A stretch of 64,000 nt of DNA from Paludibacteraceae bacterium. GTDB taxonomy: Bacteria; Bacteroidota; Bacteroidia; Bacteroidales; Paludibacteraceae. The translations under genes were made by a program, and so were the position numbers. The notes under the pieces are model-generated. The model saw nothing but the letters and a program-made list of their open reading frames with translations. It searched no databases and had not been told where the DNA came from. The stretch spans positions 16,107 through 80,106 of the forward strand of contig JAFYWK010000059.1 of NCBI GenBank assembly GCA_017558065.1, in the 5' to 3' direction. Shown here one piece after another: positions 1-64,000 of this stretch. Numbering within the stretch: position 1 is the first letter of the stretch; each line of letters begins with the position of its first letter.

Positions 1-679
1 CGCGGTTGCCGCCCGTCACACCCGCTTGGCTGCTGGGTTGCTGCACCGAGTGCGTAGCATCGAACACCACAGGATAGCCATACTCGCGCATCTTCACCAG
101 CGAAGTCATGTCCACAATCAAGTTGCCATAGCCGAAACTACTTCCGCGCTCGGTCAACCAGATGTGTGGTGTAGCGTGGTGTAGTGTGGTGCAGGATGGT
201 GTTGCATTGTGAGGCGATGAGGCGAGAGGATGGTTAGCTTCGATCTTGGCAATCGCACCGCGCATGTCCCATGGTGCCATGAACTGACCTTTCTTCACAT
301 TGACAATCTTGCCCGTCTTAGCAGCAGCCACCAGCAAGTCCGTCTGGCGCGACAGAAAAGCAGGAATCTGCAACACATCCGCCACCTCCGCCACAGGCGC
401 ACATTGCCACGACTCGTGCACGTCGGTCAGAATAGGCAAAGAGAAAGTGGTCTTCACCTCTTGCAAAATCTGCAAGCCCGCTTCCATACCCACACCGCGC
501 TCCGAGATACTGGTGCGGTTGGCTTTGTCATACGATGACTTGAAATACAAGGCAATACCCAGTCGCTCGCACACCTGCTTCAGCGTTTCCGCCGTGTGCA
601 TCACCATATCACGACTCTCTATGGCACAAGGTCCTGCAATCAGAAACATAATTCGTTGATTTTTTATGGCTTCCGGCAT
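1..679 (-). CDS. kdsA: 3-deoxy-8-phosphooctulonate synthase (KdsA), 3' end outside window
   Basis: The protein condenses phosphoenolpyruvate with arabinose 5-phosphate to give KDO 8-phosphate, the first committed cytoplasmic step of lipid A core KDO synthesis. Reading the minus strand gives [13 protein letters not shown] near the N-terminus, then [28 protein letters not shown]-like [40 protein letters not shown] and [12 protein letters not shown], all KdsA signatures. The C-terminus runs off the left edge. I start at 679 ([18 protein letters not shown]), which gives the usual short lead before the first strand; 649 is an alternative. It follows the gene ending at 699 by 20 bases and is probably co-transcribed. 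It is odd in one place: positions about 163-236 encode a low-complexity stretch ([18 protein letters not shown]) where the family has a short loop, and its DNA matches intergenic repeats of this genome. Confidence 0.95.
163..236 (-). repeat. intergenic-type repeat inside the kdsA reading frame
   Basis: The plus strand here reads as ggtgta-like repeats followed by gaggcgatgaggcgaga (211-227). The latter 17 bases recur exactly at 7826-7842 between ychF and the exchanger gene. Repeated ggtgta words also occur in the gene-free DNA near 61995-62015 and 63040-63055. The stretch keeps the kdsA frame open and adds about 18 residues relative to the E. coli protein as I recall it. Confidence 0.7.
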
Positions 680-698
680 CCGGTTGCTGGAATCCAAA

Positions 699-1784
699 TT
701 ACTTTGTATAAATGCGCACCCAATCAATATCCATCTTACCCGTTGCCTTCACGTTCTCAGGCAGATAACTACGCATGAGCAGATGCAGCGCTTCGCCTGC
801 CAATGGGTTTTGCGAGCGAGAAACTTCCACATTGTTCACATAGTTAATCACTTCCTTCTCGTTCCATACGAGGGTATAGATAGCATCTTTCACTTGCTTG
901 TCAGCAGGCAACAGGTGCAATGCTTTCTTTGCATTCGCCTTGGTCAGGCACAGGATATGTTTGGCCTTACCTGCCAGACGCACTTTAGCTTGCAACACGC
1001 CCGACTTAGGCGCTACCGCCTCAGCCGTATGCCACACATCGCTGGTATAAGCAAACTCGTGCATAATCATACCCTTGGTAGGATGCCATGCCGCAGCTGT
1101 GGTCTTCTCTTTCTTGGTCGAGATAGTCAGCATGCGGTTAGCCACTTGCGTGTTGCGTCCCTGCACGTATGCTTGCCCCTCACCCACATGCGAGTGGTCG
1201 GCCTTGAACTCCTTGCTGGGGTACAAGAATCCCGTCTGCCAAGCACCGGACATTTGGGTCTCAAACTCCGCAGCCCACACCATCTTATATGCTTCGAGTT
1301 CGGCTATCTCTTGCGCTGTATGTTGGAAGAAGAACAGAATATCTGCATGCTTCACCAACTCGTTATAGCGCTTCTCCTGTTGGCTTTCAGGCGTAGTCAA
1401 CCAGCGTTTTGGATTCTTCCAAAATGCATTCGCCTCTTGGAACGCTGGAGTCTGAATTTGCTCTGCGAGCGCTAAGTATTGGGCTACTTCTGCCTTCTCC
1501 TTGTATGCCTCTTTCTTGAGCAGGTTATACAAAATGACAGATGTATTCCATTTCAAACTATTGTACAACGCCATCGTGCTACCCTCTTGCGTATCCGCGT
1601 AGCGGGTAGTGGTGAGGCGGGTCTTTTTCGCTTGAAATTCAGCAGACTCCACCACCTCTTTCAAGGTGTTATATTCCTCCAAGAGGTCGCTTTTCTCTAT
1701 CTTGCGATAGCGCACTGCTATCTCAGCTTGCTCTTGCAACCATTGCTCGAACTGCTTGGTACTAAGCATTTTTACCGTTTGCAT
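699..1784 (-). CDS. GH16-fold (concanavalin-like) protein with N-terminal helical region, probably non-catalytic
   Basis: A 361-residue protein without a signal peptide, so probably cytoplasmic. Residues about 1-150 are rich in Glu, Lys and Ala and look helical. The second half looks like a laminarinase-type jelly roll: [20 protein letters not shown] matches the strand pair that precedes the end of GH16 domains, and [11 protein letters not shown] matches their closing strand. The GH16 catalytic motif ExDxxE, expected after the strand near residue 260 ([19 protein letters not shown]), is absent, so I infer a binding or structural role rather than hydrolysis. It lies 12 bases after the LOG gene and 20 bases before kdsA in one directon. 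The function is unknown; the fold call is from motif reading only. Confidence 0.6.
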
Positions 1785-1795
1785 AAGTATGTGAT

Positions 1796-2341
1796 TTATT
1801 TAATTTTTAATTCTGTTAGTTGGTCTATCAATTGTTCGATTGTATCCACGAACTGAGGCGCATATTGTTCTTCTTGTGGCAGGAATGCGAGTTGGCGCAT
1901 GTGTTCGACTTGTGATTTTAGTCCAGCGTAGAAGCCCTTGTAGTTCAACACGAAGCAGGGCTTGCGATGTTCGTCCACCGTACCGCTCGCCACCACGTCC
2001 ATCATCTCGTCGAGGGTGCCGTAGCTGCCAGGCAAGCAGACGAAGCAGTCCGCCAGGTCCTTCATCCGTTGCTTGCGCTCGCACATATTGGCCACTGTGT
2101 AGAGCACGTCGCAGTTGTCTGCCATGCGTTTGGCTTGGATGATACGCTGCGGTATCACGCCTTCCACCGTACCTCCACACGCCTTGGCAGCATTGCTCAC
2201 ACGGGTCATCAGTCCGCCCGTAGCACCACCATATACCAGCGTATGACCCGCCTCGGCAATCCACTTGCCCAGCACATCTCCCAGAGCCAAATACTCCTCG
2301 GGGATACGGTCCTTCGCACTACAATAAACAGCTACCTTCAT
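1796..2341 (-). CDS. LOG-family (TIGR00730) nucleotide phosphoribohydrolase-like protein
   Basis: A 181-residue Rossmann-fold protein of the lysine-decarboxylase-like/LOG family, whose members cleave the N-glycosidic bond of (cytokinin) nucleoside 5'-monophosphates. Seen: VAVYCSAKD at the N-terminus, LVYGGATGGLM at residues 35-45, ERKQRM at 88-93 and the PGGxGTxxE-type loop at 104-112. That loop reads PGSYGTLDE, so the second glycine of the motif is serine followed by tyrosine. The catalytic Glu112 and Arg89 are kept. It starts 12 bases after gyrB and precedes the GH16-fold gene. The substrate cannot be told from sequence; AMP or a related nucleotide is likely. Confidence 0.85.
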   Translation of the reverse strand: MKVAVYCSAKDRIPEEYLALGDVLGKWIAEAGHTLVYGGATGGLMTRVSNAAKACGGTVEGVIPQRIIQAKRMADNCDVLYTVANMCERKQRMKDLADCFVCLPGSYGTLDEMMDVVASGTVDEHRKPCFVLNYKGFYAGLKSQVEHMRQLAFLPQEEQYAPQFVDTIEQLIDQLTELKIK

Positions 2342-2353
2342 CCTTAAACTGGA

Positions 2354-4396
<2,043 letters not shown>

Positions 4397-4466
4397 CTAA
4401 TTTTCTATAATATTCTACAATTTTGGTAGTGCGCCACCCTCTGCGCGTATAGGCACAAATCGACTG

Positions 4467-4497
4467 CAAAGTTACTACTTTTTTTTCACATACACAA
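4467..4497 (-). promoter_or_regulatory. Bacteroidota sigma-ABfr-type promoter of gyrB
   Basis: On the minus strand TTG (4495-4497) and TAACTTTG (4467-4474) are separated by 20 bases, the usual -33/-7 arrangement in Bacteroidota. It faces gyrB and implies a leader of about 110 bases. Confidence 0.75.
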
Positions 4498-4960
4498 CAC
4501 CTATTCACGCCTTTTTCGAGAAATGCGCTCAAATCGCAAATAAACCGCCTTTTTCGGCATCTGAGCCATGTGTTTTCGTTAACCTAAAATCCTACAACCG
4601 CTTAAATCGAAGATTACAATTCCCTTCTTTGTTCCACAATTTTGCCTAAGTACCATTTTCAGATTCGCTCCATTCGCTCCATTCGCCGTTACAAATAATT
4701 TTGAATGATTTTTGTATAAATTATTTGCATAAATGCAAAAAAAGCAGTACCTTCGGACGCCGCCTGCGCTGTAGCGCATTCCCCCGAAAGTACGTCCGCA
4801 TCATGCAGCCCATACTACAGAGACTCGTAATTATTTTCAAAAATGGTTAACACCCTATCATATTCCCACCTACACCCATCAGTAAGCAAGCTTCCTATGG
4901 CTGCTGATGGGTATATGAGATAGATAAATCTATCTTTTTGCAAAATAATTACTCGTTTTC
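4498..4960. other. gene-free spacer between divergent gyrB and gpmI
   Basis: No convincing reading frame is present. The stretch holds a tandem ctccattcg (4666-4685) and the sequence GCATAAATGC, but no RNA family that I recognise. It probably contains upstream regulatory sequence for the two divergent promoters. Confidence 0.6.
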
Positions 4961-4991
4961 TTGCGTATGTGCATTTTTTGTAGTACCTTTG
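4961..4991 (+). promoter_or_regulatory. Bacteroidota promoter of gpmI
   Basis: TTG at 4961-4963 and TACCTTTG at 4984-4991 with a 20-base spacer; the predicted start near 4998 leaves a leader of about 65 bases before gpmI. Confidence 0.8.
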
Positions 4992-5061
4992 CGGATTGAT
5001 TGATAATTTGCCGAAATTTGCGGCAAAAACTACAGAATAAACTATAAAAAACAATACAACT

Positions 5062-6591
5062 ATGTCAAAAGCATTACTTATGATTCTCGACGGCTGGGGA
5101 ATCGGAAACAAATCACAAGCCGATGCTATCTCTTGTACTCCAACCCCACATTGGGATGCATTGTTGGAGAAGTACCCTCACAGCCAACTCCAAGCCAGTG
5201 GCGAAAACGTGGGTTTGCCTGATGGACAAATGGGTAACTCAGAAGTAGGTCACTTAAACATCGGTGCTGGTCGCGTCGTGTACCAAGACCTCGTGAAAAT
5301 CAACCGCGCTTGCAAAGATGGTAGCATCCTCGAAAACCCAGAAATCAAATCTGCTTTCGGTTATGCCAAAGAGACAGGCAAGAAGCTTCACCTCATGGGA
5401 TTGACCTCTAACGGTGGTGTACACTCTTCTTTCGACCACCTGTTCTACCTCTGCGATATTGCTAAAACCTACGGATTAGACGGCAAAACCTTCATCCACT
5501 GCTTCATGGATGGCCGCGATACCGACCCTAAGTCTGGTCTCGGTTTTATCGACCAATTGCAACAACACCTCGCTACCAGCTGCGGCGAGATCGCCTCTAT
5601 CCAAGGTCGCTTCTACGCCATGGACCGCGACAAACGTTGGGAGCGCGTGAAAGTGGCTTACGATTGTATCGTTAAGGGCGAGGGCAAAGCATCTGAAGAT
5701 ATGCTCAAGGCCGTTGAGGAAAGCTACGAAGAAGGCGTAACCGACGAGTTCATCAAGCCAATCGTACATGTTCGCGACGGCAAGCCAGTGGCTACCATCG
5801 AGGAGGGCGATGTAGTGATCTTCTTCAACTACCGCAACGACCGCGCGAAAGAGCTCACCATCGTGCTCACTCAACAAGATATGCCAGAGAATGGTATGAC
5901 CACTATCGCAAACCTGCAATACTACTGCATGACCCCATATGATTCTTCCTTCCAAGGCTTGCACATCCTCTTCCCAAAAGAGAATGTACAAAACACCATG
6001 GGCGAGATCGTTAGCAACGCAGGTCTCAAGCAACTCCGTATCGCTGAGACCGAGAAGTTCGCACACGTGACCTTCTTCTTCAACGGTGGTCGCGAGGCAG
6101 AGTACGCAGGCGAGGAGCGTATCTTGATTCCTTCACCCAAGGTAGCTACCTACGATCTCCAACCTGAGATGTCTGCTCCTGAGGTAACAGAGGCACTCTG
6201 CGAGGCACTCGATACACAGAAATACGACTATATCACCCTCAACTTTGCCAACGGCGACATGGTGGGTCACACAGGCGTATATGCAGCTATCGAGAAAGCG
6301 GTTAAAACTATCGATGAATGCGTGGATAAAGTGGTAACTACTGCTCTTAAGAACGACTACGAGATCATCATCATTGCAGATCACGGCAACTGCGACAACG
6401 CTATCAATGCCGACGGTTCACCTAACACCGCGCACTCACTCAACCCAGTGCCATTCGTGTATGTGAGCAAAGAGCACACCGATGCGAAACTCGAAGATGG
6501 TATCCTCGCCGATGTGGCTCCATCCCTCTGCCACATCCTCGGCATCGAGCAACCAGCAGAAATGACAGGACATAACTTAATTAAGAATTAA
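5062..6591 (+). CDS. gpmI: 2,3-bisphosphoglycerate-independent phosphoglycerate mutase
   Basis: This cytoplasmic enzyme interconverts 3- and 2-phosphoglycerate in glycolysis. Its 509 residues match the family length. Seen: [10 protein letters not shown] at the N-terminus (metal-binding Asp), the phosphoserine loop [17 protein letters not shown] with the catalytic Ser60, [37 protein letters not shown], the late metal site [12 protein letters not shown] and IIADHGNCD. It has its own promoter at 4961-4991 and may be read through into ychF, because the 107-base spacer carries a repeat and I see no terminator in it. Confidence 0.98.
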
Positions 6592-6599
6592 GAATTGAG

Positions 6600-6698
6600 A
6601 ATTAGGCGAAAGGCAATAAGGAGAGAGGCAAGGGATAGCGGCATAGCCGCATATTACTAGCTTTTAACCTTTAACCTCTAACCTCTAACCTAGAATAT
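6600..6698 (+). repeat. intergenic repeat, copy 1 (aggcga...GCGGCATAGCCGC...cctttaa/cctctaa)
   Basis: A run of aggcga-like words is followed by the small palindrome GCGGCATAGCCGC (about 6639-6651) and a series of cctttaa and cctctaa units ending just before ychF. A closely similar block lies at 7810-7905 before the next gene. No gene fits inside either block. Confidence 0.8.
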
Positions 6699-7805
6699 AT
6701 GGCTTTACAATGTGGTATAGTGGGTCTGCCTAATGTCGGCAAATCTACCCTCTTCAATTGCCTTAGCAACGCCAAGGCGCAATCGGCGAACTTCCCTTTC
6801 TGTACGATCGAACCTAACGTAGGCGTGATCACCGTACCCGACGAGCGTCTTATCAAGCTCGGCGAACTCTGCAAACCCGAGCGCGGTGTGATCCCAACCA
6901 CCGTTGAAATCGTAGATATTGCGGGATTGGTGAAGGGCGCAAGCAAGGGCGAAGGACTCGGCAATAAGTTCCTCGCGAATATCCGCGAGACAGACGCTAT
7001 CATTCACGTACTCCGTTGCTTCGATGATGAGAATGTGGTGCATGTGGACGGCTCTGTGGATCCTATCCGCGACAAAGATATCATTGATGCCGAACTCCAA
7101 CTCAAGGACCTTGAGACCGTGGAGTCACGCATCCAAAAAATCGAAAAACAAGTGCGCGTAGGTGGCGACAAACAAGCCAAAGTGGCACTCGATGTACTCC
7201 TCAAGTACCGCGACGCACTCTCACAAGGCAAGTCTGCTCGTACCGTGGAGCTCATCAACAAAGACGAAGAACTCGTGGCTAAAGAGACCATGCTCCTCAC
7301 CAGCAAACCTGTGCTCTATGTCTGCAACGTGGACGAGAACTCAGCTGTCAACGGCAATAAATATGTGGAGCAAGTGCGCGAGGCGGTCAAGGACGAGAAC
7401 GCACAAGTGCTCATCGTAGCTGCTAAGATTGAGAGCGAGATTGCCGAACTCGAGACCTACGAAGAGCGTCAGATGTTCCTCGATGAAATCGGACTTTCAG
7501 AGTCTGGTGTAAGTCGCCTTATCAAGGCAGCATATGCGTTGCTCGAGCTCCGCACCTTCCTCACTGCGGGTAGCGACGAGGTACGTGCATGGACCTTCAA
7601 GGCGGGTAGCAAAGCACCTCAATGTGCTGGTGTGATTCACTCGGACTTCGAGCGTGGCTTCATCCGTGCTGAGGTCATCAAGTACGAAGATTATATCGCA
7701 CTCGGTGGCGAGTCCGCTTGCCGTCAAGCAGGTAAACTCGGTATCGAAGGCAAAGAATACATCGTGCAAGATGGAGACATTATGCACTTCCTTTTCAACG
7801 TGTAA
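6699..7805 (+). CDS. ychF: Obg-family P-loop ATPase YchF
   Basis: A conserved 368-residue ribosome-associated NTPase (OLA1/YchF) with preference for ATP, linked to translation and stress control. Seen: Walker A GLPNVGKST at residues 9-17, the switch region FPFCTIEPNVGV, Walker B-like VDIAGLVKGASKGEGLGN, the altered specificity motif region NVDE near residue 208 in place of NKxD, and the C-terminal TGS domain ending in GKEYIVQDGDIMHFLFNV. It sits between two copies of the same intergenic repeat and shares direction with gpmI. Confidence 0.97.
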   Translation: MALQCGIVGLPNVGKSTLFNCLSNAKAQSANFPFCTIEPNVGVITVPDERLIKLGELCKPERGVIPTTVEIVDIAGLVKGASKGEGLGNKFLANIRETDAIIHVLRCFDDENVVHVDGSVDPIRDKDIIDAELQLKDLETVESRIQKIEKQVRVGGDKQAKVALDVLLKYRDALSQGKSARTVELINKDEELVAKETMLLTSKPVLYVCNVDENSAVNGNKYVEQVREAVKDENAQVLIVAAKIESEIAELETYEERQMFLDEIGLSESGVSRLIKAAYALLELRTFLTAGSDEVRAWTFKAGSKAPQCAGVIHSDFERGFIRAEVIKYEDYIALGGESACRQAGKLGIEGKEYIVQDGDIMHFLFNV

Positions 7806-7809
7806 TTAA

Positions 7810-7905
7810 AAAGGCGATAAGGCGAGAGGCGATGAGGCGAGAAATAGCGGCGTAGCCGCATATTACCAGCCTTTAACCTTTAGCCTCTAACCTTTAACCT
7901 AAAAT
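7810..7905 (+). repeat. intergenic repeat, copy 2
   Basis: The same order of elements as 6600-6698: aggcga words, the palindrome GCGGCGTAGCCGC (about 7848-7860), then ttaacctttagcctctaa-type units. It lies directly before the exchanger start, so it forms the leader of that gene. The word gaggcgatgaggcgaga at 7826-7842 is also found inside kdsA. Confidence 0.8.
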
Positions 7906-7911
7906 ATAACG

Positions 7912-8991
7912 ATGCTTGATTTTCTAAACACTTGGCTTGCCAACGGCGGCTTTTGGGTAGCAATTCCGCTGATTATAGCGGGTTGTGCTGCACTCATCAA
8001 GGGTGCCGACTGGCTCGTGGAGGGTGCATCTGCTTTAGCAAAGAAATACGGAGTGAGCGATATCGTGATCGGTCTTACCGTTGTGGCTTTCGGCACCAGT
8101 ATGCCCGAGTTTGTGGTGAACATGGTGGCTGTGGGACAGGGTAGCACCGAGATTGCCATCACCAATGTGCTGGGTAGTAATATCATCAACACCTTTGTCA
8201 TCTTGGGTTGTACGGCACTGATATTCCCCATTTCATCGCAAAAATCCACCCGCCGATTTGACATACCATTCAGTCTGTTGGCCGCTCTTCTGGTATTGCT
8301 CTTTGCGGTATATAACAGCCCATCGTGGTTGCAAATCGAGCACATATTCAATATGAATATTGCCGACCCAACCCTCAGCGACTTAGGCTCTATCCAAATG
8401 GGACAAGGCAATGGCGGTTTTATTTCGGGTGTAGGTGGTAGTATCCTGCTGGTGTTCTTTATTATTTTCCTTTGGCATAACTTCAGAGGTATTGGCAGCG
8501 TTCCACAAACGGAGAGCAACGAAGACTACAAACCCATGTCTGCTCGCCGTGCGCTTGCACTCATCATCGGCGGTCTCGTAGGTTTGGTCGTTGGTGGCGA
8601 GGTGATTGTCAAGAGCGCTACTTCTATCGCCCAATCATTGGGCGTAAGCGATGCCATTATCGGTCTCACCGTAGTGGCTTTGGGTACATCCCTACCCGAG
8701 TTGGCCACCTCTTGCATGGCGGCTTTCAAGAAGAACTGCGATATTGCCCTCGGCAATGTAGTAGGTAGCAATATCTTCAATATCTTCTTTATCCTCGGCA
8801 CAAGCGCTTGCGTCAAAGCATTGCCTGGCTACCACGGACTGGAGATAGATGCCATGATGGCTGCTTTGGGTAGTGTCCTTGTGATGCTCTTTGTGTATCT
8901 CACTAAGAAGCACGAGATCAAACGTTGGCATGGAGCTATCCTCCTCCTCACCTATGCCGCATACCTCGCATACCGAATAATTACACTCTAA
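7912..8991 (+). CDS. calcium/sodium antiporter (CaCA family, YrbG-like)
   Basis: A 359-residue inner-membrane cation exchanger. The two internally duplicated alpha-repeats are clear: GLTVVAFGTSMPEFVVN near residue 55 and GLTVVALGTSLPELATS near residue 255, each with the conserved acidic residue that binds Ca2+, and each followed by a VLGSNIINTF or VVGSNIFNIF motif. About ten hydrophobic segments are spread over the length, with a longer polar loop between the halves (residues about 130-205). The direction of transport is not readable from sequence; Ca2+ export driven by Na+ is the family rule. Confidence 0.93.
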   Translation: MLDFLNTWLANGGFWVAIPLIIAGCAALIKGADWLVEGASALAKKYGVSDIVIGLTVVAFGTSMPEFVVNMVAVGQGSTEIAITNVLGSNIINTFVILGCTALIFPISSQKSTRRFDIPFSLLAALLVLLFAVYNSPSWLQIEHIFNMNIADPTLSDLGSIQMGQGNGGFISGVGGSILLVFFIIFLWHNFRGIGSVPQTESNEDYKPMSARRALALIIGGLVGLVVGGEVIVKSATSIAQSLGVSDAIIGLTVVALGTSLPELATSCMAAFKKNCDIALGNVVGSNIFNIFFILGTSACVKALPGYHGLEIDAMMAALGSVLVMLFVYLTKKHEIKRWHGAILLLTYAAYLAYRIITL

Positions 8992-9038
8992 ACACGAAAC
9001 AGTAGGCGCTCTGCGCCGTCCACTAAACAATAAAACAT

Positions 9039-10985
9039 ATGAGCAAAATCCAACTCCCCGAGAATGCCTCTCGTCCTCTCCGCCCAGGAGAGAAGTATGA
9101 GCCAATTCTCAAACCACAAAACTCCTACCCCGAGATCACCCCATATAGCGTGATCATGGGTGTCGTTATGGCAGTCATCTTTTCTGCAGCGGCTGCTTAT
9201 CTCGGCCTCAAGGTCGGTCAAGTATTCGAAGCAGCCATTCCTATCGCCATCATCGCAGTAGGTCTCTCCTCTGCCATGAAGCGCAAGAATGCCATTGGCG
9301 AGAATGTCATCATCCAATCCATTGGTGCTTCTTCGGGTGTGATTGTAGCGGGTGCCATCTTCACATTGCCTGCGCTTTATATCCTACAAGCTAAGTACCC
9401 TGACATCACCGTCAACTTCATGCAAGTCTTCCTATCATCCTTGCTCGGCGGCTGCCTCGGTATCCTTTTCCTCATTCCTTTCCGCAAGTATTTCGTACAG
9501 GAGAAACACGGCGAATATCCATTCCCTGAGGCTACGGCTACAACCCAAGTCCTCGTCTCTGGCGAAGGCGGTGGCAACCAAGCCAAGCCCCTCATCTGGG
9601 CCGCTGGAATCGGAGGTTTGTATGATTTTGCAGTTTCCACTTTCGGTCTATGGACCGAGCAACTCTCCACCCGCATGATGGGTTGGGGCGAAGCCTTGGC
9701 GGCGAAGTTCAAACTCGTCTTCTCCATCAACACTTCTGCTGCGGTACTCGGTCTCGGTTATATCATCGGCCTCAAGTACGCAGCCGTTATATGCGCGGGC
9801 TCGTTCTTCGTATGGTGGGTATTGCTCCCACTCCTCGGCAGTGTGCCTGGCATGGAGGCTACTGACCCACAAAACCTCTTCCTCGATTATGGTCGCAATA
9901 TCGGTATCGGCGCCATCGCTATGGCTGGTCTCATCGGTATTGTCAAGAGTTGGGGCGTGATCAAGTCGGCTGTTGGTTTGGCAGGCAAAGAGCTCGGCGG
10001 CAAGGGCAAACAAGTCATCGAGGCATCGCTCCGCACGGAGAAAGATCTAAGCATGAAATTCATCGTCTTGGCTATTGCCGTGGCATTGCTCGTGACGCTG
10101 GTGTTCTTCTGGCTCGGTGTATTGGGCAATATCTGGCAAGCGTTGGTGGCTTTCCTCGTGGTGGCAGTTATCGCTTTCCTCTTCACTACCGTGGCGGCTA
10201 ACGCCATCGCTATTGTAGGTAGCAACCCTGTCAGCGGTATGACATTGATGACCCTTATCATCGCTTCTGTGATCTTCGTGGCAGTTGGTATGAAGGGCTC
10301 AAGCGGCATGGTCGGCGCTATGGTGATTGGTGGTGTCGTTTGTACGGCTTTATCTATGGCGGGCGGCTTCATCACCGACCTCAAGATTGGCTATTGGATT
10401 GGTACCAGCCCATACAAACAAGAGACTTGGAAGTTCCTCGGCACCCTCGTGAGTGCAGCTACCGTAGGTGGTGTGATGATTATTCTGAATAAGACCTACG
10501 GTTTCGTAGGCGAGAACGCCCTCGTAGCTCCTCAAGCGAATGCGATGGCTGCGGTCATCGAACCATTGATGAGTGGTCAAGGTGCACCATGGATGCTCTA
10601 TTTCGCAGGTGCTGCTTTGGCATTGATTCTCAACTTCATGGGTGTACCTGTGTTGGCATTTGCCTTAGGTATGTTCATCCCATTGAGCTTGAACACCCCA
10701 TTGCTCGTGGGTGGTGCTATCTCATGGCTCGTAAGCCGCAAGCGTGAGAAAGATGGCGAGAAAGCCGAAGAGTTGGCTGCAGCTCGCAACGAGAAAGGTA
10801 CACTCATCGCATCTGGTTTCATCGCTGGTGGCGCATTGATGGGTGTAGTAAGTGCTTTGATTAAGTTCTGTGGCGTAGAGTGCTACTTAGGCGCTTGGGC
10901 TGCAAGCAACCACGCCGCCCTCGTCGGCGTAGCCGCGTATATCGCTCTGATTGCGTACTTTATCTGCGCAAGTAAGAAAAACTGA
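9039..10985 (+). CDS. OPT-family oligopeptide transporter
   Basis: A 648-residue polytopic inner-membrane protein. The N-terminal cytoplasmic lead ends in SYPEITPYSVIMGVVMAVIFSAAAAYLGLKVG, the hallmark start of bacterial OPT transporters, followed by a long series of hydrophobic segments and the motif EYPFPEATATTQVL. Members move peptides or metal chelates with protons; the substrate here is unknown. A GGCGCTCTGCGCC palindrome (about 9004-9016) lies in the 47-base gap before the start, another of the small palindromes seen throughout the window. The gene ends shortly before the tmRNA promoter. Confidence 0.93.
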   Translation: MSKIQLPENASRPLRPGEKYEPILKPQNSYPEITPYSVIMGVVMAVIFSAAAAYLGLKVGQVFEAAIPIAIIAVGLSSAMKRKNAIGENVIIQSIGASSGVIVAGAIFTLPALYILQAKYPDITVNFMQVFLSSLLGGCLGILFLIPFRKYFVQEKHGEYPFPEATATTQVLVSGEGGGNQAKPLIWAAGIGGLYDFAVSTFGLWTEQLSTRMMGWGEALAAKFKLVFSINTSAAVLGLGYIIGLKYAAVICAGSFFVWWVLLPLLGSVPGMEATDPQNLFLDYGRNIGIGAIAMAGLIGIVKSWGVIKSAVGLAGKELGGKGKQVIEASLRTEKDLSMKFIVLAIAVALLVTLVFFWLGVLGNIWQALVAFLVVAVIAFLFTTVAANAIAIVGSNPVSGMTLMTLIIASVIFVAVGMKGSSGMVGAMVIGGVVCTALSMAGGFITDLKIGYWIGTSPYKQETWKFLGTLVSAATVGGVMIILNKTYGFVGENALVAPQANAMAAVIEPLMSGQGAPWMLYFAGAALALILNFMGVPVLAFALGMFIPLSLNTPLLVGGAISWLVSRKREKDGEKAEELAAARNEKGTLIASGFIAGGALMGVVSALIKFCGVECYLGAWAASNHAALVGVAAYIALIAYFICASKKN

Positions 10986-11014
10986 CGGAGAATGTGCAAA
11001 AAAGATTAAAAAAT

Positions 11015-11045
11015 TTGCACAATCCAGAAAAATACAGTACTTTTG
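11015..11045 (+). promoter_or_regulatory. promoter of ssrA
   Basis: TTG at 11015-11017 and TACTTTTG at 11038-11045 with a 20-base spacer. Transcription would start near 11052, about 158 bases before the mature tmRNA 5' end, so a processed leader is expected. Confidence 0.75.
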
Positions 11046-11071
11046 CAGTCGCAATCTGTTTGTGCGTCATT

Positions 11072-11201
11072 GCGGCAGTCAATGCGACAAGCGCATAGCG
11101 ATAATCGTGAAAAAACTAACGAGGGCTTCGCGAGCCCGAGTTAAGAGGAGGAATCGCGGTCGCCTAATGCCGCAGAGCGGCAGTCAATGCGACAAGCGCA
11201 T
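11072..11201 (+). repeat. tmRNA leader with a perfect 25-base direct repeat
   Basis: The same 25 bases (beginning gcggcagtcaatgcg) occur at 11072-11096 and 11177-11201, 105 bases apart. Each copy contains the inverted pair ATGCG/CGCAT. Between them is a hairpin GGGCT-TCGCG-AGCCC (11123-11137). No coding sequence is evident here. Confidence 0.85.
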
Positions 11202-11209
11202 TCCGACGA

Positions 11210-11598
11210 GGGGATGTTTGGTTTTGACAGCAGGTAGAACAGGTATGTAAGCACGCCGAGCATGAACACCGCTCGTAAATCGGGTTCGCCATTATAACTG
11301 GCAACAATACTGTAGCTCTCGCTGCGTAATCGAAGTATAGTAGATTCGCCTAGTTTCGGCACAAGGTGCTGAACCGAGACATCGCTCCAAGCCAACGCCC
11401 AGAGGCTGATAGGATCAAGCGGTGCGGAAATATCAGGGCTGGTTCTTGTAGGCTGCGATGCAAGAATGAGACCGTAGCAGATAAGGCAATGGTTGGTGGC
11501 TTGGGTCTTGCCATTGCTCGAAAATTCAGGCCAAGATAAGCGTGTAGAAAGCATATTGGTTCCTTGTTTGGACGCGGGTTCGAATCCCGCCATCTCCA
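11210..11598 (+). ncRNA. ssrA: transfer-messenger RNA (tmRNA)
   Basis: tmRNA frees ribosomes stalled on broken messages and adds a degradation tag. The 5' end GGGGATG (11210-11216) pairs with CATCTCC (11591-11597) to form the acceptor stem, with discriminator A at 11598; CCA is not encoded. The T arm GCGGGTTCGAATCCCGC precedes the 3' end. The tag frame 11300-11329 reads GNNTVALAA followed by TAA, with the expected ALAA ending; Bacteroides tags such as GETNYALAA are similar. A strong hairpin terminator follows. Confidence 0.96.
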
Positions 11599-11610
11599 CA
11601 AAAGGACTCA

Positions 11611-11642
11611 AAAAAATCGAACTCCGCGGAGTTCGATTTTTT
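11611..11642. terminator. bidirectional intrinsic terminator between ssrA and the helicase gene
   Basis: A near-perfect 32-base palindrome with A-run, arms ATCGAACTCCG/CGGAGTTCGAT and T-run lies between convergent genes, so it can end both transcripts. Confidence 0.93.
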
Positions 11643-11649
11643 GTTGGTA

Positions 11650-13881
11650 CTATACCAAACGTTCCAGTTTAGCGTATGTGACAAGCAGGGTTTTCTTGCC
11701 TACCGCATCAAACTGAATATCAATCTTATCGTTGTCGTTCTCGCGATAGACTTCCAACACCGTACCCGCACCAAAGACGCGGTGCATCACACGGTCATCT
11801 TTTGCCCATTCCGAACGAATCGTCTTGCGCTTCGACTTCTCCTTGGCGCCAGTAGTAGGCGTGAGATGCGAATGTGTATGCGTGATGGTTGGTATCTCTT
11901 TCTTAGGAGCAGGACGATGCACCACTTCATCCGTATTCAGCAGGAACTGGCGGTCGATATCCTTCAAGAAGCGCGAAGGTGTCGTGAAAGCCACTTGACC
12001 ATTGCGGAAACGCTGTCTGGCATTCATCAGGAAACAGCGCTCCATACTACGCGTGATAGCCACATAGAACAGGCGACGCTCTTCCTCTATCTCATGCAAC
12101 GTCTGACTAAAAGCAGAGGGGAACAAGTTCTCTTCCATGCCCACTATCAATGTAGCACGAAACTCCAATCCCTTGGCAGCATGGACAGTGAGCAGGGTGA
12201 CACGTTCTTGCATATCGTCCAGATGCTCATCTTGGTCGGTGAGCAAACTGACCTCTGCCAAGAAATCCGCAATTGGTGTGAAGTCAATACCGTCCTGCTG
12301 ACGGCGTTCGCAGAACTCGTGGATACTGCTGAGCATCTCCTCCAGGTTCTCATAGCGAGCCACACCTTCTGGAGTGGTATCACTCTTGGCTTCGCGCAAG
12401 ATACCCGTTTGTGTCATCAGGTCTTGGGCAAACACGTATGCATCTTTGGTCTGCATATCTTCGGCAAAGCGCTCTATCATCTGCGCAAACTCGCTCACTT
12501 TCTTTTGGGTCGCGGCTGACAGGTCACTGGTCATTCGCTCGGGCGCTATAGCCACCTGCATGAGCGAACATTTATTCAGCCGTGACGCCTCCATCAATCG
12601 TCCCACGGTGGTATCACCTATACCGCGTGTGGGATAATTGACCACGCGCAAAAACGCTTCGTTGTCATCACGGTTGGTCACCAAACGCAAGTATGCCAGC
12701 GCATCTTTGATTTCTTTGCGTTGGTAGAAACTGGTACCGCCGTAGATGCGATATGGGATATTCAGTTGTCGCAACTCATCCTCTATCACACGTGACTGCG
12801 CATTGGTGCGGTACATGATAGCAATATCGTCGTAGGAATATACGGATGGTGCCAATCGCTGTACCTGCTTGGCTACAGCTTTGGCTTCATCACGATCGGT
12901 CATATAGGTAGATAGCGAAATGCGCTCACCTATATGCAAATCAGAGAAAACCTCCTTGCGTATCTGCCCCTTGTTGTGACGAATCAGCGAGTTAGCCGCA
13001 TTCACAATGGTCTGAGTAGAACGGTAGTTCTGCTCCAACTTGAAGAGCTGCGCCTCGGGGTAATCTTTCTGGAAATTCAGTATATTGCTAATATCCGCAC
13101 CGCGGAATGAGTAGATGGACTGTGCATCATCTCCTACCACACAAATGCGGTGATGCTGTTCAGCTAGCTTCTTGATGATCATATATTGTGCCCGGTTGGT
13201 GTCTTGATACTCATCCACCAGTATATACTGAAACAGCTCCTGATACTTCTCTGCCACTTCAGGAAACTTATTCAGCAGGTTGTAGGTATTGACCAAGATA
13301 TCATCAAAATCCATTGCGTTGGCTGCTTTCAGGCGGCGATTATACTCTGTATATACACGCGCCATCTCTTGCATCTTCTCAAATCGGTCGCGCATGAGAT
13401 ACTCGCGATCTGCTGCATACAGATTAGGCGACTGCAACTTGTTCTTCGCCATAGAGATACGAGCATGCACCACACTGGGCTTATAGACCTTATCATCCAG
13501 CTGCATATCTTTGATGATATGCTTAATCACAGACTTAGAGTCGGTGGTATCATAGATACTATAGTCATGCGTATATCCCAATAACTGTGCCTCTTGGCGC
13601 AGTAGGCGTGAGAATATAGAATGGAAGGTACCCATCCACAGATAACGTGCACTCTCCTCGCCCACCAGTTGGCAGATGCGGCTCTTCATTTCGCGTGCAG
13701 CTTTATTGGTAAAGGTCAACGCTAATATATGTCCCGCAGCAATCCCTTGCTCCAGCAAGTGGGCTACTTTATAGGTCAAGACACGTGTTTTGCCAGACCC
13801 AGCACCTGCAATAACCAGATGAGGACCTTCGTTATAAACCACAGCAGCAAGTTGCGAAGCATTGAGAGTCGATGTGTTCAT
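11650..13881 (-). CDS. uvrD: UvrD/PcrA-type superfamily 1 DNA helicase
   Basis: A 743-residue 3'-5' helicase used in repair and in removing proteins from DNA. Seen in order: the Q motif and Walker A GAGSGKT at residues 26-32, FTNKAAREMK, the DEYQDTN Walker B, GDDAQSIYSFRGAD, the QNYRSTQTI motif, the DDIAIMYRTNAQSR region, TVHAAKGLEF and LFYVAITRSMERC. The C-terminus ends in the PcrA-like beta module (MHRVFGAGTVLEV...KKTLLVTYAKLERLV), which binds RNA polymerase in PcrA. A consensus promoter lies at 13934-13964. The PcrA and UvrD names overlap in this phylum. Confidence 0.95.
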   Translation of the reverse strand: MNTSTLNASQLAAVVYNEGPHLVIAGAGSGKTRVLTYKVAHLLEQGIAAGHILALTFTNKAAREMKSRICQLVGEESARYLWMGTFHSIFSRLLRQEAQLLGYTHDYSIYDTTDSKSVIKHIIKDMQLDDKVYKPSVVHARISMAKNKLQSPNLYAADREYLMRDRFEKMQEMARVYTEYNRRLKAANAMDFDDILVNTYNLLNKFPEVAEKYQELFQYILVDEYQDTNRAQYMIIKKLAEQHHRICVVGDDAQSIYSFRGADISNILNFQKDYPEAQLFKLEQNYRSTQTIVNAANSLIRHNKGQIRKEVFSDLHIGERISLSTYMTDRDEAKAVAKQVQRLAPSVYSYDDIAIMYRTNAQSRVIEDELRQLNIPYRIYGGTSFYQRKEIKDALAYLRLVTNRDDNEAFLRVVNYPTRGIGDTTVGRLMEASRLNKCSLMQVAIAPERMTSDLSAATQKKVSEFAQMIERFAEDMQTKDAYVFAQDLMTQTGILREAKSDTTPEGVARYENLEEMLSSIHEFCERRQQDGIDFTPIADFLAEVSLLTDQDEHLDDMQERVTLLTVHAAKGLEFRATLIVGMEENLFPSAFSQTLHEIEEERRLFYVAITRSMERCFLMNARQRFRNGQVAFTTPSRFLKDIDRQFLLNTDEVVHRPAPKKEIPTITHTHSHLTPTTGAKEKSKRKTIRSEWAKDDRVMHRVFGAGTVLEVYRENDNDKIDIQFDAVGKKTLLVTYAKLERLV

Positions 13882-13933
13882 AGGTACAGAAAAATTTATT
13901 AGTCACTACAATATTCTACGATAAAACGGACTG

Positions 13934-13964
13934 CAAAGTTACAAAAAAAAATTGAATTGTGCAA
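13934..13964 (-). promoter_or_regulatory. promoter of the uvrD/pcrA gene
   Basis: Minus strand TTG (13962-13964) and TAACTTTG (13934-13941) with a 20-base spacer. Confidence 0.75.
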
Positions 13965-13978
13965 ATATGAGGCAAATA

Positions 13979-14680
13979 TTAGTCATATTTCTCTATCAGT
14001 TTCTCCACCAATTCAGGAACACCGATGGAGGCCTTTTTCTGGATGTGGTGGGCGCGGTATCGGTAGATACCGAGTTCGGGTGTGTTGGGATCTACCACAT
14101 AAATCTCTGCCGAATGTGGCGCATATTGCAGCAATGATGCAGCGGGATAGACATTGAGCGAGGTACCCACCACGATGAGTATATCGGCTTGACTGGCCAC
14201 TTCGCAAGCCAACGGAAAATACGGCACGTCTTCGCCAAAGAAGACTACATATGGGCGAAGGAGCGAGCCGTCGGGGTGGCGGTCGCCATAGTGTTGCTCC
14301 CAACCGTCCAGGTCGATGGTGGCCAGTTGGTTGGTTTCGGAGCGAAGCTTGGTGATTTCGCCGTGCAGGTGAATGACATCGTGGCTGCCAGCCCGCTCGT
14401 GGAGGTTGTCGATGTTTTGGGTGATGACTTGGGTGTCGGGGAATACTTCTTGCAGGCGAGCAATGGCATGATGCGCAGCATTAGGTTGTGCAGCGAGGGC
14501 TTCGCGGCGACGCATGTTGTAGAACTCAACGCAGAGTTGTGGATTGTTGAGCCATGCATCGTGGGTACATACATCTTCTATGCGGTAGCGGTCCCACATG
14601 CCGTCAGAACCACGAAAAGTACCTAATCCGCTCTCTGCGGACACGCCTGCTCCTGTAAAAACAACGATTTTCTTAGTCAT
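13979..14680 (-). CDS. cobB: Sir2-family NAD-dependent protein deacylase
   Basis: A 233-residue sirtuin that removes acyl groups from lysines using NAD+. Seen: FTGAGVSAESGLGTFR at residues 8-23, TQNIDNLHERAG, the catalytic His106 in IHLHGE, LLRPYVVFFGE, and VGTSLNVYPAASL. The CxxC pairs that bind zinc in most sirtuins are absent between HLHGE and LLRP, a state I recall from other Bacteroidales CobB proteins. Translation is placed at MTKKIVVF (14680), because an upstream in-frame start would overlap the promoter. The gene ends just beyond the promoter of the helicase gene and is separately promoted. Confidence 0.92.
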   Translation of the reverse strand: MTKKIVVFTGAGVSAESGLGTFRGSDGMWDRYRIEDVCTHDAWLNNPQLCVEFYNMRRREALAAQPNAAHHAIARLQEVFPDTQVITQNIDNLHERAGSHDVIHLHGEITKLRSETNQLATIDLDGWEQHYGDRHPDGSLLRPYVVFFGEDVPYFPLACEVASQADILIVVGTSLNVYPAASLLQYAPHSAEIYVVDPNTPELGIYRYRAHHIQKKASIGVPELVEKLIEKYD

Positions 14681-14721
14681 AATAAATGGGGTGTTAATGG
14701 TTGATTTATGATTATCGAGTG

Positions 14722-14752
14722 CAAAGATACAAAAAATAAGGGAAAGTACCAA
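14722..14752 (-). promoter_or_regulatory. promoter of the sirtuin gene
   Basis: Minus strand TTG (14750-14752) and TATCTTTG (14722-14729) with a 20-base spacer, about 40 bases before the chosen start codon. Confidence 0.75.
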
Positions 14753-14775
14753 ATTATATAGTTAGAAAGTGGAAT

Positions 14776-14810
14776 AAAGTGGTAGTTCGGAATTTCCGAC
14801 ATACCACTTT
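14776..14810 (-). terminator. hairpin downstream of the small lipoprotein-like gene
   Basis: Outer arms AAAGTGGTA/TACCACTTT with an inner pair TTCGGAA/TTCCGA. The stem is strong; a T-run is weak, so it may be a terminator or a stabilising 3' hairpin. Confidence 0.6.
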
Positions 14811-14840
14811 GAGAACGAAAGAAGAGTGCATGGGTATTTG

Positions 14841-15056
14841 CTAATTCTTCTTGGCGTTGTACGACTCGATGGTCTTGGTCTGGATTATTACTGCCGTGTC
14901 GCCACGGGTGAGCGAACGGCTCTCGGTGGTGATAGTGCGTGTGACGTTGCATGAGGTCAATCCGAGTGCCATGGCAATGGCAGTGGCGATGGACACCACC
15001 AGATACTTAATGGCCTTCCTGAGGCGTTCTTTCTGAATATCGGTTAATGGTTTCAT
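14841..15056 (-). CDS. small membrane or lipoprotein-like protein (71 aa)
   Basis: A 71-residue protein with a basic N-terminus (QKERLRKAIKYL), one hydrophobic stretch (residues about 18-33) and a cysteine in LGLTSC at residues 31-36 that could act as a lipobox. The tail is Thr- and Ser-rich. The N-terminal half resembles the very short Bacteroidales proteins named smalltalk, which have a hydrophobic segment ending in a SC motif; this one is longer. It is the last of four small genes on the minus strand (16739 to 14841). The function is unknown, and the lipoprotein call is an inference. Confidence 0.6.
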   Translation of the reverse strand: MKPLTDIQKERLRKAIKYLVVSIATAIAMALGLTSCNVTRTITTESRSLTRGDTAVIIQTKTIESYNAKKN

Positions 15057-15088
15057 TGTTTGGTGTTTTAGAGGTTAGAAGTTAGATT

Positions 15089-15227
15089 GCCCTAAAGGGC
15101 TGGAAGTTCGGGCTAAAGCCCTTGAAGATCGCCCTAAAGGGCTGGAAGATTGGGCTGAAGCCCTTGAAGACTTCAAGCGAAGCGATCTTCCATCTTCAGC
15201 GAAGCGATCTTCAAGCGCAGCGATCTC
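15089..15227. repeat. 21/22-base periodic array of alternating palindromes
   Basis: GCCCTAAAGGGC at 15089 and 15131 alternates with GGGCTAAAGCCC at 15110 and GGGCTGAAGCCC at 15152, exactly 21 bases apart, each followed by a GGAAG or TGAAG word. Three AGCGAAGCGATCTTC-like units at about 15176, 15198 and 15214 continue the series and reach the stop codon of the gene starting at 15549. Confidence 0.85.
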
Positions 15228-15549
15228 ACCCCTCATAGTCATTCCACTCTTGGCGGAAGACGTAGCGATAGAGGGTCTTGTACTTGGTTTGCGCCTTGAA
15301 CGCCATCATGTCTGCAGCGGCTTGCGATGGGTCAGCCATACGCGAGCGGGTAGCAGCAGCCACAGCAGCAAACTTCGCGCGGTGCATGAGCTCCTTCTCG
15401 GTGTAGGGTTTGTTCTGCAAGTCACGTTCACCGCGAACGGAGGTGTACTTATGCTCCGACTGCTTGCGGTAGTTGTAGGTGGTGCGGAACTTTTTGGAGA
15501 TTTTTCCAGAGATATGATGAATAGGGTCTTCGTAAACGACTTGTGCCAT
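15226..15549 (-). CDS. small protein of unknown function, paralogue of the next gene upstream (107 aa)
   Basis: It begins MAQVVYEDPIHHISGKISKK and ends in QTKYKTLYRYVFRQEWNDYEG. The C-terminal block is similar to QSQYKSLHGYMMAQEM of the 99-residue protein encoded at 15830-16129, and both have an alanine-rich middle and a GK-I motif near residue 16, so I take them as paralogues. No signal peptide or membrane segment is seen. I start at 15549 because a perfect inverted repeat sits directly before this ATG and the longer frame would read through the iterons. No function can be given. Confidence 0.65.
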   Translation of the reverse strand: MAQVVYEDPIHHISGKISKKFRTTYNYRKQSEHKYTSVRGERDLQNKPYTEKELMHRAKFAAVAAATRSRMADPSQAAADMMAFKAQTKYKTLYRYVFRQEWNDYEG

Positions 15550-15551
15550 AT

Positions 15552-15570
15552 GTGTTCGGCAATCGAACAC
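15552..15570 (-). promoter_or_regulatory. perfect inverted repeat abutting the start codon of the 107-aa gene
   Basis: GTGTTCG-N5-CGAACAC, two bases upstream of the ATG. It could be a protein operator or an RNA hairpin controlling initiation. A weaker form (GTTCGGCAATGAAC, 16134-16147) precedes the 99-aa gene at the same place. Confidence 0.55.
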
Positions 15571-15585
15571 CGAGTATAATTTTAA

Positions 15586-15614
15586 GACAATTGATGTCAA
15601 TTAGGATGTCAATT
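15586..15614. repeat. iteron block 1: (G[A/T]CAATT) x3
   Basis: Heptamers GACAATT/GTCAATT start at 15586, 15596 and 15608, i.e. spacings of 10 and 12. The same spacings occur in the two other blocks upstream of neighbouring small genes. Confidence 0.8.
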
Positions 15615-15690
15615 ATTCTTATCTCGCCATACGGCTCGAACGATCTGCTCATTCGCTTTACTCATTCAGCCGTACGTCAATTCAATGATT

Positions 15691-15750
15691 ATCTTTTGTT
15701 TCTGCCCAAATGAATGCAACGCGTTGCATTAGTGGGCAGAACAAAATGAT
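15691..15750. other. long hairpin, copy 1
   Basis: Arms of about 28 bases around GCAACGCGTTGC, containing TTCTGCCC paired with GGGCAGAA. The second copy at 16341-16405 keeps the stem although the bases differ (TTTTGCCC with GGGCAAAA). Confidence 0.85.
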
Positions 15751-15829
15751 TGTTTTTACTCGGAGTTCGAGATCCTCTATGCCGGAGAGGGGGTTTTTGA
15801 GTTTAGTGTTTAGAGTTTAGTGATTGGGA

Positions 15830-16129
15830 TTAGAGTTTTGCCATCTCTTGTGCCATCATGTAGCCATGCAGAGACTTGTACTGGCTTTGCTTTTTGAAGG
15901 CCTCTTTGTAAGCAGCAATCTGCTCTTCTGTAAGGGCTTTGACATTGGCTGAAGCTGTAGCCATTTTGGTTTGTTGCGCTTTTTGTGCGGTAGATGGTTC
16001 ACCCGTGTAAGGGTTACAGATTTGCGAGGTGAAGGTTTCGCCGTACATCTCTTTGAAGATAATGTCGGAGTGTTTGCAGATTTTGCCACGGAATTGGCGG
16101 AATGGTGCTTCTAATTTGATTTTTGACAT
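15830..16129 (-). CDS. small protein of unknown function (99 aa)
   Basis: It begins MSKIKLEAPFRQFRGKICKH, has a polar middle rich in Gln, Lys, Thr and Ala, and ends SQYKSLHGYMMAQEMAKL. It is soluble by composition. The pattern (short beta-like start ending in a GKI motif, then a helical Ala-rich tail) is shared with the 107-residue protein downstream. The upstream spacer of about 340 bases holds the iteron block, the covarying hairpin and a CCGCTCGA/TCGAGCGG inverted repeat. I do not recognise the family and assign no function. Confidence 0.65.
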   Translation of the reverse strand: MSKIKLEAPFRQFRGKICKHSDIIFKEMYGETFTSQICNPYTGEPSTAQKAQQTKMATASANVKALTEEQIAAYKEAFKKQSQYKSLHGYMMAQEMAKL

Positions 16130-16207
16130 GTTAGTTCGGCAATGAACGGGAGTAAAGAAAACAACAGTTGGAGGTTTAAATCAACAACAATAACAACAAT
16201 ATATTCA

Positions 16208-16240
16208 ACAACTTCCGCTCGAATCAACTTCCTCGAGCGG
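16208..16240. other. inverted repeat CCGCTCGA-N10-TCGAGCGG, first of two
   Basis: Perfect 8-base arms. A second copy with one mismatch (CCACTCGA ... TCGAGCGG) is at about 16782-16807, in the same position relative to the iterons. Confidence 0.75.
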
Positions 16241-16294
16241 CGAGGGATCATTTTTTGTAACAAAAATAATTAAAAATCAAGGATTTGTTTTTAA

Positions 16295-16333
16295 GACAAT
16301 TGGCGTCAATTTGGTTGTCAATTTTTGTCAATT
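16295..16333. repeat. iteron block 2: (G[A/T]CAATT) x4
   Basis: Heptamers start at 16295, 16305, 16317 and 16327 (spacings 10, 12, 10), about one helical turn each, so a protein could bind them on one face of the DNA. Confidence 0.85.
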
Positions 16334-16340
16334 CAAGATT

Positions 16341-16405
16341 TATCTTTTGTTTTTGCCCAAATGAATGCAACAAATTGCATTGGTGGGCAAAACAAAATAA
16401 GATAT
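16341..16405. other. long hairpin, copy 2, covarying with copy 1
   Basis: The stem reads TATCTTTTGTTTTTGCCC ... GGGCAAAACAAAATAAGATA around GCAACAAATTGC. Relative to 15691-15750, C-to-T in one arm is matched by G-to-A in the other, so base pairing has been conserved. Confidence 0.85.
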
Positions 16406-16472
16406 TTATACTCGGTGTTCGGAAATCCTCTATGCCGTGAGAGGGGTTAAAGGGTTAATTAAGAATTTTGAA

Positions 16473-16739
16473 TTAAGAATTGATAGTATGGAGTGTGCAC
16501 GTCCAGCAGTGGTTGAAGGTGAGGGACTGGGCGAGGGTTTGACGGATGATGTCGCATGCCTCGTCGGGATAGAAGAGTTTAGGGTCAAGAGGAATGACTT
16601 TGACGGTGAGGGTGGTGCCCTTGGTAGTAAACTCGGGATTGAGGGTTTCCAAATGAAAGAGGACTGCCTCTTTGGCTTGGAGCATTTCTTCTGCGCTTTG
16701 GCAGGGAATGGAGATGATGACGAAATGTTTTTGTTTCAT
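16473..16739 (-). CDS. small protein of unknown function (88 aa)
   Basis: Starting at MKQKHFVIISIPCQS (16739), this 88-residue protein has a beta-strand-like start, a Glu/Ala-rich helix (SAEEMLQAKEAVLFHLETL), a second strand pair (TTLTVKVIPLDP) and a C-terminal helix, which suggests a small alpha/beta ferredoxin-like fold. No catalytic motif is visible. A longer in-frame start at 16778 would add a hydrophobic lead but I prefer 16739. It is preceded by iteron block 3 and starts the group of small genes. Function unknown. Confidence 0.55.
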   Translation of the reverse strand: MKQKHFVIISIPCQSAEEMLQAKEAVLFHLETLNPEFTTKGTTLTVKVIPLDPKLFYPDEACDIIRQTLAQSLTFNHCWTCTLHTINS

Positions 16740-16826
16740 ATTGATAGGATATATAAAATTTAAAAACAACTTAAACACCTTCCACTCGAATCAACTTCCT
16801 CGAGCGGCGAGGGAATTTGTTGTAAA

Positions 16827-16865
16827 GACAATTCAGGTCAATTGGGTTGTCAATTTATGTCAATT
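16827..16865. repeat. iteron block 3: (G[A/T]CAATT) x4
   Basis: Heptamers start at 16827, 16837, 16849 and 16859, the same 10-12-10 spacing as block 2. Confidence 0.85.
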
Positions 16866-16874
16866 CGAGGATGA

Positions 16875-16921
16875 TTTTTTGAAACATAAATACGGCTTCG
16901 CCTACAAAAATAATTAAAAAT
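16875..16921. repeat. TTTTTTG(T/A)AACA...AATTAAAAAT element with an 11-base insert
   Basis: The intact form is at 16251-16278. Here cggcttcgcct (16893-16903) interrupts it and is flanked by ACATAAATA and ACAAAAATA. A third copy, with an 18-base insert, is at 43313-43368. Confidence 0.7.
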
Positions 16922-17027
16922 GTAGCGTAGATATTTTTGTCATTCTTTCAATTAATTTAAGTGATTTAACTTTGTCATGTTGGGTGCTGTCCTTTCTGTG
17001 GACGCGTTTCTATAATAATGCTGTAAA

Positions 17028-17063
17028 AATCTTCGGCGCGGAAGGGGTTTTGCGCCGAAGATT
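17028..17063. other. 12-bp hairpin in the spacer before the 88-aa gene
   Basis: Perfect arms AATCTTCGGCGC/GCGCCGAAGATT with a 12-base loop. No gene lies between 16779 and 17169; the rest of the spacer holds iteron block 3 and the terminator at 17101. Confidence 0.75.
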
Positions 17064-17100
17064 AGGCAATAGATAGGTAAAGATTAGGTATAAAAAAATT

Positions 17101-17127
17101 GGAAGACCTTGTTAATCAAAGTCTTCC
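17101..17127 (-). terminator. intrinsic terminator after the 182-aa gene
   Basis: On the minus strand GGAAGAC...GTCTTCC with an extended stem (one mismatch) is followed by AATTTTTTTA. It ends transcription of the gene at 17170-17718 and possibly of the mannan operon. Confidence 0.85.
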
Positions 17128-17169
17128 ACTAATATAATTTTATTGAAGAAATTTTTCTTCGCGCGAAGA

Positions 17170-17718
17170 TTATGCCGAAGGTTGCAGAATTTTGAGCATT
17201 GTCTCTATGGTTGGTATTGCTATTTTTGATTCTTTTTGCTTGTGTAAGTTGTGAAAAGAACGACTATTAGTATCCACGAAATGACTTTCTACGATTTGCC
17301 AAAGTTTTCCATTGGCAGGTATGGAGATTAATTCTTGCTCTATGGCTCGACGAATGAGACCATAGAGATAGGATGGTTTTGCTATCCATTTCACTCGGGC
17401 TGTAGAATTTTCTCCAGAGAAGATGGCGAGGAAATCATCTGGATTGGTGTCTGGTGCAATCCATTTGGCTTGGAGTAAGCATTGATATAGTTGAGTAATC
17501 GGCATTGTTGTTTTTTGCCAAAAGCGATAGGTAAAGGTCGCTGTTTGTAACTTAGGCGTTCTCACACGGACAGTTGCCGTGGTAATGGCTGACTTACTAC
17601 CATTGACAATTTGAATGCCGATACCAGTTGGTTCCACATTAGCAATCTCATATTCTACATACTTAGATTGTACATAGTCACCTGCTACATTGATGATTAT
17701 TTTTGCATTGTCTTCCAT
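17170..17718 (-). CDS. hypothetical protein (182 aa)
   Basis: The N-terminal 65 residues look like a short beta-rich domain (KIIINVAGDYV, VEYEIANVEPTGIGIQIV). From residue about 75 the protein is helical, with SYLYGLIRRAIEQELISIP, KLWQIVESHFVDTNSRSFHNLHKQK and a C-terminal helix. I have a memory of similar C-terminal blocks in uncharacterised Bacteroidales proteins, but no function. It starts 53 bases after manA ends, with no promoter that I recognise, so it may be read from the mannan operon. It ends at a TCTTCGCGCGAAGA palindrome and a terminator. Confidence 0.65.
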   Translation of the reverse strand: MEDNAKIIINVAGDYVQSKYVEYEIANVEPTGIGIQIVNGSKSAITTATVRVRTPKLQTATFTYRFWQKTTMPITQLYQCLLQAKWIAPDTNPDDFLAIFSGENSTARVKWIAKPSYLYGLIRRAIEQELISIPANGKLWQIVESHFVDTNSRSFHNLHKQKESKIAIPTIETMLKILQPSA

Positions 17719-17771
17719 AGCATGTATAAATATTTTTAGAATTGGTGATTGTATATAGGTTGCTTCAGCGA

Positions 17772-18746
17772 TTACATCGTTGCCGTTAGGAAGGTAGCGT
17801 TTCCGAAGATATAAAGCACATTTTCGGAAGCAGGGACAAGGAGTGTCTCGCCCTGCTTCACTCGAATACCATTAATATTAGCATCGCCCCAAAGGCAGAC
17901 TACAATCACAAACGAATCGGAATGTAGGTTGATTTCCGCAGCCACCTGCACGACCACCCTATTCACTATGAAATAAGGGCAGTGGATCAGTTCGGAGTTG
18001 GGTTTGGTAGAGTCATAACTGGTACGATACTCTGGCCACACTTGGTAGTCAATCGCCTCTTTAGCCTGCTCCAAATGCAATTCGCGTGGAACACCATTTG
18101 CATCCTTTCGACCAAAGTCATAAACGCGGTATGTAATATCGGATGTCTGTTGTATCTCGGTGAGGAAATTACCTGCTCCGATAGCATGCAATCGTCCCGC
18201 GGGAAGGAAGAAGAGGTCACCCTGGTGCGACTCGTGGGTAGCAATGACATCCTGCATAGGCGAATGACCATTGATAGGTTCTGCTTTGGCCAAGCGCTCG
18301 TAATCATCGGGCGTGATACTCTGTTTGAGTCCAGAGTAGATTTTCGCTCCCACATCTGCCTTAATGACATACCACATTTCGGTTTTGCCAGGGCACTGAT
18401 GTCGCTTTTGTGCGAGTTGGTCATCGGGGTGCACTTGGACGCTAAGGTCTTGGCGTGAGTCAATGAACTTAACCAGCAACGGGAAGGTATTGCCATATGT
18501 CCGATACACTCTCTCGCCCACGAGAAGACCTTTGTACTTATCAATTAGTTGGGTAAGATTGAGCCCAAGGTCCACATCGCCAATGATACCTCGTTCCACT
18601 ACCACCGACTCGTGTCCTGGCACACCGCTAATCTCCCACGATTCGCCGATATTGGGTTGTGCCGTGAAAATGCCTTTGAATGGAGCTATTTGGTAACCAC
18701 CCCAAATAGTGGTTCTGAGATAAGGAGCAAACTTGTATGGTTTCAT
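17772..18746 (-). CDS. manA: mannose-6-phosphate isomerase (class I)
   Basis: This zinc enzyme interconverts mannose 6-phosphate and fructose 6-phosphate. It is 324 residues, the short form common in Bacteroidota and Firmicutes. Seen: TTIWGGYQI near the N-terminus, GESWEISG, PLLVKFIDS, the zinc-site motif QVHPDD near residue 100, GKTEMWYV with the zinc Glu, FFLPAGRLHAIG with the zinc His, and EIQQTSDITYRVYDFGR. It is the last clear gene of the mannan operon, one base after the epimerase gene, and brings mannose phosphate from GH130 action into glycolysis. A phosphomannomutase for the mannose 1-phosphate step is not in the window. Confidence 0.95.
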   Translation of the reverse strand: MKPYKFAPYLRTTIWGGYQIAPFKGIFTAQPNIGESWEISGVPGHESVVVERGIIGDVDLGLNLTQLIDKYKGLLVGERVYRTYGNTFPLLVKFIDSRQDLSVQVHPDDQLAQKRHQCPGKTEMWYVIKADVGAKIYSGLKQSITPDDYERLAKAEPINGHSPMQDVIATHESHQGDLFFLPAGRLHAIGAGNFLTEIQQTSDITYRVYDFGRKDANGVPRELHLEQAKEAIDYQVWPEYRTSYDSTKPNSELIHCPYFIVNRVVVQVAAEINLHSDSFVIVVCLWGDANINGIRVKQGETLLVPASENVLYIFGNATFLTATM

Positions 18747-18747
18747 A

Positions 18748-19911
18748 TTATAGTCTTTCTATGATTTCAAAACACATGCGCGAATTGTGGTATGGGCATT
18801 TCCATAATCCTGCTTTATCATTTTCCTTGTCGATACTACCATCGGGTAGAATAGCCCAATACCATTCGCCATGATCATAATCTACTAGATGGTGGAGTAT
18901 ATAGTCATATGTCTGCAATGCCAGTTGGCGATAGCGCGGATTGCCCGATTGTTGCCATTGGTCGAGATAACCGACTACGGCTTCGCACTCCACCCACCAC
19001 TGGCGTTGCTCGTCATTCGTCTCATGAATCAATGACCCATCGCTTTGCAAGCCCTCTTGCGAAGCGCGTGCGATATGCTCAATGATCAGTTGCATGCTCT
19101 GTTGCATATCCGCATCGCCAATGACCTGTAGTGCCTCGTTGAGTAGCCAAGCAGCCTCTATATCGTGTCCATAACTGGCGATATTGCGTTTGCCCTGCCA
19201 TGTGTCGTTGAAGAAGAGGTCAATATGTCCATTGGTGGGATTATAGAGTTTTTGGGCGAAGATATTGAGGAGCGTTTGTATGCTCTGCTTGAGTTGGGGA
19301 TCAGGCCAAATGCGATAGAGGTTGGTATAGGCCTCCATGACATGCAAGTGGGTGTTCATGGTGCGCGTAGCATATTCATCTTTGTCGCTCAGTCGCATAT
19401 CGACAATAGGTTGCCATTGCCGCGTGAGTGCTTCGGCATACCCCACATGAACGGGGTCAAAGGTATACTGCTCTATGTCCTCATAGAGGCGAATGGCCAT
19501 ATTGACAGCGTGGGTATCTGCGGCTGCGCGCGCATACTCGGAGAGGGCATAAATGGCAAAACTAATGGCGTATGTTTGCTTCTTAGTGCTTAGCGGTTTG
19601 CCGTCTGCCGACACCGACCAGAATACTCCTCCGAATTGCTGATCTACGAAATAGTCAAGGAAGTAGTTCTTGGCATGCGTAGCCATCGCAAGATAGCGCG
19701 GATCATGGAATATCCTATATGCCGCGGAGAAAGTCCATAGAATGCGTGCGTTGAGCACGGCTCCTCGCTCGGCATGGGTGTCGAGCACTCCATGACCAGT
19801 CATTCTGCCGTAGAAACCACCATTGGGGTCAAACATATGCTCCTCCCAAAAGCGCAGTATGTTCTCCGTGAGCAGTTGGCGTGCGGAATCTTTGAGTTGG
19901 GTATCAGTCAT
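18748..19911 (-). CDS. AGE-family epimerase, probable mannobiose (cellobiose) 2-epimerase
   Basis: A 387-residue (alpha/alpha)6-barrel protein that would convert beta-1,4-mannobiose to mannosyl-glucose. Seen: NGGFYGRMTGHG, ARILWTFSAAYR, GGVFWSVSADG, QTYAISFAIYALSEYARA, NTHLHVMEAYTNLYRIWPD, ASYGHDIEAAWLLNEA and EWYWAILPDGS. The histidines in HLHVMEA, GHDIEA and the C-terminal CPYHNSRMCFE region match the catalytic set of cellobiose 2-epimerases. Its place between a sugar symporter and GH130 is the arrangement of the Bacteroides fragilis mannan cluster. It overlaps the symporter gene by 8 bases. GlcNAc 2-epimerase is the alternative within the family, but context argues against it. Confidence 0.9.
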   Translation of the reverse strand: MTDTQLKDSARQLLTENILRFWEEHMFDPNGGFYGRMTGHGVLDTHAERGAVLNARILWTFSAAYRIFHDPRYLAMATHAKNYFLDYFVDQQFGGVFWSVSADGKPLSTKKQTYAISFAIYALSEYARAAADTHAVNMAIRLYEDIEQYTFDPVHVGYAEALTRQWQPIVDMRLSDKDEYATRTMNTHLHVMEAYTNLYRIWPDPQLKQSIQTLLNIFAQKLYNPTNGHIDLFFNDTWQGKRNIASYGHDIEAAWLLNEALQVIGDADMQQSMQLIIEHIARASQEGLQSDGSLIHETNDEQRQWWVECEAVVGYLDQWQQSGNPRYRQLALQTYDYILHHLVDYDHGEWYWAILPDGSIDKENDKAGLWKCPYHNSRMCFEIIERL

Positions 19912-21298
19912 GGCTTCTCTGGGTTAGGAGTTGGGCTTCTATGTCTCGCATGCGTGTCTCGGATAGAGGGTAGAAACTCACCACGATAACCGCCAGCAGA
20001 CTAATGCCTGCTGGTATGAAGGACATGAGATAGCGCAGACAGGCAAGGGCTTGGGTGGGTTGTCCCGCAAAATCCGCTGCTTGGGTTATATGGCTATCTG
20101 TGATATAGCCAAAGGCAGCTAAGAGCCACATGGTCGCTGCACCGCCAATGGCACCGCCAAACTTCTGCGCCATGCTTGAGGAGGAGAAGATAAGACCTGT
20201 AGAAGCGGTCTTGAAGCGATACTCCGCATAATCGCTCACATCGGCATACATGGACCATACGAGTGGCGACATAATGCCCGTCAGCAGTGATATACCCACC
20301 TGCATGAGGAGCATGAGCCAAAAACCGGTAGTCGTGATAGGGATAAAGAAGAAGACAACGGACAGTATCGCCAGTAGGATATTCACCCCTATGAAAGTGG
20401 TTTTCTTACCCCATCGCGCAGCAATAGGCACGCAGGTCGCTACGCCTATCATATTGCATATTTCTCCGATAGCCAAGAAGAGTCCTGCGTAGAAGAGGAA
20501 TGAGAACTTACCCAACGAGAGTTGTGTTTCGGGCGGGATAATGTCGGCAAAGAAATACGCCACCGTAGCGCCACGCACGGTGCAAAAGAGGTTGAAGCAT
20601 AGTGCTGCGCCTATCAGCAACCACCAAGGCGCGTTGTGGAAGAGCGCTTTAATATCATTGCCCACGGAGACGGTGCTAATGGTGTGCACTTGTTCGCGTG
20701 TGAGCAGGAAACAGCCGACAAATAGCATCAGGCAACAGGTGGCTATCACCACTATGGCCCAGAACCATCCCTGTTGGCTATAGTATCCGCCAAAAGCGTT
20801 GCACAGGGGTTCCCATAGGAAAAGCGCGAGGAAAGAGCCTCCGTATGCAAAGAACATGCGGAAGGAAGAGTATATGGTCTTCTCGCGCGAATCCTCTGTC
20901 ATGACACCCAACATAGCACCGTAAGGCACATTGATACCCGTGTAAACGGTCATCATGAGTATATAGGTGATATATGCCCAAATGAGTTTGGCGGTGTATT
21001 GCCAGTCGGGACAGGTGAAGAGCAATATGCCGCATACGCTGAACAGCGGCGCTACCCATAGCAGATAGGGGCGATACTTACCCCATCGCGTTTGCGTACG
21101 GTCGGCTATCACACCCATCATAGGGTCGCTGACGGCATCCCAAAGGCGAGTGACAAGGAGAATAATACCCGCATCTTTGAGCGATAAGCCCATGATATTG
21201 CTATAGAAGAACGGCAGGTAGTAGGAGAAGATCTTCCAGAACATGGAGGAAGACATATCTCCCAAGCCATAGCCTATGTGTCGGAGTCGTTGGTTCAT
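19904..21298 (-). CDS. GPH-family (MFS) sugar:cation symporter, probable mannobiose importer
   Basis: A 464-residue inner-membrane protein with about twelve hydrophobic segments. Seen: [30 protein letters not shown] at the start, with the family motif [31 protein letters not shown] split over residues 50-80, and [21 protein letters not shown] in the second half. These are marks of the MelB/GPH group. The gene overlaps GH130 by 4 bases and the epimerase by 8 bases, which points to mannobiose uptake from the periplasm. The substrate is inferred from context only. Confidence 0.9.
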
Positions 21299-22455
21299 AC
21301 CTCTTGGTTTTTGTCAATGAGTGCGTTGATGCGTTGTACGGATGCAGCCGTGGTCAATCCATCCGCAGGGGTGTGCAAGCAATAGTCCACCAATTGCTCC
21401 ACCGTGGAGGTGGCTACATGCATGCGTGTGTCGGAGCTGGCGTAGTAGATCAATACTGTGCCATCGTGGCGCACTATCCAGCCGTTGGCGAATAGCACAT
21501 TCATCACATCGCCTATGTACTCATCGCCCACGGGTGCCATGAAGTATCCCGCAGGTTGTGCAATAGGTTCCCATGGCTTTTCTAAGTCGGTCATATAGAG
21601 GTATAACACATATCGTAGTCCGCTGGCGCAAGCGCGTACACCATGTGCCAGGTGCAGCCATCCCTGTGGGGTCTTGATAGGGTGTGGACCCTCGCCGTTC
21701 TTCACCTCTTTAATGGTATGGTAGAAGCGTTGGTCAATGATCTGCTCATCATCTATCTTAGCCGAGGTGATATCCTCCACCAGTGCCCAACCTATGCCCG
21801 AACCACTACCTGTGTCAATAAAACCATCCTGCGGGCGTGTGTATAGGGCATACTTGCCATCCACAAACTCAGGATGCAGCACCACGTTGCGCTGCTGGCT
21901 ATTACACTGCAAATCAGGCAGTCGCTGCCATGTCTTCAGGTCGTGTGTGCGCGCAATGCCACAAGCGGCCACAGCCGCACTCAAGTCTTCGGGGTGCGCT
22001 TCGTCGTGACGCTCCACGCAGAAGAGCCCGTATATCCATCCATCTTCGTGTTGCGTCAGTCGCATATCGTATATATTCGTAGCGGGTACATCGGCTTCGG
22101 GCATGGTGATAGGACGCTCCCAAAAACGGAAGTTATCGATACCATTCGCGGATTCGGCTACGGCAAAGAAGGACTTTCGGTCGTTGCCCTCCACGCGAAC
22201 AACCAAGAGGTATTTTCCATCGAGGTAAATCGCCCCCGAGTTCAGCACGGCATTCACGCCTATTCGCTCCATTAGTAGCGGATTGCTTGTTGGATTAAAG
22301 TCAAATCGCCACTCCAGCGGAATATGTTCGGCGGTCAATATAGGGTATTCGTATCGCGTGTAAATACCATTCATACTTGGCAATGGGCGATTAGCACGCT
22401 GTAGCAATGCCTGGTGCTCTTGCTCAATGAGTTGTTTTCGTTCTTGAAAAGTCAT
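21295..22455 (-). CDS. GH130 beta-mannoside phosphorylase (probable 4-O-beta-mannosyl-glucose phosphorylase)
   Basis: A cytoplasmic 386-residue five-bladed beta-propeller enzyme that would phosphorolyse mannosyl-glucose to mannose 1-phosphate and glucose. Seen: [53 protein letters not shown], and [17 protein letters not shown] with the catalytic Asp130 (equivalent to Asp131 of the B. fragilis enzyme). The phosphate-binding Arg and His residues are plausible in [20 protein letters not shown]. No signal peptide is present. Closeness to the GH130_1 pattern and linkage to the epimerase favour mannosyl-glucose over mannobiose as substrate. Confidence 0.93.
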
Positions 22456-22460
22456 ATTGC

Positions 22461-25400
22461 TTATTGGATATAGGGATTACAAAACTTAGTATAAGGTGCT
22501 TGATAGAAGCGCACAAAGTCCTCGGCAGAGGTGTCGCCTACGAAAGGTAAGTAGTAGTGCTGCGGCATGTTGTGTGCATTGCGCCATACAAGTACATAAC
22601 TCAGGGGGTATTGCTCAATAATGGGCAATAATGTTTGTGTCCACCAGTCGGCTTGCGGAATACGCTCAAAGCCTGTCTCGGTCAGTGCAATGGGCTTACC
22701 TGTTTGCTGACCATACTTGCTGAGAATAGTCAGACATTCCGACAGATTCTCTTGAAACATGGCAGGGCTTTCGCCAGCCATGTGGTAGCAATCCACGCCC
22801 AACACATCGACATACTGATCGCCTGGATAATAGCGCATATAGGTATCATCTTTTATCCCTAAGTTGGGCGAATATGCCCATAGCAGGTTGCGCAGGAGTT
22901 GGGGATAATGCTGCTGTATGTAGTCGTGTGTAAAGCGGTATAGTTGTTTGTATTCATCGGGTGTGCCGCAGCTACTTCCCCACCAGAACCAGTTGCCGTT
23001 CATCTCGTGCCATGGGCGAAAGAGTATGGGCACGCCTATGGGTTGGAGAAACTGCGCCAATTTATCTATCGCCGCTGTCAGCTTATGGTGATTAGCGTGT
23101 TGAGGTAGCAGCGTGCGAATCGTGGTGTCCATGCTATTGTCCCATGCCGTACCGCCTGTGATGAGGTGCGTGGGGTGCCAGGATACGGACACTATGCCGC
23201 CGCGCTCATGGTGGTCGCTCATCGCCTGTCGGATTGAGGCGAATGGCACACTATCTATGCTCAACTCGCTGCCCAGTTCTATGTGTCCCAAGTCAAAGGA
23301 TATGATCGCTGGGTGTGCACCTGTGAGGTCGCGGCAGTCGCTTCGTCCTCGCTCGCCGTACCACGTGTGTCCATACAAGGTAGCATCGTGTTGCCCAAAG
23401 AGCACGAATGGGCTGTCGCAAGCTGCTTGTAGGCGGTGCTGCAGTTCTTGAGCAGTCGCTATCGGTGCATCCACAGCACAGAGTTCATATACGCGACTGG
23501 CGTACTCGCTATTAACTGCCACATCCACACCTACTCGCATGAGGTATTCGCCCGTGAAGGTCTGACCGTGCAATGCGGATGGCTCTTGCCCCACGGCTAT
23601 ATTGCGCTCGTATAGGCGGTATAGTGTCGTAGGGTTCAGACCTTGCAAATGGATAGTAGGCACGGTCTGATTGAGCAAGAAAGAGGTGCGATAGGTCATC
23701 CACACGGCACGCGATTGATCATCATTGACATACATGAGCGATGCCATTTGTGCCGTATTGGGGAAGGTATGTCCCACCTCAAAAGGCGATACCAATCGGT
23801 AGAGGTTGCCCAGTTGGATTACCTCACGCAGGCGTTTGTAATCGTTAATAGCCACAGGGGCTTGTTGGCGTTCCTCATCGGTCATGTGGCGTGGTTGCAA
23901 CTCCATGCCCAGTCGTCCGCTCATCGCCACATCGCAACGGAATTTGATAGGCAACCTACGCCCTGTCATATGGTAGGGGCTACCGCCTATATGCTGTGCC
24001 ATGACATTTGAGGGGAAGAAATAAGACGTCGCCCATTGGATATAAATGCGTTGCAAGGCATCATTGTTATCGCTCACCCAGAACTCCTCGAAGTAAGGCA
24101 TCAGGCCGTAGTTAGCCCGACCGCCACCGCTGGCGCAATTTTGTATCACGATATTCGGATATTTCGCACGAATACGTTGCAGCGTTTTCACCAACCCCAA
24201 GTGGTAGTCTATGTACAGGTTGGTTTGTTTATGTTTAGGCAGATAAGTCGAGCCGTAGTTCTGAATAGAGGCATTGGCATCCCACTTGATATACGCTATC
24301 TCGGGATACTCCGTGAGCAGGTTATCCACGATGGAGAAGACATAGTCTTGCACTTGAGGGTTGGTCATGTCCAGCACCAGTTGTGTGCCTCCGCGTCCGA
24401 GGCGCAGTTCTCGACCCTCCACTTGCAGTGCCCATTCGGGATGGCGTTCGAAGAGTTCGCTGGTGGTGTTGGTAGCCTCAGGTTCAATCCATATACCAAA
24501 CTGTATGCCGTTGGCTTTGGCGGCCTTCGTCAGTGCGCCAATGCCGTTGGGCAGTTTGCGATGATCCACCACCCAATCACCCAAGGAGGAGTTATCGCTG
24601 TTGCGTTGGTATTTCCCGCCAAACCAGCCATCGTCCATGACAAATAGTTCGCCACCCATACCGCTGATATCCTCTATCATGTCTATGATACGCTCTTCGG
24701 TAATGTCAAAATAAATGCCTTCCCACGAGTTGAGGAGGATCTTGCGCACCTTGTCGCCCTGATTAACCATGCCGTGGTATCGTGCCCAACGGTGGAAGGT
24801 TCGGCTCACGCCGCCCAATCCATTTTCGCTATAGGTGAGTGCCAACTTAGGGGTGGTAAACACCTGCTTGGGCGATAGCACATACTCCGAGGCCTGTGGG
24901 TTAATGCCCGCGTAGAAATGGTGGTAGCGATTATCCCATGTGTTGAAGCGGAGTTCGTAGTTTCCACTCCAGCACAGTGCGGCACCTATCACGCGACCGG
25001 TATTTTCCTTCGGACAGCCGTCCAATGAGAGCATCACTTCGGGTGCATCTATATGGGCATTGCGGGCACCATCGGTGTTGCGTATCACTTGCAGCCCTTT
25101 GGTCAATGGCTCATGCGTAGGTATCGTCTCTGCTGCCCAATTGCCATGCAAATGGGTGAGCCACACATCGCCCTGACGAATAGTCAGGTGACCACTATCG
25201 AAGCGCTTGAGAATAATATCTTTCTTCTCGCGGTGCTCAATCTCGGTCCATGTCTCAATGATATCCACATTATTGTATGAACGATAGCACACGCGCACTT
25301 CTATAGGATAGGCAGCATCGTACATACGAATAGTAGTTTGCACACCATCGACTAAGGTGCGTTGCTCCCAATCCTTAATGCGGAGTATGAGTGTCTGGTC

Positions 25401-25685
25401 TCCATTGGCATGTTGCACCTGCAAGGCGGGCAGTTCCACAAGATCCACACTGCCGAAGCAAGGCATGCAAGAGGGAGCGTTCTTCTCCTCGGGGATAGCC
25501 ATCTGTAGCGGATTCTCGTGCAGACGCATGCCGTAGTAGAGTTGGCGAATGTCGCCCTCTCGCTCCACTTGCAAGAGCAAAAGGGTGTTAGGTGTCTCAA
25601 TGGCAATACGCTCGCTATACGCTTGTAGCGGAATCAGCACGGTTAGCACGGCTAACAATAGCGTTTTGTAGATAATCGTTTTCAT
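22461..25685 (-). CDS. secreted GH36 alpha-galactosidase fused to GH26 beta-mannanase
   Basis: A 1074-residue protein with a signal peptide ([20 protein letters not shown]). Residues about 25-735 form a complete GH36 enzyme: beta-sandwich, then the barrel with [35 protein letters not shown] with nucleophile Asp469 and [13 protein letters not shown] with acid/base Asp539. Residues about 740-1074 form a complete GH26 domain: [33 protein letters not shown] with acid/base Glu894 and ALTETGFE with nucleophile Glu1003. One chain would thus remove galactose branches and cut the mannan backbone, probably in the periplasm. It lies in the mannan operon between the SGBP and GH130. The reading frame is open throughout, so this is not a frameshift join. 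Confidence 0.93.
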
Positions 25686-25696
25686 ATCTGTGTGTT

Positions 25697-26854
25697 TTAT
25701 AGTTTCTCAAGTCGGAGGTTGGCTATGCGGCAATCTATGTCGCATGCTTGTGTCGGTTGTACCACCAAGCGTAGGGTCTGCCATGCACCTGCAGCGGAAA
25801 TGCCTTTGGTGGCCATGGGTGCCAAAGGCAGGCTCATGGTGCGCCATTGCCCAAACGTATTGACCGTGGTGAACTCCCATGCGTAGGTATCGCCCCAGTT
25901 AAAGCAGAATTGCAGCGGGATGATCTCCTGCAGTGGGAAGTTCTCTGCCGTCAGCAGTTCGAACTTCAACACCCACTCTTCGGGGTTCTCTACTGTTTGG
26001 TCGATCATATTGCGCGATAGGTCAATGGTGTTCCATGACCATGCACCCAAACTGCCCTGCAAATGCAGGTGCTCTCTATTGAGCCATGCTGCGCCTGTGG
26101 TAATGGCATCATCGCTCTCTTTTGTCACCTTGAGCGGACCGCTCACATTCACCTGCGTATCGCTCCAGTCGCCATAGAGCAGATAGCGTGTGGGTCGGAA
26201 AGTGAAGTCCTTAGCAAAGGCCTCATTCTTCTCATTGGTCCAATGCACCGTAATCGCGGTGTTTTCGGCTATATCCTCTGGCAGATAAACCGACATACGG
26301 TCTTCTGCTACCATGCCGATAGGCAGTTGCTGCTCGCCTATGCTGACAAAGGAAGAACCGCCAAAATCATAAATATCGAAGTGCTGACCCAATAGGACAA
26401 TGCTATCGCCTGCGTTCGCAAATTCGTTTTCCATGCCTCTCACCTGCAAAGCGGGGAAAGGAATCAGAAAGTCGTAGGTGGCCGTGCCAAGCGAGGTGGT
26501 ATATTCTATCGCATTCACCTGCTCGCGCGACAACACGTTCGGAATACGCACAATCGCCTCCTTGCCCATGGTGTATATCTCCTGCATATCCACTTCAATG
26601 GTATTGAATCGAATGGACACGGCCTCGTTGAGGTTTTCGCCCACGATACGCACCATCTGATTGAGTTCGCCTTGCGTAATGGGCGTTGTCTTCTCAGTAT
26701 CTGCCACATCATAGACGGCATGAATCTCAGGAGCCCCTGTATTCTTTATTTGTTCAGCGGGGAGATATGTGTCGTTGTAATTCACCAAGTTATCACAACT
26801 CATACAAGCCCATGCGCAGCATAGGGCTATGAGTAATCGGTTGCTTGTTTTCAT
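25697..26854 (-). CDS. surface glycan-binding lipoprotein (SGBP)
   Basis: A 385-residue lipoprotein; I start at MKTSNRLLIALCC (26854), giving a signal peptide that ends in ACMSC with the lipid-bearing Cys20. Two IPT/TIG-like immunoglobulin domains follow (TPITQGELNQMVRIVGENLNEA... and NAGDSIVLLGQHFDIYDFGG...), then a C-terminal beta-sandwich (residues about 215-385) with repeated Trp residues (WSWNTIDLS, FCFNWGDTYAWEF) of the kind that binds glycans in SGBP-B proteins. Directly after SusD in the operon, the usual place for such proteins. It would hold mannan at the cell surface; the ligand is inferred from context. Confidence 0.88.
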   Translation of the reverse strand: MKTSNRLLIALCCAWACMSCDNLVNYNDTYLPAEQIKNTGAPEIHAVYDVADTEKTTPITQGELNQMVRIVGENLNEAVSIRFNTIEVDMQEIYTMGKEAIVRIPNVLSREQVNAIEYTTSLGTATYDFLIPFPALQVRGMENEFANAGDSIVLLGQHFDIYDFGGSSFVSIGEQQLPIGMVAEDRMSVYLPEDIAENTAITVHWTNEKNEAFAKDFTFRPTRYLLYGDWSDTQVNVSGPLKVTKESDDAITTGAAWLNREHLHLQGSLGAWSWNTIDLSRNMIDQTVENPEEWVLKFELLTAENFPLQEIIPLQFCFNWGDTYAWEFTTVNTFGQWRTMSLPLAPMATKGISAAGAWQTLRLVVQPTQACDIDCRIANLRLEKL

Positions 26855-26859
26855 AATCA

Positions 26860-28611
26860 TCAGTTCCATCCTGGGTTATTTTCGTTGATATATTTATTGG
26901 TATTTATTTCTTGCACAGGCAATGGGAAGAGCAGGTTGCGTTCGTAGCGCACTTTGCTCACGCCTGCATCGTCCGAGCCGCCGATAGCGTTCATTGCATC
27001 CAGATAGATGCCCCAACGAATGAGGTCCCAACGGCGGTCTGCTTCGCAGGCAAACTCTTTGGCGCGTTCCTCAATAATGGCGCTGCGCATCTTGGTCTTG
27101 CTGTCCAGACTACCGACACCCGAGGTGGATGCCATCAGGGCATTGGAGCGACGACGAATGCTGTTCAGATAGAGGCATGCTTCCTCCAGGTTACCCAACT
27201 CGTTTTGTGCCTCGGCATACAGCAGCATCACATCCGCGTAGCGCAAGAAGGGCCAGTTGGCATCGGCATTCTCAATGGCATTGTTGGTCACATCGTCATA
27301 CTTCGTGGTAAAGGCCAAGCACTGCGCATCTTGCGAGTAATAGTAACTCACTCCATCGGCAAACACGCCCGTTGGCGGTGCCACATACTTACCGTTGAGG
27401 TCATAACCTGTCGCCATAATCGTATATTCGTTGTCCTGCGGATAGTAGAAGCCCGAATGGGATTGCTCCTGCGTGTAATATCTCCAACGGTGGCGCACAC
27501 CTTTGGTAATGCGGTAGTCGTCGTGGTCGAAAAGGTCGTACCAATGGCGGGTACAGCCTATCCAACCGCCACTCTGACGGAAGTCGCTGCCTGCGGCGGT
27601 GAAATAACCCGAATAATGGGTGTGCACCGAGGTCTTATAGGTAGCATCGCCATTGACAGTGCCCACCGAGAAGAGAAACTCGCTGGCATTGCTATTGACT
27701 TTTTTCCACAACTCATCGTATGCCAATAGGGCATGCTGACCATACTCGCCATCTATCACGCGTTTAGCCCATAGGGCGGCCTGCTCGTATAGCACCAAGG
27801 CATCCATCTGCTCATAACCTGCCACGGCTTGCTTGAGAAGTGTCTTGCTCTGCAGCGGTGCATAGTGCTTCTTGTCGTTGGATAATATATCGTAGGTGTT
27901 ACCCGTGCGCACCACGATCTCTGTACCCGCAGGCATAGCGGCTGCGGCTTGGGTGGCATACACTTTCGCAAGCAAGCCCGCAGCACTACCTGCTGAGACA
28001 TGCCCCGACTGATAGGCAGCATTCGTGTTCTTGTATAGCATATCCTCGGCTTGCACTAACTGCGCTGTTATGTAGTGATACACACTATCTACCGCCTGAC
28101 GGGGCTGGCTCTGCTCGGCTGTCTCGCTTTCGCTCTGAATGGGTATAGCACCGTAGGCGCGCACCAATAGGAAATACGCAAAGGCCTTCTGGAACTTCAC
28201 CTCGCCAATCGCATTCTGTTTCACTTCATCGCTAATGTTCTGCATCGCACGAATACGTCGCTCCGCATTATTAGCACGAGCAATCAGACCATAGCAGCCT
28301 TTCCAGAGTGCATCCGTCACATCGCTTTCGCCTTGGAAGTTACCAGCACCAAACGTACCAAACAACCAATCGGGACCCGAGATATAGTCGGCATCAAACT
28401 CCAATACGCGTGGGAAATACCCCCAGCAGAACATGTCGTATATCCATTTGCTATATACACCCGTGACCCACGATGCGGCTGCCTCATCGCTATCGCCTAC
28501 TTGCATGTCGGTCAGCGAACTCTCGGGCGACTCTTTCAGCCAATCGCAGGACACCATGCCTGCCGCCATTGTTATGGTAAAAAGTAAAATGATTATGCTC
28601 TTTGTTTTCAT
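26860..28611 (-). CDS. SusD/RagB-family outer-membrane starch-binding-type lipoprotein
   Basis: A 583-residue lipoprotein that caps the SusC channel and captures oligosaccharides. The signal peptide ends in AAGMVSC with the lipid Cys near residue 22. Seen: SSLTDMQVGDSDEAA, the N-terminal TPR-like helices (RANNAERRIRAM, VKFQKAFAYFLLVRAYGAIPI), WPFLRYADVMLLYAEAQNELG, and the C-terminal ERAKEFACEADRRWDLIRWG and LLFPLPVQEINTN, which are standard SusD signatures. Paired with SusC 24 bases upstream. Ligand inferred to be (galacto)manno-oligosaccharide. Confidence 0.97.
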   Translation of the reverse strand: MKTKSIIILLFTITMAAGMVSCDWLKESPESSLTDMQVGDSDEAAASWVTGVYSKWIYDMFCWGYFPRVLEFDADYISGPDWLFGTFGAGNFQGESDVTDALWKGCYGLIARANNAERRIRAMQNISDEVKQNAIGEVKFQKAFAYFLLVRAYGAIPIQSESETAEQSQPRQAVDSVYHYITAQLVQAEDMLYKNTNAAYQSGHVSAGSAAGLLAKVYATQAAAAMPAGTEIVVRTGNTYDILSNDKKHYAPLQSKTLLKQAVAGYEQMDALVLYEQAALWAKRVIDGEYGQHALLAYDELWKKVNSNASEFLFSVGTVNGDATYKTSVHTHYSGYFTAAGSDFRQSGGWIGCTRHWYDLFDHDDYRITKGVRHRWRYYTQEQSHSGFYYPQDNEYTIMATGYDLNGKYVAPPTGVFADGVSYYYSQDAQCLAFTTKYDDVTNNAIENADANWPFLRYADVMLLYAEAQNELGNLEEACLYLNSIRRRSNALMASTSGVGSLDSKTKMRSAIIEERAKEFACEADRRWDLIRWGIYLDAMNAIGGSDDAGVSKVRYERNLLFPLPVQEINTNKYINENNPGWN

Positions 28612-28635
28612 ATCCTTATCTATATTATATTGTTG

Positions 28636-31600
28636 TTATAACACCACTTTTATTCCTAATGCGTATGTGCGTGCGGAGGGGTAGGAGTAGCTATCCACGC
28701 CCGGGCATGCTGCGTTCGTGCCACCGGCATTCACATCGGGGTCAAACCAACTGTATCGTGTCAGGCAGAAGACATTGTTGGCTGTCAGCGAGATATTGAT
28801 TTTGCTAATCGCCTTGCACGGATTGAGCCAGTCGTAGGCCAAGGTGATATACTTCATCTTCATGTAACTGCCATCCTCCACATAGCGGTCGCTAATGAGC
28901 CATGTGCGTGTATAGCCCGAGGTGGCTTTAGGCCAGCGTGCCAGATCTGCGGTCTGAGGTGTCCAGCGGGTGTCGTATGCCGACTGGGTGATATTACCGA
29001 TATTGCTCATCGTGATGTCGGTGAGGTTGTAGTTGAAGATATCGTTGCCATGTGTACCTTGCAGCATGAAGGACAAGGAGAGCCCTTTCCACGAGAGTTG
29101 TGAGGTGATACCATAGATGATATCGGGATTGGTGTTACCGATAATGGTACGATCATCTTCTGTGATGACGCCATCGCCATTGAGGTCGCGGTACTTGATT
29201 TCGCCTATGTGCTTCATAGCTTCTGTATCGCTCAGCGCAGCATACTCTTTGTAGGAACGCACCTCTGCCATATTATCGAAGAATCCATCCTCTACATAGC
29301 CAAAGAGCGTACCTATAGGGCAGCCGTTGCGCTGCAAGAACACTTGGTCGGCCTTGCTCCATAGGGCGCGTGCAAACTGGTCGCCTTTGAGCCCCCCAAT
29401 GCGGTTGCTGTTATGCGAAATGTTGGCTGACACATTCCATTGCCAGTCTTTGTGGCGAATAATATCGTAGTTAATGACTGCTTCCACACCTTGGTTGGTC
29501 ACATTACCCGAATTGACCATCATCTGCTCAAAACCCGAACTTGGAGGAATGGTAATGTTCTGCAGCAGGTCGTTGGTGCGCTTATGGTAGTAATCCACAT
29601 TCAGTTGCAGACGGTTGTTGATCCACCCGAAGTCGATACCTGCATTGAACTGGTTCGTTGTTTCCCATTTCAGGTCGGGGTTGGTAGGCCCACGCCAATC
29701 AATCATCGCCACACCACTGGAAAGTGTACCCGTATAAGGGTAATTAGCCGCATTGAGCAGACTGAGTGTGCGGTAAGCACCGATGCCTTGATTACCAGAC
29801 TGACCATAGGAAAGACGGAACTTGAGGTTGGAGAATACGTCCCAATTCTTTACCCACTCTTCGTCGGAGGCGCGCCATGCGAATGCACCCGAGCAGAAGG
29901 TCGCCCACTTATTGTTCTCCGCAAAGCAAGAACTACCATCCGTGCGCAGACTGAAGGTGAATAGATAGCGTCCAAAGAGCGTGTAATTGATACGCCCGAG
30001 GAATGAGATGAGCGATTGCTGCGTACTACCACTCGATATGACAGGGCGGTCAATCGCCAAGCTCATATCGCCATCTTTGGTGAAGTCGGATGGAAAATTG
30101 GTAACAGACATAGAAGAGGATTTGCCCATACCGCGCTCGAATGTAACACCTAATACCGCGTTGATGGCATGGTTGCCGAAGTTCTTGTCAAAGGTAAAGA
30201 CAGACTCTGTGGTGATACTCTTCCAAATGTTGGATGCTTTGCCTCCCTTGCCATTATGGGGTGATTTACCCTCTTGCGTATGGCGATCGTAGTAAGTCTC
30301 GCGGTGACCATCGTTGTAACCTAAACCCAAATTTTGTCTAAAGCGCAACCATGGTGTGATCTGGAACTGCAGGTAACTGCTGCTCCACCAGCTGAGTTGC
30401 GTGAGTTGGTCTTTGGCACCATTGACGTAGTTGGTAGGATTAGCCGCCAACCAGTTGAGTTCGTCCAGTTGTTCGGTCTGTGTATGTGGACCATAGGTAG
30501 CAGGGAAAATGAGGGCTGAACGAATGATACCGGTGTTCTCGGAGTTGGTTCGTTGGAAATCGGTAGTCGTATTGGTCAAGAAACTGCTGACACCAATCTC
30601 GAGCCATGAGGTGATGTTCCTACCCATATTGATGCTCACGCCATAGCGTTGGAAGCCCGTGTTGCGAATGATACCAGATTGGTCGCCATAGTTCAGAGAG
30701 AAGTTGTACCACCCCTTGCTGCTACCATCGCTGACACTGATGTTATAGTCTTGTTGGAAGCCCAATCGGTAGATTTCATCTTGCCAGTTGGCACCTGCTA
30801 CTTCATCGACATTGCCATACTCATCTTGGCGTAAACCAGGCGAATGGAAGTCTTCGGGTGAAGGGTTATAGTGTCCAGAATTGTAATCGAATCCTGAACC
30901 TATATAAGGATATTCCCATTCTCCACGATAGGGCACTTTACCCGTATTGCCCTCGTAGGTCTGGCTATTGGTCTTGGCTTCGTTTTGGTAGAGGGCATAA
31001 GTATAAGGGTCCAACATCGGCATGCGTTTGACAACCTGTTGTAGTCCCCAAGAAGCCGACACTTCCACGGTTGGTTTACCTTCGGATTGTTTGCCACGTT
31101 TGGTGGTAATGAGTACCACACCATTGGCACCACGGCTACCATAGATGGCGGTAGAAGAGGCGTCTTTGAGCACTTCGATGCGTTCGATATCGTTAGGGTT
31201 AATCATAGATAACGGATTGGACGACTGATTGTTGCCTTCGTTGGCTGCACTGGCAGGCGTTCCGTTGGGGTCGTTGCCAAAAGGCACGCCATCAATCACA
31301 TATAATGGCTGTGTGCTGGTGGTAAAGGAGTTGGCGCCACGCACGGTGATACTCACACCACCGCCTGGTGCTGCATCGCTCTGATTGACCTGTACGCCCG
31401 CCATCTTGCCTTGGAGTCCGCGTGCGATATCGGTAGCCCCACCTGCGGTGAGGTCCTCGCTTTTGATTTGAGACATAGCACCCGTGAGGTCGCGTTTCTT
31501 CATTGTACCATAGCCGACGACTACGACCTCCTCCATCTGCGCCACATCCTCGTTTAAGGTAAGCGTGACAGAAGACTTGCCTTTGATATTGACGACGCGT

Positions 31601-31836
31601 GTTTCGTAACCGACCATGGATATTTGCAGCATAAACTTGCCGTCAGGCACAAGGCACTGGAAAAATCCATCGGCATCTGTAATCGTGCCTACTGTAGTGC
31701 CTGGTACAAGTACGGTGGCGCCGATTAAGGGTTGTCCCTCCATGGCACCATCCTGTACGTAGCCAGTGATTGTTGTTTCTGCACAAAGGCATAAAGCAAC
31801 GGACAGAAAAAGAGAAATAAGTGTTTTACGTTTCAT
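28636..31836 (-). CDS. SusC/RagA-family TonB-dependent outer-membrane transporter
   Basis: A 1066-residue transporter for oligosaccharides, driven by TonB. After a signal peptide (MKRKTLISLFLSVALCLCAE) comes a carboxypeptidase-like domain (TGYVQDGAMEGQPLIGATV ... GFFQCLVPDGKF), the TonB box region EEVVVVGYGTMKKRDLTGA, the plug (GLQGKMAGVQV, SITVRGANSF, PLYVIDGVPFG, IERIEVLKDASSTAIYGSRGANGVV) and a long beta-barrel ending in the aromatic-rich strand YALGIKVVL. It forms the SusCD pair with the next gene. Only 37 bases separate it from the gene upstream and I see no promoter there, so it is read as part of the long operon. Confidence 0.97.
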   Translation of the reverse strand: MKRKTLISLFLSVALCLCAETTITGYVQDGAMEGQPLIGATVLVPGTTVGTITDADGFFQCLVPDGKFMLQISMVGYETRVVNIKGKSSVTLTLNEDVAQMEEVVVVGYGTMKKRDLTGAMSQIKSEDLTAGGATDIARGLQGKMAGVQVNQSDAAPGGGVSITVRGANSFTTSTQPLYVIDGVPFGNDPNGTPASAANEGNNQSSNPLSMINPNDIERIEVLKDASSTAIYGSRGANGVVLITTKRGKQSEGKPTVEVSASWGLQQVVKRMPMLDPYTYALYQNEAKTNSQTYEGNTGKVPYRGEWEYPYIGSGFDYNSGHYNPSPEDFHSPGLRQDEYGNVDEVAGANWQDEIYRLGFQQDYNISVSDGSSKGWYNFSLNYGDQSGIIRNTGFQRYGVSINMGRNITSWLEIGVSSFLTNTTTDFQRTNSENTGIIRSALIFPATYGPHTQTEQLDELNWLAANPTNYVNGAKDQLTQLSWWSSSYLQFQITPWLRFRQNLGLGYNDGHRETYYDRHTQEGKSPHNGKGGKASNIWKSITTESVFTFDKNFGNHAINAVLGVTFERGMGKSSSMSVTNFPSDFTKDGDMSLAIDRPVISSGSTQQSLISFLGRINYTLFGRYLFTFSLRTDGSSCFAENNKWATFCSGAFAWRASDEEWVKNWDVFSNLKFRLSYGQSGNQGIGAYRTLSLLNAANYPYTGTLSSGVAMIDWRGPTNPDLKWETTNQFNAGIDFGWINNRLQLNVDYYHKRTNDLLQNITIPPSSGFEQMMVNSGNVTNQGVEAVINYDIIRHKDWQWNVSANISHNSNRIGGLKGDQFARALWSKADQVFLQRNGCPIGTLFGYVEDGFFDNMAEVRSYKEYAALSDTEAMKHIGEIKYRDLNGDGVITEDDRTIIGNTNPDIIYGITSQLSWKGLSLSFMLQGTHGNDIFNYNLTDITMSNIGNITQSAYDTRWTPQTADLARWPKATSGYTRTWLISDRYVEDGSYMKMKYITLAYDWLNPCKAISKINISLTANNVFCLTRYSWFDPDVNAGGTNAACPGVDSYSYPSARTYALGIKVVL

Positions 31837-31873
31837 ATAGGGTGATTCTTATCGAATGATTATACGTTCGTTT

Positions 31874-33019
31874 CTATTCCGCGCGAATGATTTGTACGCG
31901 CGTGAGTGTGAATCCCATACCACAAATGACAAAACCGCGCGTCTTGACTTTGTCGAGCGAGAGGGAGTCAAAAGTAAGGACAATATCATTACCATCCAGA
32001 GGTATCCAGTTGGGTTCTTGGCTGCCCGATAAGTCGGGCCATGAACCCCTATTCTCGCGGAAGGAGATCACGGGCGGACGACCATTCATCTCATCAGCAG
32101 GGAAGGATTGATAAGAGATGATGAGCACATCGTTTTCGGTGGCGTTCTGGAGTTTTTCGGCAGAAACGCGCAGATTGCCTCGCCAATCTAATGGGAAGGC
32201 CTTTTCGCCATGGAAGAGTTCATCGGGTTGCAATATATACTCCTTTGGCGCACGTTGTGCTTGCGATAGGTCTTCGGAGTATTCACCCACAAAACGGACA
32301 ATACCCACTTTGTCTAAGCGATAGTTCTTGCCACCTATGCGCAGTGCGGTATTCATACCTGTGCCACCTAAAGCGATGCGTATCAGTGCCGCTTCGTCGC
32401 GCAGGTAGTAGGTGTGTTGGTCGCCGCCTACGGGTATGCCCTCCGCAGCAGGCTCAATGGCATTCCATGTGACATCCATCAATTTGGTAGTGGCATCGTC
32501 CTTAGCGCGACTGATATGCAGGCGTAAGCCATCGCCCAAACGTAGGTCGCGAAAGCAACTACCTGGTAGTTCGGCGTTCACGCTCCAGTCGCTACTCATC
32601 TGCACAGAGGGACCGCGCCATACGATAGTCTCCTGCCAATCTTCTTTGTCGGTAAGTGTGGCTTGCAATATGCGATAATCGTGACCACTAATGGCTACGC
32701 CACGCGTTTGAAGAACAGGTAGTAGTGTGTCGGTAATAAGCAGCTGGAAGGGACCATTCAGACTGAAATAATTGTATTGCGGTGCAATGCCTTTCCATGT
32801 ATCAGGGTCTTGAAAGGCACCCTGTGCAGTGCGCTTGGCTTGGTCATAATAAACAGTGAGTATATCGCCTGCTTTGGCAGTCGCAAAATGGCGTGCTTCA
32901 AGCACGATATTATCCTTCCAACCGCGACCAATGGTTTTGGGACCAATCAGAATTGTGCGCTCTACTGCCATGCTCATGCAGGATATAAGCGCGAAGAAGA
33001 AAAGGATATACTGTTTCAT
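31874..33019 (-). CDS. secreted protein with tandem beta-sandwich glycan-binding-like modules
   Basis: 381 residues with a signal peptide (MKQYILFFFALISCMSMA). Three modules of about 110-120 residues can be traced, each with a strand like DILTVYYDQAKR or DVLIISYQSF, a central motif such as WKGIAPQYNYFSLNG or EPNWIPLDGNDIVLTF, and an end such as LQTRGVAISGHDYRILQATL or VKTRGFVICGMGFTLTRVQI. The same organisation occurs in Prevotella xylan and mannan loci, where these modules are considered carbohydrate-binding; that comparison is from memory. No catalytic domain. It overlaps the mannanase gene by 4 bases and precedes susC. Probable surface or periplasmic mannan-binding protein. Confidence 0.7.
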   Translation of the reverse strand: MKQYILFFFALISCMSMAVERTILIGPKTIGRGWKDNIVLEARHFATAKAGDILTVYYDQAKRTAQGAFQDPDTWKGIAPQYNYFSLNGPFQLLITDTLLPVLQTRGVAISGHDYRILQATLTDKEDWQETIVWRGPSVQMSSDWSVNAELPGSCFRDLRLGDGLRLHISRAKDDATTKLMDVTWNAIEPAAEGIPVGGDQHTYYLRDEAALIRIALGGTGMNTALRIGGKNYRLDKVGIVRFVGEYSEDLSQAQRAPKEYILQPDELFHGEKAFPLDWRGNLRVSAEKLQNATENDVLIISYQSFPADEMNGRPPVISFRENRGSWPDLSGSQEPNWIPLDGNDIVLTFDSLSLDKVKTRGFVICGMGFTLTRVQIIRAE

Positions 33020-34104
33020 AGGGCAGCAGATTGTAATAGTTGTTGCATTTGTGTACGGTCAATCATATAGCCCGATTGCATGGCATTGACCCACCAGTCA
33101 CGACCCGCAAACTGGTGCTCGCCCGTGGCCCGATCGCAGTGGTAGTCATACCACGTCATGAGCCAACTCCATCGGCTGCCTTGTTGCCAAATATCGGTGA
33201 AAAGCGACATATTGACTTCATCACCTGTGCCACATTCCGCCAAAGCAATGAGTTTGGTAGGATAGTCTTTTTGCAGCTGAATAAACTCTTTGTAGAGCGG
33301 ATATTGCAAAGCATAATAGCTATCTCTGGCCACCACATCCACTACATCATCGCCTGGGTACCAACTATTATCGCCCATCTGCGAGTTCCACACCCATATC
33401 AGGTTGTTGAGTCCGTGGTGGTGGACCATACGATTGTATAAAAATCGCCACAGCGCTTTGAATGCCTCTCCGCCCTTAGCTCCCCACCAGAACCACGCTT
33501 TGCCACCATCGTACTCAAAGGTGTTGCCAGAGGCTTCGTGCAGGGGGCGCCAAATGACGACAATACCCTTCTCTTGCATCGTTTTGAGGTAGCCTGCCAC
33601 TTGGTCAATATCGTGAAGCAATTGCCGATAGTCGTCCGACTGAGGGTCTTGGATACAAGCTGGGTCAAAATCCGTTTCGCCTGGTTCGTTGCCTGGCGAG
33701 CAGGTGTAGTTCACGCCATTGTTGGCACGCACTTGCCAGTGCCACATGCAGCCTACTAGTCCGCCGTTGTTCCACCAATCGGTGACCACCGACATGTCGC
33801 TATAGTCCAACCAACCATTTGGGTTGACATCTTTGGAAGCGTGGATATTAATGAAATCAAACACATTCAGCGCAGGGTATTGGCCTGTCCAAGCGTGGAC
33901 ATGCTCTGCCTCGTCTATATTCCAATCCACGCGTGCGACAGTGCCCGAAATGGTCTTATGACCATATTGGTTGCAGAGGATCTGATACACCTGCTGGGTT
34001 GCGGGCGTAGCATTCGGATTGCATAGCGCACGCGATTGTGCCGCGAGCGTGGCACATGTGATACACAATAGGCAAACGAGAAAATACGGTTGCAGGGTTT
34101 TCAT
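33016..34104 (-). CDS. GH26 beta-mannanase
   Basis: A 362-residue endo-beta-1,4-mannanase with a signal peptide (MKTLQPYFLVCLLCITCATLAA) and a single GH26 domain. Seen: GTVARVDWN, GQYPALNVFDFI, WHWQVRANNG, IWRPLHEASGNTF with acid/base Glu190, WFWWGAKGG, NLIWVWNSQ, YPGDDVVDVVARDSYY and LIALAECGT with nucleophile Glu290. The cysteine ending its lead is not a clear lipobox. It is a close tandem duplicate of the catalytic half of the gene upstream, with long identical residue blocks, but lacks the C-terminal module and tail. It would cut surface-bound or imported mannan. Confidence 0.94.
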   Translation of the reverse strand: MKTLQPYFLVCLLCITCATLAAQSRALCNPNATPATQQVYQILCNQYGHKTISGTVARVDWNIDEAEHVHAWTGQYPALNVFDFINIHASKDVNPNGWLDYSDMSVVTDWWNNGGLVGCMWHWQVRANNGVNYTCSPGNEPGETDFDPACIQDPQSDDYRQLLHDIDQVAGYLKTMQEKGIVVIWRPLHEASGNTFEYDGGKAWFWWGAKGGEAFKALWRFLYNRMVHHHGLNNLIWVWNSQMGDNSWYPGDDVVDVVARDSYYALQYPLYKEFIQLQKDYPTKLIALAECGTGDEVNMSLFTDIWQQGSRWSWLMTWYDYHCDRATGEHQFAGRDWWVNAMQSGYMIDRTQMQQLLQSAAL

Positions 34105-34123
34105 GATAGTCGTCTTATAATAA

Positions 34124-35722
34124 TTAAAGGATTATGATTTTCTTTCCTTGATGAATATACAATTGCTGGGATTGGGGATAGAGCGTTGGCATGCCTTGCA
34201 GCGTATAATAATAGGGGTCGGAGCAAGGCGTTTGGACCCTATCGGTGTGAGCAGGTGTACATGCCATGAGATAAGCACCATGCAAGTGTAGTTGGACGTT
34301 GGCTTCTGCACATTGCAGATAGATCTTGGTCACATTGCTTTTCCCATAGTCATTCAATCGTACCTCCACCGAATTGTCGCCTGTGTAGAACATCGTGCTG
34401 GAAGCATCGGTGCCATTGCCATACTCCACAACCAATTGCCCCGGACATGGTGCATAATCAAAGACGACTATCACTCGGCAGTAGTCGCTCATGTCTTGTT
34501 CGAGCCACCAACCACGACCACCCCACGCATTATGGAAGGTGATAGTATGGGTGTTAGTATCGTAGCTGGTCCCCCAACCATTGTTGAGATTGGCGAGGTC
34601 TAATGTGGTGGAAGAATTCGGCTGATTGGGTGGATTGACTTCGGTAGCCAGACGTAGCTGTTGCATCTCACTACGCATGATAACCTTACCACTATTCACA
34701 GCATCTTGCCACCACTGTTTACCAGCAAAACGGTGAAGGTCACTGCCCCATGTATAATGATAGTCATACCATGTCATAAACCAGCTCCAGCGGCTACCTT
34801 GAGACCATAGTTGCGAGAAATAGTCCATGGCCTGATCTTCGCTATTACCACATTCGGAGAGAGCAATAATCTTGTTGGGATAATCGCGTTGCAGTTGCAA
34901 GTATTGTTGTGTAATGGCATAGGACTGGATATGATAACTATCGAGCGAAACAATGTCCACGACATCATCGCCCGGATACCAATCGCGGTCGCCACCTTGC
35001 GCATTCCACACCCATATCAGATTGTTGAGCCCGTGGTAATGGACCATGCGATCGTACATGAATCGCCACAATGCTTTGCAGGCTTCTCCACCCTTGGCTC
35101 CCCACCAAAACCATGCTTTGCCACCTACATAGTTAAAGGTGTTGCCAGCCGCCTCGTGCAGGGGGCGCCAGATGACGGCAATACCCTTCTCTTGCATCGT
35201 TTTGAAATAACCTGCCACTTGGTCAATGTCGTGTATCATCTGCCGATAGTCGTCTGACTGGGGGTCGTTGATACAAGAAGCATCAAAATCCGTTTCGCCA
35301 GGTTCGTCGCCCGGTGAACAGGTGTAGTTCACACCATTATTGGCACGCACTTGCCAGTGCCACATGCATCCGACTAATCCGCCGTTGTTCCACCAATTGG
35401 TAACCACCGACATGTCGCTATAGTTCAACCAACCATTGGGATTGACATCCTTGGAGGCGTGGATATTGATAAAATCAAAGACATTCAGTGCAGGGTATTG
35501 GCCTGTCCACGCGTGGACATACTCCGCCTCGTCTATGTTCCAATCCACGCGTGCCACAGTGCCTGCAATAGTCTTCTGACCATATTGGTCGCAGAGGATT
35601 TGATACACCTGCTGGGCAGCGGGTGTCGCATTCGGATTGCATAGCGCATCGTATGCCACTATTCGTGATAGGAATGCACCTACCACGAATAGCAACAGCG
35701 ATATGGATACTATCTTATTCAT
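34124..35722 (-). CDS. GH26 beta-mannanase with C-terminal beta-sandwich module and tail motif
   Basis: 532 residues with a signal peptide. Residues about 25-345 form a GH26 domain almost the same as its downstream neighbour, with acid/base Glu190 (RPLHEAAGNTF) and nucleophile Glu290 (IIALSECGN). Residues about 370-490 form one module of the WGTSYDTNTHTITF ... WGGRGWWLEQDMSDY type that recurs in the two non-catalytic proteins of this locus. The last 30 residues (YYYTLQGMPTLYPQ ... YIHQGKKIIIL) resemble the C-terminal tails of many Prevotella-like secreted proteins, perhaps a sorting or anchoring signal. It overlaps the preceding gene by 4 bases. Likely a surface mannanase held on its substrate by the added module. 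Confidence 0.93.
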   Translation of the reverse strand: MNKIVSISLLLFVVGAFLSRIVAYDALCNPNATPAAQQVYQILCDQYGQKTIAGTVARVDWNIDEAEYVHAWTGQYPALNVFDFINIHASKDVNPNGWLNYSDMSVVTNWWNNGGLVGCMWHWQVRANNGVNYTCSPGDEPGETDFDASCINDPQSDDYRQMIHDIDQVAGYFKTMQEKGIAVIWRPLHEAAGNTFNYVGGKAWFWWGAKGGEACKALWRFMYDRMVHYHGLNNLIWVWNAQGGDRDWYPGDDVVDIVSLDSYHIQSYAITQQYLQLQRDYPNKIIALSECGNSEDQAMDYFSQLWSQGSRWSWFMTWYDYHYTWGSDLHRFAGKQWWQDAVNSGKVIMRSEMQQLRLATEVNPPNQPNSSTTLDLANLNNGWGTSYDTNTHTITFHNAWGGRGWWLEQDMSDYCRVIVVFDYAPCPGQLVVEYGNGTDASSTMFYTGDNSVEVRLNDYGKSNVTKIYLQCAEANVQLHLHGAYLMACTPAHTDRVQTPCSDPYYYTLQGMPTLYPQSQQLYIHQGKKIIIL

Positions 35723-37056
35723 CGAAAGATGACTTTCTTTCCATTTTGAATATAGATATTTCCGCGGGTGGGATATGCTACTTTTTGACCAAGGATATTA
35801 TAGTAAACTCCATCCGTTGGCAATGAGAGAATATTCTCTACATCGGTGGAAGCATTTTTTACTAAGTACGCCGACTTAATGACCAAATTGGCCACTTCAG
35901 GTGTGGAGAAGAAGATTCCTACTACATGGCTTTTGTGTGTCTCGTCCAACACGAGTTCTACGCGTTGTGCACCCGTTTCAAAACCTTGTTCATTGTATTG
36001 TTCTTCAGCGTATTCTGCTTTGAGCACACCACCACATGGAGTAGCTACCGCAAACTCTACGACTACCTTAGTATAGGCGCTTAAGTCTTTATTCAACAAC
36101 CAACCACGAGCCGCCCATGCTGACTCAATCAGAATGGTTTGCGTAGCTGCATCATAACTACTGCTCCAGCCATAATCCATTGCGCTCAAGCTCAATGCTT
36201 CGTGCTCTCCCTCTTCGACAGGTTCATCGTTTCCACCTGCCACTTTTACGAGATATACCGTTTTGAATGCCAATTGTCCTGCTTCGGAAGCAGAGAAGTA
36301 AATCTTGTTAACCAATACTTTTTTAGCATCGTCCAACAGGATCTCTACGCTGGTAGCACCGACTTCATAGCCCTGCTCAGCTGAGGTATTATCTCCGTAA
36401 TCTACTTTCATCACACCACCACATGGTGCGGGTGCAGCGAACTCAGCCACCACCTTGGTATAATCGCTCAAGTCGCGACCCAACCACCAACCACGACCGC
36501 CCCAAGCGGCAGTAAAAGTAATCGTGCGAGTAGCCGCATCATAGGTACTACTCCAACCATTGTCCATATTCTGCATATTGAGTTCTTCGGTTACCTCACT
36601 ACCGCCTGGTTGTGAAGCACCTGCTTTCACCAGATACACCGTCTTGAACGCCAATTCTCCTGCCTCGGAAGCAGAGAAGTAAATCTTGTTGACCATTGCC
36701 TTTTTAGCATCGTCCAACACAAGTTCTACGCTGGTTGCACCTGCCTCATAGCCTTGCTCTGCCGAGGTGTTGTCTCCGTAATCTACTTTCATCACGCCAC
36801 TGCATGGTGCTGGGGTAGCAAACTCAGCCACCACCTTGGTGTAAGTGCTCAAGTCGCGACCTAACCACCAACCACGACCACCCCAAGCAGCAGTGAAGGT
36901 AATGGTGCGGGTGGCAGCATCGTAAGTACTGCTCCAACCGTTGTCCATATCCTGCATATTGAGTTCTTCGGTCTCTTGTGCAGATAGGTTAGCCACAGAA
37001 TGAATAGGCAAAAATGCAGCAAATAGCGCTGCCAAAATGAGTAATAATTTTTTCAT
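35719..37056 (-). CDS. secreted triple-module glycan-binding-like protein, first gene of the mannan operon
   Basis: A 445-residue protein with a signal peptide (MKKLLLILAALFAAFLPIHS); ATG at 37062 is an alternative start. Three tandem modules of about 115 residues share GWSSTYDAATRTITF, AAWGGRGWWLGRDLS, YTKVVAEFA, CGGVMKVDYGDNTS, EQGYEAGATSVEL, KIYFSAS and a closing FKTVYLVK. Modules 1 and 2 are nearly identical, in DNA as well, so they arose by recent internal duplication; module 3 has diverged. The tail YYNILGQKVAYPT ... NGKKVIFR matches the tails of two other proteins here. There is no catalytic domain. Trp-rich, concave-surface strands suggest binding of mannan; the module family is unknown to me. 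Confidence 0.75.
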   Translation of the reverse strand: MKKLLLILAALFAAFLPIHSVANLSAQETEELNMQDMDNGWSSTYDAATRTITFTAAWGGRGWWLGRDLSTYTKVVAEFATPAPCSGVMKVDYGDNTSAEQGYEAGATSVELVLDDAKKAMVNKIYFSASEAGELAFKTVYLVKAGASQPGGSEVTEELNMQNMDNGWSSTYDAATRTITFTAAWGGRGWWLGRDLSDYTKVVAEFAAPAPCGGVMKVDYGDNTSAEQGYEVGATSVEILLDDAKKVLVNKIYFSASEAGQLAFKTVYLVKVAGGNDEPVEEGEHEALSLSAMDYGWSSSYDAATQTILIESAWAARGWLLNKDLSAYTKVVVEFAVATPCGGVLKAEYAEEQYNEQGFETGAQRVELVLDETHKSHVVGIFFSTPEVANLVIKSAYLVKNASTDVENILSLPTDGVYYNILGQKVAYPTRGNIYIQNGKKVIFR

Positions 37057-37102
37057 AACCATTGGAATTTATTGGGTTAATAATGGATAATTTTTTCGGT
37101 TG

Positions 37103-37110
37103 CAAAGGTA
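37103..37110 (-). promoter_or_regulatory. -7 element of the mannan operon promoter
   Basis: TACCTTTG on the minus strand about 45 bases before the first gene. No TTG lies at the 20-base distance, in contrast to the constitutive promoters of this window, which fits an activator-dependent promoter. Confidence 0.65.
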
Positions 37111-37178
37111 CTGCGTTTTGCTCGTTTTTTTGGACACAATATTATCCAAACATAGTACTCTTTTTGCAATCAGCAGAT

Positions 37179-38342
37179 TTATTCTACTCGATGCGCACCG
37201 TCACCTATCTCGGCGATATAGAAATCTGCCTTCAAACCCGTCTTCTCGGTATATTCTTTGCCCACTTGCTCAATGAAGGTAGGGATGGCTCCTTCGCGCA
37301 CCAACGATACAGTGCAACCACCAAAGCCGCCACCTGTCATACGGCTACCGAGTACGCCTTCTACTTTCCATGCCGCCTCTGCCAACGAATCAAGTTGCAG
37401 ACCTGTCACTTCATAGTCATCGCGCAACGAGATATGACTTTGCGTCATCAGTTTGCCAAACAATTCAATATCCTCCTGTTGCAATGCCTCTACGGCATCC
37501 TTGGTGCGTTGTACTTCGCCCACCACGTGGCGTGCACGGCGATGTGCCACTTCGTCGGTTATTGCGTACTCCACTTGCTCAAAATCGGCTTGGGAGAGTT
37601 CTGCCAGATTCTTAATGGGGCGAACGGCACTAATCTGCTGAACAGCCAATTGGCATTGGCGTACACGATCATTGTATGCACCCGAATCTAAGTGGTGTGG
37701 CGAATGGGTGTTGGACACCACCACCTTGATGCCCTCCAATTTAACTGGCACAAGGTCAAACGCCAATGTGTCGCAGTTGAGATAAATAGCATGGTCTTTC
37801 TTGCCTTGTGCGGAAGCAAACTGATCCATGATTCCACACATCACGCCAGCGAACTCATGTTCTGCTTTTTGCCCAATCTTAGCCAATTCGGTGCGGTCGT
37901 AGCCCGTACCCAACAACTCATTAAACGCATAGGCAGTCACCACCTCCATGGCAGCACTACTGCTCAGTCCTGCGCCTGCGGGTACATTGCCCCAGAACAA
38001 CATGTCATAGCCCTGCTCAATCGCCCCACCGCGCTTAATGAATTGCGCCAAGACACCGAGGGGGTAGTTAGCCCATGCCTTATCGGGCAATGGCTCTGCG
38101 AGTTGGGTCAGTTCCAGCGAATATACCGCCTCCACATTCAAGGAACGGAAATTAATCTTCTGCTCATCATTGGGTGCTACCAACAAATAAGTACCAAAAC
38201 TCAATGCACATGGGAAGACGAAACCACCGTTATAATCCGTATGTTCGCCAATCAGATTCACGCGACCTGGTGAGAAATAAATGGCAGTAGCTGACTTGTG
38301 ATAAGCTGCCTCGTAGGCAGATTTTAATTCAATGGTATTCAT
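37179..38342 (-). CDS. galK: galactokinase
   Basis: A 387-residue GHMP kinase that phosphorylates galactose to galactose 1-phosphate with ATP. Seen: the galactokinase signature GRVNLIGEHTDYNGGFVFPCAL at residues about 27-48 (GRVNLIGEHTDYNGG), the ATP loop GNVPAGAGLSSSAAMEV, the catalytic Asp in GIMDQFAS, and GSRMTGGGFGGCTVSL near the C-terminus. It lies 35 bases after the AraC gene and just outside the mannan operon. Galactose from the GH36 enzyme would be its substrate, which supports galactomannan as the target glycan. Confidence 0.97.
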   Translation of the reverse strand: MNTIELKSAYEAAYHKSATAIYFSPGRVNLIGEHTDYNGGFVFPCALSFGTYLLVAPNDEQKINFRSLNVEAVYSLELTQLAEPLPDKAWANYPLGVLAQFIKRGGAIEQGYDMLFWGNVPAGAGLSSSAAMEVVTAYAFNELLGTGYDRTELAKIGQKAEHEFAGVMCGIMDQFASAQGKKDHAIYLNCDTLAFDLVPVKLEGIKVVVSNTHSPHHLDSGAYNDRVRQCQLAVQQISAVRPIKNLAELSQADFEQVEYAITDEVAHRRARHVVGEVQRTKDAVEALQQEDIELFGKLMTQSHISLRDDYEVTGLQLDSLAEAAWKVEGVLGSRMTGGGFGGCTVSLVREGAIPTFIEQVGKEYTEKTGLKADFYIAEIGDGAHRVE

Positions 38343-38377
38343 ACTAATAGAAAAATATAGTTATTAAGATACAATAG

Positions 38378-39262
38378 TTATAATAGCATTTTGTTTTTGA
38401 GATATGTCGCGCGAAATTCGTTGGGTGACATATGCTTGTGCTTTTTGAATAGACGGTTGAAATTCGACAGGTTGTTGAAGCCCGTTTGATAGGCAATCTC
38501 CGCGATAGAATGGGTAGTGTCCACCAACATACGCGCCGCATAACCCAAACGCATCTCTATCAGATAATTGGAGAAGGTGGTGCCTGTGCGCAACTTGAAG
38601 AACCGCGAGAAACTAACAGGCGTCATGCCCACCAGATCTGCCATTTCGCTCAGCGTGACCTCATCTATATAATGCGCACGCAAATAGTCATCTACCTTTT
38701 GCACGCGACGCGAATCGCTATTGAAGGCACTACGTGAGAACGAAGAGGTGGACAACGTCACTGCCGCATTATCCAACGACAATCGGTTCATCAGTGATAG
38801 GAATAGCAGCAACTGCTGAAAACTATCGCGACTACGCAGCATATCCTCCAACAAACCATATACCGATATAATCATATCCTGCGAAAAACTCACACCGCAT
38901 TGCGCGCGCTCCAACATGGTGCGGATAGTGGCATACTGATTCTTATTCAGCAGCGAATAAGGAAACAGATCGGGCGTGAACTGAATAGTAATCTCATACA
39001 TATCATGCACGGGGCAATTGCCCTGCTCCCATGTGTGCTCCAAATCGGTACCTGCTACCAACACCAATTCCAAATCGCCAATCTCGGATATATGATCCCC
39101 CACAATACGACGAATACCCTTACCATTGCGAATGAAATTCAACTCATACACATTGTGCGTATGCACAGGGTAAGTAAACTCATTTTTCTTGCGCTCGACA
39201 ATATACAAACAGTCCTTGTCTGACAAAGGCGTTATTTCACGAATACTGGTACAATGTTCCAT
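38378..39262 (-). CDS. AraC-family transcriptional regulator
   Basis: 294 residues. The N-terminal half is a cupin-like sensor domain (FTYPVHTHNVYELNFIRNGKG, IGDLELVLVAGTDLEHTWEQG). The C-terminal 100 residues are the double helix-turn-helix of the family (VTLSEMADLVGMTPVSFSRFFKLRTGTTFSNYL and SIAEIAYQTGFNNLSNFNRLFKKHKHMSPNEFR, shown here in shortened form by key blocks). It has a full-consensus promoter at 39303-39333 and continues into galK. It is the only transcription factor in the locus, since no hybrid two-component regulator or SusR is found, so it is the best candidate activator of the mannan operon. Confidence 0.94.
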   Translation of the reverse strand: MEHCTSIREITPLSDKDCLYIVERKKNEFTYPVHTHNVYELNFIRNGKGIRRIVGDHISEIGDLELVLVAGTDLEHTWEQGNCPVHDMYEITIQFTPDLFPYSLLNKNQYATIRTMLERAQCGVSFSQDMIISVYGLLEDMLRSRDSFQQLLLFLSLMNRLSLDNAAVTLSTSSFSRSAFNSDSRRVQKVDDYLRAHYIDEVTLSEMADLVGMTPVSFSRFFKLRTGTTFSNYLIEMRLGYAARMLVDTTHSIAEIAYQTGFNNLSNFNRLFKKHKHMSPNEFRATYLKNKMLL

Positions 39263-39302
39263 ACGAATAGTCCTCCTTTATAAAAGTATCATTTTTTCGC
39301 CA

Positions 39303-39333
39303 CAAAGGTACTATTTTTTTCGTTTTCTTGCAA
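39303..39333 (-). promoter_or_regulatory. promoter of araC-type gene and galK
   Basis: Minus strand TTG (39331-39333) and TACCTTTG (39303-39310) with a 20-base spacer, about 40 bases before the start codon. Confidence 0.8.
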
Positions 39334-39422
39334 TACTTCCGTGTTTCAGTACCATTATTTGATAAAATAATACTATTCTATCGCCACACATCTTCTTGTT
39401 TAACACATACTATACAATAGCA

Positions 39423-39458
39423 CAACTCGTGCTTGACCGAAGTCATAAGCACGAGTTG
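39423..39458 (-). terminator. 12-bp hairpin after the binding-protein/peptide transcript
   Basis: Perfect arms CAACTCGTGCTT/AAGCACGAGTTG with a 12-base loop. No clean T-run follows on the minus strand, so it may be a terminator or a 3' stabilising structure. Confidence 0.6.
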
Positions 39459-39518
39459 ATTCGCCCACAAAGTGATATATTATATACGCAGATTCAGACA
39501 CTCTGCGAGCAAGAGGGA

Positions 39519-39659
39519 TTAATTGCCCCAAACACCACTCACACCTGTATCATTTTGATCTAGCGAATGAGTTGGGATGGCACCACTACCACACAATATA
39601 CCCTGTGGCTGCATCTTCACGCCCGAAGTCATGGGCTGTTGATATATCTTCTTTTTCAT
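39519..39659 (-). CDS. 46-residue peptide with Gly-Ser motif
   Basis: A short frame starting MKKKIYQQPMTSGVKMQPQG, continuing with ILCGSG and ending GVSGVWGN. It begins 15 bases after the stop of the four-module binding protein and ends before a hairpin, so it is the second gene of that transcript. Bacteroidales genomes have many peptides of the form MKK-x-Y-x-x-P followed by a V-x-x-x-x-x-I-L-(A/C)-G-S block; this one fits that pattern. Whether it is exported, matured as a peptide signal or a RiPP precursor is not known to me. The codons and the shared pattern support a real gene. Confidence 0.6.
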   Translation of the reverse strand: MKKKIYQQPMTSGVKMQPQGILCGSGAIPTHSLDQNDTGVSGVWGN

Positions 39660-39674
39660 AACTCTTATCTGTTT

Positions 39675-41834
39675 TTATTTTACTACTAATACTTTTTTGC
39701 CATTCACGATATAGAAACCGGCGGCAGTTGGTTCATTGATCTGACGACCCATAATATCGTATGTACCTTCTTGCATAGGAGCAATACCGCCATTGATATT
39801 CTCAACACCTGTAGCCGCATTCTCCTCTGCATATCCCATGCCTACACGACGGCGACCTGGCATAGGCGCTATGGCTTCGGTGGAAATATCCGACACAATT
39901 ATATAAGCACGGTTAGCACGCAAACCGCAGTTCGCCTCGCACTTGCTAATCTCATTATTATAAACAATATACTCCTCTTTGTCTGCATTGAGACCCGCTA
40001 CATCATTTGTCTCATTGCGAATACCATACAGACCATTTTCTTCCCCGTGTGCATAGTCTGCAACGGTATTATCGTAGGTCACCGAGATATTGTCGCTTGT
40101 GGCGTGGAAGATATAAGGCATACCTGCTTCCATATCGGTTGCTTCATCCAGATAAATCTTTTTCGCTGCATCGTCGCGATAAGCAATCTCATAGAGTGTC
40201 ATGCCCGAATAATTAGCAGCTCCGTATGGCAAACAGATTGTACCATAGTCGCCAGAAGTCACCGCACGATGGTAGTTACCATACTCTCCTTCAGTCATAG
40301 CAGAGCGCGAGAAAGTAGCAGATGCTATTTCAAAACTTGTACCAGAAAATTCTGTACTCAAGAAAATGCCTTTCACATAGGATTTCAAGCTATTATCCAA
40401 TACCAATTCTACAGTATTAGCGCCCGCCTCGAATCCTTGCTCATTGGTTTTACCGTTGTCATAATCGGCTTTCAACACGCCTCCTGCGGTAGTAGGTGTA
40501 GCAAAAGTGACAATCACTCTCGTATAGTCGCTACAGTCTGCATAAATATTCCAACCGCGAGCTCCCCAACCGCCTGTGAAAGAAATAGTCTTCGTAGCAG
40601 CATCATAGTCACTGCTCCATCCATACTCCAATTTTGCCAAACTGAGCGGTGTTTGGTCGTTGAGTTTGACAAGATAAATACGCTCAATCTTCAATGTATT
40701 AGCTATTGCTAATTGGAGGTATATTTCATTGACATCTTTTTTGCTGCTCGTGAGTTCATATTCCACTTTGGTAGCATTGGCATCAAATCCTTGTTCACCA
40801 CTTGTACCATCGCTATACAGCACTTTCAACACACCATTCGCTGGGGCTGGTTCGCTAAATTCTGCCACCACTTTGCTATAGTCACTGAGGTCGCGTGCCA
40901 TCCACCAACCACAAGCACCCCATTCGCCCGTGAATGTAATCGTTTTTGCATCAGCATCGTATGTGCTACTCCAACCTTCGTTGATAGCAGAAAGATCCAA
41001 ATCCTTTGTCACATACTGTGGCAATAGTGTTTGAATATCGCGCACGAAATACGCAGCACCTAAGGTGATGGTAGCGGCATCAGCATCACCATTGATAGTG
41101 ATTTTTTGCACACTGCTTGCACCTTCTTCACGGATAGGTACTGACACGCTCGTAGCACCAGCCGAATAGCCACTTTCGGTTTTAGCGATACTATTATTAT
41201 ATTCTACTGCAACATAGCCGCCACAAGTCGCTCCAACAAATTCTACCACGAAATTTACATATTCGCTATAATCTGCTTCGCCAAGCCACCATTGTCCGCC
41301 GTCCCATGCCCACCTCGTGGTCAAAACATGCGTAGAAGCATCATAATTCTCACCCCATCCACTAAACGTACCCAAATCCAATGCTGTTTCAAACTCTGCT
41401 GCAGAACCAGCGTATAGGTTGCCTATGTCCAATGTACCGCCATTGGAAGTGTTTTGCAGCATAATCTTGTTTACCTTTTGTTTGCGAGCAGGATCCAGCT
41501 TAAAGGTAACTTGTTTGGTGCCTGTGCTGAATTGATATTCTTGCGAAATATTATTCTCATCGCCTGCAATCTTTTCGTACTCTAATGTAAACTTAAAGTC
41601 GCCTTGGCAGTCCTCTAACACAATGCACACATACTCGTATGCACTTAGGTCATGTCCTAACCATACATCACCGCCTACCCAACTATAATTAGCATCGTAG
41701 GTGATTACATTGCCTTCTGCAACAAGCATTTTCTCAGCATCCCACGAGTTGAACTTCCCCATGCTGATTTGATCTACTGCCTGCACACCAATGCTTATCA
41801 GTATGCCTGCCAAAAAAGTAAAGAATTTTTTCAT
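39675..41834 (-). CDS. secreted four-module glycan-binding-like protein
   Basis: A 719-residue protein with a signal peptide (MKKFFTFLAGILISIGVQA). Four modules follow at about 20-140, 145-265, 275-390 and 395-510. They are of the same family as those in the 35719-37056 protein: GWSSTYDADAKTITF, WGACGWWMARDLSDYSKVV, GVLKVLYSDGTSGEQGF. Modules 1 and 2 are divergent. Residues about 515-640 form a distinct domain beginning YHRAVTSGDYGTICLPYGA, common at the C-terminus of Prevotella-like surface proteins. The tail YDIMGRQINEPT ... VNGKKVLVVK is shared. It has its own promoter element. No catalytic residues are evident; probable surface mannan capture protein. Confidence 0.72.
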   Translation of the reverse strand: MKKFFTFLAGILISIGVQAVDQISMGKFNSWDAEKMLVAEGNVITYDANYSWVGGDVWLGHDLSAYEYVCIVLEDCQGDFKFTLEYEKIAGDENNISQEYQFSTGTKQVTFKLDPARKQKVNKIMLQNTSNGGTLDIGNLYAGSAAEFETALDLGTFSGWGENYDASTHVLTTRWAWDGGQWWLGEADYSEYVNFVVEFVGATCGGYVAVEYNNSIAKTESGYSAGATSVSVPIREEGASSVQKITINGDADAATITLGAAYFVRDIQTLLPQYVTKDLDLSAINEGWSSTYDADAKTITFTGEWGACGWWMARDLSDYSKVVAEFSEPAPANGVLKVLYSDGTSGEQGFDANATKVEYELTSSKKDVNEIYLQLAIANTLKIERIYLVKLNDQTPLSLAKLEYGWSSDYDAATKTISFTGGWGARGWNIYADCSDYTRVIVTFATPTTAGGVLKADYDNGKTNEQGFEAGANTVELVLDNSLKSYVKGIFLSTEFSGTSFEIASATFSRSAMTEGEYGNYHRAVTSGDYGTICLPYGAANYSGMTLYEIAYRDDAAKKIYLDEATDMEAGMPYIFHATSDNISVTYDNTVADYAHGEENGLYGIRNETNDVAGLNADKEEYIVYNNEISKCEANCGLRANRAYIIVSDISTEAIAPMPGRRRVGMGYAEENAATGVENINGGIAPMQEGTYDIMGRQINEPTAAGFYIVNGKKVLVVK

Positions 41835-41927
41835 ACAAATGTATTTTTAATGTTAATGAATATCCTTCGTGCGCGTATATACGTATATATTAAGGTGTTG
41901 TGCCTTTGGTACTTTTGAAAAACGCTG

Positions 41928-41935
41928 CAAAGGTA
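41928..41935 (-). promoter_or_regulatory. -7 element before the four-module protein gene
   Basis: TACCTTTG on the minus strand about 94 bases before the start; no clear -33 TTG at the normal distance, as for the mannan operon promoter. Confidence 0.6.
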
Positions 41936-42049
41936 CTGCAAGTTTTTTATATGCTTGTGCACTATCTTATCAAATGATGGTACAATCTTATTTTGCAGTA
42001 ACTATATCAATAACTTATACGGGCTATTTGATGAATATAAGATGTAAAT

Positions 42050-42247
42050 TGTAGGGGATAGAGGCAAGCAGCGGAGCTGCAGTTTAGAGGTGATAGGCGG
42101 GGAAAGCCACGAAATGCCCCCATGACGCAGCGTCATCGCCCGGCTCACACTAAACCAGTGATGGGAGAGACCGGTGTAGGGCGTAGGATGTAAGGGCAGG
42201 GAGTTACTCGGCAAATTTGCCGAGGGCGGAACAAGCATGTTACTTTG
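42050..42247. repeat. gene-free block of short palindromes
   Basis: Several unrelated short palindromes follow one another: AGCGGAGCTGC-type near 42071, ATGACGCAGCGTCAT near 42121 and CTCGGCAAATTTGCCGAG near 42208, embedded in ttagaggtgataggcgggg-like words that recur near 62275 and 63080. No coding sequence is supported. Confidence 0.7.
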
Positions 42248-42248
42248 A

Positions 42249-43118
42249 CTATACAGGTAATTTTTGCAATAGTTCGATGGTCTGCATCTCCATGCGGCAG
42301 AAGGCGAACCACTTCTTGCCGAGGTCTTTGATGCTGGCACCGAGGTGATAGACTGTCTCGTCGATGCATAGGAAGCGGTCGTGAGAGCGGTCGAAGGTAA
42401 CAATATCTATCGGAGGATATTGGGCGTTGTGCTTCTGAATATCCAGTTGCAGTTGTGCGGATGGTTTCTTGGTGTAAATCGTCGCAGTTACCTTGTCTGC
42501 TCGTTTGGATAGTATGGTGAGGATACTATCGTCGATGTAGTTGTCGATGAGGACGATGCGGGTAGTGGATTCGCGTATGCGGTCGTTGATGAAAGTGTAG
42601 GCATCGAAGATTTGTCCGTCGTAGAAGATGCCTTGGTGAGGAGGTAGGCTTGTACGGACGAAGAAGTCGATTTTTTGTTCTACATTTTCAATGCGTTGTT
42701 CATGTGCACGTAAGCGTTTGTCGAAGTATTCTTCTACATATACAATTCGCTGATTAACTGCATAACCACGAAGCATATAGTCTTTTAGTACTTCAGAAGC
42801 CCAAATACGAAATGCAGTGCCTTGTTGAGATTTTACACGGTATCCTACTGAAATGATTACATTTAAGTTGTAGAACTCCACATCACGAATAACTTGTCTA
42901 TTTCCTTCTGTTTGAACTGTTGCATTTTTTGCAACACTTCCCTCGTAAGTCAACTCTCTCTCTTGAAAGATAGCCTTGATATGTCGTGAAATAACGGATT
43001 TGTCTCGTCCGAATAAACTCGCCATTTGATTTAAAGTTAGCCACACCGTTTCATTTTCTAGTTTTACCTCCAAAGACATTTGCTCATTTGGTTGGTACAA
43101 TACAATCTCGTTTGTCAT
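42249..43118 (-). CDS. RhuM-family protein
   Basis: A 289-residue member of the RhuM (virulence) family, common in defence islands and mobile DNA. Seen: VWLTLNQMASLFGRDKSVISRHIKAIFQERE (a helix-turn-helix-like start), NATVQTEGNRQVIRDVEFYNLNVIISVGYRV, and FRIWASEVLKDYMLRGYAVN, the core family blocks. The C-terminal third (RIVLIDNYIDDSILTILSKR and FDRSHDRFLCIDETVYHLGASIKDLGKKWFAF) has an HDR-x-L motif like PLD-fold effectors. Its promoter matches that of the BRO-N operon over about 35 bases. The molecular role is not established. Confidence 0.88.
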   Translation of the reverse strand: MTNEIVLYQPNEQMSLEVKLENETVWLTLNQMASLFGRDKSVISRHIKAIFQERELTYEGSVAKNATVQTEGNRQVIRDVEFYNLNVIISVGYRVKSQQGTAFRIWASEVLKDYMLRGYAVNQRIVYVEEYFDKRLRAHEQRIENVEQKIDFFVRTSLPPHQGIFYDGQIFDAYTFINDRIRESTTRIVLIDNYIDDSILTILSKRADKVTATIYTKKPSAQLQLDIQKHNAQYPPIDIVTFDRSHDRFLCIDETVYHLGASIKDLGKKWFAFCRMEMQTIELLQKLPV

Positions 43119-43144
43119 AATTTTGCATTTTTTTAATTACGCTG

Positions 43145-43179
43145 CAAAGGTACTACATCAAACTGCTAAAACTTGTCAG
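43145..43179 (-). promoter_or_regulatory. promoter of the RhuM gene, with GCTAAAACTTGTCAG repeat
   Basis: TACCTTTG on the minus strand at 43145-43152. The sequence upstream, including GCTAAAACTTGTCAG (43165-43179, plus strand), is nearly the same as at 46184-46219. Confidence 0.7.
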
Positions 43180-43312
43180 TATGTAAAGATTTCTTCTATA
43201 AATTTTACATTTTATACATAACAGTACAGAAAAGGAGAGATTTTTATATACTTTTGGCTTTTTATTGGTGTCTTGCTGATTGTTAATTGGGCACAATGCC
43301 CGCTGTTGCGAT

Positions 43313-43368
43313 TTTTTTTGTAACAAAAATACGCAGCGCTACGCTTGCTACAAAAATAATTAAAAATT
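43313..43368. repeat. TTTTTTGTAACAAAAATA...AATTAAAAAT element with an 18-base insert
   Basis: The insert 43332-43349 (cgcagcgctacgcttgct) is flanked by two perfect copies of ACAAAAATA (43323-43331 and 43350-43358). The remaining spacer between 43180 and 43406 shows nothing else recognisable. Confidence 0.7.
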
Positions 43369-43406
43369 AGATTGTTATACATAGCCAGCATTAAATTATC
43401 GTAACA

Positions 43407-43847
43407 CTAGTATGGTTCAAATATCAATTCTCTATATGCTTTCAGGTATTTGCGTAGGCGTTGTACATCTTTGTCGGTAAGATCAGGAAGTCGGCGGATA
43501 TCCATATTATCTGTCAGGTCATTGATCTTGACTGCTACTGCCAGCGGGTTGCTTTTCACTCGTTCGATGAATGCCTCGTATGGTTCGTCGTCGTGTAGCT
43601 TGGTGACACATCGCAGGGCATCTACGATATGTGCAGGAAATCCTTCTGCCAGCAGTGCATCGAAGGTCCATGGGGTATCTTCTACGATGTCGTGCAATAC
43701 GCCTACGATTTTCTCGTCGATGGTGCGTCCTGCTTGCATCACGCGCACGACATGCCCTATGTATGGCATACCGGCTTTATCTGTTTGCCCCGCATGCGCT
43801 TGCATGGCAAGGTTGATAGCTTTGGATAGAAGTTGATTTGTTTCCAT
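43407..43847 (-). CDS. small HD-domain phosphohydrolase (SpoT/MESH1-like)
   Basis: 146 residues forming one HD domain. Seen: AINLAMQAHAGQTDKAGMPYIGHVVRVM with the first His, then VGVLHDIVEDTPWTFDALL with the HD pair and the ED that activates water in SpoT-type enzymes, and VKINDLTDNMDIRRL with the distal Asp and Asn. These match the hydrolase domain of (p)ppGpp hydrolases, but no synthetase domain is present. The substrate could be an alarmone or another nucleotide. It is the last gene of a three-gene group with an ADP-ribosylglycohydrolase and a BRO-N protein. Confidence 0.85.
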   Translation of the reverse strand: METNQLLSKAINLAMQAHAGQTDKAGMPYIGHVVRVMQAGRTIDEKIVGVLHDIVEDTPWTFDALLAEGFPAHIVDALRCVTKLHDDEPYEAFIERVKSNPLAVAVKINDLTDNMDIRRLPDLTDKDVQRLRKYLKAYRELIFEPY

Positions 43848-43915
43848 AGTTTTGTATTTTTAAGGTTAATAGTTTCGGAATTGTTCTTTTGTTTCGACAT
43901 CTTTGATGGGTAGGA

Positions 43916-45289
43916 TTATTTCTTATATTTATGGTGCAATGCTAACCATGTCACTCTATAATTCTCCCAGGCAGATGCTGCATCACCTCCTGTCTCAGCA
44001 ATTATGAGATACTCAAATAACACCTTACCGGCTTCGTCTCCATTTACTCCAAACTGCGCCAAATCATGATTCATCTTCAAGCGGTCAATCATAAATCCTC
44101 TATCGCAAGCACGATAATGCGCTTCGAAGGCACACATACCCGTCCAACTGCGATAGTAGCGTATATACTCGTCGTCGCAGTACATAAACCAATGGTCTTC
44201 CATTCCTTCTGGAATATGACCCATGCGAAGAATATCCATTAGGCGGTCAGATAGTTCCATGTAAAATGGCATATCGGTTGTATTTTCCAGATCGTCAGGC
44301 ATAGGTTGTATATCCCAATCACGAGCTGTGGCTTTTTTGGTCTTCTCTGGTATCAAGTCGCGTCCTGAAAGCAGATTATTCAGATTGCCAAGTCCCAACT
44401 TCCAATGCATGATAGCCATAACCTCGTCTATATTCGGTGCTTCATTCTCTTCTGCTTTTGCTTGTTTTGCTCTCGGCTTATATGTTTCTCTGCTTTCGCA
44501 GGCAGTATAAAACGCATCCACCACTTGCAGCATTTCATCGGGCAGATAGGAGAGTGCTTTCTCTTTTATCCAATCAGGTATACCCCAAATATGTTCTGCG
44601 ATACTACCTACAATAGCGCCGAGAGTATCTGCATCTGCTCCAAGGGATACGGCACGACGGATAGCATCTTCAAAGCTTTCGCTATTAAAAATGATTTCTA
44701 TGGCTACTGGTACTGTGCCTTGGCATGTCTCATCAAACTTATTGCGGTAATCCTCCAAATTGATTTCTGTGTCATAATCACCATCGCAAAGAGCTGCAAC
44801 AACTAGTTCTATTACTTCATCTTTAAATTTATCTGGAGGTAATGGGCAGTCAAATGAAACTACGGCGTTATGTATAGCATACGCTATTATTTGCGCTCCT
44901 TTGATGCCTTCTGGATGGTTATGGCTGCACGCAGCACATTTTTCTGCTTCAGGATATATTTCTTTCCAATCATCAAACCACATTCCTATAGGGCTGACGC
45001 GCATGGCGGCTCCGTTGCCATAGCTATTGTAGGGTTGAGGATTGTTGCTCATCACCCATTTGCGGAAGGATATGCCATATCCGCCCATTGGATTGGGGTA
45101 GCGTCGGCACCATGTGTGTATGCTTTTGCCATAGTCGATACCTTTGAGTAGAGCATCAGCCACAGCAATGGTGCAGATGGTGTCATCTGTAAAACTGCAT
45201 TCATCTGTAAACAATTCAAAATCATAGTCGTTGGTTGGATTAAACTCGAAACGACTTCCTACAATATCTCCAATTATTGCTCCTAACAT
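43916..45289 (-). CDS. ADP-ribosylglycohydrolase family protein with extra C-terminal domain
   Basis: 457 residues. The first 270 form a DraG-like ADP-ribosyl hydrolase: MLGAIIGDIVGSRFEF, the metal motif CSFTDDTICT, NGAAMRVSPIGMWF, and LGADADTLGAIVGSIAEHIWG with the second metal motif. These enzymes remove ADP-ribose from proteins or nucleic acids. Residues about 290-457 are an added domain with DHWFMYCDDEYIRYYRSWTG, a block I associate with ADP-ribose-related proteins in accessory regions, though without a known activity. It lies 23 bases after the BRO-N gene and 68 bases before the HD hydrolase. Confidence 0.9.
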   Translation of the reverse strand: MLGAIIGDIVGSRFEFNPTNDYDFELFTDECSFTDDTICTIAVADALLKGIDYGKSIHTWCRRYPNPMGGYGISFRKWVMSNNPQPYNSYGNGAAMRVSPIGMWFDDWKEIYPEAEKCAACSHNHPEGIKGAQIIAYAIHNAVVSFDCPLPPDKFKDEVIELVVAALCDGDYDTEINLEDYRNKFDETCQGTVPVAIEIIFNSESFEDAIRRAVSLGADADTLGAIVGSIAEHIWGIPDWIKEKALSYLPDEMLQVVDAFYTACESRETYKPRAKQAKAEENEAPNIDEVMAIMHWKLGLGNLNNLLSGRDLIPEKTKKATARDWDIQPMPDDLENTTDMPFYMELSDRLMDILRMGHIPEGMEDHWFMYCDDEYIRYYRSWTGMCAFEAHYRACDRGFMIDRLKMNHDLAQFGVNGDEAGKVLFEYLIIAETGGDAASAWENYRVTWLALHHKYKK

Positions 45290-45312
45290 AGATTTCTCGG
45301 TTAATAATTTCT

Positions 45313-46158
45313 TTATTCTTCTTTTGCTTCTCCATCTTCGATAGGAAGAATTGCATCCGATGCGCGCATGGAGGAGATTACACTATGTCCTAAGCGTGAT
45401 TCAATCTCTTTGCGGGTGTTGCCAGCAATGTCTCCACCTTCTTTTGCCAACTTAGCACTTGCGCGAAAACCTTGAGGATTGTTTTGCTTGTGCAACTCAG
45501 CCGTAGTGATCTCTGCCAAGGTATTGAGTGTCAATTCCAGATTGGTCATGTTATCACGCAAACTCTCCTTATGCAAGCCCTTGTGCTGTTTGTATTCGCC
45601 CACAGTCTTTCCGCTCCATGCTTGTGTAATAATATTAGTGAGCGAAGCATATTGTTGTCCTTCTTCTACCCCTGCGCGTTTCCATTCGTCGGTAAGTTCT
45701 TTGCGCACTTCTATTGAACGTATACGTTGGTTGATCCATTTCTCCGAATAGCCCAAGCGTGTATAATCGGCAATGGCTTGTTGGATGCTGAGCTCTGGGT
45801 CTTGCATCTGGTCAATACGCTGACTTGCTACCATGGCCATCCATTGCTTAAACGGCTCTGCTTTGGGAGAAGGAACGGATTGGATGATACGAAACAGTTG
45901 CTCTTGGTCGGCAACATCGGTAAGGTATCTTTTTCCATCTGAAGATAATAATTTCAGTTGGTTACAATTTGTAACCGACTCATTACCCTCTTTTTTTAAT
46001 CTATTTTTTAGTACTTTCCAATAATTACGAGGCGTAGCACTATCTGTCAAGATTGCTATTACATCCACTACTGAGAAATACCATTTCTCTTGTGTGTCAT
46101 CCCAAATGGTGCGGACGTTTCGCTCTTCAAAAAGTTTTAATGATTGTTTCTGTGTCAT
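45313..46158 (-). CDS. BRO-N domain (phage antirepressor-like) protein
   Basis: 281 residues. The start (KLFEERNVRTIWDDTQEKWYFSVVDVIAILTDSATPRNYWKVLKNRLKKEG) is a BRO-N/antirepressor DNA-binding domain, given here by its key block YFSVVDVIAIL. Middle blocks DVADQEQLFRIIQSVPSPKAEPFKQWMA and YTRLGYSEKWINQRIRSIEVRKELTDEW are typical of the larger BRO-like proteins of Bacteroidota; the C-terminal SRLGHSVISSMRASDAIL region resembles a DinD/antirepressor tail. First gene of the operon containing the ADP-ribosylglycohydrolase and HD genes, so it may regulate them. The role is an inference. Confidence 0.85.
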   Translation of the reverse strand: MTQKQSLKLFEERNVRTIWDDTQEKWYFSVVDVIAILTDSATPRNYWKVLKNRLKKEGNESVTNCNQLKLLSSDGKRYLTDVADQEQLFRIIQSVPSPKAEPFKQWMAMVASQRIDQMQDPELSIQQAIADYTRLGYSEKWINQRIRSIEVRKELTDEWKRAGVEEGQQYASLTNIITQAWSGKTVGEYKQHKGLHKESLRDNMTNLELTLNTLAEITTAELHKQNNPQGFRASAKLAKEGGDIAGNTRKEIESRLGHSVISSMRASDAILPIEDGEAKEE

Positions 46159-46183
46159 AATGCGTTAATTTTAAATTCCGCGG

Positions 46184-46219
46184 CAAAGGTAGTATATTAA
46201 ACTGCTAAAAGTTGTCAGG
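46184..46219 (-). promoter_or_regulatory. promoter of the BRO-N operon, with GCTAAAAGTTGTCAGG repeat
   Basis: TACCTTTG on the minus strand at 46184-46191. GCTAAAAGTTGTCAGG at 46204-46219 differs by one base from the repeats at 43165 and 62213. Confidence 0.7.
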
Positions 46220-46274
46220 AGGTGGTAAAAAAGTGCAAAATAAATTGGTTTTTATGGGGTGTTGTATAATTATG

Positions 46275-47516
46275 TTAGTTTGCTGATGCTTGTGGTAATG
46301 GTTCACAATAAGTTTTGTTCACAACCCTATCACGAAACTTCTGTCGATTTGGGAAATGACGAGATATATTCTGTATAATGTCATTATAATTATCGTTACT
46401 ACCATATTGATAGAAAAATGGCTTTATAGAAACGCAGTTGTCATGTTCAAACAATGTATTGAGCAATGTTCGATCTGAGTTTCCGCAGGCATGTCCCATG
46501 ATATAGATCTGAAATTTATCACTATTAGCAAACTGTAGTAATTCACGATATTTGCTTTTCTCTAGATATCTGTGGGATTTAATATTTTTCAGATAGCGAT
46601 TATCATCCAGATCTGATAAATCCATATAGTTTTTATCCATCTCATCTCCATAACCAAATATCATGCTTTCAGGCTCATCCAATGTGCCATGAATATGAAT
46701 AACCGAAGCTATCTTTTGGTCTTCTAGAACATATTGATCAGCTATATTGGTGTAGTTAAAATTAACCAATAGTATCTTTTCGGGCAAGGTCACAAATTTA
46801 TAATCTCGCTGCATGTAATGACCAAAGTCATCCTTATACGAAATCCTCAACATCTCTAAATCATAATTCTTAAGTATGCCTATCTTTTGATACTTCTCTA
46901 GAAGATTCAAAATGTGGATTTTTGCACATCTATCATTAAAATATCTTGTACTCTCTCTTGTTGATTCTATAGCAATATCCTGTAGTTTTATCGGTTCATA
47001 GATTTTCTCTTTGATGGTATTGTTAATTTCTCGAGCACTATTTTCTTCCACATCTTTTAGATATTCGCACAATTTGTTGGTTAATGCCTGAAGTTGGATA
47101 TTCAGTTCTTCTACTGTAATCGTTGAGTGTTCTTTTCTCGACTCTTTAAGCAAGTTATAATATGTACGTTCAATATCAACCCATTTCTTCTCCGCAATAT
47201 TCTTCATTATTTCCTCTAAAAACGCAGTTTGTTCTATTTCGAAATCTCCACTTCTAGAAAGTAAATCAATTAATTTATCGCCTGACCAATTAACTGCCTC
47301 GCCCAAAGAAGCACCATATTGAAAATAATAAAGGAAACCCGATGCTCTTCGAGGTAATAATTGAACCGTAATCAAACCATCATTAATAAATGTTTGATTA
47401 GTATGAAGTATTGTTTCTTTTAGTTGTTCCCAATACCAATTGATAAAATCTGCATAGCTTGTTTTTAAGCCATGTGCGAGGTCAAAGCCATTTCCTATAA
47501 GTACAATTCTATTCAT
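46275..47516 (-). CDS. AbiH-family abortive infection protein
   Basis: A 413-residue protein with the AbiH start MNRIVLIGNGFDLAHGLKTSY, then LLVNFNYTN, VIHIHGTLDEPESMIFGYGDEM and FQIYIMGHACGNSDRTLL, which are the family blocks. AbiH acts as an abortive-infection protein in lactococci; its mechanism is not known to me. It is the last gene of the long AT-rich operon, 31 bases after the small membrane protein, and the next transcript downstream has its own promoter, so it is likely part of the same defence locus. Confidence 0.92.
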   Translation of the reverse strand: MNRIVLIGNGFDLAHGLKTSYADFINWYWEQLKETILHTNQTFINDGLITVQLLPRRASGFLYYFQYGASLGEAVNWSGDKLIDLLSRSGDFEIEQTAFLEEIMKNIAEKKWVDIERTYYNLLKESRKEHSTITVEELNIQLQALTNKLCEYLKDVEENSAREINNTIKEKIYEPIKLQDIAIESTRESTRYFNDRCAKIHILNLLEKYQKIGILKNYDLEMLRISYKDDFGHYMQRDYKFVTLPEKILLVNFNYTNIADQYVLEDQKIASVIHIHGTLDEPESMIFGYGDEMDKNYMDLSDLDDNRYLKNIKSHRYLEKSKYRELLQFANSDKFQIYIMGHACGNSDRTLLNTLFEHDNCVSIKPFFYQYGSNDNYNDIIQNISRHFPNRQKFRDRVVNKTYCEPLPQASAN

Positions 47517-47547
47517 GGTTAAGAGCCGAAGGGGGATTATTTCTTAT

Positions 47548-47757
47548 TTATTCTCTCGTTTCGTTATGAACTTCTTCAAACATTTCATCCTGTACTTTTC
47601 TGAGTTTTTTATTGTGTGGTTCGTCTTGGCAAGCAATATTGCGTGACCCATAATATGAAATTCGCCTTTTCCATACTCTGCATATGGTGTAAACCAGCGC
47701 AACGCAAAAGATGATGCTTACAGCTACTAGTAATATATTGGATAATATATTATTCAT
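47548..47757 (-). CDS. small single-pass membrane protein (69 aa)
   Basis: One hydrophobic helix (residues about 5-27, ILSNILLVAVSIIFCVALVY) is followed by a basic segment (CRVWKRRISYYG) and a charged C-terminal tail, so the tail should be cytoplasmic. It is set between the 231-residue orphan (36-base gap) and abiH (31-base gap). A small membrane protein in a defence operon may be an effector or anchor, but the sequence shows no specific family. The Met start is the only good one. Confidence 0.65.
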   Translation of the reverse strand: MNNILSNILLVAVSIIFCVALVYTICRVWKRRISYYGSRNIACQDEPHNKKLRKVQDEMFEEVHNETRE

Positions 47758-47793
47758 TTTACCACATGTAATTGTGTGTCGAATGGGGGGGGA

Positions 47794-48489
47794 TTATAAC
47801 TCATCAGGGAGTTCTGAATTATCAACCCTCTTGCTTATTGGCTCTATTTTCTGTCCAATTCTGGCACGTTTTTGTTTTGGTTGTGGAACTTCTTCCTCAA
47901 TTCTCTGCAAAAAATCATTGGGTTCATCAAGCGATTCAGGTTGCTCCTCAAGTGATTCATCTTCTAAATCGAAAGATAAAAATTCCTCAAGAAAAGCAGT
48001 TGGCTTGTAATAATGATTAGGGTTGTCAATTAGTTTATCCTCCATGTAGTGAAGTCCCCAATTGATATATTCTTCCATAGTGCGCATAAGAGCATCGACT
48101 GCGCTACGTACAGTGATTAAACCTTTATCTAGATCTATCAGATTTATATCTGTTTTAGCAACCAATGCTATAAATATAAACTCTCTAAGTTTAGGATATG
48201 CCTTTCGTCCTTTTACGGAATCAATATTACCCCAATATTGAATAGCTTGACCAAGAGTTTTAGTTTTTGTACTATCTTCATTGAGTTTCTTTCTCTGGTT
48301 ATGATATAATCCTATGAAGAAAGAAATTATCAACATTTCATATCCTGCTCCAAATAATTTTCCTCTAGCAGAACCTAAACTTGTAACTCCTTTACCATAG
48401 TCGGTAAATTTTTCAACAATATTGTCTTTGTAGCGAATTTCAAAATATGGAGTTCTTTTCGCCCATGCATCATATAATTTCTCTGTCAT
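47794..48489 (-). CDS. orphan protein of the defence operon (231 aa)
   Basis: The N-terminal 130 residues hold a conserved-looking motif GSARGKLFGAGYEMLIISFFIGLYHNQRKKL, given by its core GKLFGAGYEMLII, then helical segments with a KGRKAYPKLREFIFIALVAKTD block. Residues about 165-231 are acidic and low in complexity. I do not recognise a named family; position next to a DndD-like ATPase makes a DndE-like accessory role possible but the DndE motifs are not seen. It is placed 3 bases after the SMC gene, so translation is probably coupled. Confidence 0.7.
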   Translation of the reverse strand: MTEKLYDAWAKRTPYFEIRYKDNIVEKFTDYGKGVTSLGSARGKLFGAGYEMLIISFFIGLYHNQRKKLNEDSTKTKTLGQAIQYWGNIDSVKGRKAYPKLREFIFIALVAKTDINLIDLDKGLITVRSAVDALMRTMEEYINWGLHYMEDKLIDNPNHYYKPTAFLEEFLSFDLEDESLEEQPESLDEPNDFLQRIEEEVPQPKQKRARIGQKIEPISKRVDNSELPDEL

Positions 48490-48492
48490 AAC

Positions 48493-50664
48493 TTATTTCT
48501 TTTTAGTGATTACAGTTCTGATTGTTGATAAGTCATTCACATCGTATCCAGGTGCTTTCTGGATTCTATAAACTGAACATGATAGTTGTTCTATCTTTTC
48601 TTCGTCTAAATGTCGTTCCTTGGTATCACGATTGTACAATAGCAAATCTTTCGTAAAGATAACACATTGCTTATCTATCTGATCTATGATATTATAAAAC
48701 ACATCTTCCTTAAATTCACCAAATGAAGAAGTAGGTGCATCAAAGATGAGTGGATAGTCTTCTTCACGTTTTAATGTGGTGATATTAGAAATTGCAAAAA
48801 GGACAGACATGTACATCGTTGTTCTTTGCGCTCCGCCTGGATTCGATATAAGGGTATCATCTGAGCTATATAGACTCACTCTTGCAGAGCCATCAGCTGT
48901 CCTTTTGATTTTAACAATACCATGAAAATCTCCATCATTCAAAAGTTGCAAATACTTATTCGCCTCATTTTGCAACATCTCCAGGAACTCAGTCACATTG
49001 TTTTCTTTTGCGTGCTCAACAGCTCTTAAAATCTTGTCAAGGACTATATGCACTCTTTGATAAACTTTGACAATACCATTAGTAGGTACTATTTGTGCTT
49101 GTTCATTTTTGATTTCAGCTTTTTCTTCTTCGTATTTAGCCAATTTACCTTTAAGTCCCTCTAATTCAACCTCTGCTCTCTTGCTACTCTCAGACAAACC
49201 TTTATAGTCCTTGAAGCCTTTTTCTAGCATATCCTCTGATAAGTTAGAATACTGAATCAACAGATGTGTTTTGTCATCCTCTGCCTCCTGCAAGTCTTTC
49301 TTTAATTGTTCTACCTCCTCACTTCTTGAACGAATAAAAGCAAGTCTATCGATAATTACATTTTTAAGTTTCGAGATTTCTTCTTCTATATCGCCGCTAA
49401 CCTGTACGCTTTTGGTATGCAATTCATTGATATATTCATTGATAAATAGTGGCTTATACTCTTCTTCCTGTTTGCGTCTTTTAGCTTCTTGAGAAATATG
49501 ATCGAGATAATTTCGGAGACGTTGAACCATATATTCGTATGCTTCAGAACCTTTGGGTGCAGGTCGTCCGCACACTTTACATACTTCATCTTTTATCATC
49601 TCTTCCATAGTTCCCTTATCAGGTAAGTTCCATGGAAGTGGAGCTATGCCATTGGCAAGATGTTGCAGTTCTGCATAAGCTTCTTGCTTTCCTTGCTCTT
49701 TAGAGCGTCTTTGGTCTTCTTCTTTTTGCAATCTTCTTTTTTCTTGACTAAATGCAGACGCTTTTTTCTGATATTCAGCTAAAATAGAAGGGAAACAACG
49801 CAAGACCCACATATCATCCAGCAATAAAGCATTATAATTAACATCAACATGAACTTGTTTTTGGTTAATTAAATTCTTTTTGCTGTTAATTCTTTGCTTA
49901 ATATCATTCAATTGCTCACACGCTTCTTGATTGTCCTCTAAAATCCTTAGTTGTGACTCAAAATCTAAGACTGCTTGCTCCCTGCGTTTAATATCATCTT
50001 CTGTATCACGAATTTTAGTTTCTACGGAGTTTAACTTTCTATCAAGTTCACTTGTCTTCTCGCCTTGTTTTTTATCTTTCTTTAACTCTTGTCGAACTAA
50101 CTTATCTGACTCCTGTTCGCAATGAGAAGCAACATCGACCAACTCGTCGAATTGTTTGATGCCAGAGAAAGTATCAACAAGTGTTTTTAACGCTGTACTA
50201 TTATCAAATACATTTAAGTCACTCTCACCTTTGAATAAGCAATAGCGACGCAAAACGGAGTCGAAACAAGATTCCAGCAAATTCTTTCCAGGCATTTTAG
50301 ACCTCTCTGTTCCAGTTACAATGTATCCATAGAACGAAAAGTCTCTTGTTGGCGCGGACTTGTCAGAGATTTTTTCAAAAGTAAATTTCTTGCAAATTTC
50401 TTTTTCTCCATTATGTTCAAACAATAATGAAACAGAAACTTCATCTGTTTCGTGAATCGACATTTCGGCTTTGCGCATAGCAGAAATATGCGCTTCTGGT
50501 TTGCTTTCAACACTTGTGTCAAAAAGCCATTCTAGAGCTTCGAAAAATGTAGTTTTTCCATCACCATTATCGCCAATAACTAAGGTTAGTCCAGGCGAAA
50601 ATTCAAACACATTTTCACCATAGTAACTTCGGAAGTTCTTTATTATAATCTTATTAAGTTTCAT
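48493..50664 (-). CDS. SMC/Rad50-like ATPase (DndD-like)
   Basis: 723 residues. Seen: the start IIIKNFRSYYGENVFEF, Walker A GDNGDGKTT at residues 31-39, long coiled-coil arms (about 185-330 and 380-560), a CKVCGRP zinc-hook-like motif with Cys362 and Cys365 in the middle of the arms, the ABC signature region SNPGGAQRTTMYMSVLF and Walker B YPLIFDAPTSSF. Such proteins act with nucleases or with phosphorothioation complexes (DndD). It overlaps the 77-residue gene upstream by 4 bases. DndD and Rad50/SbcC assignments cannot be separated by eye. Confidence 0.88.
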   Translation of the reverse strand: MKLNKIIIKNFRSYYGENVFEFSPGLTLVIGDNGDGKTTFFEALEWLFDTSVESKPEAHISAMRKAEMSIHETDEVSVSLLFEHNGEKEICKKFTFEKISDKSAPTRDFSFYGYIVTGTERSKMPGKNLLESCFDSVLRRYCLFKGESDLNVFDNSTALKTLVDTFSGIKQFDELVDVASHCEQESDKLVRQELKKDKKQGEKTSELDRKLNSVETKIRDTEDDIKRREQAVLDFESQLRILEDNQEACEQLNDIKQRINSKKNLINQKQVHVDVNYNALLLDDMWVLRCFPSILAEYQKKASAFSQEKRRLQKEEDQRRSKEQGKQEAYAELQHLANGIAPLPWNLPDKGTMEEMIKDEVCKVCGRPAPKGSEAYEYMVQRLRNYLDHISQEAKRRKQEEEYKPLFINEYINELHTKSVQVSGDIEEEISKLKNVIIDRLAFIRSRSEEVEQLKKDLQEAEDDKTHLLIQYSNLSEDMLEKGFKDYKGLSESSKRAEVELEGLKGKLAKYEEEKAEIKNEQAQIVPTNGIVKVYQRVHIVLDKILRAVEHAKENNVTEFLEMLQNEANKYLQLLNDGDFHGIVKIKRTADGSARVSLYSSDDTLISNPGGAQRTTMYMSVLFAISNITTLKREEDYPLIFDAPTSSFGEFKEDVFYNIIDQIDKQCVIFTKDLLLYNRDTKERHLDEEKIEQLSCSVYRIQKAPGYDVNDLSTIRTVITKKK

Positions 50665-50894
50665 AGCATTTCCTTTAAGTAACTTGATACTTGATTATAT
50701 ATTTCTTTGGGTGTTTGTTTCGCTTGCGTACACTCAATGAGCATAGCAACCGATTTAATCACATGATTTTCGGATAGCAAGGCATCATCAATGGTTTCAA
50801 CCTCACTGAGGTCATAATTTCCTAATTCCATCAATTTAGGATCAGATAGGACTTTTTGGAGAATTTTATCTCCGTTGGATAAATAGTTAGCCAT
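50661..50894 (-). CDS. small helical protein of the defence operon (77 aa)
   Basis: A short, acidic, helical protein (DKILQKVLSDPKLMELGNYD, SEVETIDDALLSENHVIKSVAM, QTPKEIYNQVSSYLKEML) with no membrane segment. The stop overlaps the start of the SMC ATPase gene by 4 bases, and the gene starts 9 bases after the helicase gene. It could be a partner subunit of the SMC ATPase. No family recognised. Confidence 0.7.
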   Translation of the reverse strand: MANYLSNGDKILQKVLSDPKLMELGNYDLSEVETIDDALLSENHVIKSVAMLIECTQAKQTPKEIYNQVSSYLKEML

Positions 50895-50903
50895 GTTGGG
50901 TGT

Positions 50904-53174
50904 TTAACTAAAAAGTGATATTTGGTAATAATTTAATACATCATCCAGAGTTTTTAGAGTTTCATTACTATTTTCTGACAGCAATGCAAAATCTCTTACT
51001 CGCTTAATTTCAGTTTCTACGAGGCTCTTCTCAATTTCAAAACAATCTTCACTAATAGAGCCTTCGTCTGGAATAACTATGAGGTCGTGAATGATAGCAC
51101 GCTTTTTATCCTTGTGCAATCTCAACACACGACCACGGCGTTGAATGAATTGACGAGGATTGCCAGTACTTGCGCAGAATATTGCTAACTCGCTTCTTGG
51201 AACATCAACACCTTCGTCTAGACATTTCATGGATGTTAAGACATCTAGATTTCCCTCTGCAAAGTCTTTTAGCATACTATCTCGCTCTTTTGACTCCGAC
51301 GTAAACTGCTTAACTGTTATGTGAGGGTCTAGATCCCTAACGATTGCAGTGTATTCATTGATTAAGTGTAGTGACTCCGCATCGTCCGCGATAGACTCTC
51401 TTGTATCGAAAATATCAGCTGTTTCATCAGGTGTATTTCCTTCTGGAACATAAACCAATGTGTATTTCAAAGAATGGTATTTCTCCAAATGTTTTTGAAG
51501 AATCTCCTTGAAAACATCCTTCTTATTTACTGCTTTGTGAATAATCTGTTTACGGATTAGTAAGTATCTTTTGAGTTTTTCTTGGCTAATCTCATCATCA
51601 AAATTAGCTATCTTCGCTATTTTTTTTGATAGTTCGATATAGCTATACATTTCGTCAACCGTAAGACGAACAATATGCGGATAATATCTATACTTACATA
51701 AGGCAGGTGGCTCATTGTGTATTGCCATATCCATAGAATACTCAAAAGTATATTCCTCATCACACCCAAAGAAGGTCATTAATTTTCTATTACCAGCATC
51801 ATCAAATTGACGTTCAGGAGTCGCAGACAAGCCAATACGACGAAGATATTTTATACGATCTAAACGTTGAGCAATTAAGCGGCTGCCCATATTATGTGCC
51901 TCGTCAGCAATGAGTAATAGATTTCTCCTTGACAATGCGTTCAAGTCTGAAAATATACCAGGACGAATAAAAGAGGAATATGTAGAAATAATTACATATG
52001 ACACAGTATTGTTAGGGTCGGACAACTCAATCATCTTTAAATTATCAATAACAGCTTGCCATCCCTTGTATTTAGAGCACACTTTTGTGATGTTTGTAAA
52101 ATTGAATTTCAAACATTCTTTTTCCCATTGCTCTACAAGCGTAATAGTAGGTACTAAAATTATCGCTTTATAATATTGGTATCTTTTGTATATCTGCAAT
52201 AAACAATTGAGCGAAGTAATCGTTTTACCAGTACCAGTAGCCATCGCGAATAGCCCTTTTTGGGTAACTTTCCAGCGGTTGAATGCATCTACTTGATATT
52301 CACGAGGACCTGATGGATAAGGGAATGATGGTTCTTTAAATGTGGATGTAGGAATTTCTTGTTTGGCATCCAATCTTTCAATTATCGCCTCAACTCTTTC
52401 CTTTGCTCTACTAAGTGCTTGAATAGCAGATTTAGAGACAAAAACTTTAGTTTGCCTTTTGATGATCTCAGTCTCGTTCCTTAATAGTTCTTCTAAAGAC
52501 TTATCAGTAAAGTTTTTCGTAATTTTAGTTTGGATATCAGAAACATTCTTATATAAAACCGAGTCATCTTCTTCTTGGAAAATCCGTTCAAAATCTTCCT
52601 TTATTGCTTGAACCTTATCACTCTCTAGTTCATTATCCCAACCACAAGAAACTGAAATACTTTCTATATTCTCTAAAAGTGCTGTTCTCGAAAAATTACA
52701 TGATCCATCAAAGCATACTTCATTTACTCTATCGTAGAATACTCCAGCTTTAGTATGAGAGATACCTATACCACTCTTTGGAGATATGACTTTTATTTCT
52801 ATCTTATTATTACGGATTAACCAAGCAATACAATCAAAGAAATGTCTATCTCTTTCGCTTAGTGTATCTTTAATTTGATGGATATTAGTTAAATCAAAAT
52901 ATGGCAAATCATCGGTTGCTGTTCCTTTCTGAATGGCAGCCTTATCTTCTTCGCTCAATATATCATTGATGATTAAGCGCATCTTGCCGCCATTATATAG
53001 GAATGTAGCAAATCCGTTTGCTAAAACACTAATAGCCGATGTGGAGAAAAATCCCAACATCAGATCAAATCTATAAGCGTTGCACAAACAATCTGAAAAG
53101 AAACCAACAGGTTCCCATTCTGTTCGGGATTTATACCGCCTATGCTTGGGCCATATGATATTGGATTTAAGCAT
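50904..53174 (-). CDS. PLD-nuclease-like/SF2 helicase fusion
   Basis: 756 residues. The N-terminal 200 residues form a phospholipase-D-type domain with ISHTKAG (His140, Lys142) and DGSCNFSRTAL, i.e. the HxK plus Asn arrangement of one half-site. From about residue 285 comes a superfamily 2 helicase: PREYQVDAF, MATGTGKTITS (Walker A), LVPTITLVEQW, IADEAHNMG (DEAH), LSATPER, and in the second RecA domain LTSMKCLDEGVDVP and QRRGRVLRLH. PLD-helicase fusions are common in defence operons, where they degrade or unwind invading DNA. It begins at the stop codon of the PIN gene (1-base overlap). Confidence 0.93.
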   Translation of the reverse strand: MLKSNIIWPKHRRYKSRTEWEPVGFFSDCLCNAYRFDLMLGFFSTSAISVLANGFATFLYNGGKMRLIINDILSEEDKAAIQKGTATDDLPYFDLTNIHQIKDTLSERDRHFFDCIAWLIRNNKIEIKVISPKSGIGISHTKAGVFYDRVNEVCFDGSCNFSRTALLENIESISVSCGWDNELESDKVQAIKEDFERIFQEEDDSVLYKNVSDIQTKITKNFTDKSLEELLRNETEIIKRQTKVFVSKSAIQALSRAKERVEAIIERLDAKQEIPTSTFKEPSFPYPSGPREYQVDAFNRWKVTQKGLFAMATGTGKTITSLNCLLQIYKRYQYYKAIILVPTITLVEQWEKECLKFNFTNITKVCSKYKGWQAVIDNLKMIELSDPNNTVSYVIISTYSSFIRPGIFSDLNALSRRNLLLIADEAHNMGSRLIAQRLDRIKYLRRIGLSATPERQFDDAGNRKLMTFFGCDEEYTFEYSMDMAIHNEPPALCKYRYYPHIVRLTVDEMYSYIELSKKIAKIANFDDEISQEKLKRYLLIRKQIIHKAVNKKDVFKEILQKHLEKYHSLKYTLVYVPEGNTPDETADIFDTRESIADDAESLHLINEYTAIVRDLDPHITVKQFTSESKERDSMLKDFAEGNLDVLTSMKCLDEGVDVPRSELAIFCASTGNPRQFIQRRGRVLRLHKDKKRAIIHDLIVIPDEGSISEDCFEIEKSLVETEIKRVRDFALLSENSNETLKTLDDVLNYYQISLFS

Positions 53175-54004
53175 TACGATTTCTTGTATATTGTGTGCTT
53201 ACGAGTGTAGTTAATGATGTTATGAAGTTTTTTTGCGACACCTGCATCAGATTTAAGATTTGAATAAGTTGCTAAGAGGTTACATATTTCTTTGTATTTA
53301 TCTTTATTTGTGTGAAAAAATTCTATTCCAGCATTAAGTTCATCAAAATTTACATCTTTGAGACCTATTTCTAATTTATGTAGATTGTCGTACAACATTT
53401 GATCTCTTGGACTTTTATGTATCCAATGTTCTTTATTTTCACTTACCTTGTTAAATAATGTTTTTATAGGTGTTGCAAATTCTGAATACAAATCACGTAG
53501 ATATTTTTTTAATCTTTCCCATTTAAAATCAGTATTCCCCCAATATAAAAACAAAAGTAAATCGACCGTATCTCCAATTGTTCCTATTTGTTGAAAACTA
53601 AAATAATTAGAAAAAGTTTCCTTTGCAGGATAATCATCTGTATAAAAATAAACTCTACATCCATTCTCCCTACATAAGTACAAACTTAATAAAGTTGAGT
53701 ACAATTCTCCATTCTCTTTGTGATAACTACAAAAAGAACTTATGTTGCCAATATATTTTTCTTTAAAATTATCATCTATATCTCTAATATATTTGGCAAA
53801 TGTAGGAATTAGAGGATTGATATAATCTTTTTGCGATTCTGTAAATTCTTTTTGATTAATTGTGTGATATGCTTCGTGATATACTTGTTGACAAATATTA
53901 ATATCCAATTTTATCAACAAATTATACAAAAACTTATCTTCATCTATCCTAAGAAGATTAATAATTGTACATGTATCCAAAATAACCGGAATAATCATTG
54001 CCAA
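53174..54004 (-). CDS. PIN-like nuclease domain protein
   Basis: 276 residues starting MAMIIPVILDTCTIINLLRI, with the PIN acidic residues Asp10, Glu44 (YHEAYH), Glu100 (ENGELYSTLL) and Asp123/Asp124 (YFYTDDYPAK). These would bind metal for RNA or DNA cleavage. The C-terminal 140 residues are helical and Lys-rich. It overlaps the AAA gene by 10 bases and the helicase by 1, which indicates strict co-expression. It is likely the nuclease effector or processing subunit; a toxin of toxin-antitoxin type is less likely, since no antitoxin gene pairs with it. Confidence 0.82.
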   Translation of the reverse strand: MAMIIPVILDTCTIINLLRIDEDKFLYNLLIKLDINICQQVYHEAYHTINQKEFTESQKDYINPLIPTFAKYIRDIDDNFKEKYIGNISSFCSYHKENGELYSTLLSLYLCRENGCRVYFYTDDYPAKETFSNYFSFQQIGTIGDTVDLLLFLYWGNTDFKWERLKKYLRDLYSEFATPIKTLFNKVSENKEHWIHKSPRDQMLYDNLHKLEIGLKDVNFDELNAGIEFFHTNKDKYKEICNLLATYSNLKSDAGVAKKLHNIINYTRKHTIYKKS

Positions 54005-55113
54005 ATGATAATTTCATTTATTAACGAAGCAAAATTTGCATTATTTATTTCATCATAACCTTCATATGCAGCAATTTCAATTAGTCTAGAAAAAGTCTCA
54101 TTGTATTTGCGCAGAGATGCATTACCTAATTTTTGGATGACTGCATCAATAACCTCCAAGCTAAAAGGCGCATATAGATTATCGGTTGTAGTAATGCGAT
54201 ATGCCGGATTATTGAGCAATTCTTTTAAATATGTCTTTAATTCGCTTGTATTTGGAATTGGGAATTCGATTCTGTCTATTATACGTGACTTTACGGCTTC
54301 ATGTAAGAACTCTCCTAAATCAGCAACACTAATCATAGCTGATAATGTCAAATTAAGAAACATCAATAGGTTGTTAGGACATTTGTCTATTAAGGTTCTA
54401 ACAAAATTATTAACATTACTAATATTTGCGTTATTAAGTAATGAGATGTCTTCAAACTCATCAATCCATAGTATAATGCATGAATGTACTCTTTTATCAT
54501 AGGTTAATATTGAAAATAAAATAGATATAAACTCTATGTAATCGTAATCGGTCGAAAGTTTACGTATTATACCTTTTGCTTGATATTTTTTATAATCTTC
54601 TGTTCCATATAAGAATGACTTAAACTCTAGACCTTCTGGATCAGTTGTAAACAAATTATGTGTTTGATCAAACATTGCATAAAAAACCTTATGCATAAAT
54701 GTATTATCTGTAACACTCATCAGAATATCTTGAATGTTGAGGTGTTTTTCTTCAACATCTCTTCGAAGTCTAGCGACATCTAGTTTATCCACGATTTGTG
54801 TGAATAACTCTTTTACTGGTTCTTTACTTTTTGGAAATCTCAAATCAATAGAGTAAGGAATCGTATTTTCAGCTGCAATATCTTTTAATACCTGCTGTGT
54901 ACTAAAATATCTTAAAGCATGAGTCTTACCACTACCATATTCTCCCCAATTTAAAACAAGACTAGAATTGGGGATATTAATAGAATATTTTATTCTCGTT
55001 TCTATCTGTTTTTTTAGTTCAGGAAAACCCGCCCAAATAATTTCAGTTACATTTGTTGACGGTGTGATTCTAAAAGGATTACCTTTCAGATTTAATTTAT
55101 CAAATTTATTCAT
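53995..55113 (-). CDS. AAA+ ATPase (Orc/Cdc6-like or ExeA-like)
   Basis: 372 residues from MNKFDKLNLKGNPFRITPS; an upstream ATG at 55143 would overlap the previous gene. Seen: Walker A WGEYGSGKTHALRYF (about residues 56-70), Walker B SCIILWIDEFEDISLL, a sensor-like NLLMFLNLTLSA, and an arginine-finger region AVKSRIIDRIEFPIPN. The C-terminal 90 residues look like a helical lid. The type resembles AAA proteins that load or gate effectors in defence operons. Function with the PIN protein is inferred from the 10-base overlap. Confidence 0.85.
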   Translation of the reverse strand: MNKFDKLNLKGNPFRITPSTNVTEIIWAGFPELKKQIETRIKYSINIPNSSLVLNWGEYGSGKTHALRYFSTQQVLKDIAAENTIPYSIDLRFPKSKEPVKELFTQIVDKLDVARLRRDVEEKHLNIQDILMSVTDNTFMHKVFYAMFDQTHNLFTTDPEGLEFKSFLYGTEDYKKYQAKGIIRKLSTDYDYIEFISILFSILTYDKRVHSCIILWIDEFEDISLLNNANISNVNNFVRTLIDKCPNNLLMFLNLTLSAMISVADLGEFLHEAVKSRIIDRIEFPIPNTSELKTYLKELLNNPAYRITTTDNLYAPFSLEVIDAVIQKLGNASLRKYNETFSRLIEIAAYEGYDEINNANFASLINEIIIWQ

Positions 55114-55117
55114 AATT

Positions 55118-56731
55118 TTATTTTTTTTGTATATATCCATCATTATACTGATTTTGAAATTTAAATATATATTCGTAAAACTCTAATCCTAAGAAGAGTT
55201 CCTTGATATCAGCATTGTCAACCAATAGATTGTGATTATAATAAAGCATGTATTTAACATATTGAGCTAACTGAGAGAATGTTACTCTATTGGGCGCCAA
55301 TGTTTTAAATAACGTAAAAGCATTGTCTATATATTCTTTCACCAAATGTTTGTGAGTAGTTATGTCAAAAATTCCACAACAGCAATCAGTAATTGTATCA
55401 TACATTTTAATAAAATAGTTATTAATCTGCCATTGAGGAGATACTATTTTAGTCATACTAATATCATCCCATATTGTCAAATTAAAATATAAACGTTTGC
55501 CAATTGGTGTTAAACAGAATGAATTGCCATTAATACTAATGATGTTCATATCATAAAGCCAATTTATTCTTGGCATTATAATATGTTCTAAATATGTCAA
55601 AGATTTCTTCCAGTCTTTAATCTTCAAAATTTGAGCTCTTATAGAGTGCTTATTTATGAACGATATGTCTTCACGAGCAAAATAAATACAACATTGATTG
55701 AGTAATTCGGTTTGGAATATTGTTCGAATTTTGTCATATGAAATCTCTGATTCTTGATATAATAATCTCAAGATTGTCGATATGTACAGGTAATCTTCCA
55801 TTAATATTAATTCTAAGAAAAATGGAACATCGATGCTATTAAGTGTGAATATATTTTCTTCTATAATATTCACATGATCTGTAATAGCATTGTATACTTT
55901 ACCGACTTTTCCTAGCGTATAATATCCTGTTATTTTATTAAGGAATCCTAATTTTTCTGCTAGCTCAATATAAGGTTTTGCAGAAACGCCAGTTGAAGTT
56001 TTTTTTATTTCACCTTTATTATTTTTATAATTTTGTAAATATTCCTTATACTGAACACATAATGTCTCAAATTTGGAATAAATAATGGAAATAGGTATTT
56101 TATCAACATCAGAAAACATTGACAAAAGTAATTTTAAATATCCTAACCTTCTAACTTTAGTATTGGAAGGAAGAATTCGGATATCGTGATTGTCTATAGG
56201 TTCTCTATTAATATTGTAAAATGCAGGAACTCCAATTTGTTGTATATTGTGAAATAATGTTTCTGTGTGTGTTACCAAATCACTATTAAAAGAATTTTTA
56301 TTTACATACAACATAGACCCGTATTCCTTGACTTCAGGACAGCCTAGAAATTCTTCGTAAAAACAATGCTTCTTAGTTGTATATGACATAACAGAATTGG
56401 GGAATGTTTCGCAAAGATTGTTGGCGACATAATTTGTTATGTAAGAATAAGGTTTAGATATTTTTTTACCTTCATCTTCATCAACAAACTCCCCAACATA
56501 AATTCTTATAGATTGTATGTTAGAAAACTCTATTTTTATCAGTCTATTGGGGTCTAATTCATTCATATAAAATGGTATCTCTTCGGATTCATTATACAAG
56601 CAACCTAAATCAAACAAAGCAACAATAAACCAATACTCTTGAGGCATTTGAAACCAAAGTTCATTGGTGTCGACTCTAATATATGACTCACATTCACAAA
56701 CAGAGTATATGTGCTGTAAAACATTTTTCAT
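55118..56731 (-). CDS. large orphan protein of the defence operon (537 aa)
   Basis: I start at MKNVLQHIYSV (56731), 7 bases after the PAPS-reductase-like gene; a longer start at 56767 is possible. No catalytic motif is seen. The C-terminal half has repeated short helix-strand units with the look of winged-helix domains, e.g. KPYIELAEKLGFLNKITGYYTLGKVGKVY and WLYDMNIISINGNSFCLTPIGKRLYF, given by their cores LGFLNKITGYYTLG and MNIISINGNSFCLTPIG. This suggests DNA recognition. It ends 4 bases before the AAA gene. It may be the specificity factor of the system, but that is a guess. Confidence 0.7.
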   Translation of the reverse strand: MKNVLQHIYSVCECESYIRVDTNELWFQMPQEYWFIVALFDLGCLYNESEEIPFYMNELDPNRLIKIEFSNIQSIRIYVGEFVDEDEGKKISKPYSYITNYVANNLCETFPNSVMSYTTKKHCFYEEFLGCPEVKEYGSMLYVNKNSFNSDLVTHTETLFHNIQQIGVPAFYNINREPIDNHDIRILPSNTKVRRLGYLKLLLSMFSDVDKIPISIIYSKFETLCVQYKEYLQNYKNNKGEIKKTSTGVSAKPYIELAEKLGFLNKITGYYTLGKVGKVYNAITDHVNIIEENIFTLNSIDVPFFLELILMEDYLYISTILRLLYQESEISYDKIRTIFQTELLNQCCIYFAREDISFINKHSIRAQILKIKDWKKSLTYLEHIIMPRINWLYDMNIISINGNSFCLTPIGKRLYFNLTIWDDISMTKIVSPQWQINNYFIKMYDTITDCCCGIFDITTHKHLVKEYIDNAFTLFKTLAPNRVTFSQLAQYVKYMLYYNHNLLVDNADIKELFLGLEFYEYIFKFQNQYNDGYIQKK

Positions 56732-56738
56732 GATTAAT

Positions 56739-57845
56739 TCATATAAAACAACTTGCGCAGAAGGCATCTTCTTCTGATGAGCCTAATGTATCTATTAATT
56801 TACAATTCTGTTCTTTTGTACGAGCTGCCTCTTGTTTTTTGATGGCATCTAACTTAATCTGTCGAACTCGCTCAGGCTTGATCAAATCTGCTAAGCTTTC
56901 ATTTTGATTCCAAGTATAGCCATCTTTCTCAAACTCCATCGCTTTTGCATAAAGGTCAGGATGCTGTTCATACAACCAAATCCACTCTATCTTTTGTTGG
57001 AAGAAGCAGAAATAGCAGCCAGAGCGGCTACGGCTATAATAGCCAATCTTTCCATCAACTTCGAATGGTACTGGATTATAATATGCAGGAACACCTACTC
57101 CACTCTCCTCAAGGATTCTAAAAATATCAGCCTTAACTAACACATCATCATTGTCAATCAAAGGGAACTCATCCAACATGCCTATTGGACAGTCTGTTCC
57201 TTTGAGGCTTTCAAATACAACCTTATTGAAAAGCTTCACATCCAAATCCAGCAGAGCATTAGCTTTTTTGCCATAGAAAAAATCTTTCGTGATTGGCATG
57301 GCAGCAACTTCTAACACTTTATCAGCGATGGATTCAGGAGTATATAACTTATACAACTCAACCAATTTGGAAAGATTGTCATTGTGGAGTACTTTGTGGA
57401 TGACATCAATGCTCCAAATATTCTTTCTAAAAGGAAAGATAGATTGTATGTTGGACTTAGTTGACACATATCCTTCACGGTCTTCATCTCCTCGGATACC
57501 GACGTACGAGATGGTTGGTATATCACCCACGAAGCGTTCCATCTCGGCCAGTTTCATCTTTTGCGTACACCATCTCGCTTGTGGTGATGGCAAATAGTTG
57601 CCAGAGGCTTTGAGGAAGTGTTCGAATGGCGTTGGTTCTGGACTGCCCTCTGCTGCACGAAGCTTGGTGATACCGCCAAGATATGTTTCAAGGCGGCTGA
57701 TGAGCAAATCAGTTTCAGCCAATTCGCACCCAGTATCTGAATTATAGTAAACTATATTCATGTGAGGGTACTTGTTTTTAAGATAGATTGCCAATGCAGC
57801 ACTATCCTTACCGCCTGATATACCTAATATATGTCTTACTTCCAT
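56739..57845 (-). CDS. PAPS-reductase/DndC-like ATP pyrophosphatase
   Basis: 368 residues starting MEVRHILGISGGKDS, with the PP-loop SGGKDS at residues 10-15, YYNSDTGCELAET, RWCTQKMK with Cys93, GIRGDEDREG and a SRSRSGCYFC motif with Cys277 and Cys280; a further CxxC (Cys363, Cys366) lies at the C-terminus. The RWCT and GCxxC cysteines resemble those that hold an iron-sulfur cluster in DndC, which activates DNA for phosphorothioation, and in BREX type 4 BrxP. No assimilatory-sulfate neighbours are present. Its stop and the orphan start are 7 bases apart, and its start overlaps the ATPase stop. Confidence 0.9.
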   Translation of the reverse strand: MEVRHILGISGGKDSAALAIYLKNKYPHMNIVYYNSDTGCELAETDLLISRLETYLGGITKLRAAEGSPEPTPFEHFLKASGNYLPSPQARWCTQKMKLAEMERFVGDIPTISYVGIRGDEDREGYVSTKSNIQSIFPFRKNIWSIDVIHKVLHNDNLSKLVELYKLYTPESIADKVLEVAAMPITKDFFYGKKANALLDLDVKLFNKVVFESLKGTDCPIGMLDEFPLIDNDDVLVKADIFRILEESGVGVPAYYNPVPFEVDGKIGYYSRSRSGCYFCFFQQKIEWIWLYEQHPDLYAKAMEFEKDGYTWNQNESLADLIKPERVRQIKLDAIKKQEAARTKEQNCKLIDTLGSSEEDAFCASCFI

Positions 57846-60800
57846 TATTTCATTTTATCATTTAGGAGACTTAAGAGGATGCAGATATCCATCTCGTTGT
57901 CACCTGTTAGTAAACTATTCAATTCAGAAACTTTTGATTTCGCTTCTGACTGTTTGGATTGTGGCAAGCGGTATGTTTGTTTGCTGACGCTTGTTCCTCG
58001 ATTAGAAACGAAATCAATACTAAATGCCTCATCGTTGGAATCAATCTCGATTTCGGAGAGTGATGTGAAGTGATCTAATTCAGAGAATAAGTGCAAAAGT
58101 TCTTTGATGAACAATGCTTCTTCGGAATCCTTGACAATCTCAATTTTCTTATCGAAAACAACAAAACCAATCTTCGAATAAAACTCTGTTTTGTTATCAG
58201 AGGACGCCAAAATACGGTCAAGGAAAGAGCGTGATTTAGGAGTTAGCAAATCTTTGTTTATACTCTTGTATCGCTTTTCAAGAAATTCCTTGTACTCATC
58301 AAAGTCAGAAGTCAGACCAAGATGATGGCATACATTATTCTCAATCCGACAGACAAAATTATAGAAACAGTTGTTTAATTCTTGACACGCTTTCTTAATC
58401 AATACAAGATATTGCTCAAGGAACTCGTCCTTATTCAAATCATTATAACCAAATGCGGTAGGAAGGTCTTCAAGGAATGTCTTACTTGGATCAGTTGCAC
58501 CTAACAAGATGTCGCGGAATTTGGCAGTATAATAGTTATCGAACTTATATGTATGTTTCGCGTAATCATTAAGATTTTTGATATATTGCAAGAATGGTTT
58601 TGCCACACCTATTAGCGAATCTCCTTGGATAGAGATAGTATCATCCTTGTGGAAAAATTGGCGGTATTTCTTGAAGAAATCAGCTTTTACACTAGACACA
58701 TTATAAGACTTGATAGAGAATTCATTAGGGTGTTTTTGCAAAATTTCAAATACTTCTTTAGTAATAGACAGAACGAATCTATCTCCCTCATACAGAGCAA
58801 AGTCTTGTTGCTTGATATAGAGGAATATTGGGAGCCAAAAATCAATAACACCTTGTTTCAGTTTGAATGGTGCTGATTTGAGGATCTTAATCAATTCGCT
58901 TAATTTTCTAGGTTTGTCAGTAGAACTTTGAACAAACTTGCAGCATTCATCCCATAAGTCAGTCACATTGCAAGTAGGTGCATCAAAAATGTATTGTCCA
59001 TCAGTATCTCTGTGATGAATACCTGTTTCACGTAACAATGTGTAGTAAATACTTTTTTCTGGTGGATAAGCAGATTTGCTAAATCCTAAATCTTCTTGGT
59101 CAGAGTTTGTAAGAATTGCATCTAACAGATTGACACGAGCCGCAGATATGACAGAATTTACCTTATGGCGATTGAATAATTCATTGCGTAATATTGGGGT
59201 TTTGTGATAGATTGTATCGGCAATTTTAGATAATTGTTTATTCAAATCTTTTTGACTACAGATTACAACCTCTTTGGCTTGGAAGCACCATAATACACTC
59301 GTTCCATCAAATAGACTTTCATTAAGTGCTTTATTCAACAATTCTACTTCATAATTCAAAATATTCTTTACTTCATTTGCAGCAACTCTATCTTCGAGGA
59401 CAACATTCTCAAGCAGATATTTCAATTTAAATACTTCATGCAAGTGGGAAATAATATCATCAGTGTTGAGAAAATACGCATATAAAATGGCTTTACCTTG
59501 TTCGTTAGATGCTGCCTTTACATCAGTGAACGATGCATAAGTAGGCAAAACCAGATTAACAAAACCATCTATATCACCTTGAGGATCAGTTGTGATGGGA
59601 GTGTTGGATAAATGATATTGAAAGTATCGAGGAGTTCCAGTCGTGTAGTAAGATTTAATAGCAAGCATGATGTTAGCATTAACATAATCTTGCACATTTT
59701 CAACAGTTAGAGTAGGACGTGGAACGATAGTAGCTGCCTTATATAATTCGCTCTCGATATCTATGTCAGTTCCCTCAAATAAGATGTATTGTGACTTGTA
59801 GGTCGCATAACGAATTATCTTGTGCGATTTAAGTAATTCAATATACCTTTCAGGATTCTTTATGTCTAGAGCAAATTTGCAATAAGTAGTTAAGAACTCG
59901 TCGTCAATAGTAACATTTTTGCAGAACAGATTAAGCAGGCCAATAGATTTGACGATAGCTAATGCTCCATCTATGAGATTATCAGCAAATATGCCACTTT
60001 CTACTCGTTCGATAGCTAGTCGCATCGAACGCCAATCCATAGAATCAGCATTCGCTTCGGATAAGAAAGAATAGAAATTGTAAACTACATAATCGTATAC
60101 TTCTGCGAGGTTGTATGTTCGGTAGTCTGTAACCTTAAAAGCACTAATTGAATACCTATCAGTAGCCATCAAGAACGAGAATAATGTTCGCTCGTTTTGA
60201 CCATAACGCTGCATGGAGTGTATCAAGCATGTAGAAGAAATAGGATCTAAAGGATACAGACTCATAGAGGTGCTTAATGCTAAATCGTATGAAACGATTT
60301 TATTCTTCTTAGCAAGACAATATAATGCACGAAGATTCTCTTTGGCTATGTCAGTAGGAGTAGCAATCTTCTTCTTCAGTTGGCTTGCAGTCAGATAGAG
60401 CAATTGCTCAATAGGTTCAACGAATACCAGTTCCTTTAGACGACCTTTAATCTTCATCCATTCATTACGTTGTGCATCATTCAGTTTGTAAGAGTATGTG
60501 CCAAAATTTTGATGAAGGGTGGTCAAAAGAATGATATTTCTGTGCTTCGCATTAACATACTCCGCCAATTTTTGCAAGAAATACAATTCTTTCTCAGGAT
60601 TGTTTGCAGCTGCATGTTCGAGAACTTTACCACATTCATCTACTACAATAAACAAAAATTTATTTTGGCGTTTGAGGGCATTGTACTTTTGATTTAGCGC
60701 TTCAATAACTTCCTCTGTTGTTGCAAATGTATCTATACCAAGTTTCTTAGCTAAAAGCGTAGAGAGTGATTCATAATCACCCACAATATTGATAAACTCA

Positions 60801-61048
60801 AACTTACTACAACCTAGCACGTCCTTCCTTTGAACCAAGACATTAGTATCTTTAAGTAAATCGCGTTGTAGAGCAGCTATAAAACTAGATTTGCCCGTCC
60901 CATAGTTACCCACAATTGAAAAAGAATGAAGACCATCATTGAAACTTGAAATGATGCTTCCCCACACCGTTTGAGAGTTGGATGTTACTACATACTGAAA
61001 ATCATCGCTCAAACCTTGTTCTATATTGACAGATGGAATATAACTCAT
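57845..61048 (-). CDS. giant P-loop ATPase of the defence operon (BrxC-like in size)
   Basis: 1067 residues. The N-terminal ATPase has Walker A VGNYGTGKSSF at residues 46-55 and Walker B FLFIVVDECGK with Asp137/Glu138, followed by a long helical body without further motifs that I recognise. The size, N-terminal ATPase and context resemble BrxC/PglY of BREX systems and the ATPases found with DUF4007, but no specific match can be claimed. It overlaps DUF4007 by 4 bases and the PAPS-reductase-like gene by 1 base. Expected to act with these two as one complex. Confidence 0.85.
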   Translation of the reverse strand: MSYIPSVNIEQGLSDDFQYVVTSNSQTVWGSIISSFNDGLHSFSIVGNYGTGKSSFIAALQRDLLKDTNVLVQRKDVLGCSKFEFINIVGDYESLSTLLAKKLGIDTFATTEEVIEALNQKYNALKRQNKFLFIVVDECGKVLEHAAANNPEKELYFLQKLAEYVNAKHRNIILLTTLHQNFGTYSYKLNDAQRNEWMKIKGRLKELVFVEPIEQLLYLTASQLKKKIATPTDIAKENLRALYCLAKKNKIVSYDLALSTSMSLYPLDPISSTCLIHSMQRYGQNERTLFSFLMATDRYSISAFKVTDYRTYNLAEVYDYVVYNFYSFLSEANADSMDWRSMRLAIERVESGIFADNLIDGALAIVKSIGLLNLFCKNVTIDDEFLTTYCKFALDIKNPERYIELLKSHKIIRYATYKSQYILFEGTDIDIESELYKAATIVPRPTLTVENVQDYVNANIMLAIKSYYTTGTPRYFQYHLSNTPITTDPQGDIDGFVNLVLPTYASFTDVKAASNEQGKAILYAYFLNTDDIISHLHEVFKLKYLLENVVLEDRVAANEVKNILNYEVELLNKALNESLFDGTSVLWCFQAKEVVICSQKDLNKQLSKIADTIYHKTPILRNELFNRHKVNSVISAARVNLLDAILTNSDQEDLGFSKSAYPPEKSIYYTLLRETGIHHRDTDGQYIFDAPTCNVTDLWDECCKFVQSSTDKPRKLSELIKILKSAPFKLKQGVIDFWLPIFLYIKQQDFALYEGDRFVLSITKEVFEILQKHPNEFSIKSYNVSSVKADFFKKYRQFFHKDDTISIQGDSLIGVAKPFLQYIKNLNDYAKHTYKFDNYYTAKFRDILLGATDPSKTFLEDLPTAFGYNDLNKDEFLEQYLVLIKKACQELNNCFYNFVCRIENNVCHHLGLTSDFDEYKEFLEKRYKSINKDLLTPKSRSFLDRILASSDNKTEFYSKIGFVVFDKKIEIVKDSEEALFIKELLHLFSELDHFTSLSEIEIDSNDEAFSIDFVSNRGTSVSKQTYRLPQSKQSEAKSKVSELNSLLTGDNEMDICILLSLLNDKMK

Positions 61049-61905
61049 TGATTGTAGTATTGTCTTAAGATTTTATATTTATCAAGTTTAGCACCAGTAA
61101 ACTGGATATTTCTTACACCACTTGTTTCAGAATAATGAATTTGTTTGGGATATTTTGTCTCTATCTTTCTGACGACTTCAATAAACTTGGTAAATGGCAT
61201 ACCAAAGGTGAGTGCGAGTTCTTGGATTTTATCCAAAGAAATAGTCGTCTCATCACCTGCTGTATCAAGAATAGCAAATAATACAATCAAGTAATCTACA
61301 GCGTTTTCGGCAATCTCATTAAAGACATAGACTTCTCCTTTGTCTAATCTACGCAAAAGATTTAGACTAATCATAATGCCTGTAAAATCTTCTACGCTAG
61401 ATAGGGATTTAGGTGCGAGATAATTATGAAGAAGAACACCAATATCTTTCTTAACAGTATTCTCGTTATACACATTCTTTTGCTCTGGTACATTGCAACG
61501 ACGCTTGATAAAGTTTTGTAGTAAATCTCTATCAAATTCTTTTTTCTCACGTTGATACTCAACAAACAAAAGATGATAAATGCTGGATATCTTGTTTGAA
61601 ACAAGCAAATAATGAAGTAACCAAAGAGTGTTAGAATCCTCTAGAAATGGATCTCCTTCATTATGCAAAACAATATTTGCTATATCTGTAGGTATATCTT
61701 CTACTGTCAATCCGAACGCTTTTAACCAAAAGCGAATAGATGCAACCATATTCTTTCCTACACCTAATTTAACAACCGCATCTTCTTGATTGAAAGTATT
61801 ACCTTCATAGCGAAAGTCATACCCTTTTTTCAACCACAAAGATTTGCAGTAGAATGTTTCGTGCCCTGAAAAACAATATCTTTTTACTGTTGCCATTATA
61901 CTCAT
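61045..61905 (-). CDS. DUF4007 family protein
   Basis: 286 residues from MSIMATVKRYCFSG; the ATG nine bases on is an equal alternative, and any longer start would cross the promoter. Family blocks are clear: FSGHETFYCKSLWLKKGYDF, FNQEDAVVKLGVGKNMVASI, RFWLKAFGL. DUF4007 proteins are known from genomic surveys to sit next to PAPS-reductase-family genes in presumed phage-defence loci, but I know of no biochemical role. The C-terminal half is winged-helix-like (LDKIQELALTFGMPFTKFIEVV). It is the first gene of the operon, so a DNA-binding or autoregulatory role is possible. Confidence 0.92.
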   Translation of the reverse strand: MSIMATVKRYCFSGHETFYCKSLWLKKGYDFRYEGNTFNQEDAVVKLGVGKNMVASIRFWLKAFGLTVEDIPTDIANIVLHNEGDPFLEDSNTLWLLHYLLVSNKISSIYHLLFVEYQREKKEFDRDLLQNFIKRRCNVPEQKNVYNENTVKKDIGVLLHNYLAPKSLSSVEDFTGIMISLNLLRRLDKGEVYVFNEIAENAVDYLIVLFAILDTAGDETTISLDKIQELALTFGMPFTKFIEVVRKIETKYPKQIHYSETSGVRNIQFTGAKLDKYKILRQYYNQ

Positions 61906-61932
61906 TTCTTTTCTAAAAATACATTTAGCCCG

Positions 61933-61963
61933 CAAAGATACAAAAATTTTTGCATTTATGCAA
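61933..61963 (-). promoter_or_regulatory. promoter of the defence operon
   Basis: Minus strand TTG (61961-61963) and TATCTTTG (61933-61940) with a 20-base spacer, about 28 bases before the DUF4007 start. ATGCAAATAAATG lies between or near the boxes, a match to the GCA-rich words of the upstream repeats. Confidence 0.8.
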
Positions 61964-62056
61964 ATAAATGGCGAAAAAGGCGCCATTTTCTGGTGTAAGG
62001 TGTATGGTGTAAAGGCGGAGCCGTAGTTGTTTAATGTCATGACACATACAAATAAA

Positions 62057-62156
62057 ATGTCTTATTTTGCATATTTTTCGCATGCCAAACCGTCTTTTTT
62101 TGCAATTTTCTTTCGCCAAAACCGTCTTATTTTGCAAATTTTGTGATTATCGTCAA
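62057..62156. repeat. three 32/33-base direct repeats upstream of the defence promoter
   Basis: Units start with GTCTT at 62059, 62092 and 62124 and share GTCTTATTTTGCAAATTTT and a following TTTCGC-CCAAA-type half in the first two. They lie 100-200 bases upstream of the DUF4007 promoter. Confidence 0.75.
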
Positions 62157-62189
62157 GTTTCCTAAGGTCCGCAGCACGCAATTTGAACT

Positions 62190-62228
62190 GGTGACAATTG
62201 TCACCGGTTGACGCTAAAACTTGTCAGG
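62190..62228. promoter_or_regulatory. 16-base palindrome GGTGACAATTGTCACC plus GCTAAAACTTGTCAGG
   Basis: The perfect palindrome is at 62190-62205, and the repeat shared with 43165 and 46204 is at 62213-62228. Confidence 0.65.
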
Positions 62229-62274
62229 GGCTTAAAAAATCTGTTCTTTTAGTGGACGCTGCGCTATTGTTTAG

Positions 62275-63010
62275 GGTTTAGAGGTGATAGGTGATGGGCT
62301 ATAGGCAATGGGTGATAGGCGGGGGATTCCCGAATATCATTCGGGACAATGAAAAAACAAAGAAAGAGGGCGCAAAAGTGCGCAAATTTAAAGTACAACT
62401 TTAAGATTGCGCAAATTGGAGAGCACAATGTGCCAAATTAGAGGTGCGGAATTACTCGCGGGGATAGCCGCGAGAACTGAACCAAATGATGGGGAATTGG
62501 CTCGGCGAATTAGCGCAAGTGCACCCCATAACGCGAGCGTTATCGAGGACCCCGCCGAGCACTGGACTGGTGGCGGGAACTTTACTCGGCATGTATGCCG
62601 AGAGCTAGACAAGTGGCGGGAACATAAGGGTACCCGAATGGCATTCGGGACAATAAACATATGAGCTCATGCAAAAACGCATATGAGATGCACAATTGTT
62701 AGTCTAGTTTTTCAGGAAAGGGGACAACTTTTTTAGAAAACGAGTCAACCTTTTTAGGAAAGTAGGTTACTATGTCAGGAAAGCAAATATTAATAAATAG
62801 CACTTTTTGGTTACGGGGAGTTCTGTCGGTCATCTCTCGGAGTTCTCTCGGTAAAATGAGGCAAGGTATAAGAGAGGGGAAAGAGACGGCAATCTTAAAA
62901 AACAGCACTTTTTATAGGCGAAAGGTGATGAGGTTAGAGGAGAGGATATTTGCCAGACCACTGGCAAAAGCAAAACAGATGGCGGAGCTTTACTCGGCAT
63001 GTATGCCGAG
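62275..63010. repeat. gene-free block dense in short palindromes
   Basis: Examples are CCCGAATATCATTCGGG near 62333, CTCGCGGGGATAGCCGCGAG near 62455, TAACGCGAGCGTTA near 62529, CTCGGCATGTATGCCGAG near 62585 and again near 62995, CCCGAATGGCATTCGGG near 62634 and GCCAGACCACTGGC near 62951. Open frames over this block have no codon or family support. Confidence 0.7.
62713..62796. repeat. four 21-base degenerate tandem repeats
   Basis: The word (C/T)AGGAAAG or TAGAAAAC starts at 62713, 62734, 62755 and 62776, exactly 21 bases apart, with CAAC and a T-run in the first units. Confidence 0.6.
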
Positions 63011-63092
63011 AGTTAAACATTCGGGATAACAAACAATGTGTAAGGTGTAAGGTGTAAAGGCAGGGCGCTGGCAGCGCAGTTTAGAGGCAAGA

Positions 63093-63125
63093 AAAAAGAG
63101 CATTTCGGGTGGAAATGCTCTTTTT
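63093..63125 (-). terminator. intrinsic terminator after malQ
   Basis: Arms AAAAAGAGCATTTC/GAAATGCTCTTTTT with a short loop, reading into a T-run on the minus strand. It is 22 bases after the malQ stop codon. Confidence 0.93.
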
Positions 63126-63147
63126 AGGCTATAGGCAAGAGGCGTGA

Positions 63148-64000
63148 TTAACGCACTTGGGTGAGGGATTTCACGTGAGCGTTGAAGGCGTCCTTCTTGA
63201 GCAAGTCCTCGAGGGTGAGGTGCATGCGGTAGTTCCAGAAATGCTCTGGGTTAGAAGGCAGGTTGATACGCTCAGCGTGTTGGTCAGCCAAACGAATATC
63301 ACCATCAATAGCAAACCAGTCTTGCAATGGAAGAATCACCCACATTGCTGGGCTATACATGTGCTGATTAACGATGAATTCGGCAATTTCTGGCGTCATC
63401 TCCTGTGGAGCTTCACCCCACCAGCCCATCTGTTCGTTGTAGAATTTCTGAGTGACTTGGCGGTCCTCCTCCCACCAAGCACGAACAGGGTTCATGTCGT
63501 GGGTACCGATGGTACAAACGCTATGGTAAGGAGCGTCCGCTGGGTGAGCGAAAGCTACGGTTGGATCCTTAGGCATGCGTTGGATCTCGAGCGAGAGGAT
63601 CTGCAATTGGTTCATGACATCAGGCACACAGGATGGCACCATACCGAGGTCCTCGCCGCAGCAGAGCATGTCGGTAGAAGCGATGAGTGTAGGCAACTTC
63701 TTGAGTGCAGACTCGCGCCAGAAAGAAGTGTGGCGGTGGTAGAAGTAGTCGTTGTGGATGTCAGCCAAGAGTTGGCGTTGGTCCGCATAGAGCTCTTGGT
63801 AGTTGTGTGACTGGTAGAGCGCGATGCGTGGGTGGAGCATCGATGGGTTCTTCTGGTCACGCACGAAGAGCACCTCGCAATGGAGATACAAGAGTCCGTT
63901 GAGGACATTGTCGATATTGCAGTTGTTCTCGTGAGCAGCACGGTTCTCAGGGTTGAGGAAGAACTGTTGCACCTTGCGTTGGGTGTCGAGATGCTCAGGG
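63148..64000 (-). CDS. malQ: 4-alpha-glucanotransferase (GH77), C-terminal part
   Basis: The enzyme transfers alpha-1,4-glucan segments in maltodextrin and glycogen metabolism. The frame is open to the right edge, so the N-terminus and the nucleophile motif are outside the window. Seen: CGEDLGMVPSCVPDVM with the acid/base Glu, EIQRMPKDP, and TIGTHDMNPVRAWWEED with the third catalytic Asp in the THD motif; both are standard for amylomaltases. The C-terminal PLQDWFAIDGDIRLADQHAERINLPSNPEHFWNYRMHLTLEDLL block, seen by its core ERINLPSNPEHFWNYRMH, is typical of the MalQ end. It is not linked to the mannan genes and ends at its own terminator. Confidence 0.95.
   Translation of the reverse strand, partial: PEHLDTQRKVQQFFLNPENRAAHENNCNIDNVLNGLLYLHCEVLFVRDQKNPSMLHPRIALYQSHNYQELYADQRQLLADIHNDYFYHRHTSFWRESALKKLPTLIASTDMLCCGEDLGMVPSCVPDVMNQLQILSLEIQRMPKDPTVAFAHPADAPYHSVCTIGTHDMNPVRAWWEEDRQVTQKFYNEQMGWWGEAPQEMTPEIAEFIVNQHMYSPAMWVILPLQDWFAIDGDIRLADQHAERINLPSNPEHFWNYRMHLTLEDLLKKDAFNAHVKSLTQVR

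What the first reader, a model, noticed from the sequence alone, without database searches (positions are those of the whole stretch)
46275..61905. Candidate undescribed defence system built around DUF4007, a giant ATPase and a DndC-like protein
Seen: twelve minus-strand genes packed with overlaps of 1-10 bases or gaps of mostly under 40 bases, read from one promoter at 61933-61963. The products combine DUF4007, a 1067-residue P-loop ATPase, a DndC/BrxP-like PAPS-reductase-family protein, an orphan, an AAA ATPase, a PIN nuclease, a PLD-SF2 helicase, an SMC ATPase and AbiH. Known: Dnd phosphorothioation uses DndC with DndA/IscS, DndD and DndE; BREX type 4 pairs a PAPS-reductase-like BrxP with BrxC, PglZ and BrxL. 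DndB, DndE, PglZ, BrxL and a methyltransferase are all missing here. Inference: a sulfur-related DNA modification or sensing module (DUF4007, ATPase, DndC-like) joined to a degradation module (helicase, SMC, PIN), with AbiH as a last line.
Basis: partly seen in the sequence, partly recalled or inferred. Interest (0 to 1): 0.88.

Follow-up and report, generated by a model that had tools for sequence, protein, structure and literature searches.

The report
Sulfur-marking DNA defence with extra cassette
Most of this operon is two already described parts, a machine predicted to put sulfur into the cell's own DNA backbone and a kit that blocks unmarked phage DNA, but between them sits a three-gene cassette, missing from the catalogues searched, whose ATPase and probable nuclease turn up beside three kinds of DNA-sulfur system.

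Summary
In detail: twelve tightly packed minus-strand genes behind one Bacteroidota-type promoter at 61933-61964. "Undescribed system" is only partly right. DUF4007, the giant ATPase and the DndC-like protein are SspB, SspC, SspD (phosphorothioation). The PLD-helicase, 77-aa, SMC-like and 231-aa genes match PbeABCD in order, PbeB and PbeD by position only. AbiH and the 69-aa ORF are not conserved with the rest. New is the middle trio: a 549-aa orphan, a BrxD-like AAA ATPase and a PIN-like protein. In 17 of 20 relatives from a GTDB scan it follows sspBCD; in one (Desulfonema) ATPase and PIN follow BREX type 4; two are cut upstream by contig ends. One divergent trio lies between a sulfur-binding-domain HNH nuclease and a DndE-like gene. 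It is exchangeable: homology between loci with and without it stops at the sspD stop codon and resumes just inside sspA; 20 of 20 other ssp loci sampled lack it. Most likely it is an auxiliary nuclease tied to the phosphorothioate state; that function is inferred.

The parts
61933..61964 (-). Bacteroidota-type promoter (TTTG-N20-TATCTTTG)
   Evidence: consensus recalled
61045..61905 (-). SspB (DUF4007; DNA-nicking component in the studied Ssp system); ORF extends to 62040 but homologs start near 61905
   Evidence: PADLOC SspB 8.5e-85, Pfam DUF4007 6e-68, alignment A11; nicking from PMC8092258 section 4
57845..61048 (-). SspC, 1067-aa P-loop ATPase, related to BrxC
   Evidence: PADLOC SspC E=0, BrxC 1e-59; Walker A GNYGTGKS
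56739..57845 (-). SspD, PAPS-reductase-like sulfur transferase
   Evidence: PADLOC SspD 7e-84; SGGKDS motif
55118..56731 (-). Trio gene 1: orphan (ORF to 56767), read here as a multi-wHTH adaptor (inference)
   Evidence: no family above chance in PADLOC, Pfam, NCBIfam; 18-member alignment A9; 1 of 18 members hits a winged HTH model at E=0.007
53995..55113 (-). Trio gene 2: BrxD/TniB-like AAA ATPase (ORF to 55143)
   Evidence: Pfam BrxC_BrxD 2.6e-4 and TniB 5.6e-4, both below cut-off; Walker A and B conserved
53174..54004 (-). Trio gene 3: PIN-like nuclease candidate
   Evidence: D10, E44, N98-G99-E100, D124 invariant in 21 of 21; hhalign to VapC-like PINs: global E=1e-4, prob 30; local E=0.002, prob 15
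50904..53174 (-). PbeA: PLD (HKD) domain plus SF2 helicase
   Evidence: PADLOC PbeA E=0; Pfam ResIII, Helicase_C, PLDc_2 below cut-off; NCBIfam dnd_restrict_1 1e-111, below its cut-off
50661..50894 (-). PbeB by position and size (77 aa)
   Evidence: 45% identical 78-aa gene at the same place in L004; order as in PMC6459918
48493..50664 (-). PbeC: ABC/SMC-like ATPase with CxxC hook CKVC
   Evidence: PADLOC PbeC 1e-23, with LmuB 6e-22 nearly as good, so position decides; CKVCGR conserved with L004
47794..48489 (-). PbeD by position (231 aa; the last ~40 aa are not shared)
   Evidence: alignment A10, 8 members, 34-74% identity
47548..47757 (-). 69-aa ORF, not conserved with the operon
46275..47516 (-). 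AbiH gene, probably a separate neighbour
   Evidence: Pfam AbiH 1.4e-27; seen in 1 of 20 relatives, on the opposite strand

Best explanation
This is a phosphorothioate (PT) restriction-modification operon of the Ssp-Pbe combination that carries an extra three-gene cassette. SspB, SspC and SspD, fed with sulfur by a host cysteine desulfurase, mark the cell's own DNA with PT (by homology). PbeABCD, next in the operon, blocks propagation of unmarked invader DNA and needs PT to do so (by homology to the tested haloarchaeal cassette). The orphan-AAA-PIN trio is a separate, swappable module that goes with PT systems of different kinds; most likely the orphan reads the DNA or PT state, the AAA ATPase is the ATP-driven switch or loader, and the PIN-like protein cuts nucleic acid (RNA as back-up or suicide effector, or unmarked DNA) when the mark or the main system fails. 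Shown here: gene identities, gene order, conservation, cassette exchange, purifying selection. Inferred: PT on this host's DNA, and every step of the trio's mechanism.
For: SspBCD, PbeA and PbeC profile matches and Pbe gene order. Trio after sspBCD in 17 of 20 GTDB relatives, two more cut upstream by contig ends. AAA-PIN after BrxP-BrxC-PglZ-BrxL in Desulfonema. Divergent orphan-PIN-AAA between an SBD-HNH nuclease (PDB SBDHga1, 1e-14) and a DndE-like protein (7x4e, 2.7e-8) in L123. The trio accompanies different main effectors: PbeA in 11 of 20, SspE in L018, DndG/DndH in L013, PDC-M62/Ptu-like genes in L021, a probable GHKL ATPase in L017, L023, L026. Exchange against a 135+212-aa pair between the sspD stop and sspA. 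Distance correlations: trio 0.78-0.85, SspBCD 0.59-0.78, across 0.51-0.66, 18 loci. dN/dS 0.07-0.22 for trio genes in three pairs. Other contents of the slot after sspD are deoxyribosyltransferase-, kinase-, exonuclease- and DndB-like genes, which fits an auxiliary-effector slot.
Against: No experiment and no predicted structure. The trio is absent from 20 of 20 other ssp loci in a 392-genome Bacteroidota sample, so SspBCD does not need it. The PIN assignment rests on motif conservation and weak profile scores, and the L123 PIN-like protein matches the trio family (2.5e-6) but not the VapC set (E 0.3-0.7); the orphan's wHTH character is a reading of the sequence. BREX 4 and Dnd links rest on one locus each, the Dnd one at a contig end; Desulfonema and Thiomargarita lack the orphan at the sensitivity used. 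More distant relatives of the ATPase sit in PT-free contexts. No SspA lies in the operon, and the only desulfurase found in the host genome looks like SufS (type recalled). In 9 loci SspD correlates more with PbeA (0.91) than with AAA (0.70).
Confidence: 0.66

Rival explanations
1. The trio is a full PT-dependent restriction module of its own, in the manner of SspFGH or DndFGH: it attacks unmodified DNA and is toxic when PT is lost.
For: Three genes with one ATPase next to sspBCD, as SspFGH (PMC8092258 section 5 part 1); linkage to PT modification genes.
Against: In 18 of 20 relatives another known or probable effector module lies nearby (not in L012 and L022); no FtsK/HerA-type translocase among the three; PIN proteins mostly cut RNA (recalled).
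Confidence: 0.25
2. The trio helps or regulates SspBCD modification (target choice, restraint) and is not an effector.
For: Follows sspD, often before the restriction genes; distant ATPase relatives sit after a tRNA-guanine transglycosylase-like gene in 4 of 4 haloarchaeal plasmid loci opened, of 12 records matched.
Against: Conserved PIN acids in 21 of 21; L068 has closely related SspBCD, SspA and PbeABCD (75-84% DNA identity) without the trio.
Confidence: 0.12
3. The trio is an unrelated defence-island neighbour caught in the operon.
For: Absent from 20 of 20 other ssp loci in the phylum sample; its genes evolve partly apart from SspBCD.
Against: Found after PT genes in all 18 scan loci where the upstream side is visible (17 ssp, 1 BREX 4); the position after sspD recurs in 17.
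Confidence: 0.1
4. One reading: one undescribed system of all twelve genes including AbiH.
For: Tight packing and one upstream promoter.
Against: Seven genes match named systems by profile or position; AbiH and the 69-aa ORF are not conserved with them.
Confidence: 0.03

Closest known systems
SspABCD-SspE / SspABCD-SspFGH (ssDNA phosphorothioation defence)
   Same: SspB, SspC, SspD in the same order, by profile
   Different: No SspE hit listed among the ten proteins scanned; the three extra genes hold no FtsK-like protein as SspH does; no SspA in the operon
DndCDEA-PbeABCD of haloarchaea (PMC6459918, sections 8 and 10 read)
   Same: PbeA-PbeB-PbeC-PbeD order and PbeA/PbeC domains
   Different: Paired with SspBCD instead of DndCDEA; PbeD 231 aa instead of 152
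BREX type 4 (BrxP, BrxC, PglZ, BrxL)
   Same: SspB/C/D are homologous to its DUF4007, BrxC and PAPS-reductase parts (PMC12839542 section 34); AAA-PIN pair follows it in L024
   Different: No PglZ or BrxL found here
Dnd PT systems with nuclease neighbours (PMC10853773; passages, sections 17 and 22)
   Same: PIN endoRNases at Dnd loci were noted there as probable suicide effectors (section 17)
   Different: The sections and passages I saw do not describe the orphan-AAA-PIN cassette or its place after sspD; supplements were not open to me

Membership tests
Ssp modification module | adjacent SspB (DUF4007), SspC ATPase, SspD sulfur transferase | tested here: met
Ssp modification module | cysteine desulfurase (SspA in the operon or a host IscS) | tested here: inconclusive
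   none in the operon; one desulfurase in the host genome, SufS-like by eye; assembly 94.5% complete
Ssp modification module | single-strand PT in host DNA (5'-CCA-3' in studied members) | not testable with these tools
   needs LC-MS/MS
PbeABCD | PbeA with PLD, ResIII and helicase C domains | tested here: met
   PADLOC PbeA E=0; Pfam ResIII 3e-25, Helicase_C 1e-13, PLDc_2 6e-5 (below its cut-off)
PbeABCD | order PbeA, small PbeB, AAA_23-type PbeC, small PbeD beside PT genes | tested here: met
   PbeB and PbeD by position and conservation only; PbeC profile score close to that of LmuB
PbeABCD | PbeD is a DndE cognate | tested here: inconclusive
   no Pfam DndE hit in 8 members, no PDB DndE hit; claim from PMC10853773 passages
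PbeABCD | PT-dependent block of virus propagation | not testable with these tools
   needs phage or virus challenge
SspFGH | SspH with FtsK/SpoIIIE-like C-terminus beside Walker-A SspF and SspG | tested here: not met
   no FtsK-like domain in the three proteins and no SspFGH hit listed; no direct alignment to SspFGH was made
BREX type 4 | PglZ and BrxL | tested here: not met
   no hit listed
Dnd (DndABCDE) | true DndC, DndD, DndE | tested here: not met
   DndC 2e-4 against SspD 7e-84; DndD 6.5e-13 for PbeC, below PbeC 1e-23; no DndE hit
PIN-domain nucleases (gene 3 of the trio) | PIN fold with conserved acids | tested here: inconclusive
   acids invariant in 21 of 21; no Pfam hit in the window protein, 3 PIN models in one member each, best 0.015; hhalign global E 1e-4 prob 30, local 0.002 prob 15; 18 of 20 shuffled controls E>=0.04, 2 of 20 spurious one-column scores; no PIN hit in PDB

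The most novel reading that the evidence does not exclude
Orphan-AAA-PIN is a portable effector cassette dedicated to the phosphorothioate mark itself and independent of which machinery writes it (Ssp, BREX 4 or Dnd), a further class of PT-linked effector beside DndFGH/SspFGH, SspE and Pbe, working by an ATPase-gated nuclease.
Probability: 0.35. Interest if true: 0.78.

Novelty: new variant of a known kind. Interest (0 to 1): 0.58.

Why it matters
In a published survey 2,211 of 2,678 sspBCD loci had neither SspE nor SspFGH (PMC8092258 section 9), and its authors ask whether more diverse restriction partners exist. This work names candidates in Bacteroidota: PbeABCD, a probable GHKL ATPase and other cassettes, and a slot after sspD whose contents are swapped between related loci. 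The trio is a concrete, testable new partner, seen with Ssp and, from one locus each, with BREX 4 and a Dnd-type system.

Tried and rejected
Rejected: one novel twelve-gene system (named modules); BREX type 4 membership (no PglZ, BrxL); AbiH as part of the system; SspFGH identity of the trio (no FtsK-type gene).

Led nowhere: PDB sequence searches with the PIN, AAA, orphan and PbeD profiles gave only chance-level hits or none; viral contigs and plasmids searched with the window AAA, L123 AAA, L123 orphan and window PIN gave nothing; plasmids with the L015 AAA gave two distant haloarchaeal hits. hhalign of the orphan against SspB gave no match. The A12 alignment (three genes assumed to be DndG by position) is 17-20% identical and two of its rows matched no DndG profile, so its comparison counts for nothing. 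ATPase relatives in L086-L088 lie in other contexts: HerA-like genes in L086 and L087, an N6-methyltransferase in L087, a BrxHI-like helicase in L088; so the ATPase family as a whole is not PT-specific. L124 is cut by a contig end and its next gene is oxidoreductase-like; in L125 the PIN match is a 127-aa fragment.

Dropped rows: of 22 SspD regions fetched besides the window, L077 and L078 had only a weak SspD and no SspB or SspC, leaving 20; L061, kept, shows SspC only in part and no SspB. For the tree, tips with SspC under 950 aa (L058, L061) were left out, giving 36.
Full report
The observation. Twelve minus-strand ORFs run from 61905 to 46275 with overlaps or short gaps, behind a Bacteroidota-type promoter at 61933-61964. 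The block is 29-36% GC per 2 kb, the rest of the window 40-54%. The host is a 2.4-Mb assembly in 83 contigs. It belongs to the order Bacteroidales by inference: G038, listed as same order, has the contig length of the record titled Bacteroidales bacterium STC_5. None of 36 same-genus genomes has the AAA gene.

Named parts. PADLOC gives SspB (8.5e-85), SspC (0), SspD (7e-84), PbeA (0) and PbeC (1e-23, with the Lamassu protein LmuB at 6e-22); Pfam gives DUF4007, ResIII, Helicase_C, PLDc_2 (below cut-off) and AAA_15/AAA_23. The published Pbe cassette is PbeA (PLD, ResIII, helicase), PbeB (66 aa), PbeC (AAA, pfam13476) and PbeD (152 aa); all four contribute to antiviral activity, which depends on PT (PMC6459918, sections 8 and 10). 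Here the order is 756, 77, 723 and 231 aa. The CKVC of PbeC fits the Zn-hook ABC ATPase described in PMC10853773 (passages). So the core is SspBCD with PbeABCD. The set SspBCD, SspA, PbeA, PbeC occurs in 4 of 20 other ssp loci of a 392-genome Bacteroidota sample (L068, L069, L071, L072). In print, the one paper holding both 'SspBCD' and 'Pbe' lists PbeABCD among restriction partners without describing this pair (listing, passages); abstracts name Pbe and Ssp side by side; PMC7464106 queried dnd or ssp genes together with pbe, and the passages I saw do not single out the pair. No SspA lies in the operon; the SspA profile finds one desulfurase in the host genome, SufS-like by eye.

The trio. Between SspD and PbeA lie a 549-aa orphan, a 382-aa AAA ATPase and a 276-aa PIN-like protein. 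PADLOC, Pfam and NCBIfam give nothing above chance for the orphan and the PIN-like protein, and for the ATPase only weak BrxD/TniB/IetA-type matches. A scan of GTDB species genomes (84,980 species) with a two-row ATPase alignment returned 20 loci; it starts from two short peptide patterns, so it undercounts. In 17 of 20, SspB-SspC-SspD-orphan-AAA-PIN stand in this order, with an extra gene between SspC and SspD in L011 and between SspD and orphan in L026; L022 and L025 are cut upstream by contig ends; L024 (Desulfonema) has BrxP-BrxC-PglZ-BrxL, a 172-aa gene, then AAA-PIN and no orphan. In the phylum sample 2 of 392 genomes matched the two-row alignment, the window and one weak case; in the order sample 5 of 344 matched at E<=1e-10: the window, two loci already known, and two divergent ones. 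One divergent locus, L123, has a sulfur-binding-domain HNH nuclease, then an orphan homolog (hhalign 8e-20 over its C-terminal two thirds), a PIN-like gene (2.5e-6 to A7, no match to the VapC set), the ATPase (6e-60), then a protein with a DndE match and a weak DptH match at the contig end. So the cassette occurs with Ssp, with BREX 4 (without orphan; one locus) and with what looks like a Dnd-type system (one locus). More distant ATPase relatives are not PT-bound: they sit beside HerA-like genes (L086, L087), a methyltransferase (L087) and a BrxHI-like helicase (L088), and after tRNA-guanine transglycosylase-like genes in 4 of 4 haloarchaeal plasmid loci opened, of 12 records matched.

Module behaviour. 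Neighbouring effectors vary: PbeA in 11 of 20 (inverted in L014 and L016, cut in L009 and L010), SspE in L018, DndG/DndH in L013, PDC-M62/Ptu-like genes in L021, a probable GHKL ATPase in L017, L023 and L026 (Pfam checked on L017 only, below cut-off), BREX 4 in L024, none recognised in L012 and L022. The trio is absent from 20 of 20 other ssp loci in the phylum sample at profile E<=1e-4. On an SspC+SspD tree of 36 tips the trio changes state 7 times (shuffled mean 12.3, minimum 6) and PbeAC 6 times (shuffled mean 10.9, minimum 6). L068, without trio, nests with L015/L019/L020; DNA homology of 75-84% runs to the sspD stop codon (to one base beyond it in L019), breaks, and resumes 12-27 bases inside sspA, with 3.7 kb of trio against a 1-kb gene pair. 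Pairwise-distance correlations separate a trio block (0.78-0.85) from an SspBCD block (0.59-0.78), across 0.51-0.66, 18 loci that are partly close relatives; within 9 loci SspD follows PbeA (0.91) more closely than the trio (0.66-0.70). dN/dS is 0.04-0.22 in all genes compared, so the trio is kept by selection; uneven dS (0.38 to 2.77 in one pair) suggests mosaic exchange.

Catalytic features. PIN-like: D10, E44, N98-G99-E100 and D124 invariant in 21 of 21. hhalign with 17 VapC-like PIN proteins gave global E=1e-4 at probability 30 and local E=0.002 at probability 15; unrelated local pairs gave 0.03-0.6; 18 of 20 column-shuffled controls gave E>=0.04 and two gave spurious one-column scores, so this is weak. 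ATPase: LWIDEFE in 19 of 19 and Walker A in 18 of 19 (L025 is cut by its contig end). SspD SGGKDS in 37 of 38; a CxxC somewhere in PbeC in 14 of 14; my Walker A pattern for PbeC matched 9 of 14, DEAH in PbeA 14 of 18 and my HKD pattern 8 of 18, so PLD catalysis is not shown for all.

Mechanism. By homology SspBCD marks host DNA and PbeABCD blocks unmarked DNA. Because the trio rides with several different effectors, is missing from a close relative of SspBCD-SspA-PbeABCD (L068), and shares its slot with other effector-like genes, I think it most likely a PT-linked auxiliary nuclease: orphan as reader, AAA as switch, PIN as blade. PIN and HEPN endoRNases beside Dnd and BREX loci have been proposed as back-up suicide effectors (PMC10853773 section 17; PMC12839542 section 35 part 1). 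A restriction role on unmarked DNA is the main rival. All this is inference.

Novelty. Ssp and Pbe are known; their combination with this cassette is a variant. The trio is not described in what I saw: sections 17 and 22 and passages of PMC10853773; section 34, part 1 of section 35 and passages of PMC12839542; sections 4, 9, 10 and part 1 of section 5 of PMC8092258; sections 8 and 10 of PMC6459918; passages of PMC7464106, PMC8053081 and PMC11931770. Nor did the listings of searches show a paper on it. Supplements could not be read; subscription papers and preprints are mostly not held.

Noticed in passing
L017:11723-14131, L023:200-2635, L026:12690-14900, L063:9137-11590, L067:7675-10098, L070:5222-7675, L073:6553-9006: A ~736-817-aa protein, with a weak GHKL/HSP90-type ATPase match in the one copy scanned with Pfam, recurs beside sspBCD; no PADLOC match in the two copies scanned. 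It may be an undescribed Ssp partner.
   Followed up: partly
L057, L059, L066, L074, L075, L076: Another recurrent cassette beside sspBCD: a ~514-549-aa gene (weak PbeA-like helicase similarity in four of the six), a ~606-661-aa and a ~304-348-aa gene.
   Followed up: no
L067, L068, L069, L072 downstream of sspD: Slot after sspD holds other pairs: a Ser/Thr kinase with a weak GmrSD-N match, a deoxyribosyltransferase-like gene, an RNase_T exonuclease, DndB with a weak GIY-YIG match; L073 has relatives of the L068 and L072 pairs.
   Followed up: partly
L013:11037-19513: DndH and DndG genes, with the neighbouring 566-aa gene DndF only by position, lie opposite to an SspBCD-trio operon.
   Followed up: no
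L126, L127, L129, L130: A distant relative of the ATPase follows a tRNA-guanine transglycosylase-like gene and a ~299-aa gene on haloarchaeal plasmids, with 7-deazaguanine synthesis genes nearby in L126 and L127.
   Followed up: partly
L026:15657-20292: Remains of BREX type 4 (BrxC fragment, PglZ in two ORFs, BrxL) about 3.6 kb after the trio.
   Followed up: no
L025:3918-6093: PbeC is split into two ORFs in this Phocaeicola contig.
   Followed up: no
window 42249-46158: Neighbours look like RhuM, ADP-ribosylglycohydrolase and Bro-N type genes (names recalled from the sequence, no profile search), fitting a mobile or defence island.
   Followed up: no
L011:4664-5668: A PDC-S05-type gene sits between SspC and SspD.
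   Followed up: no
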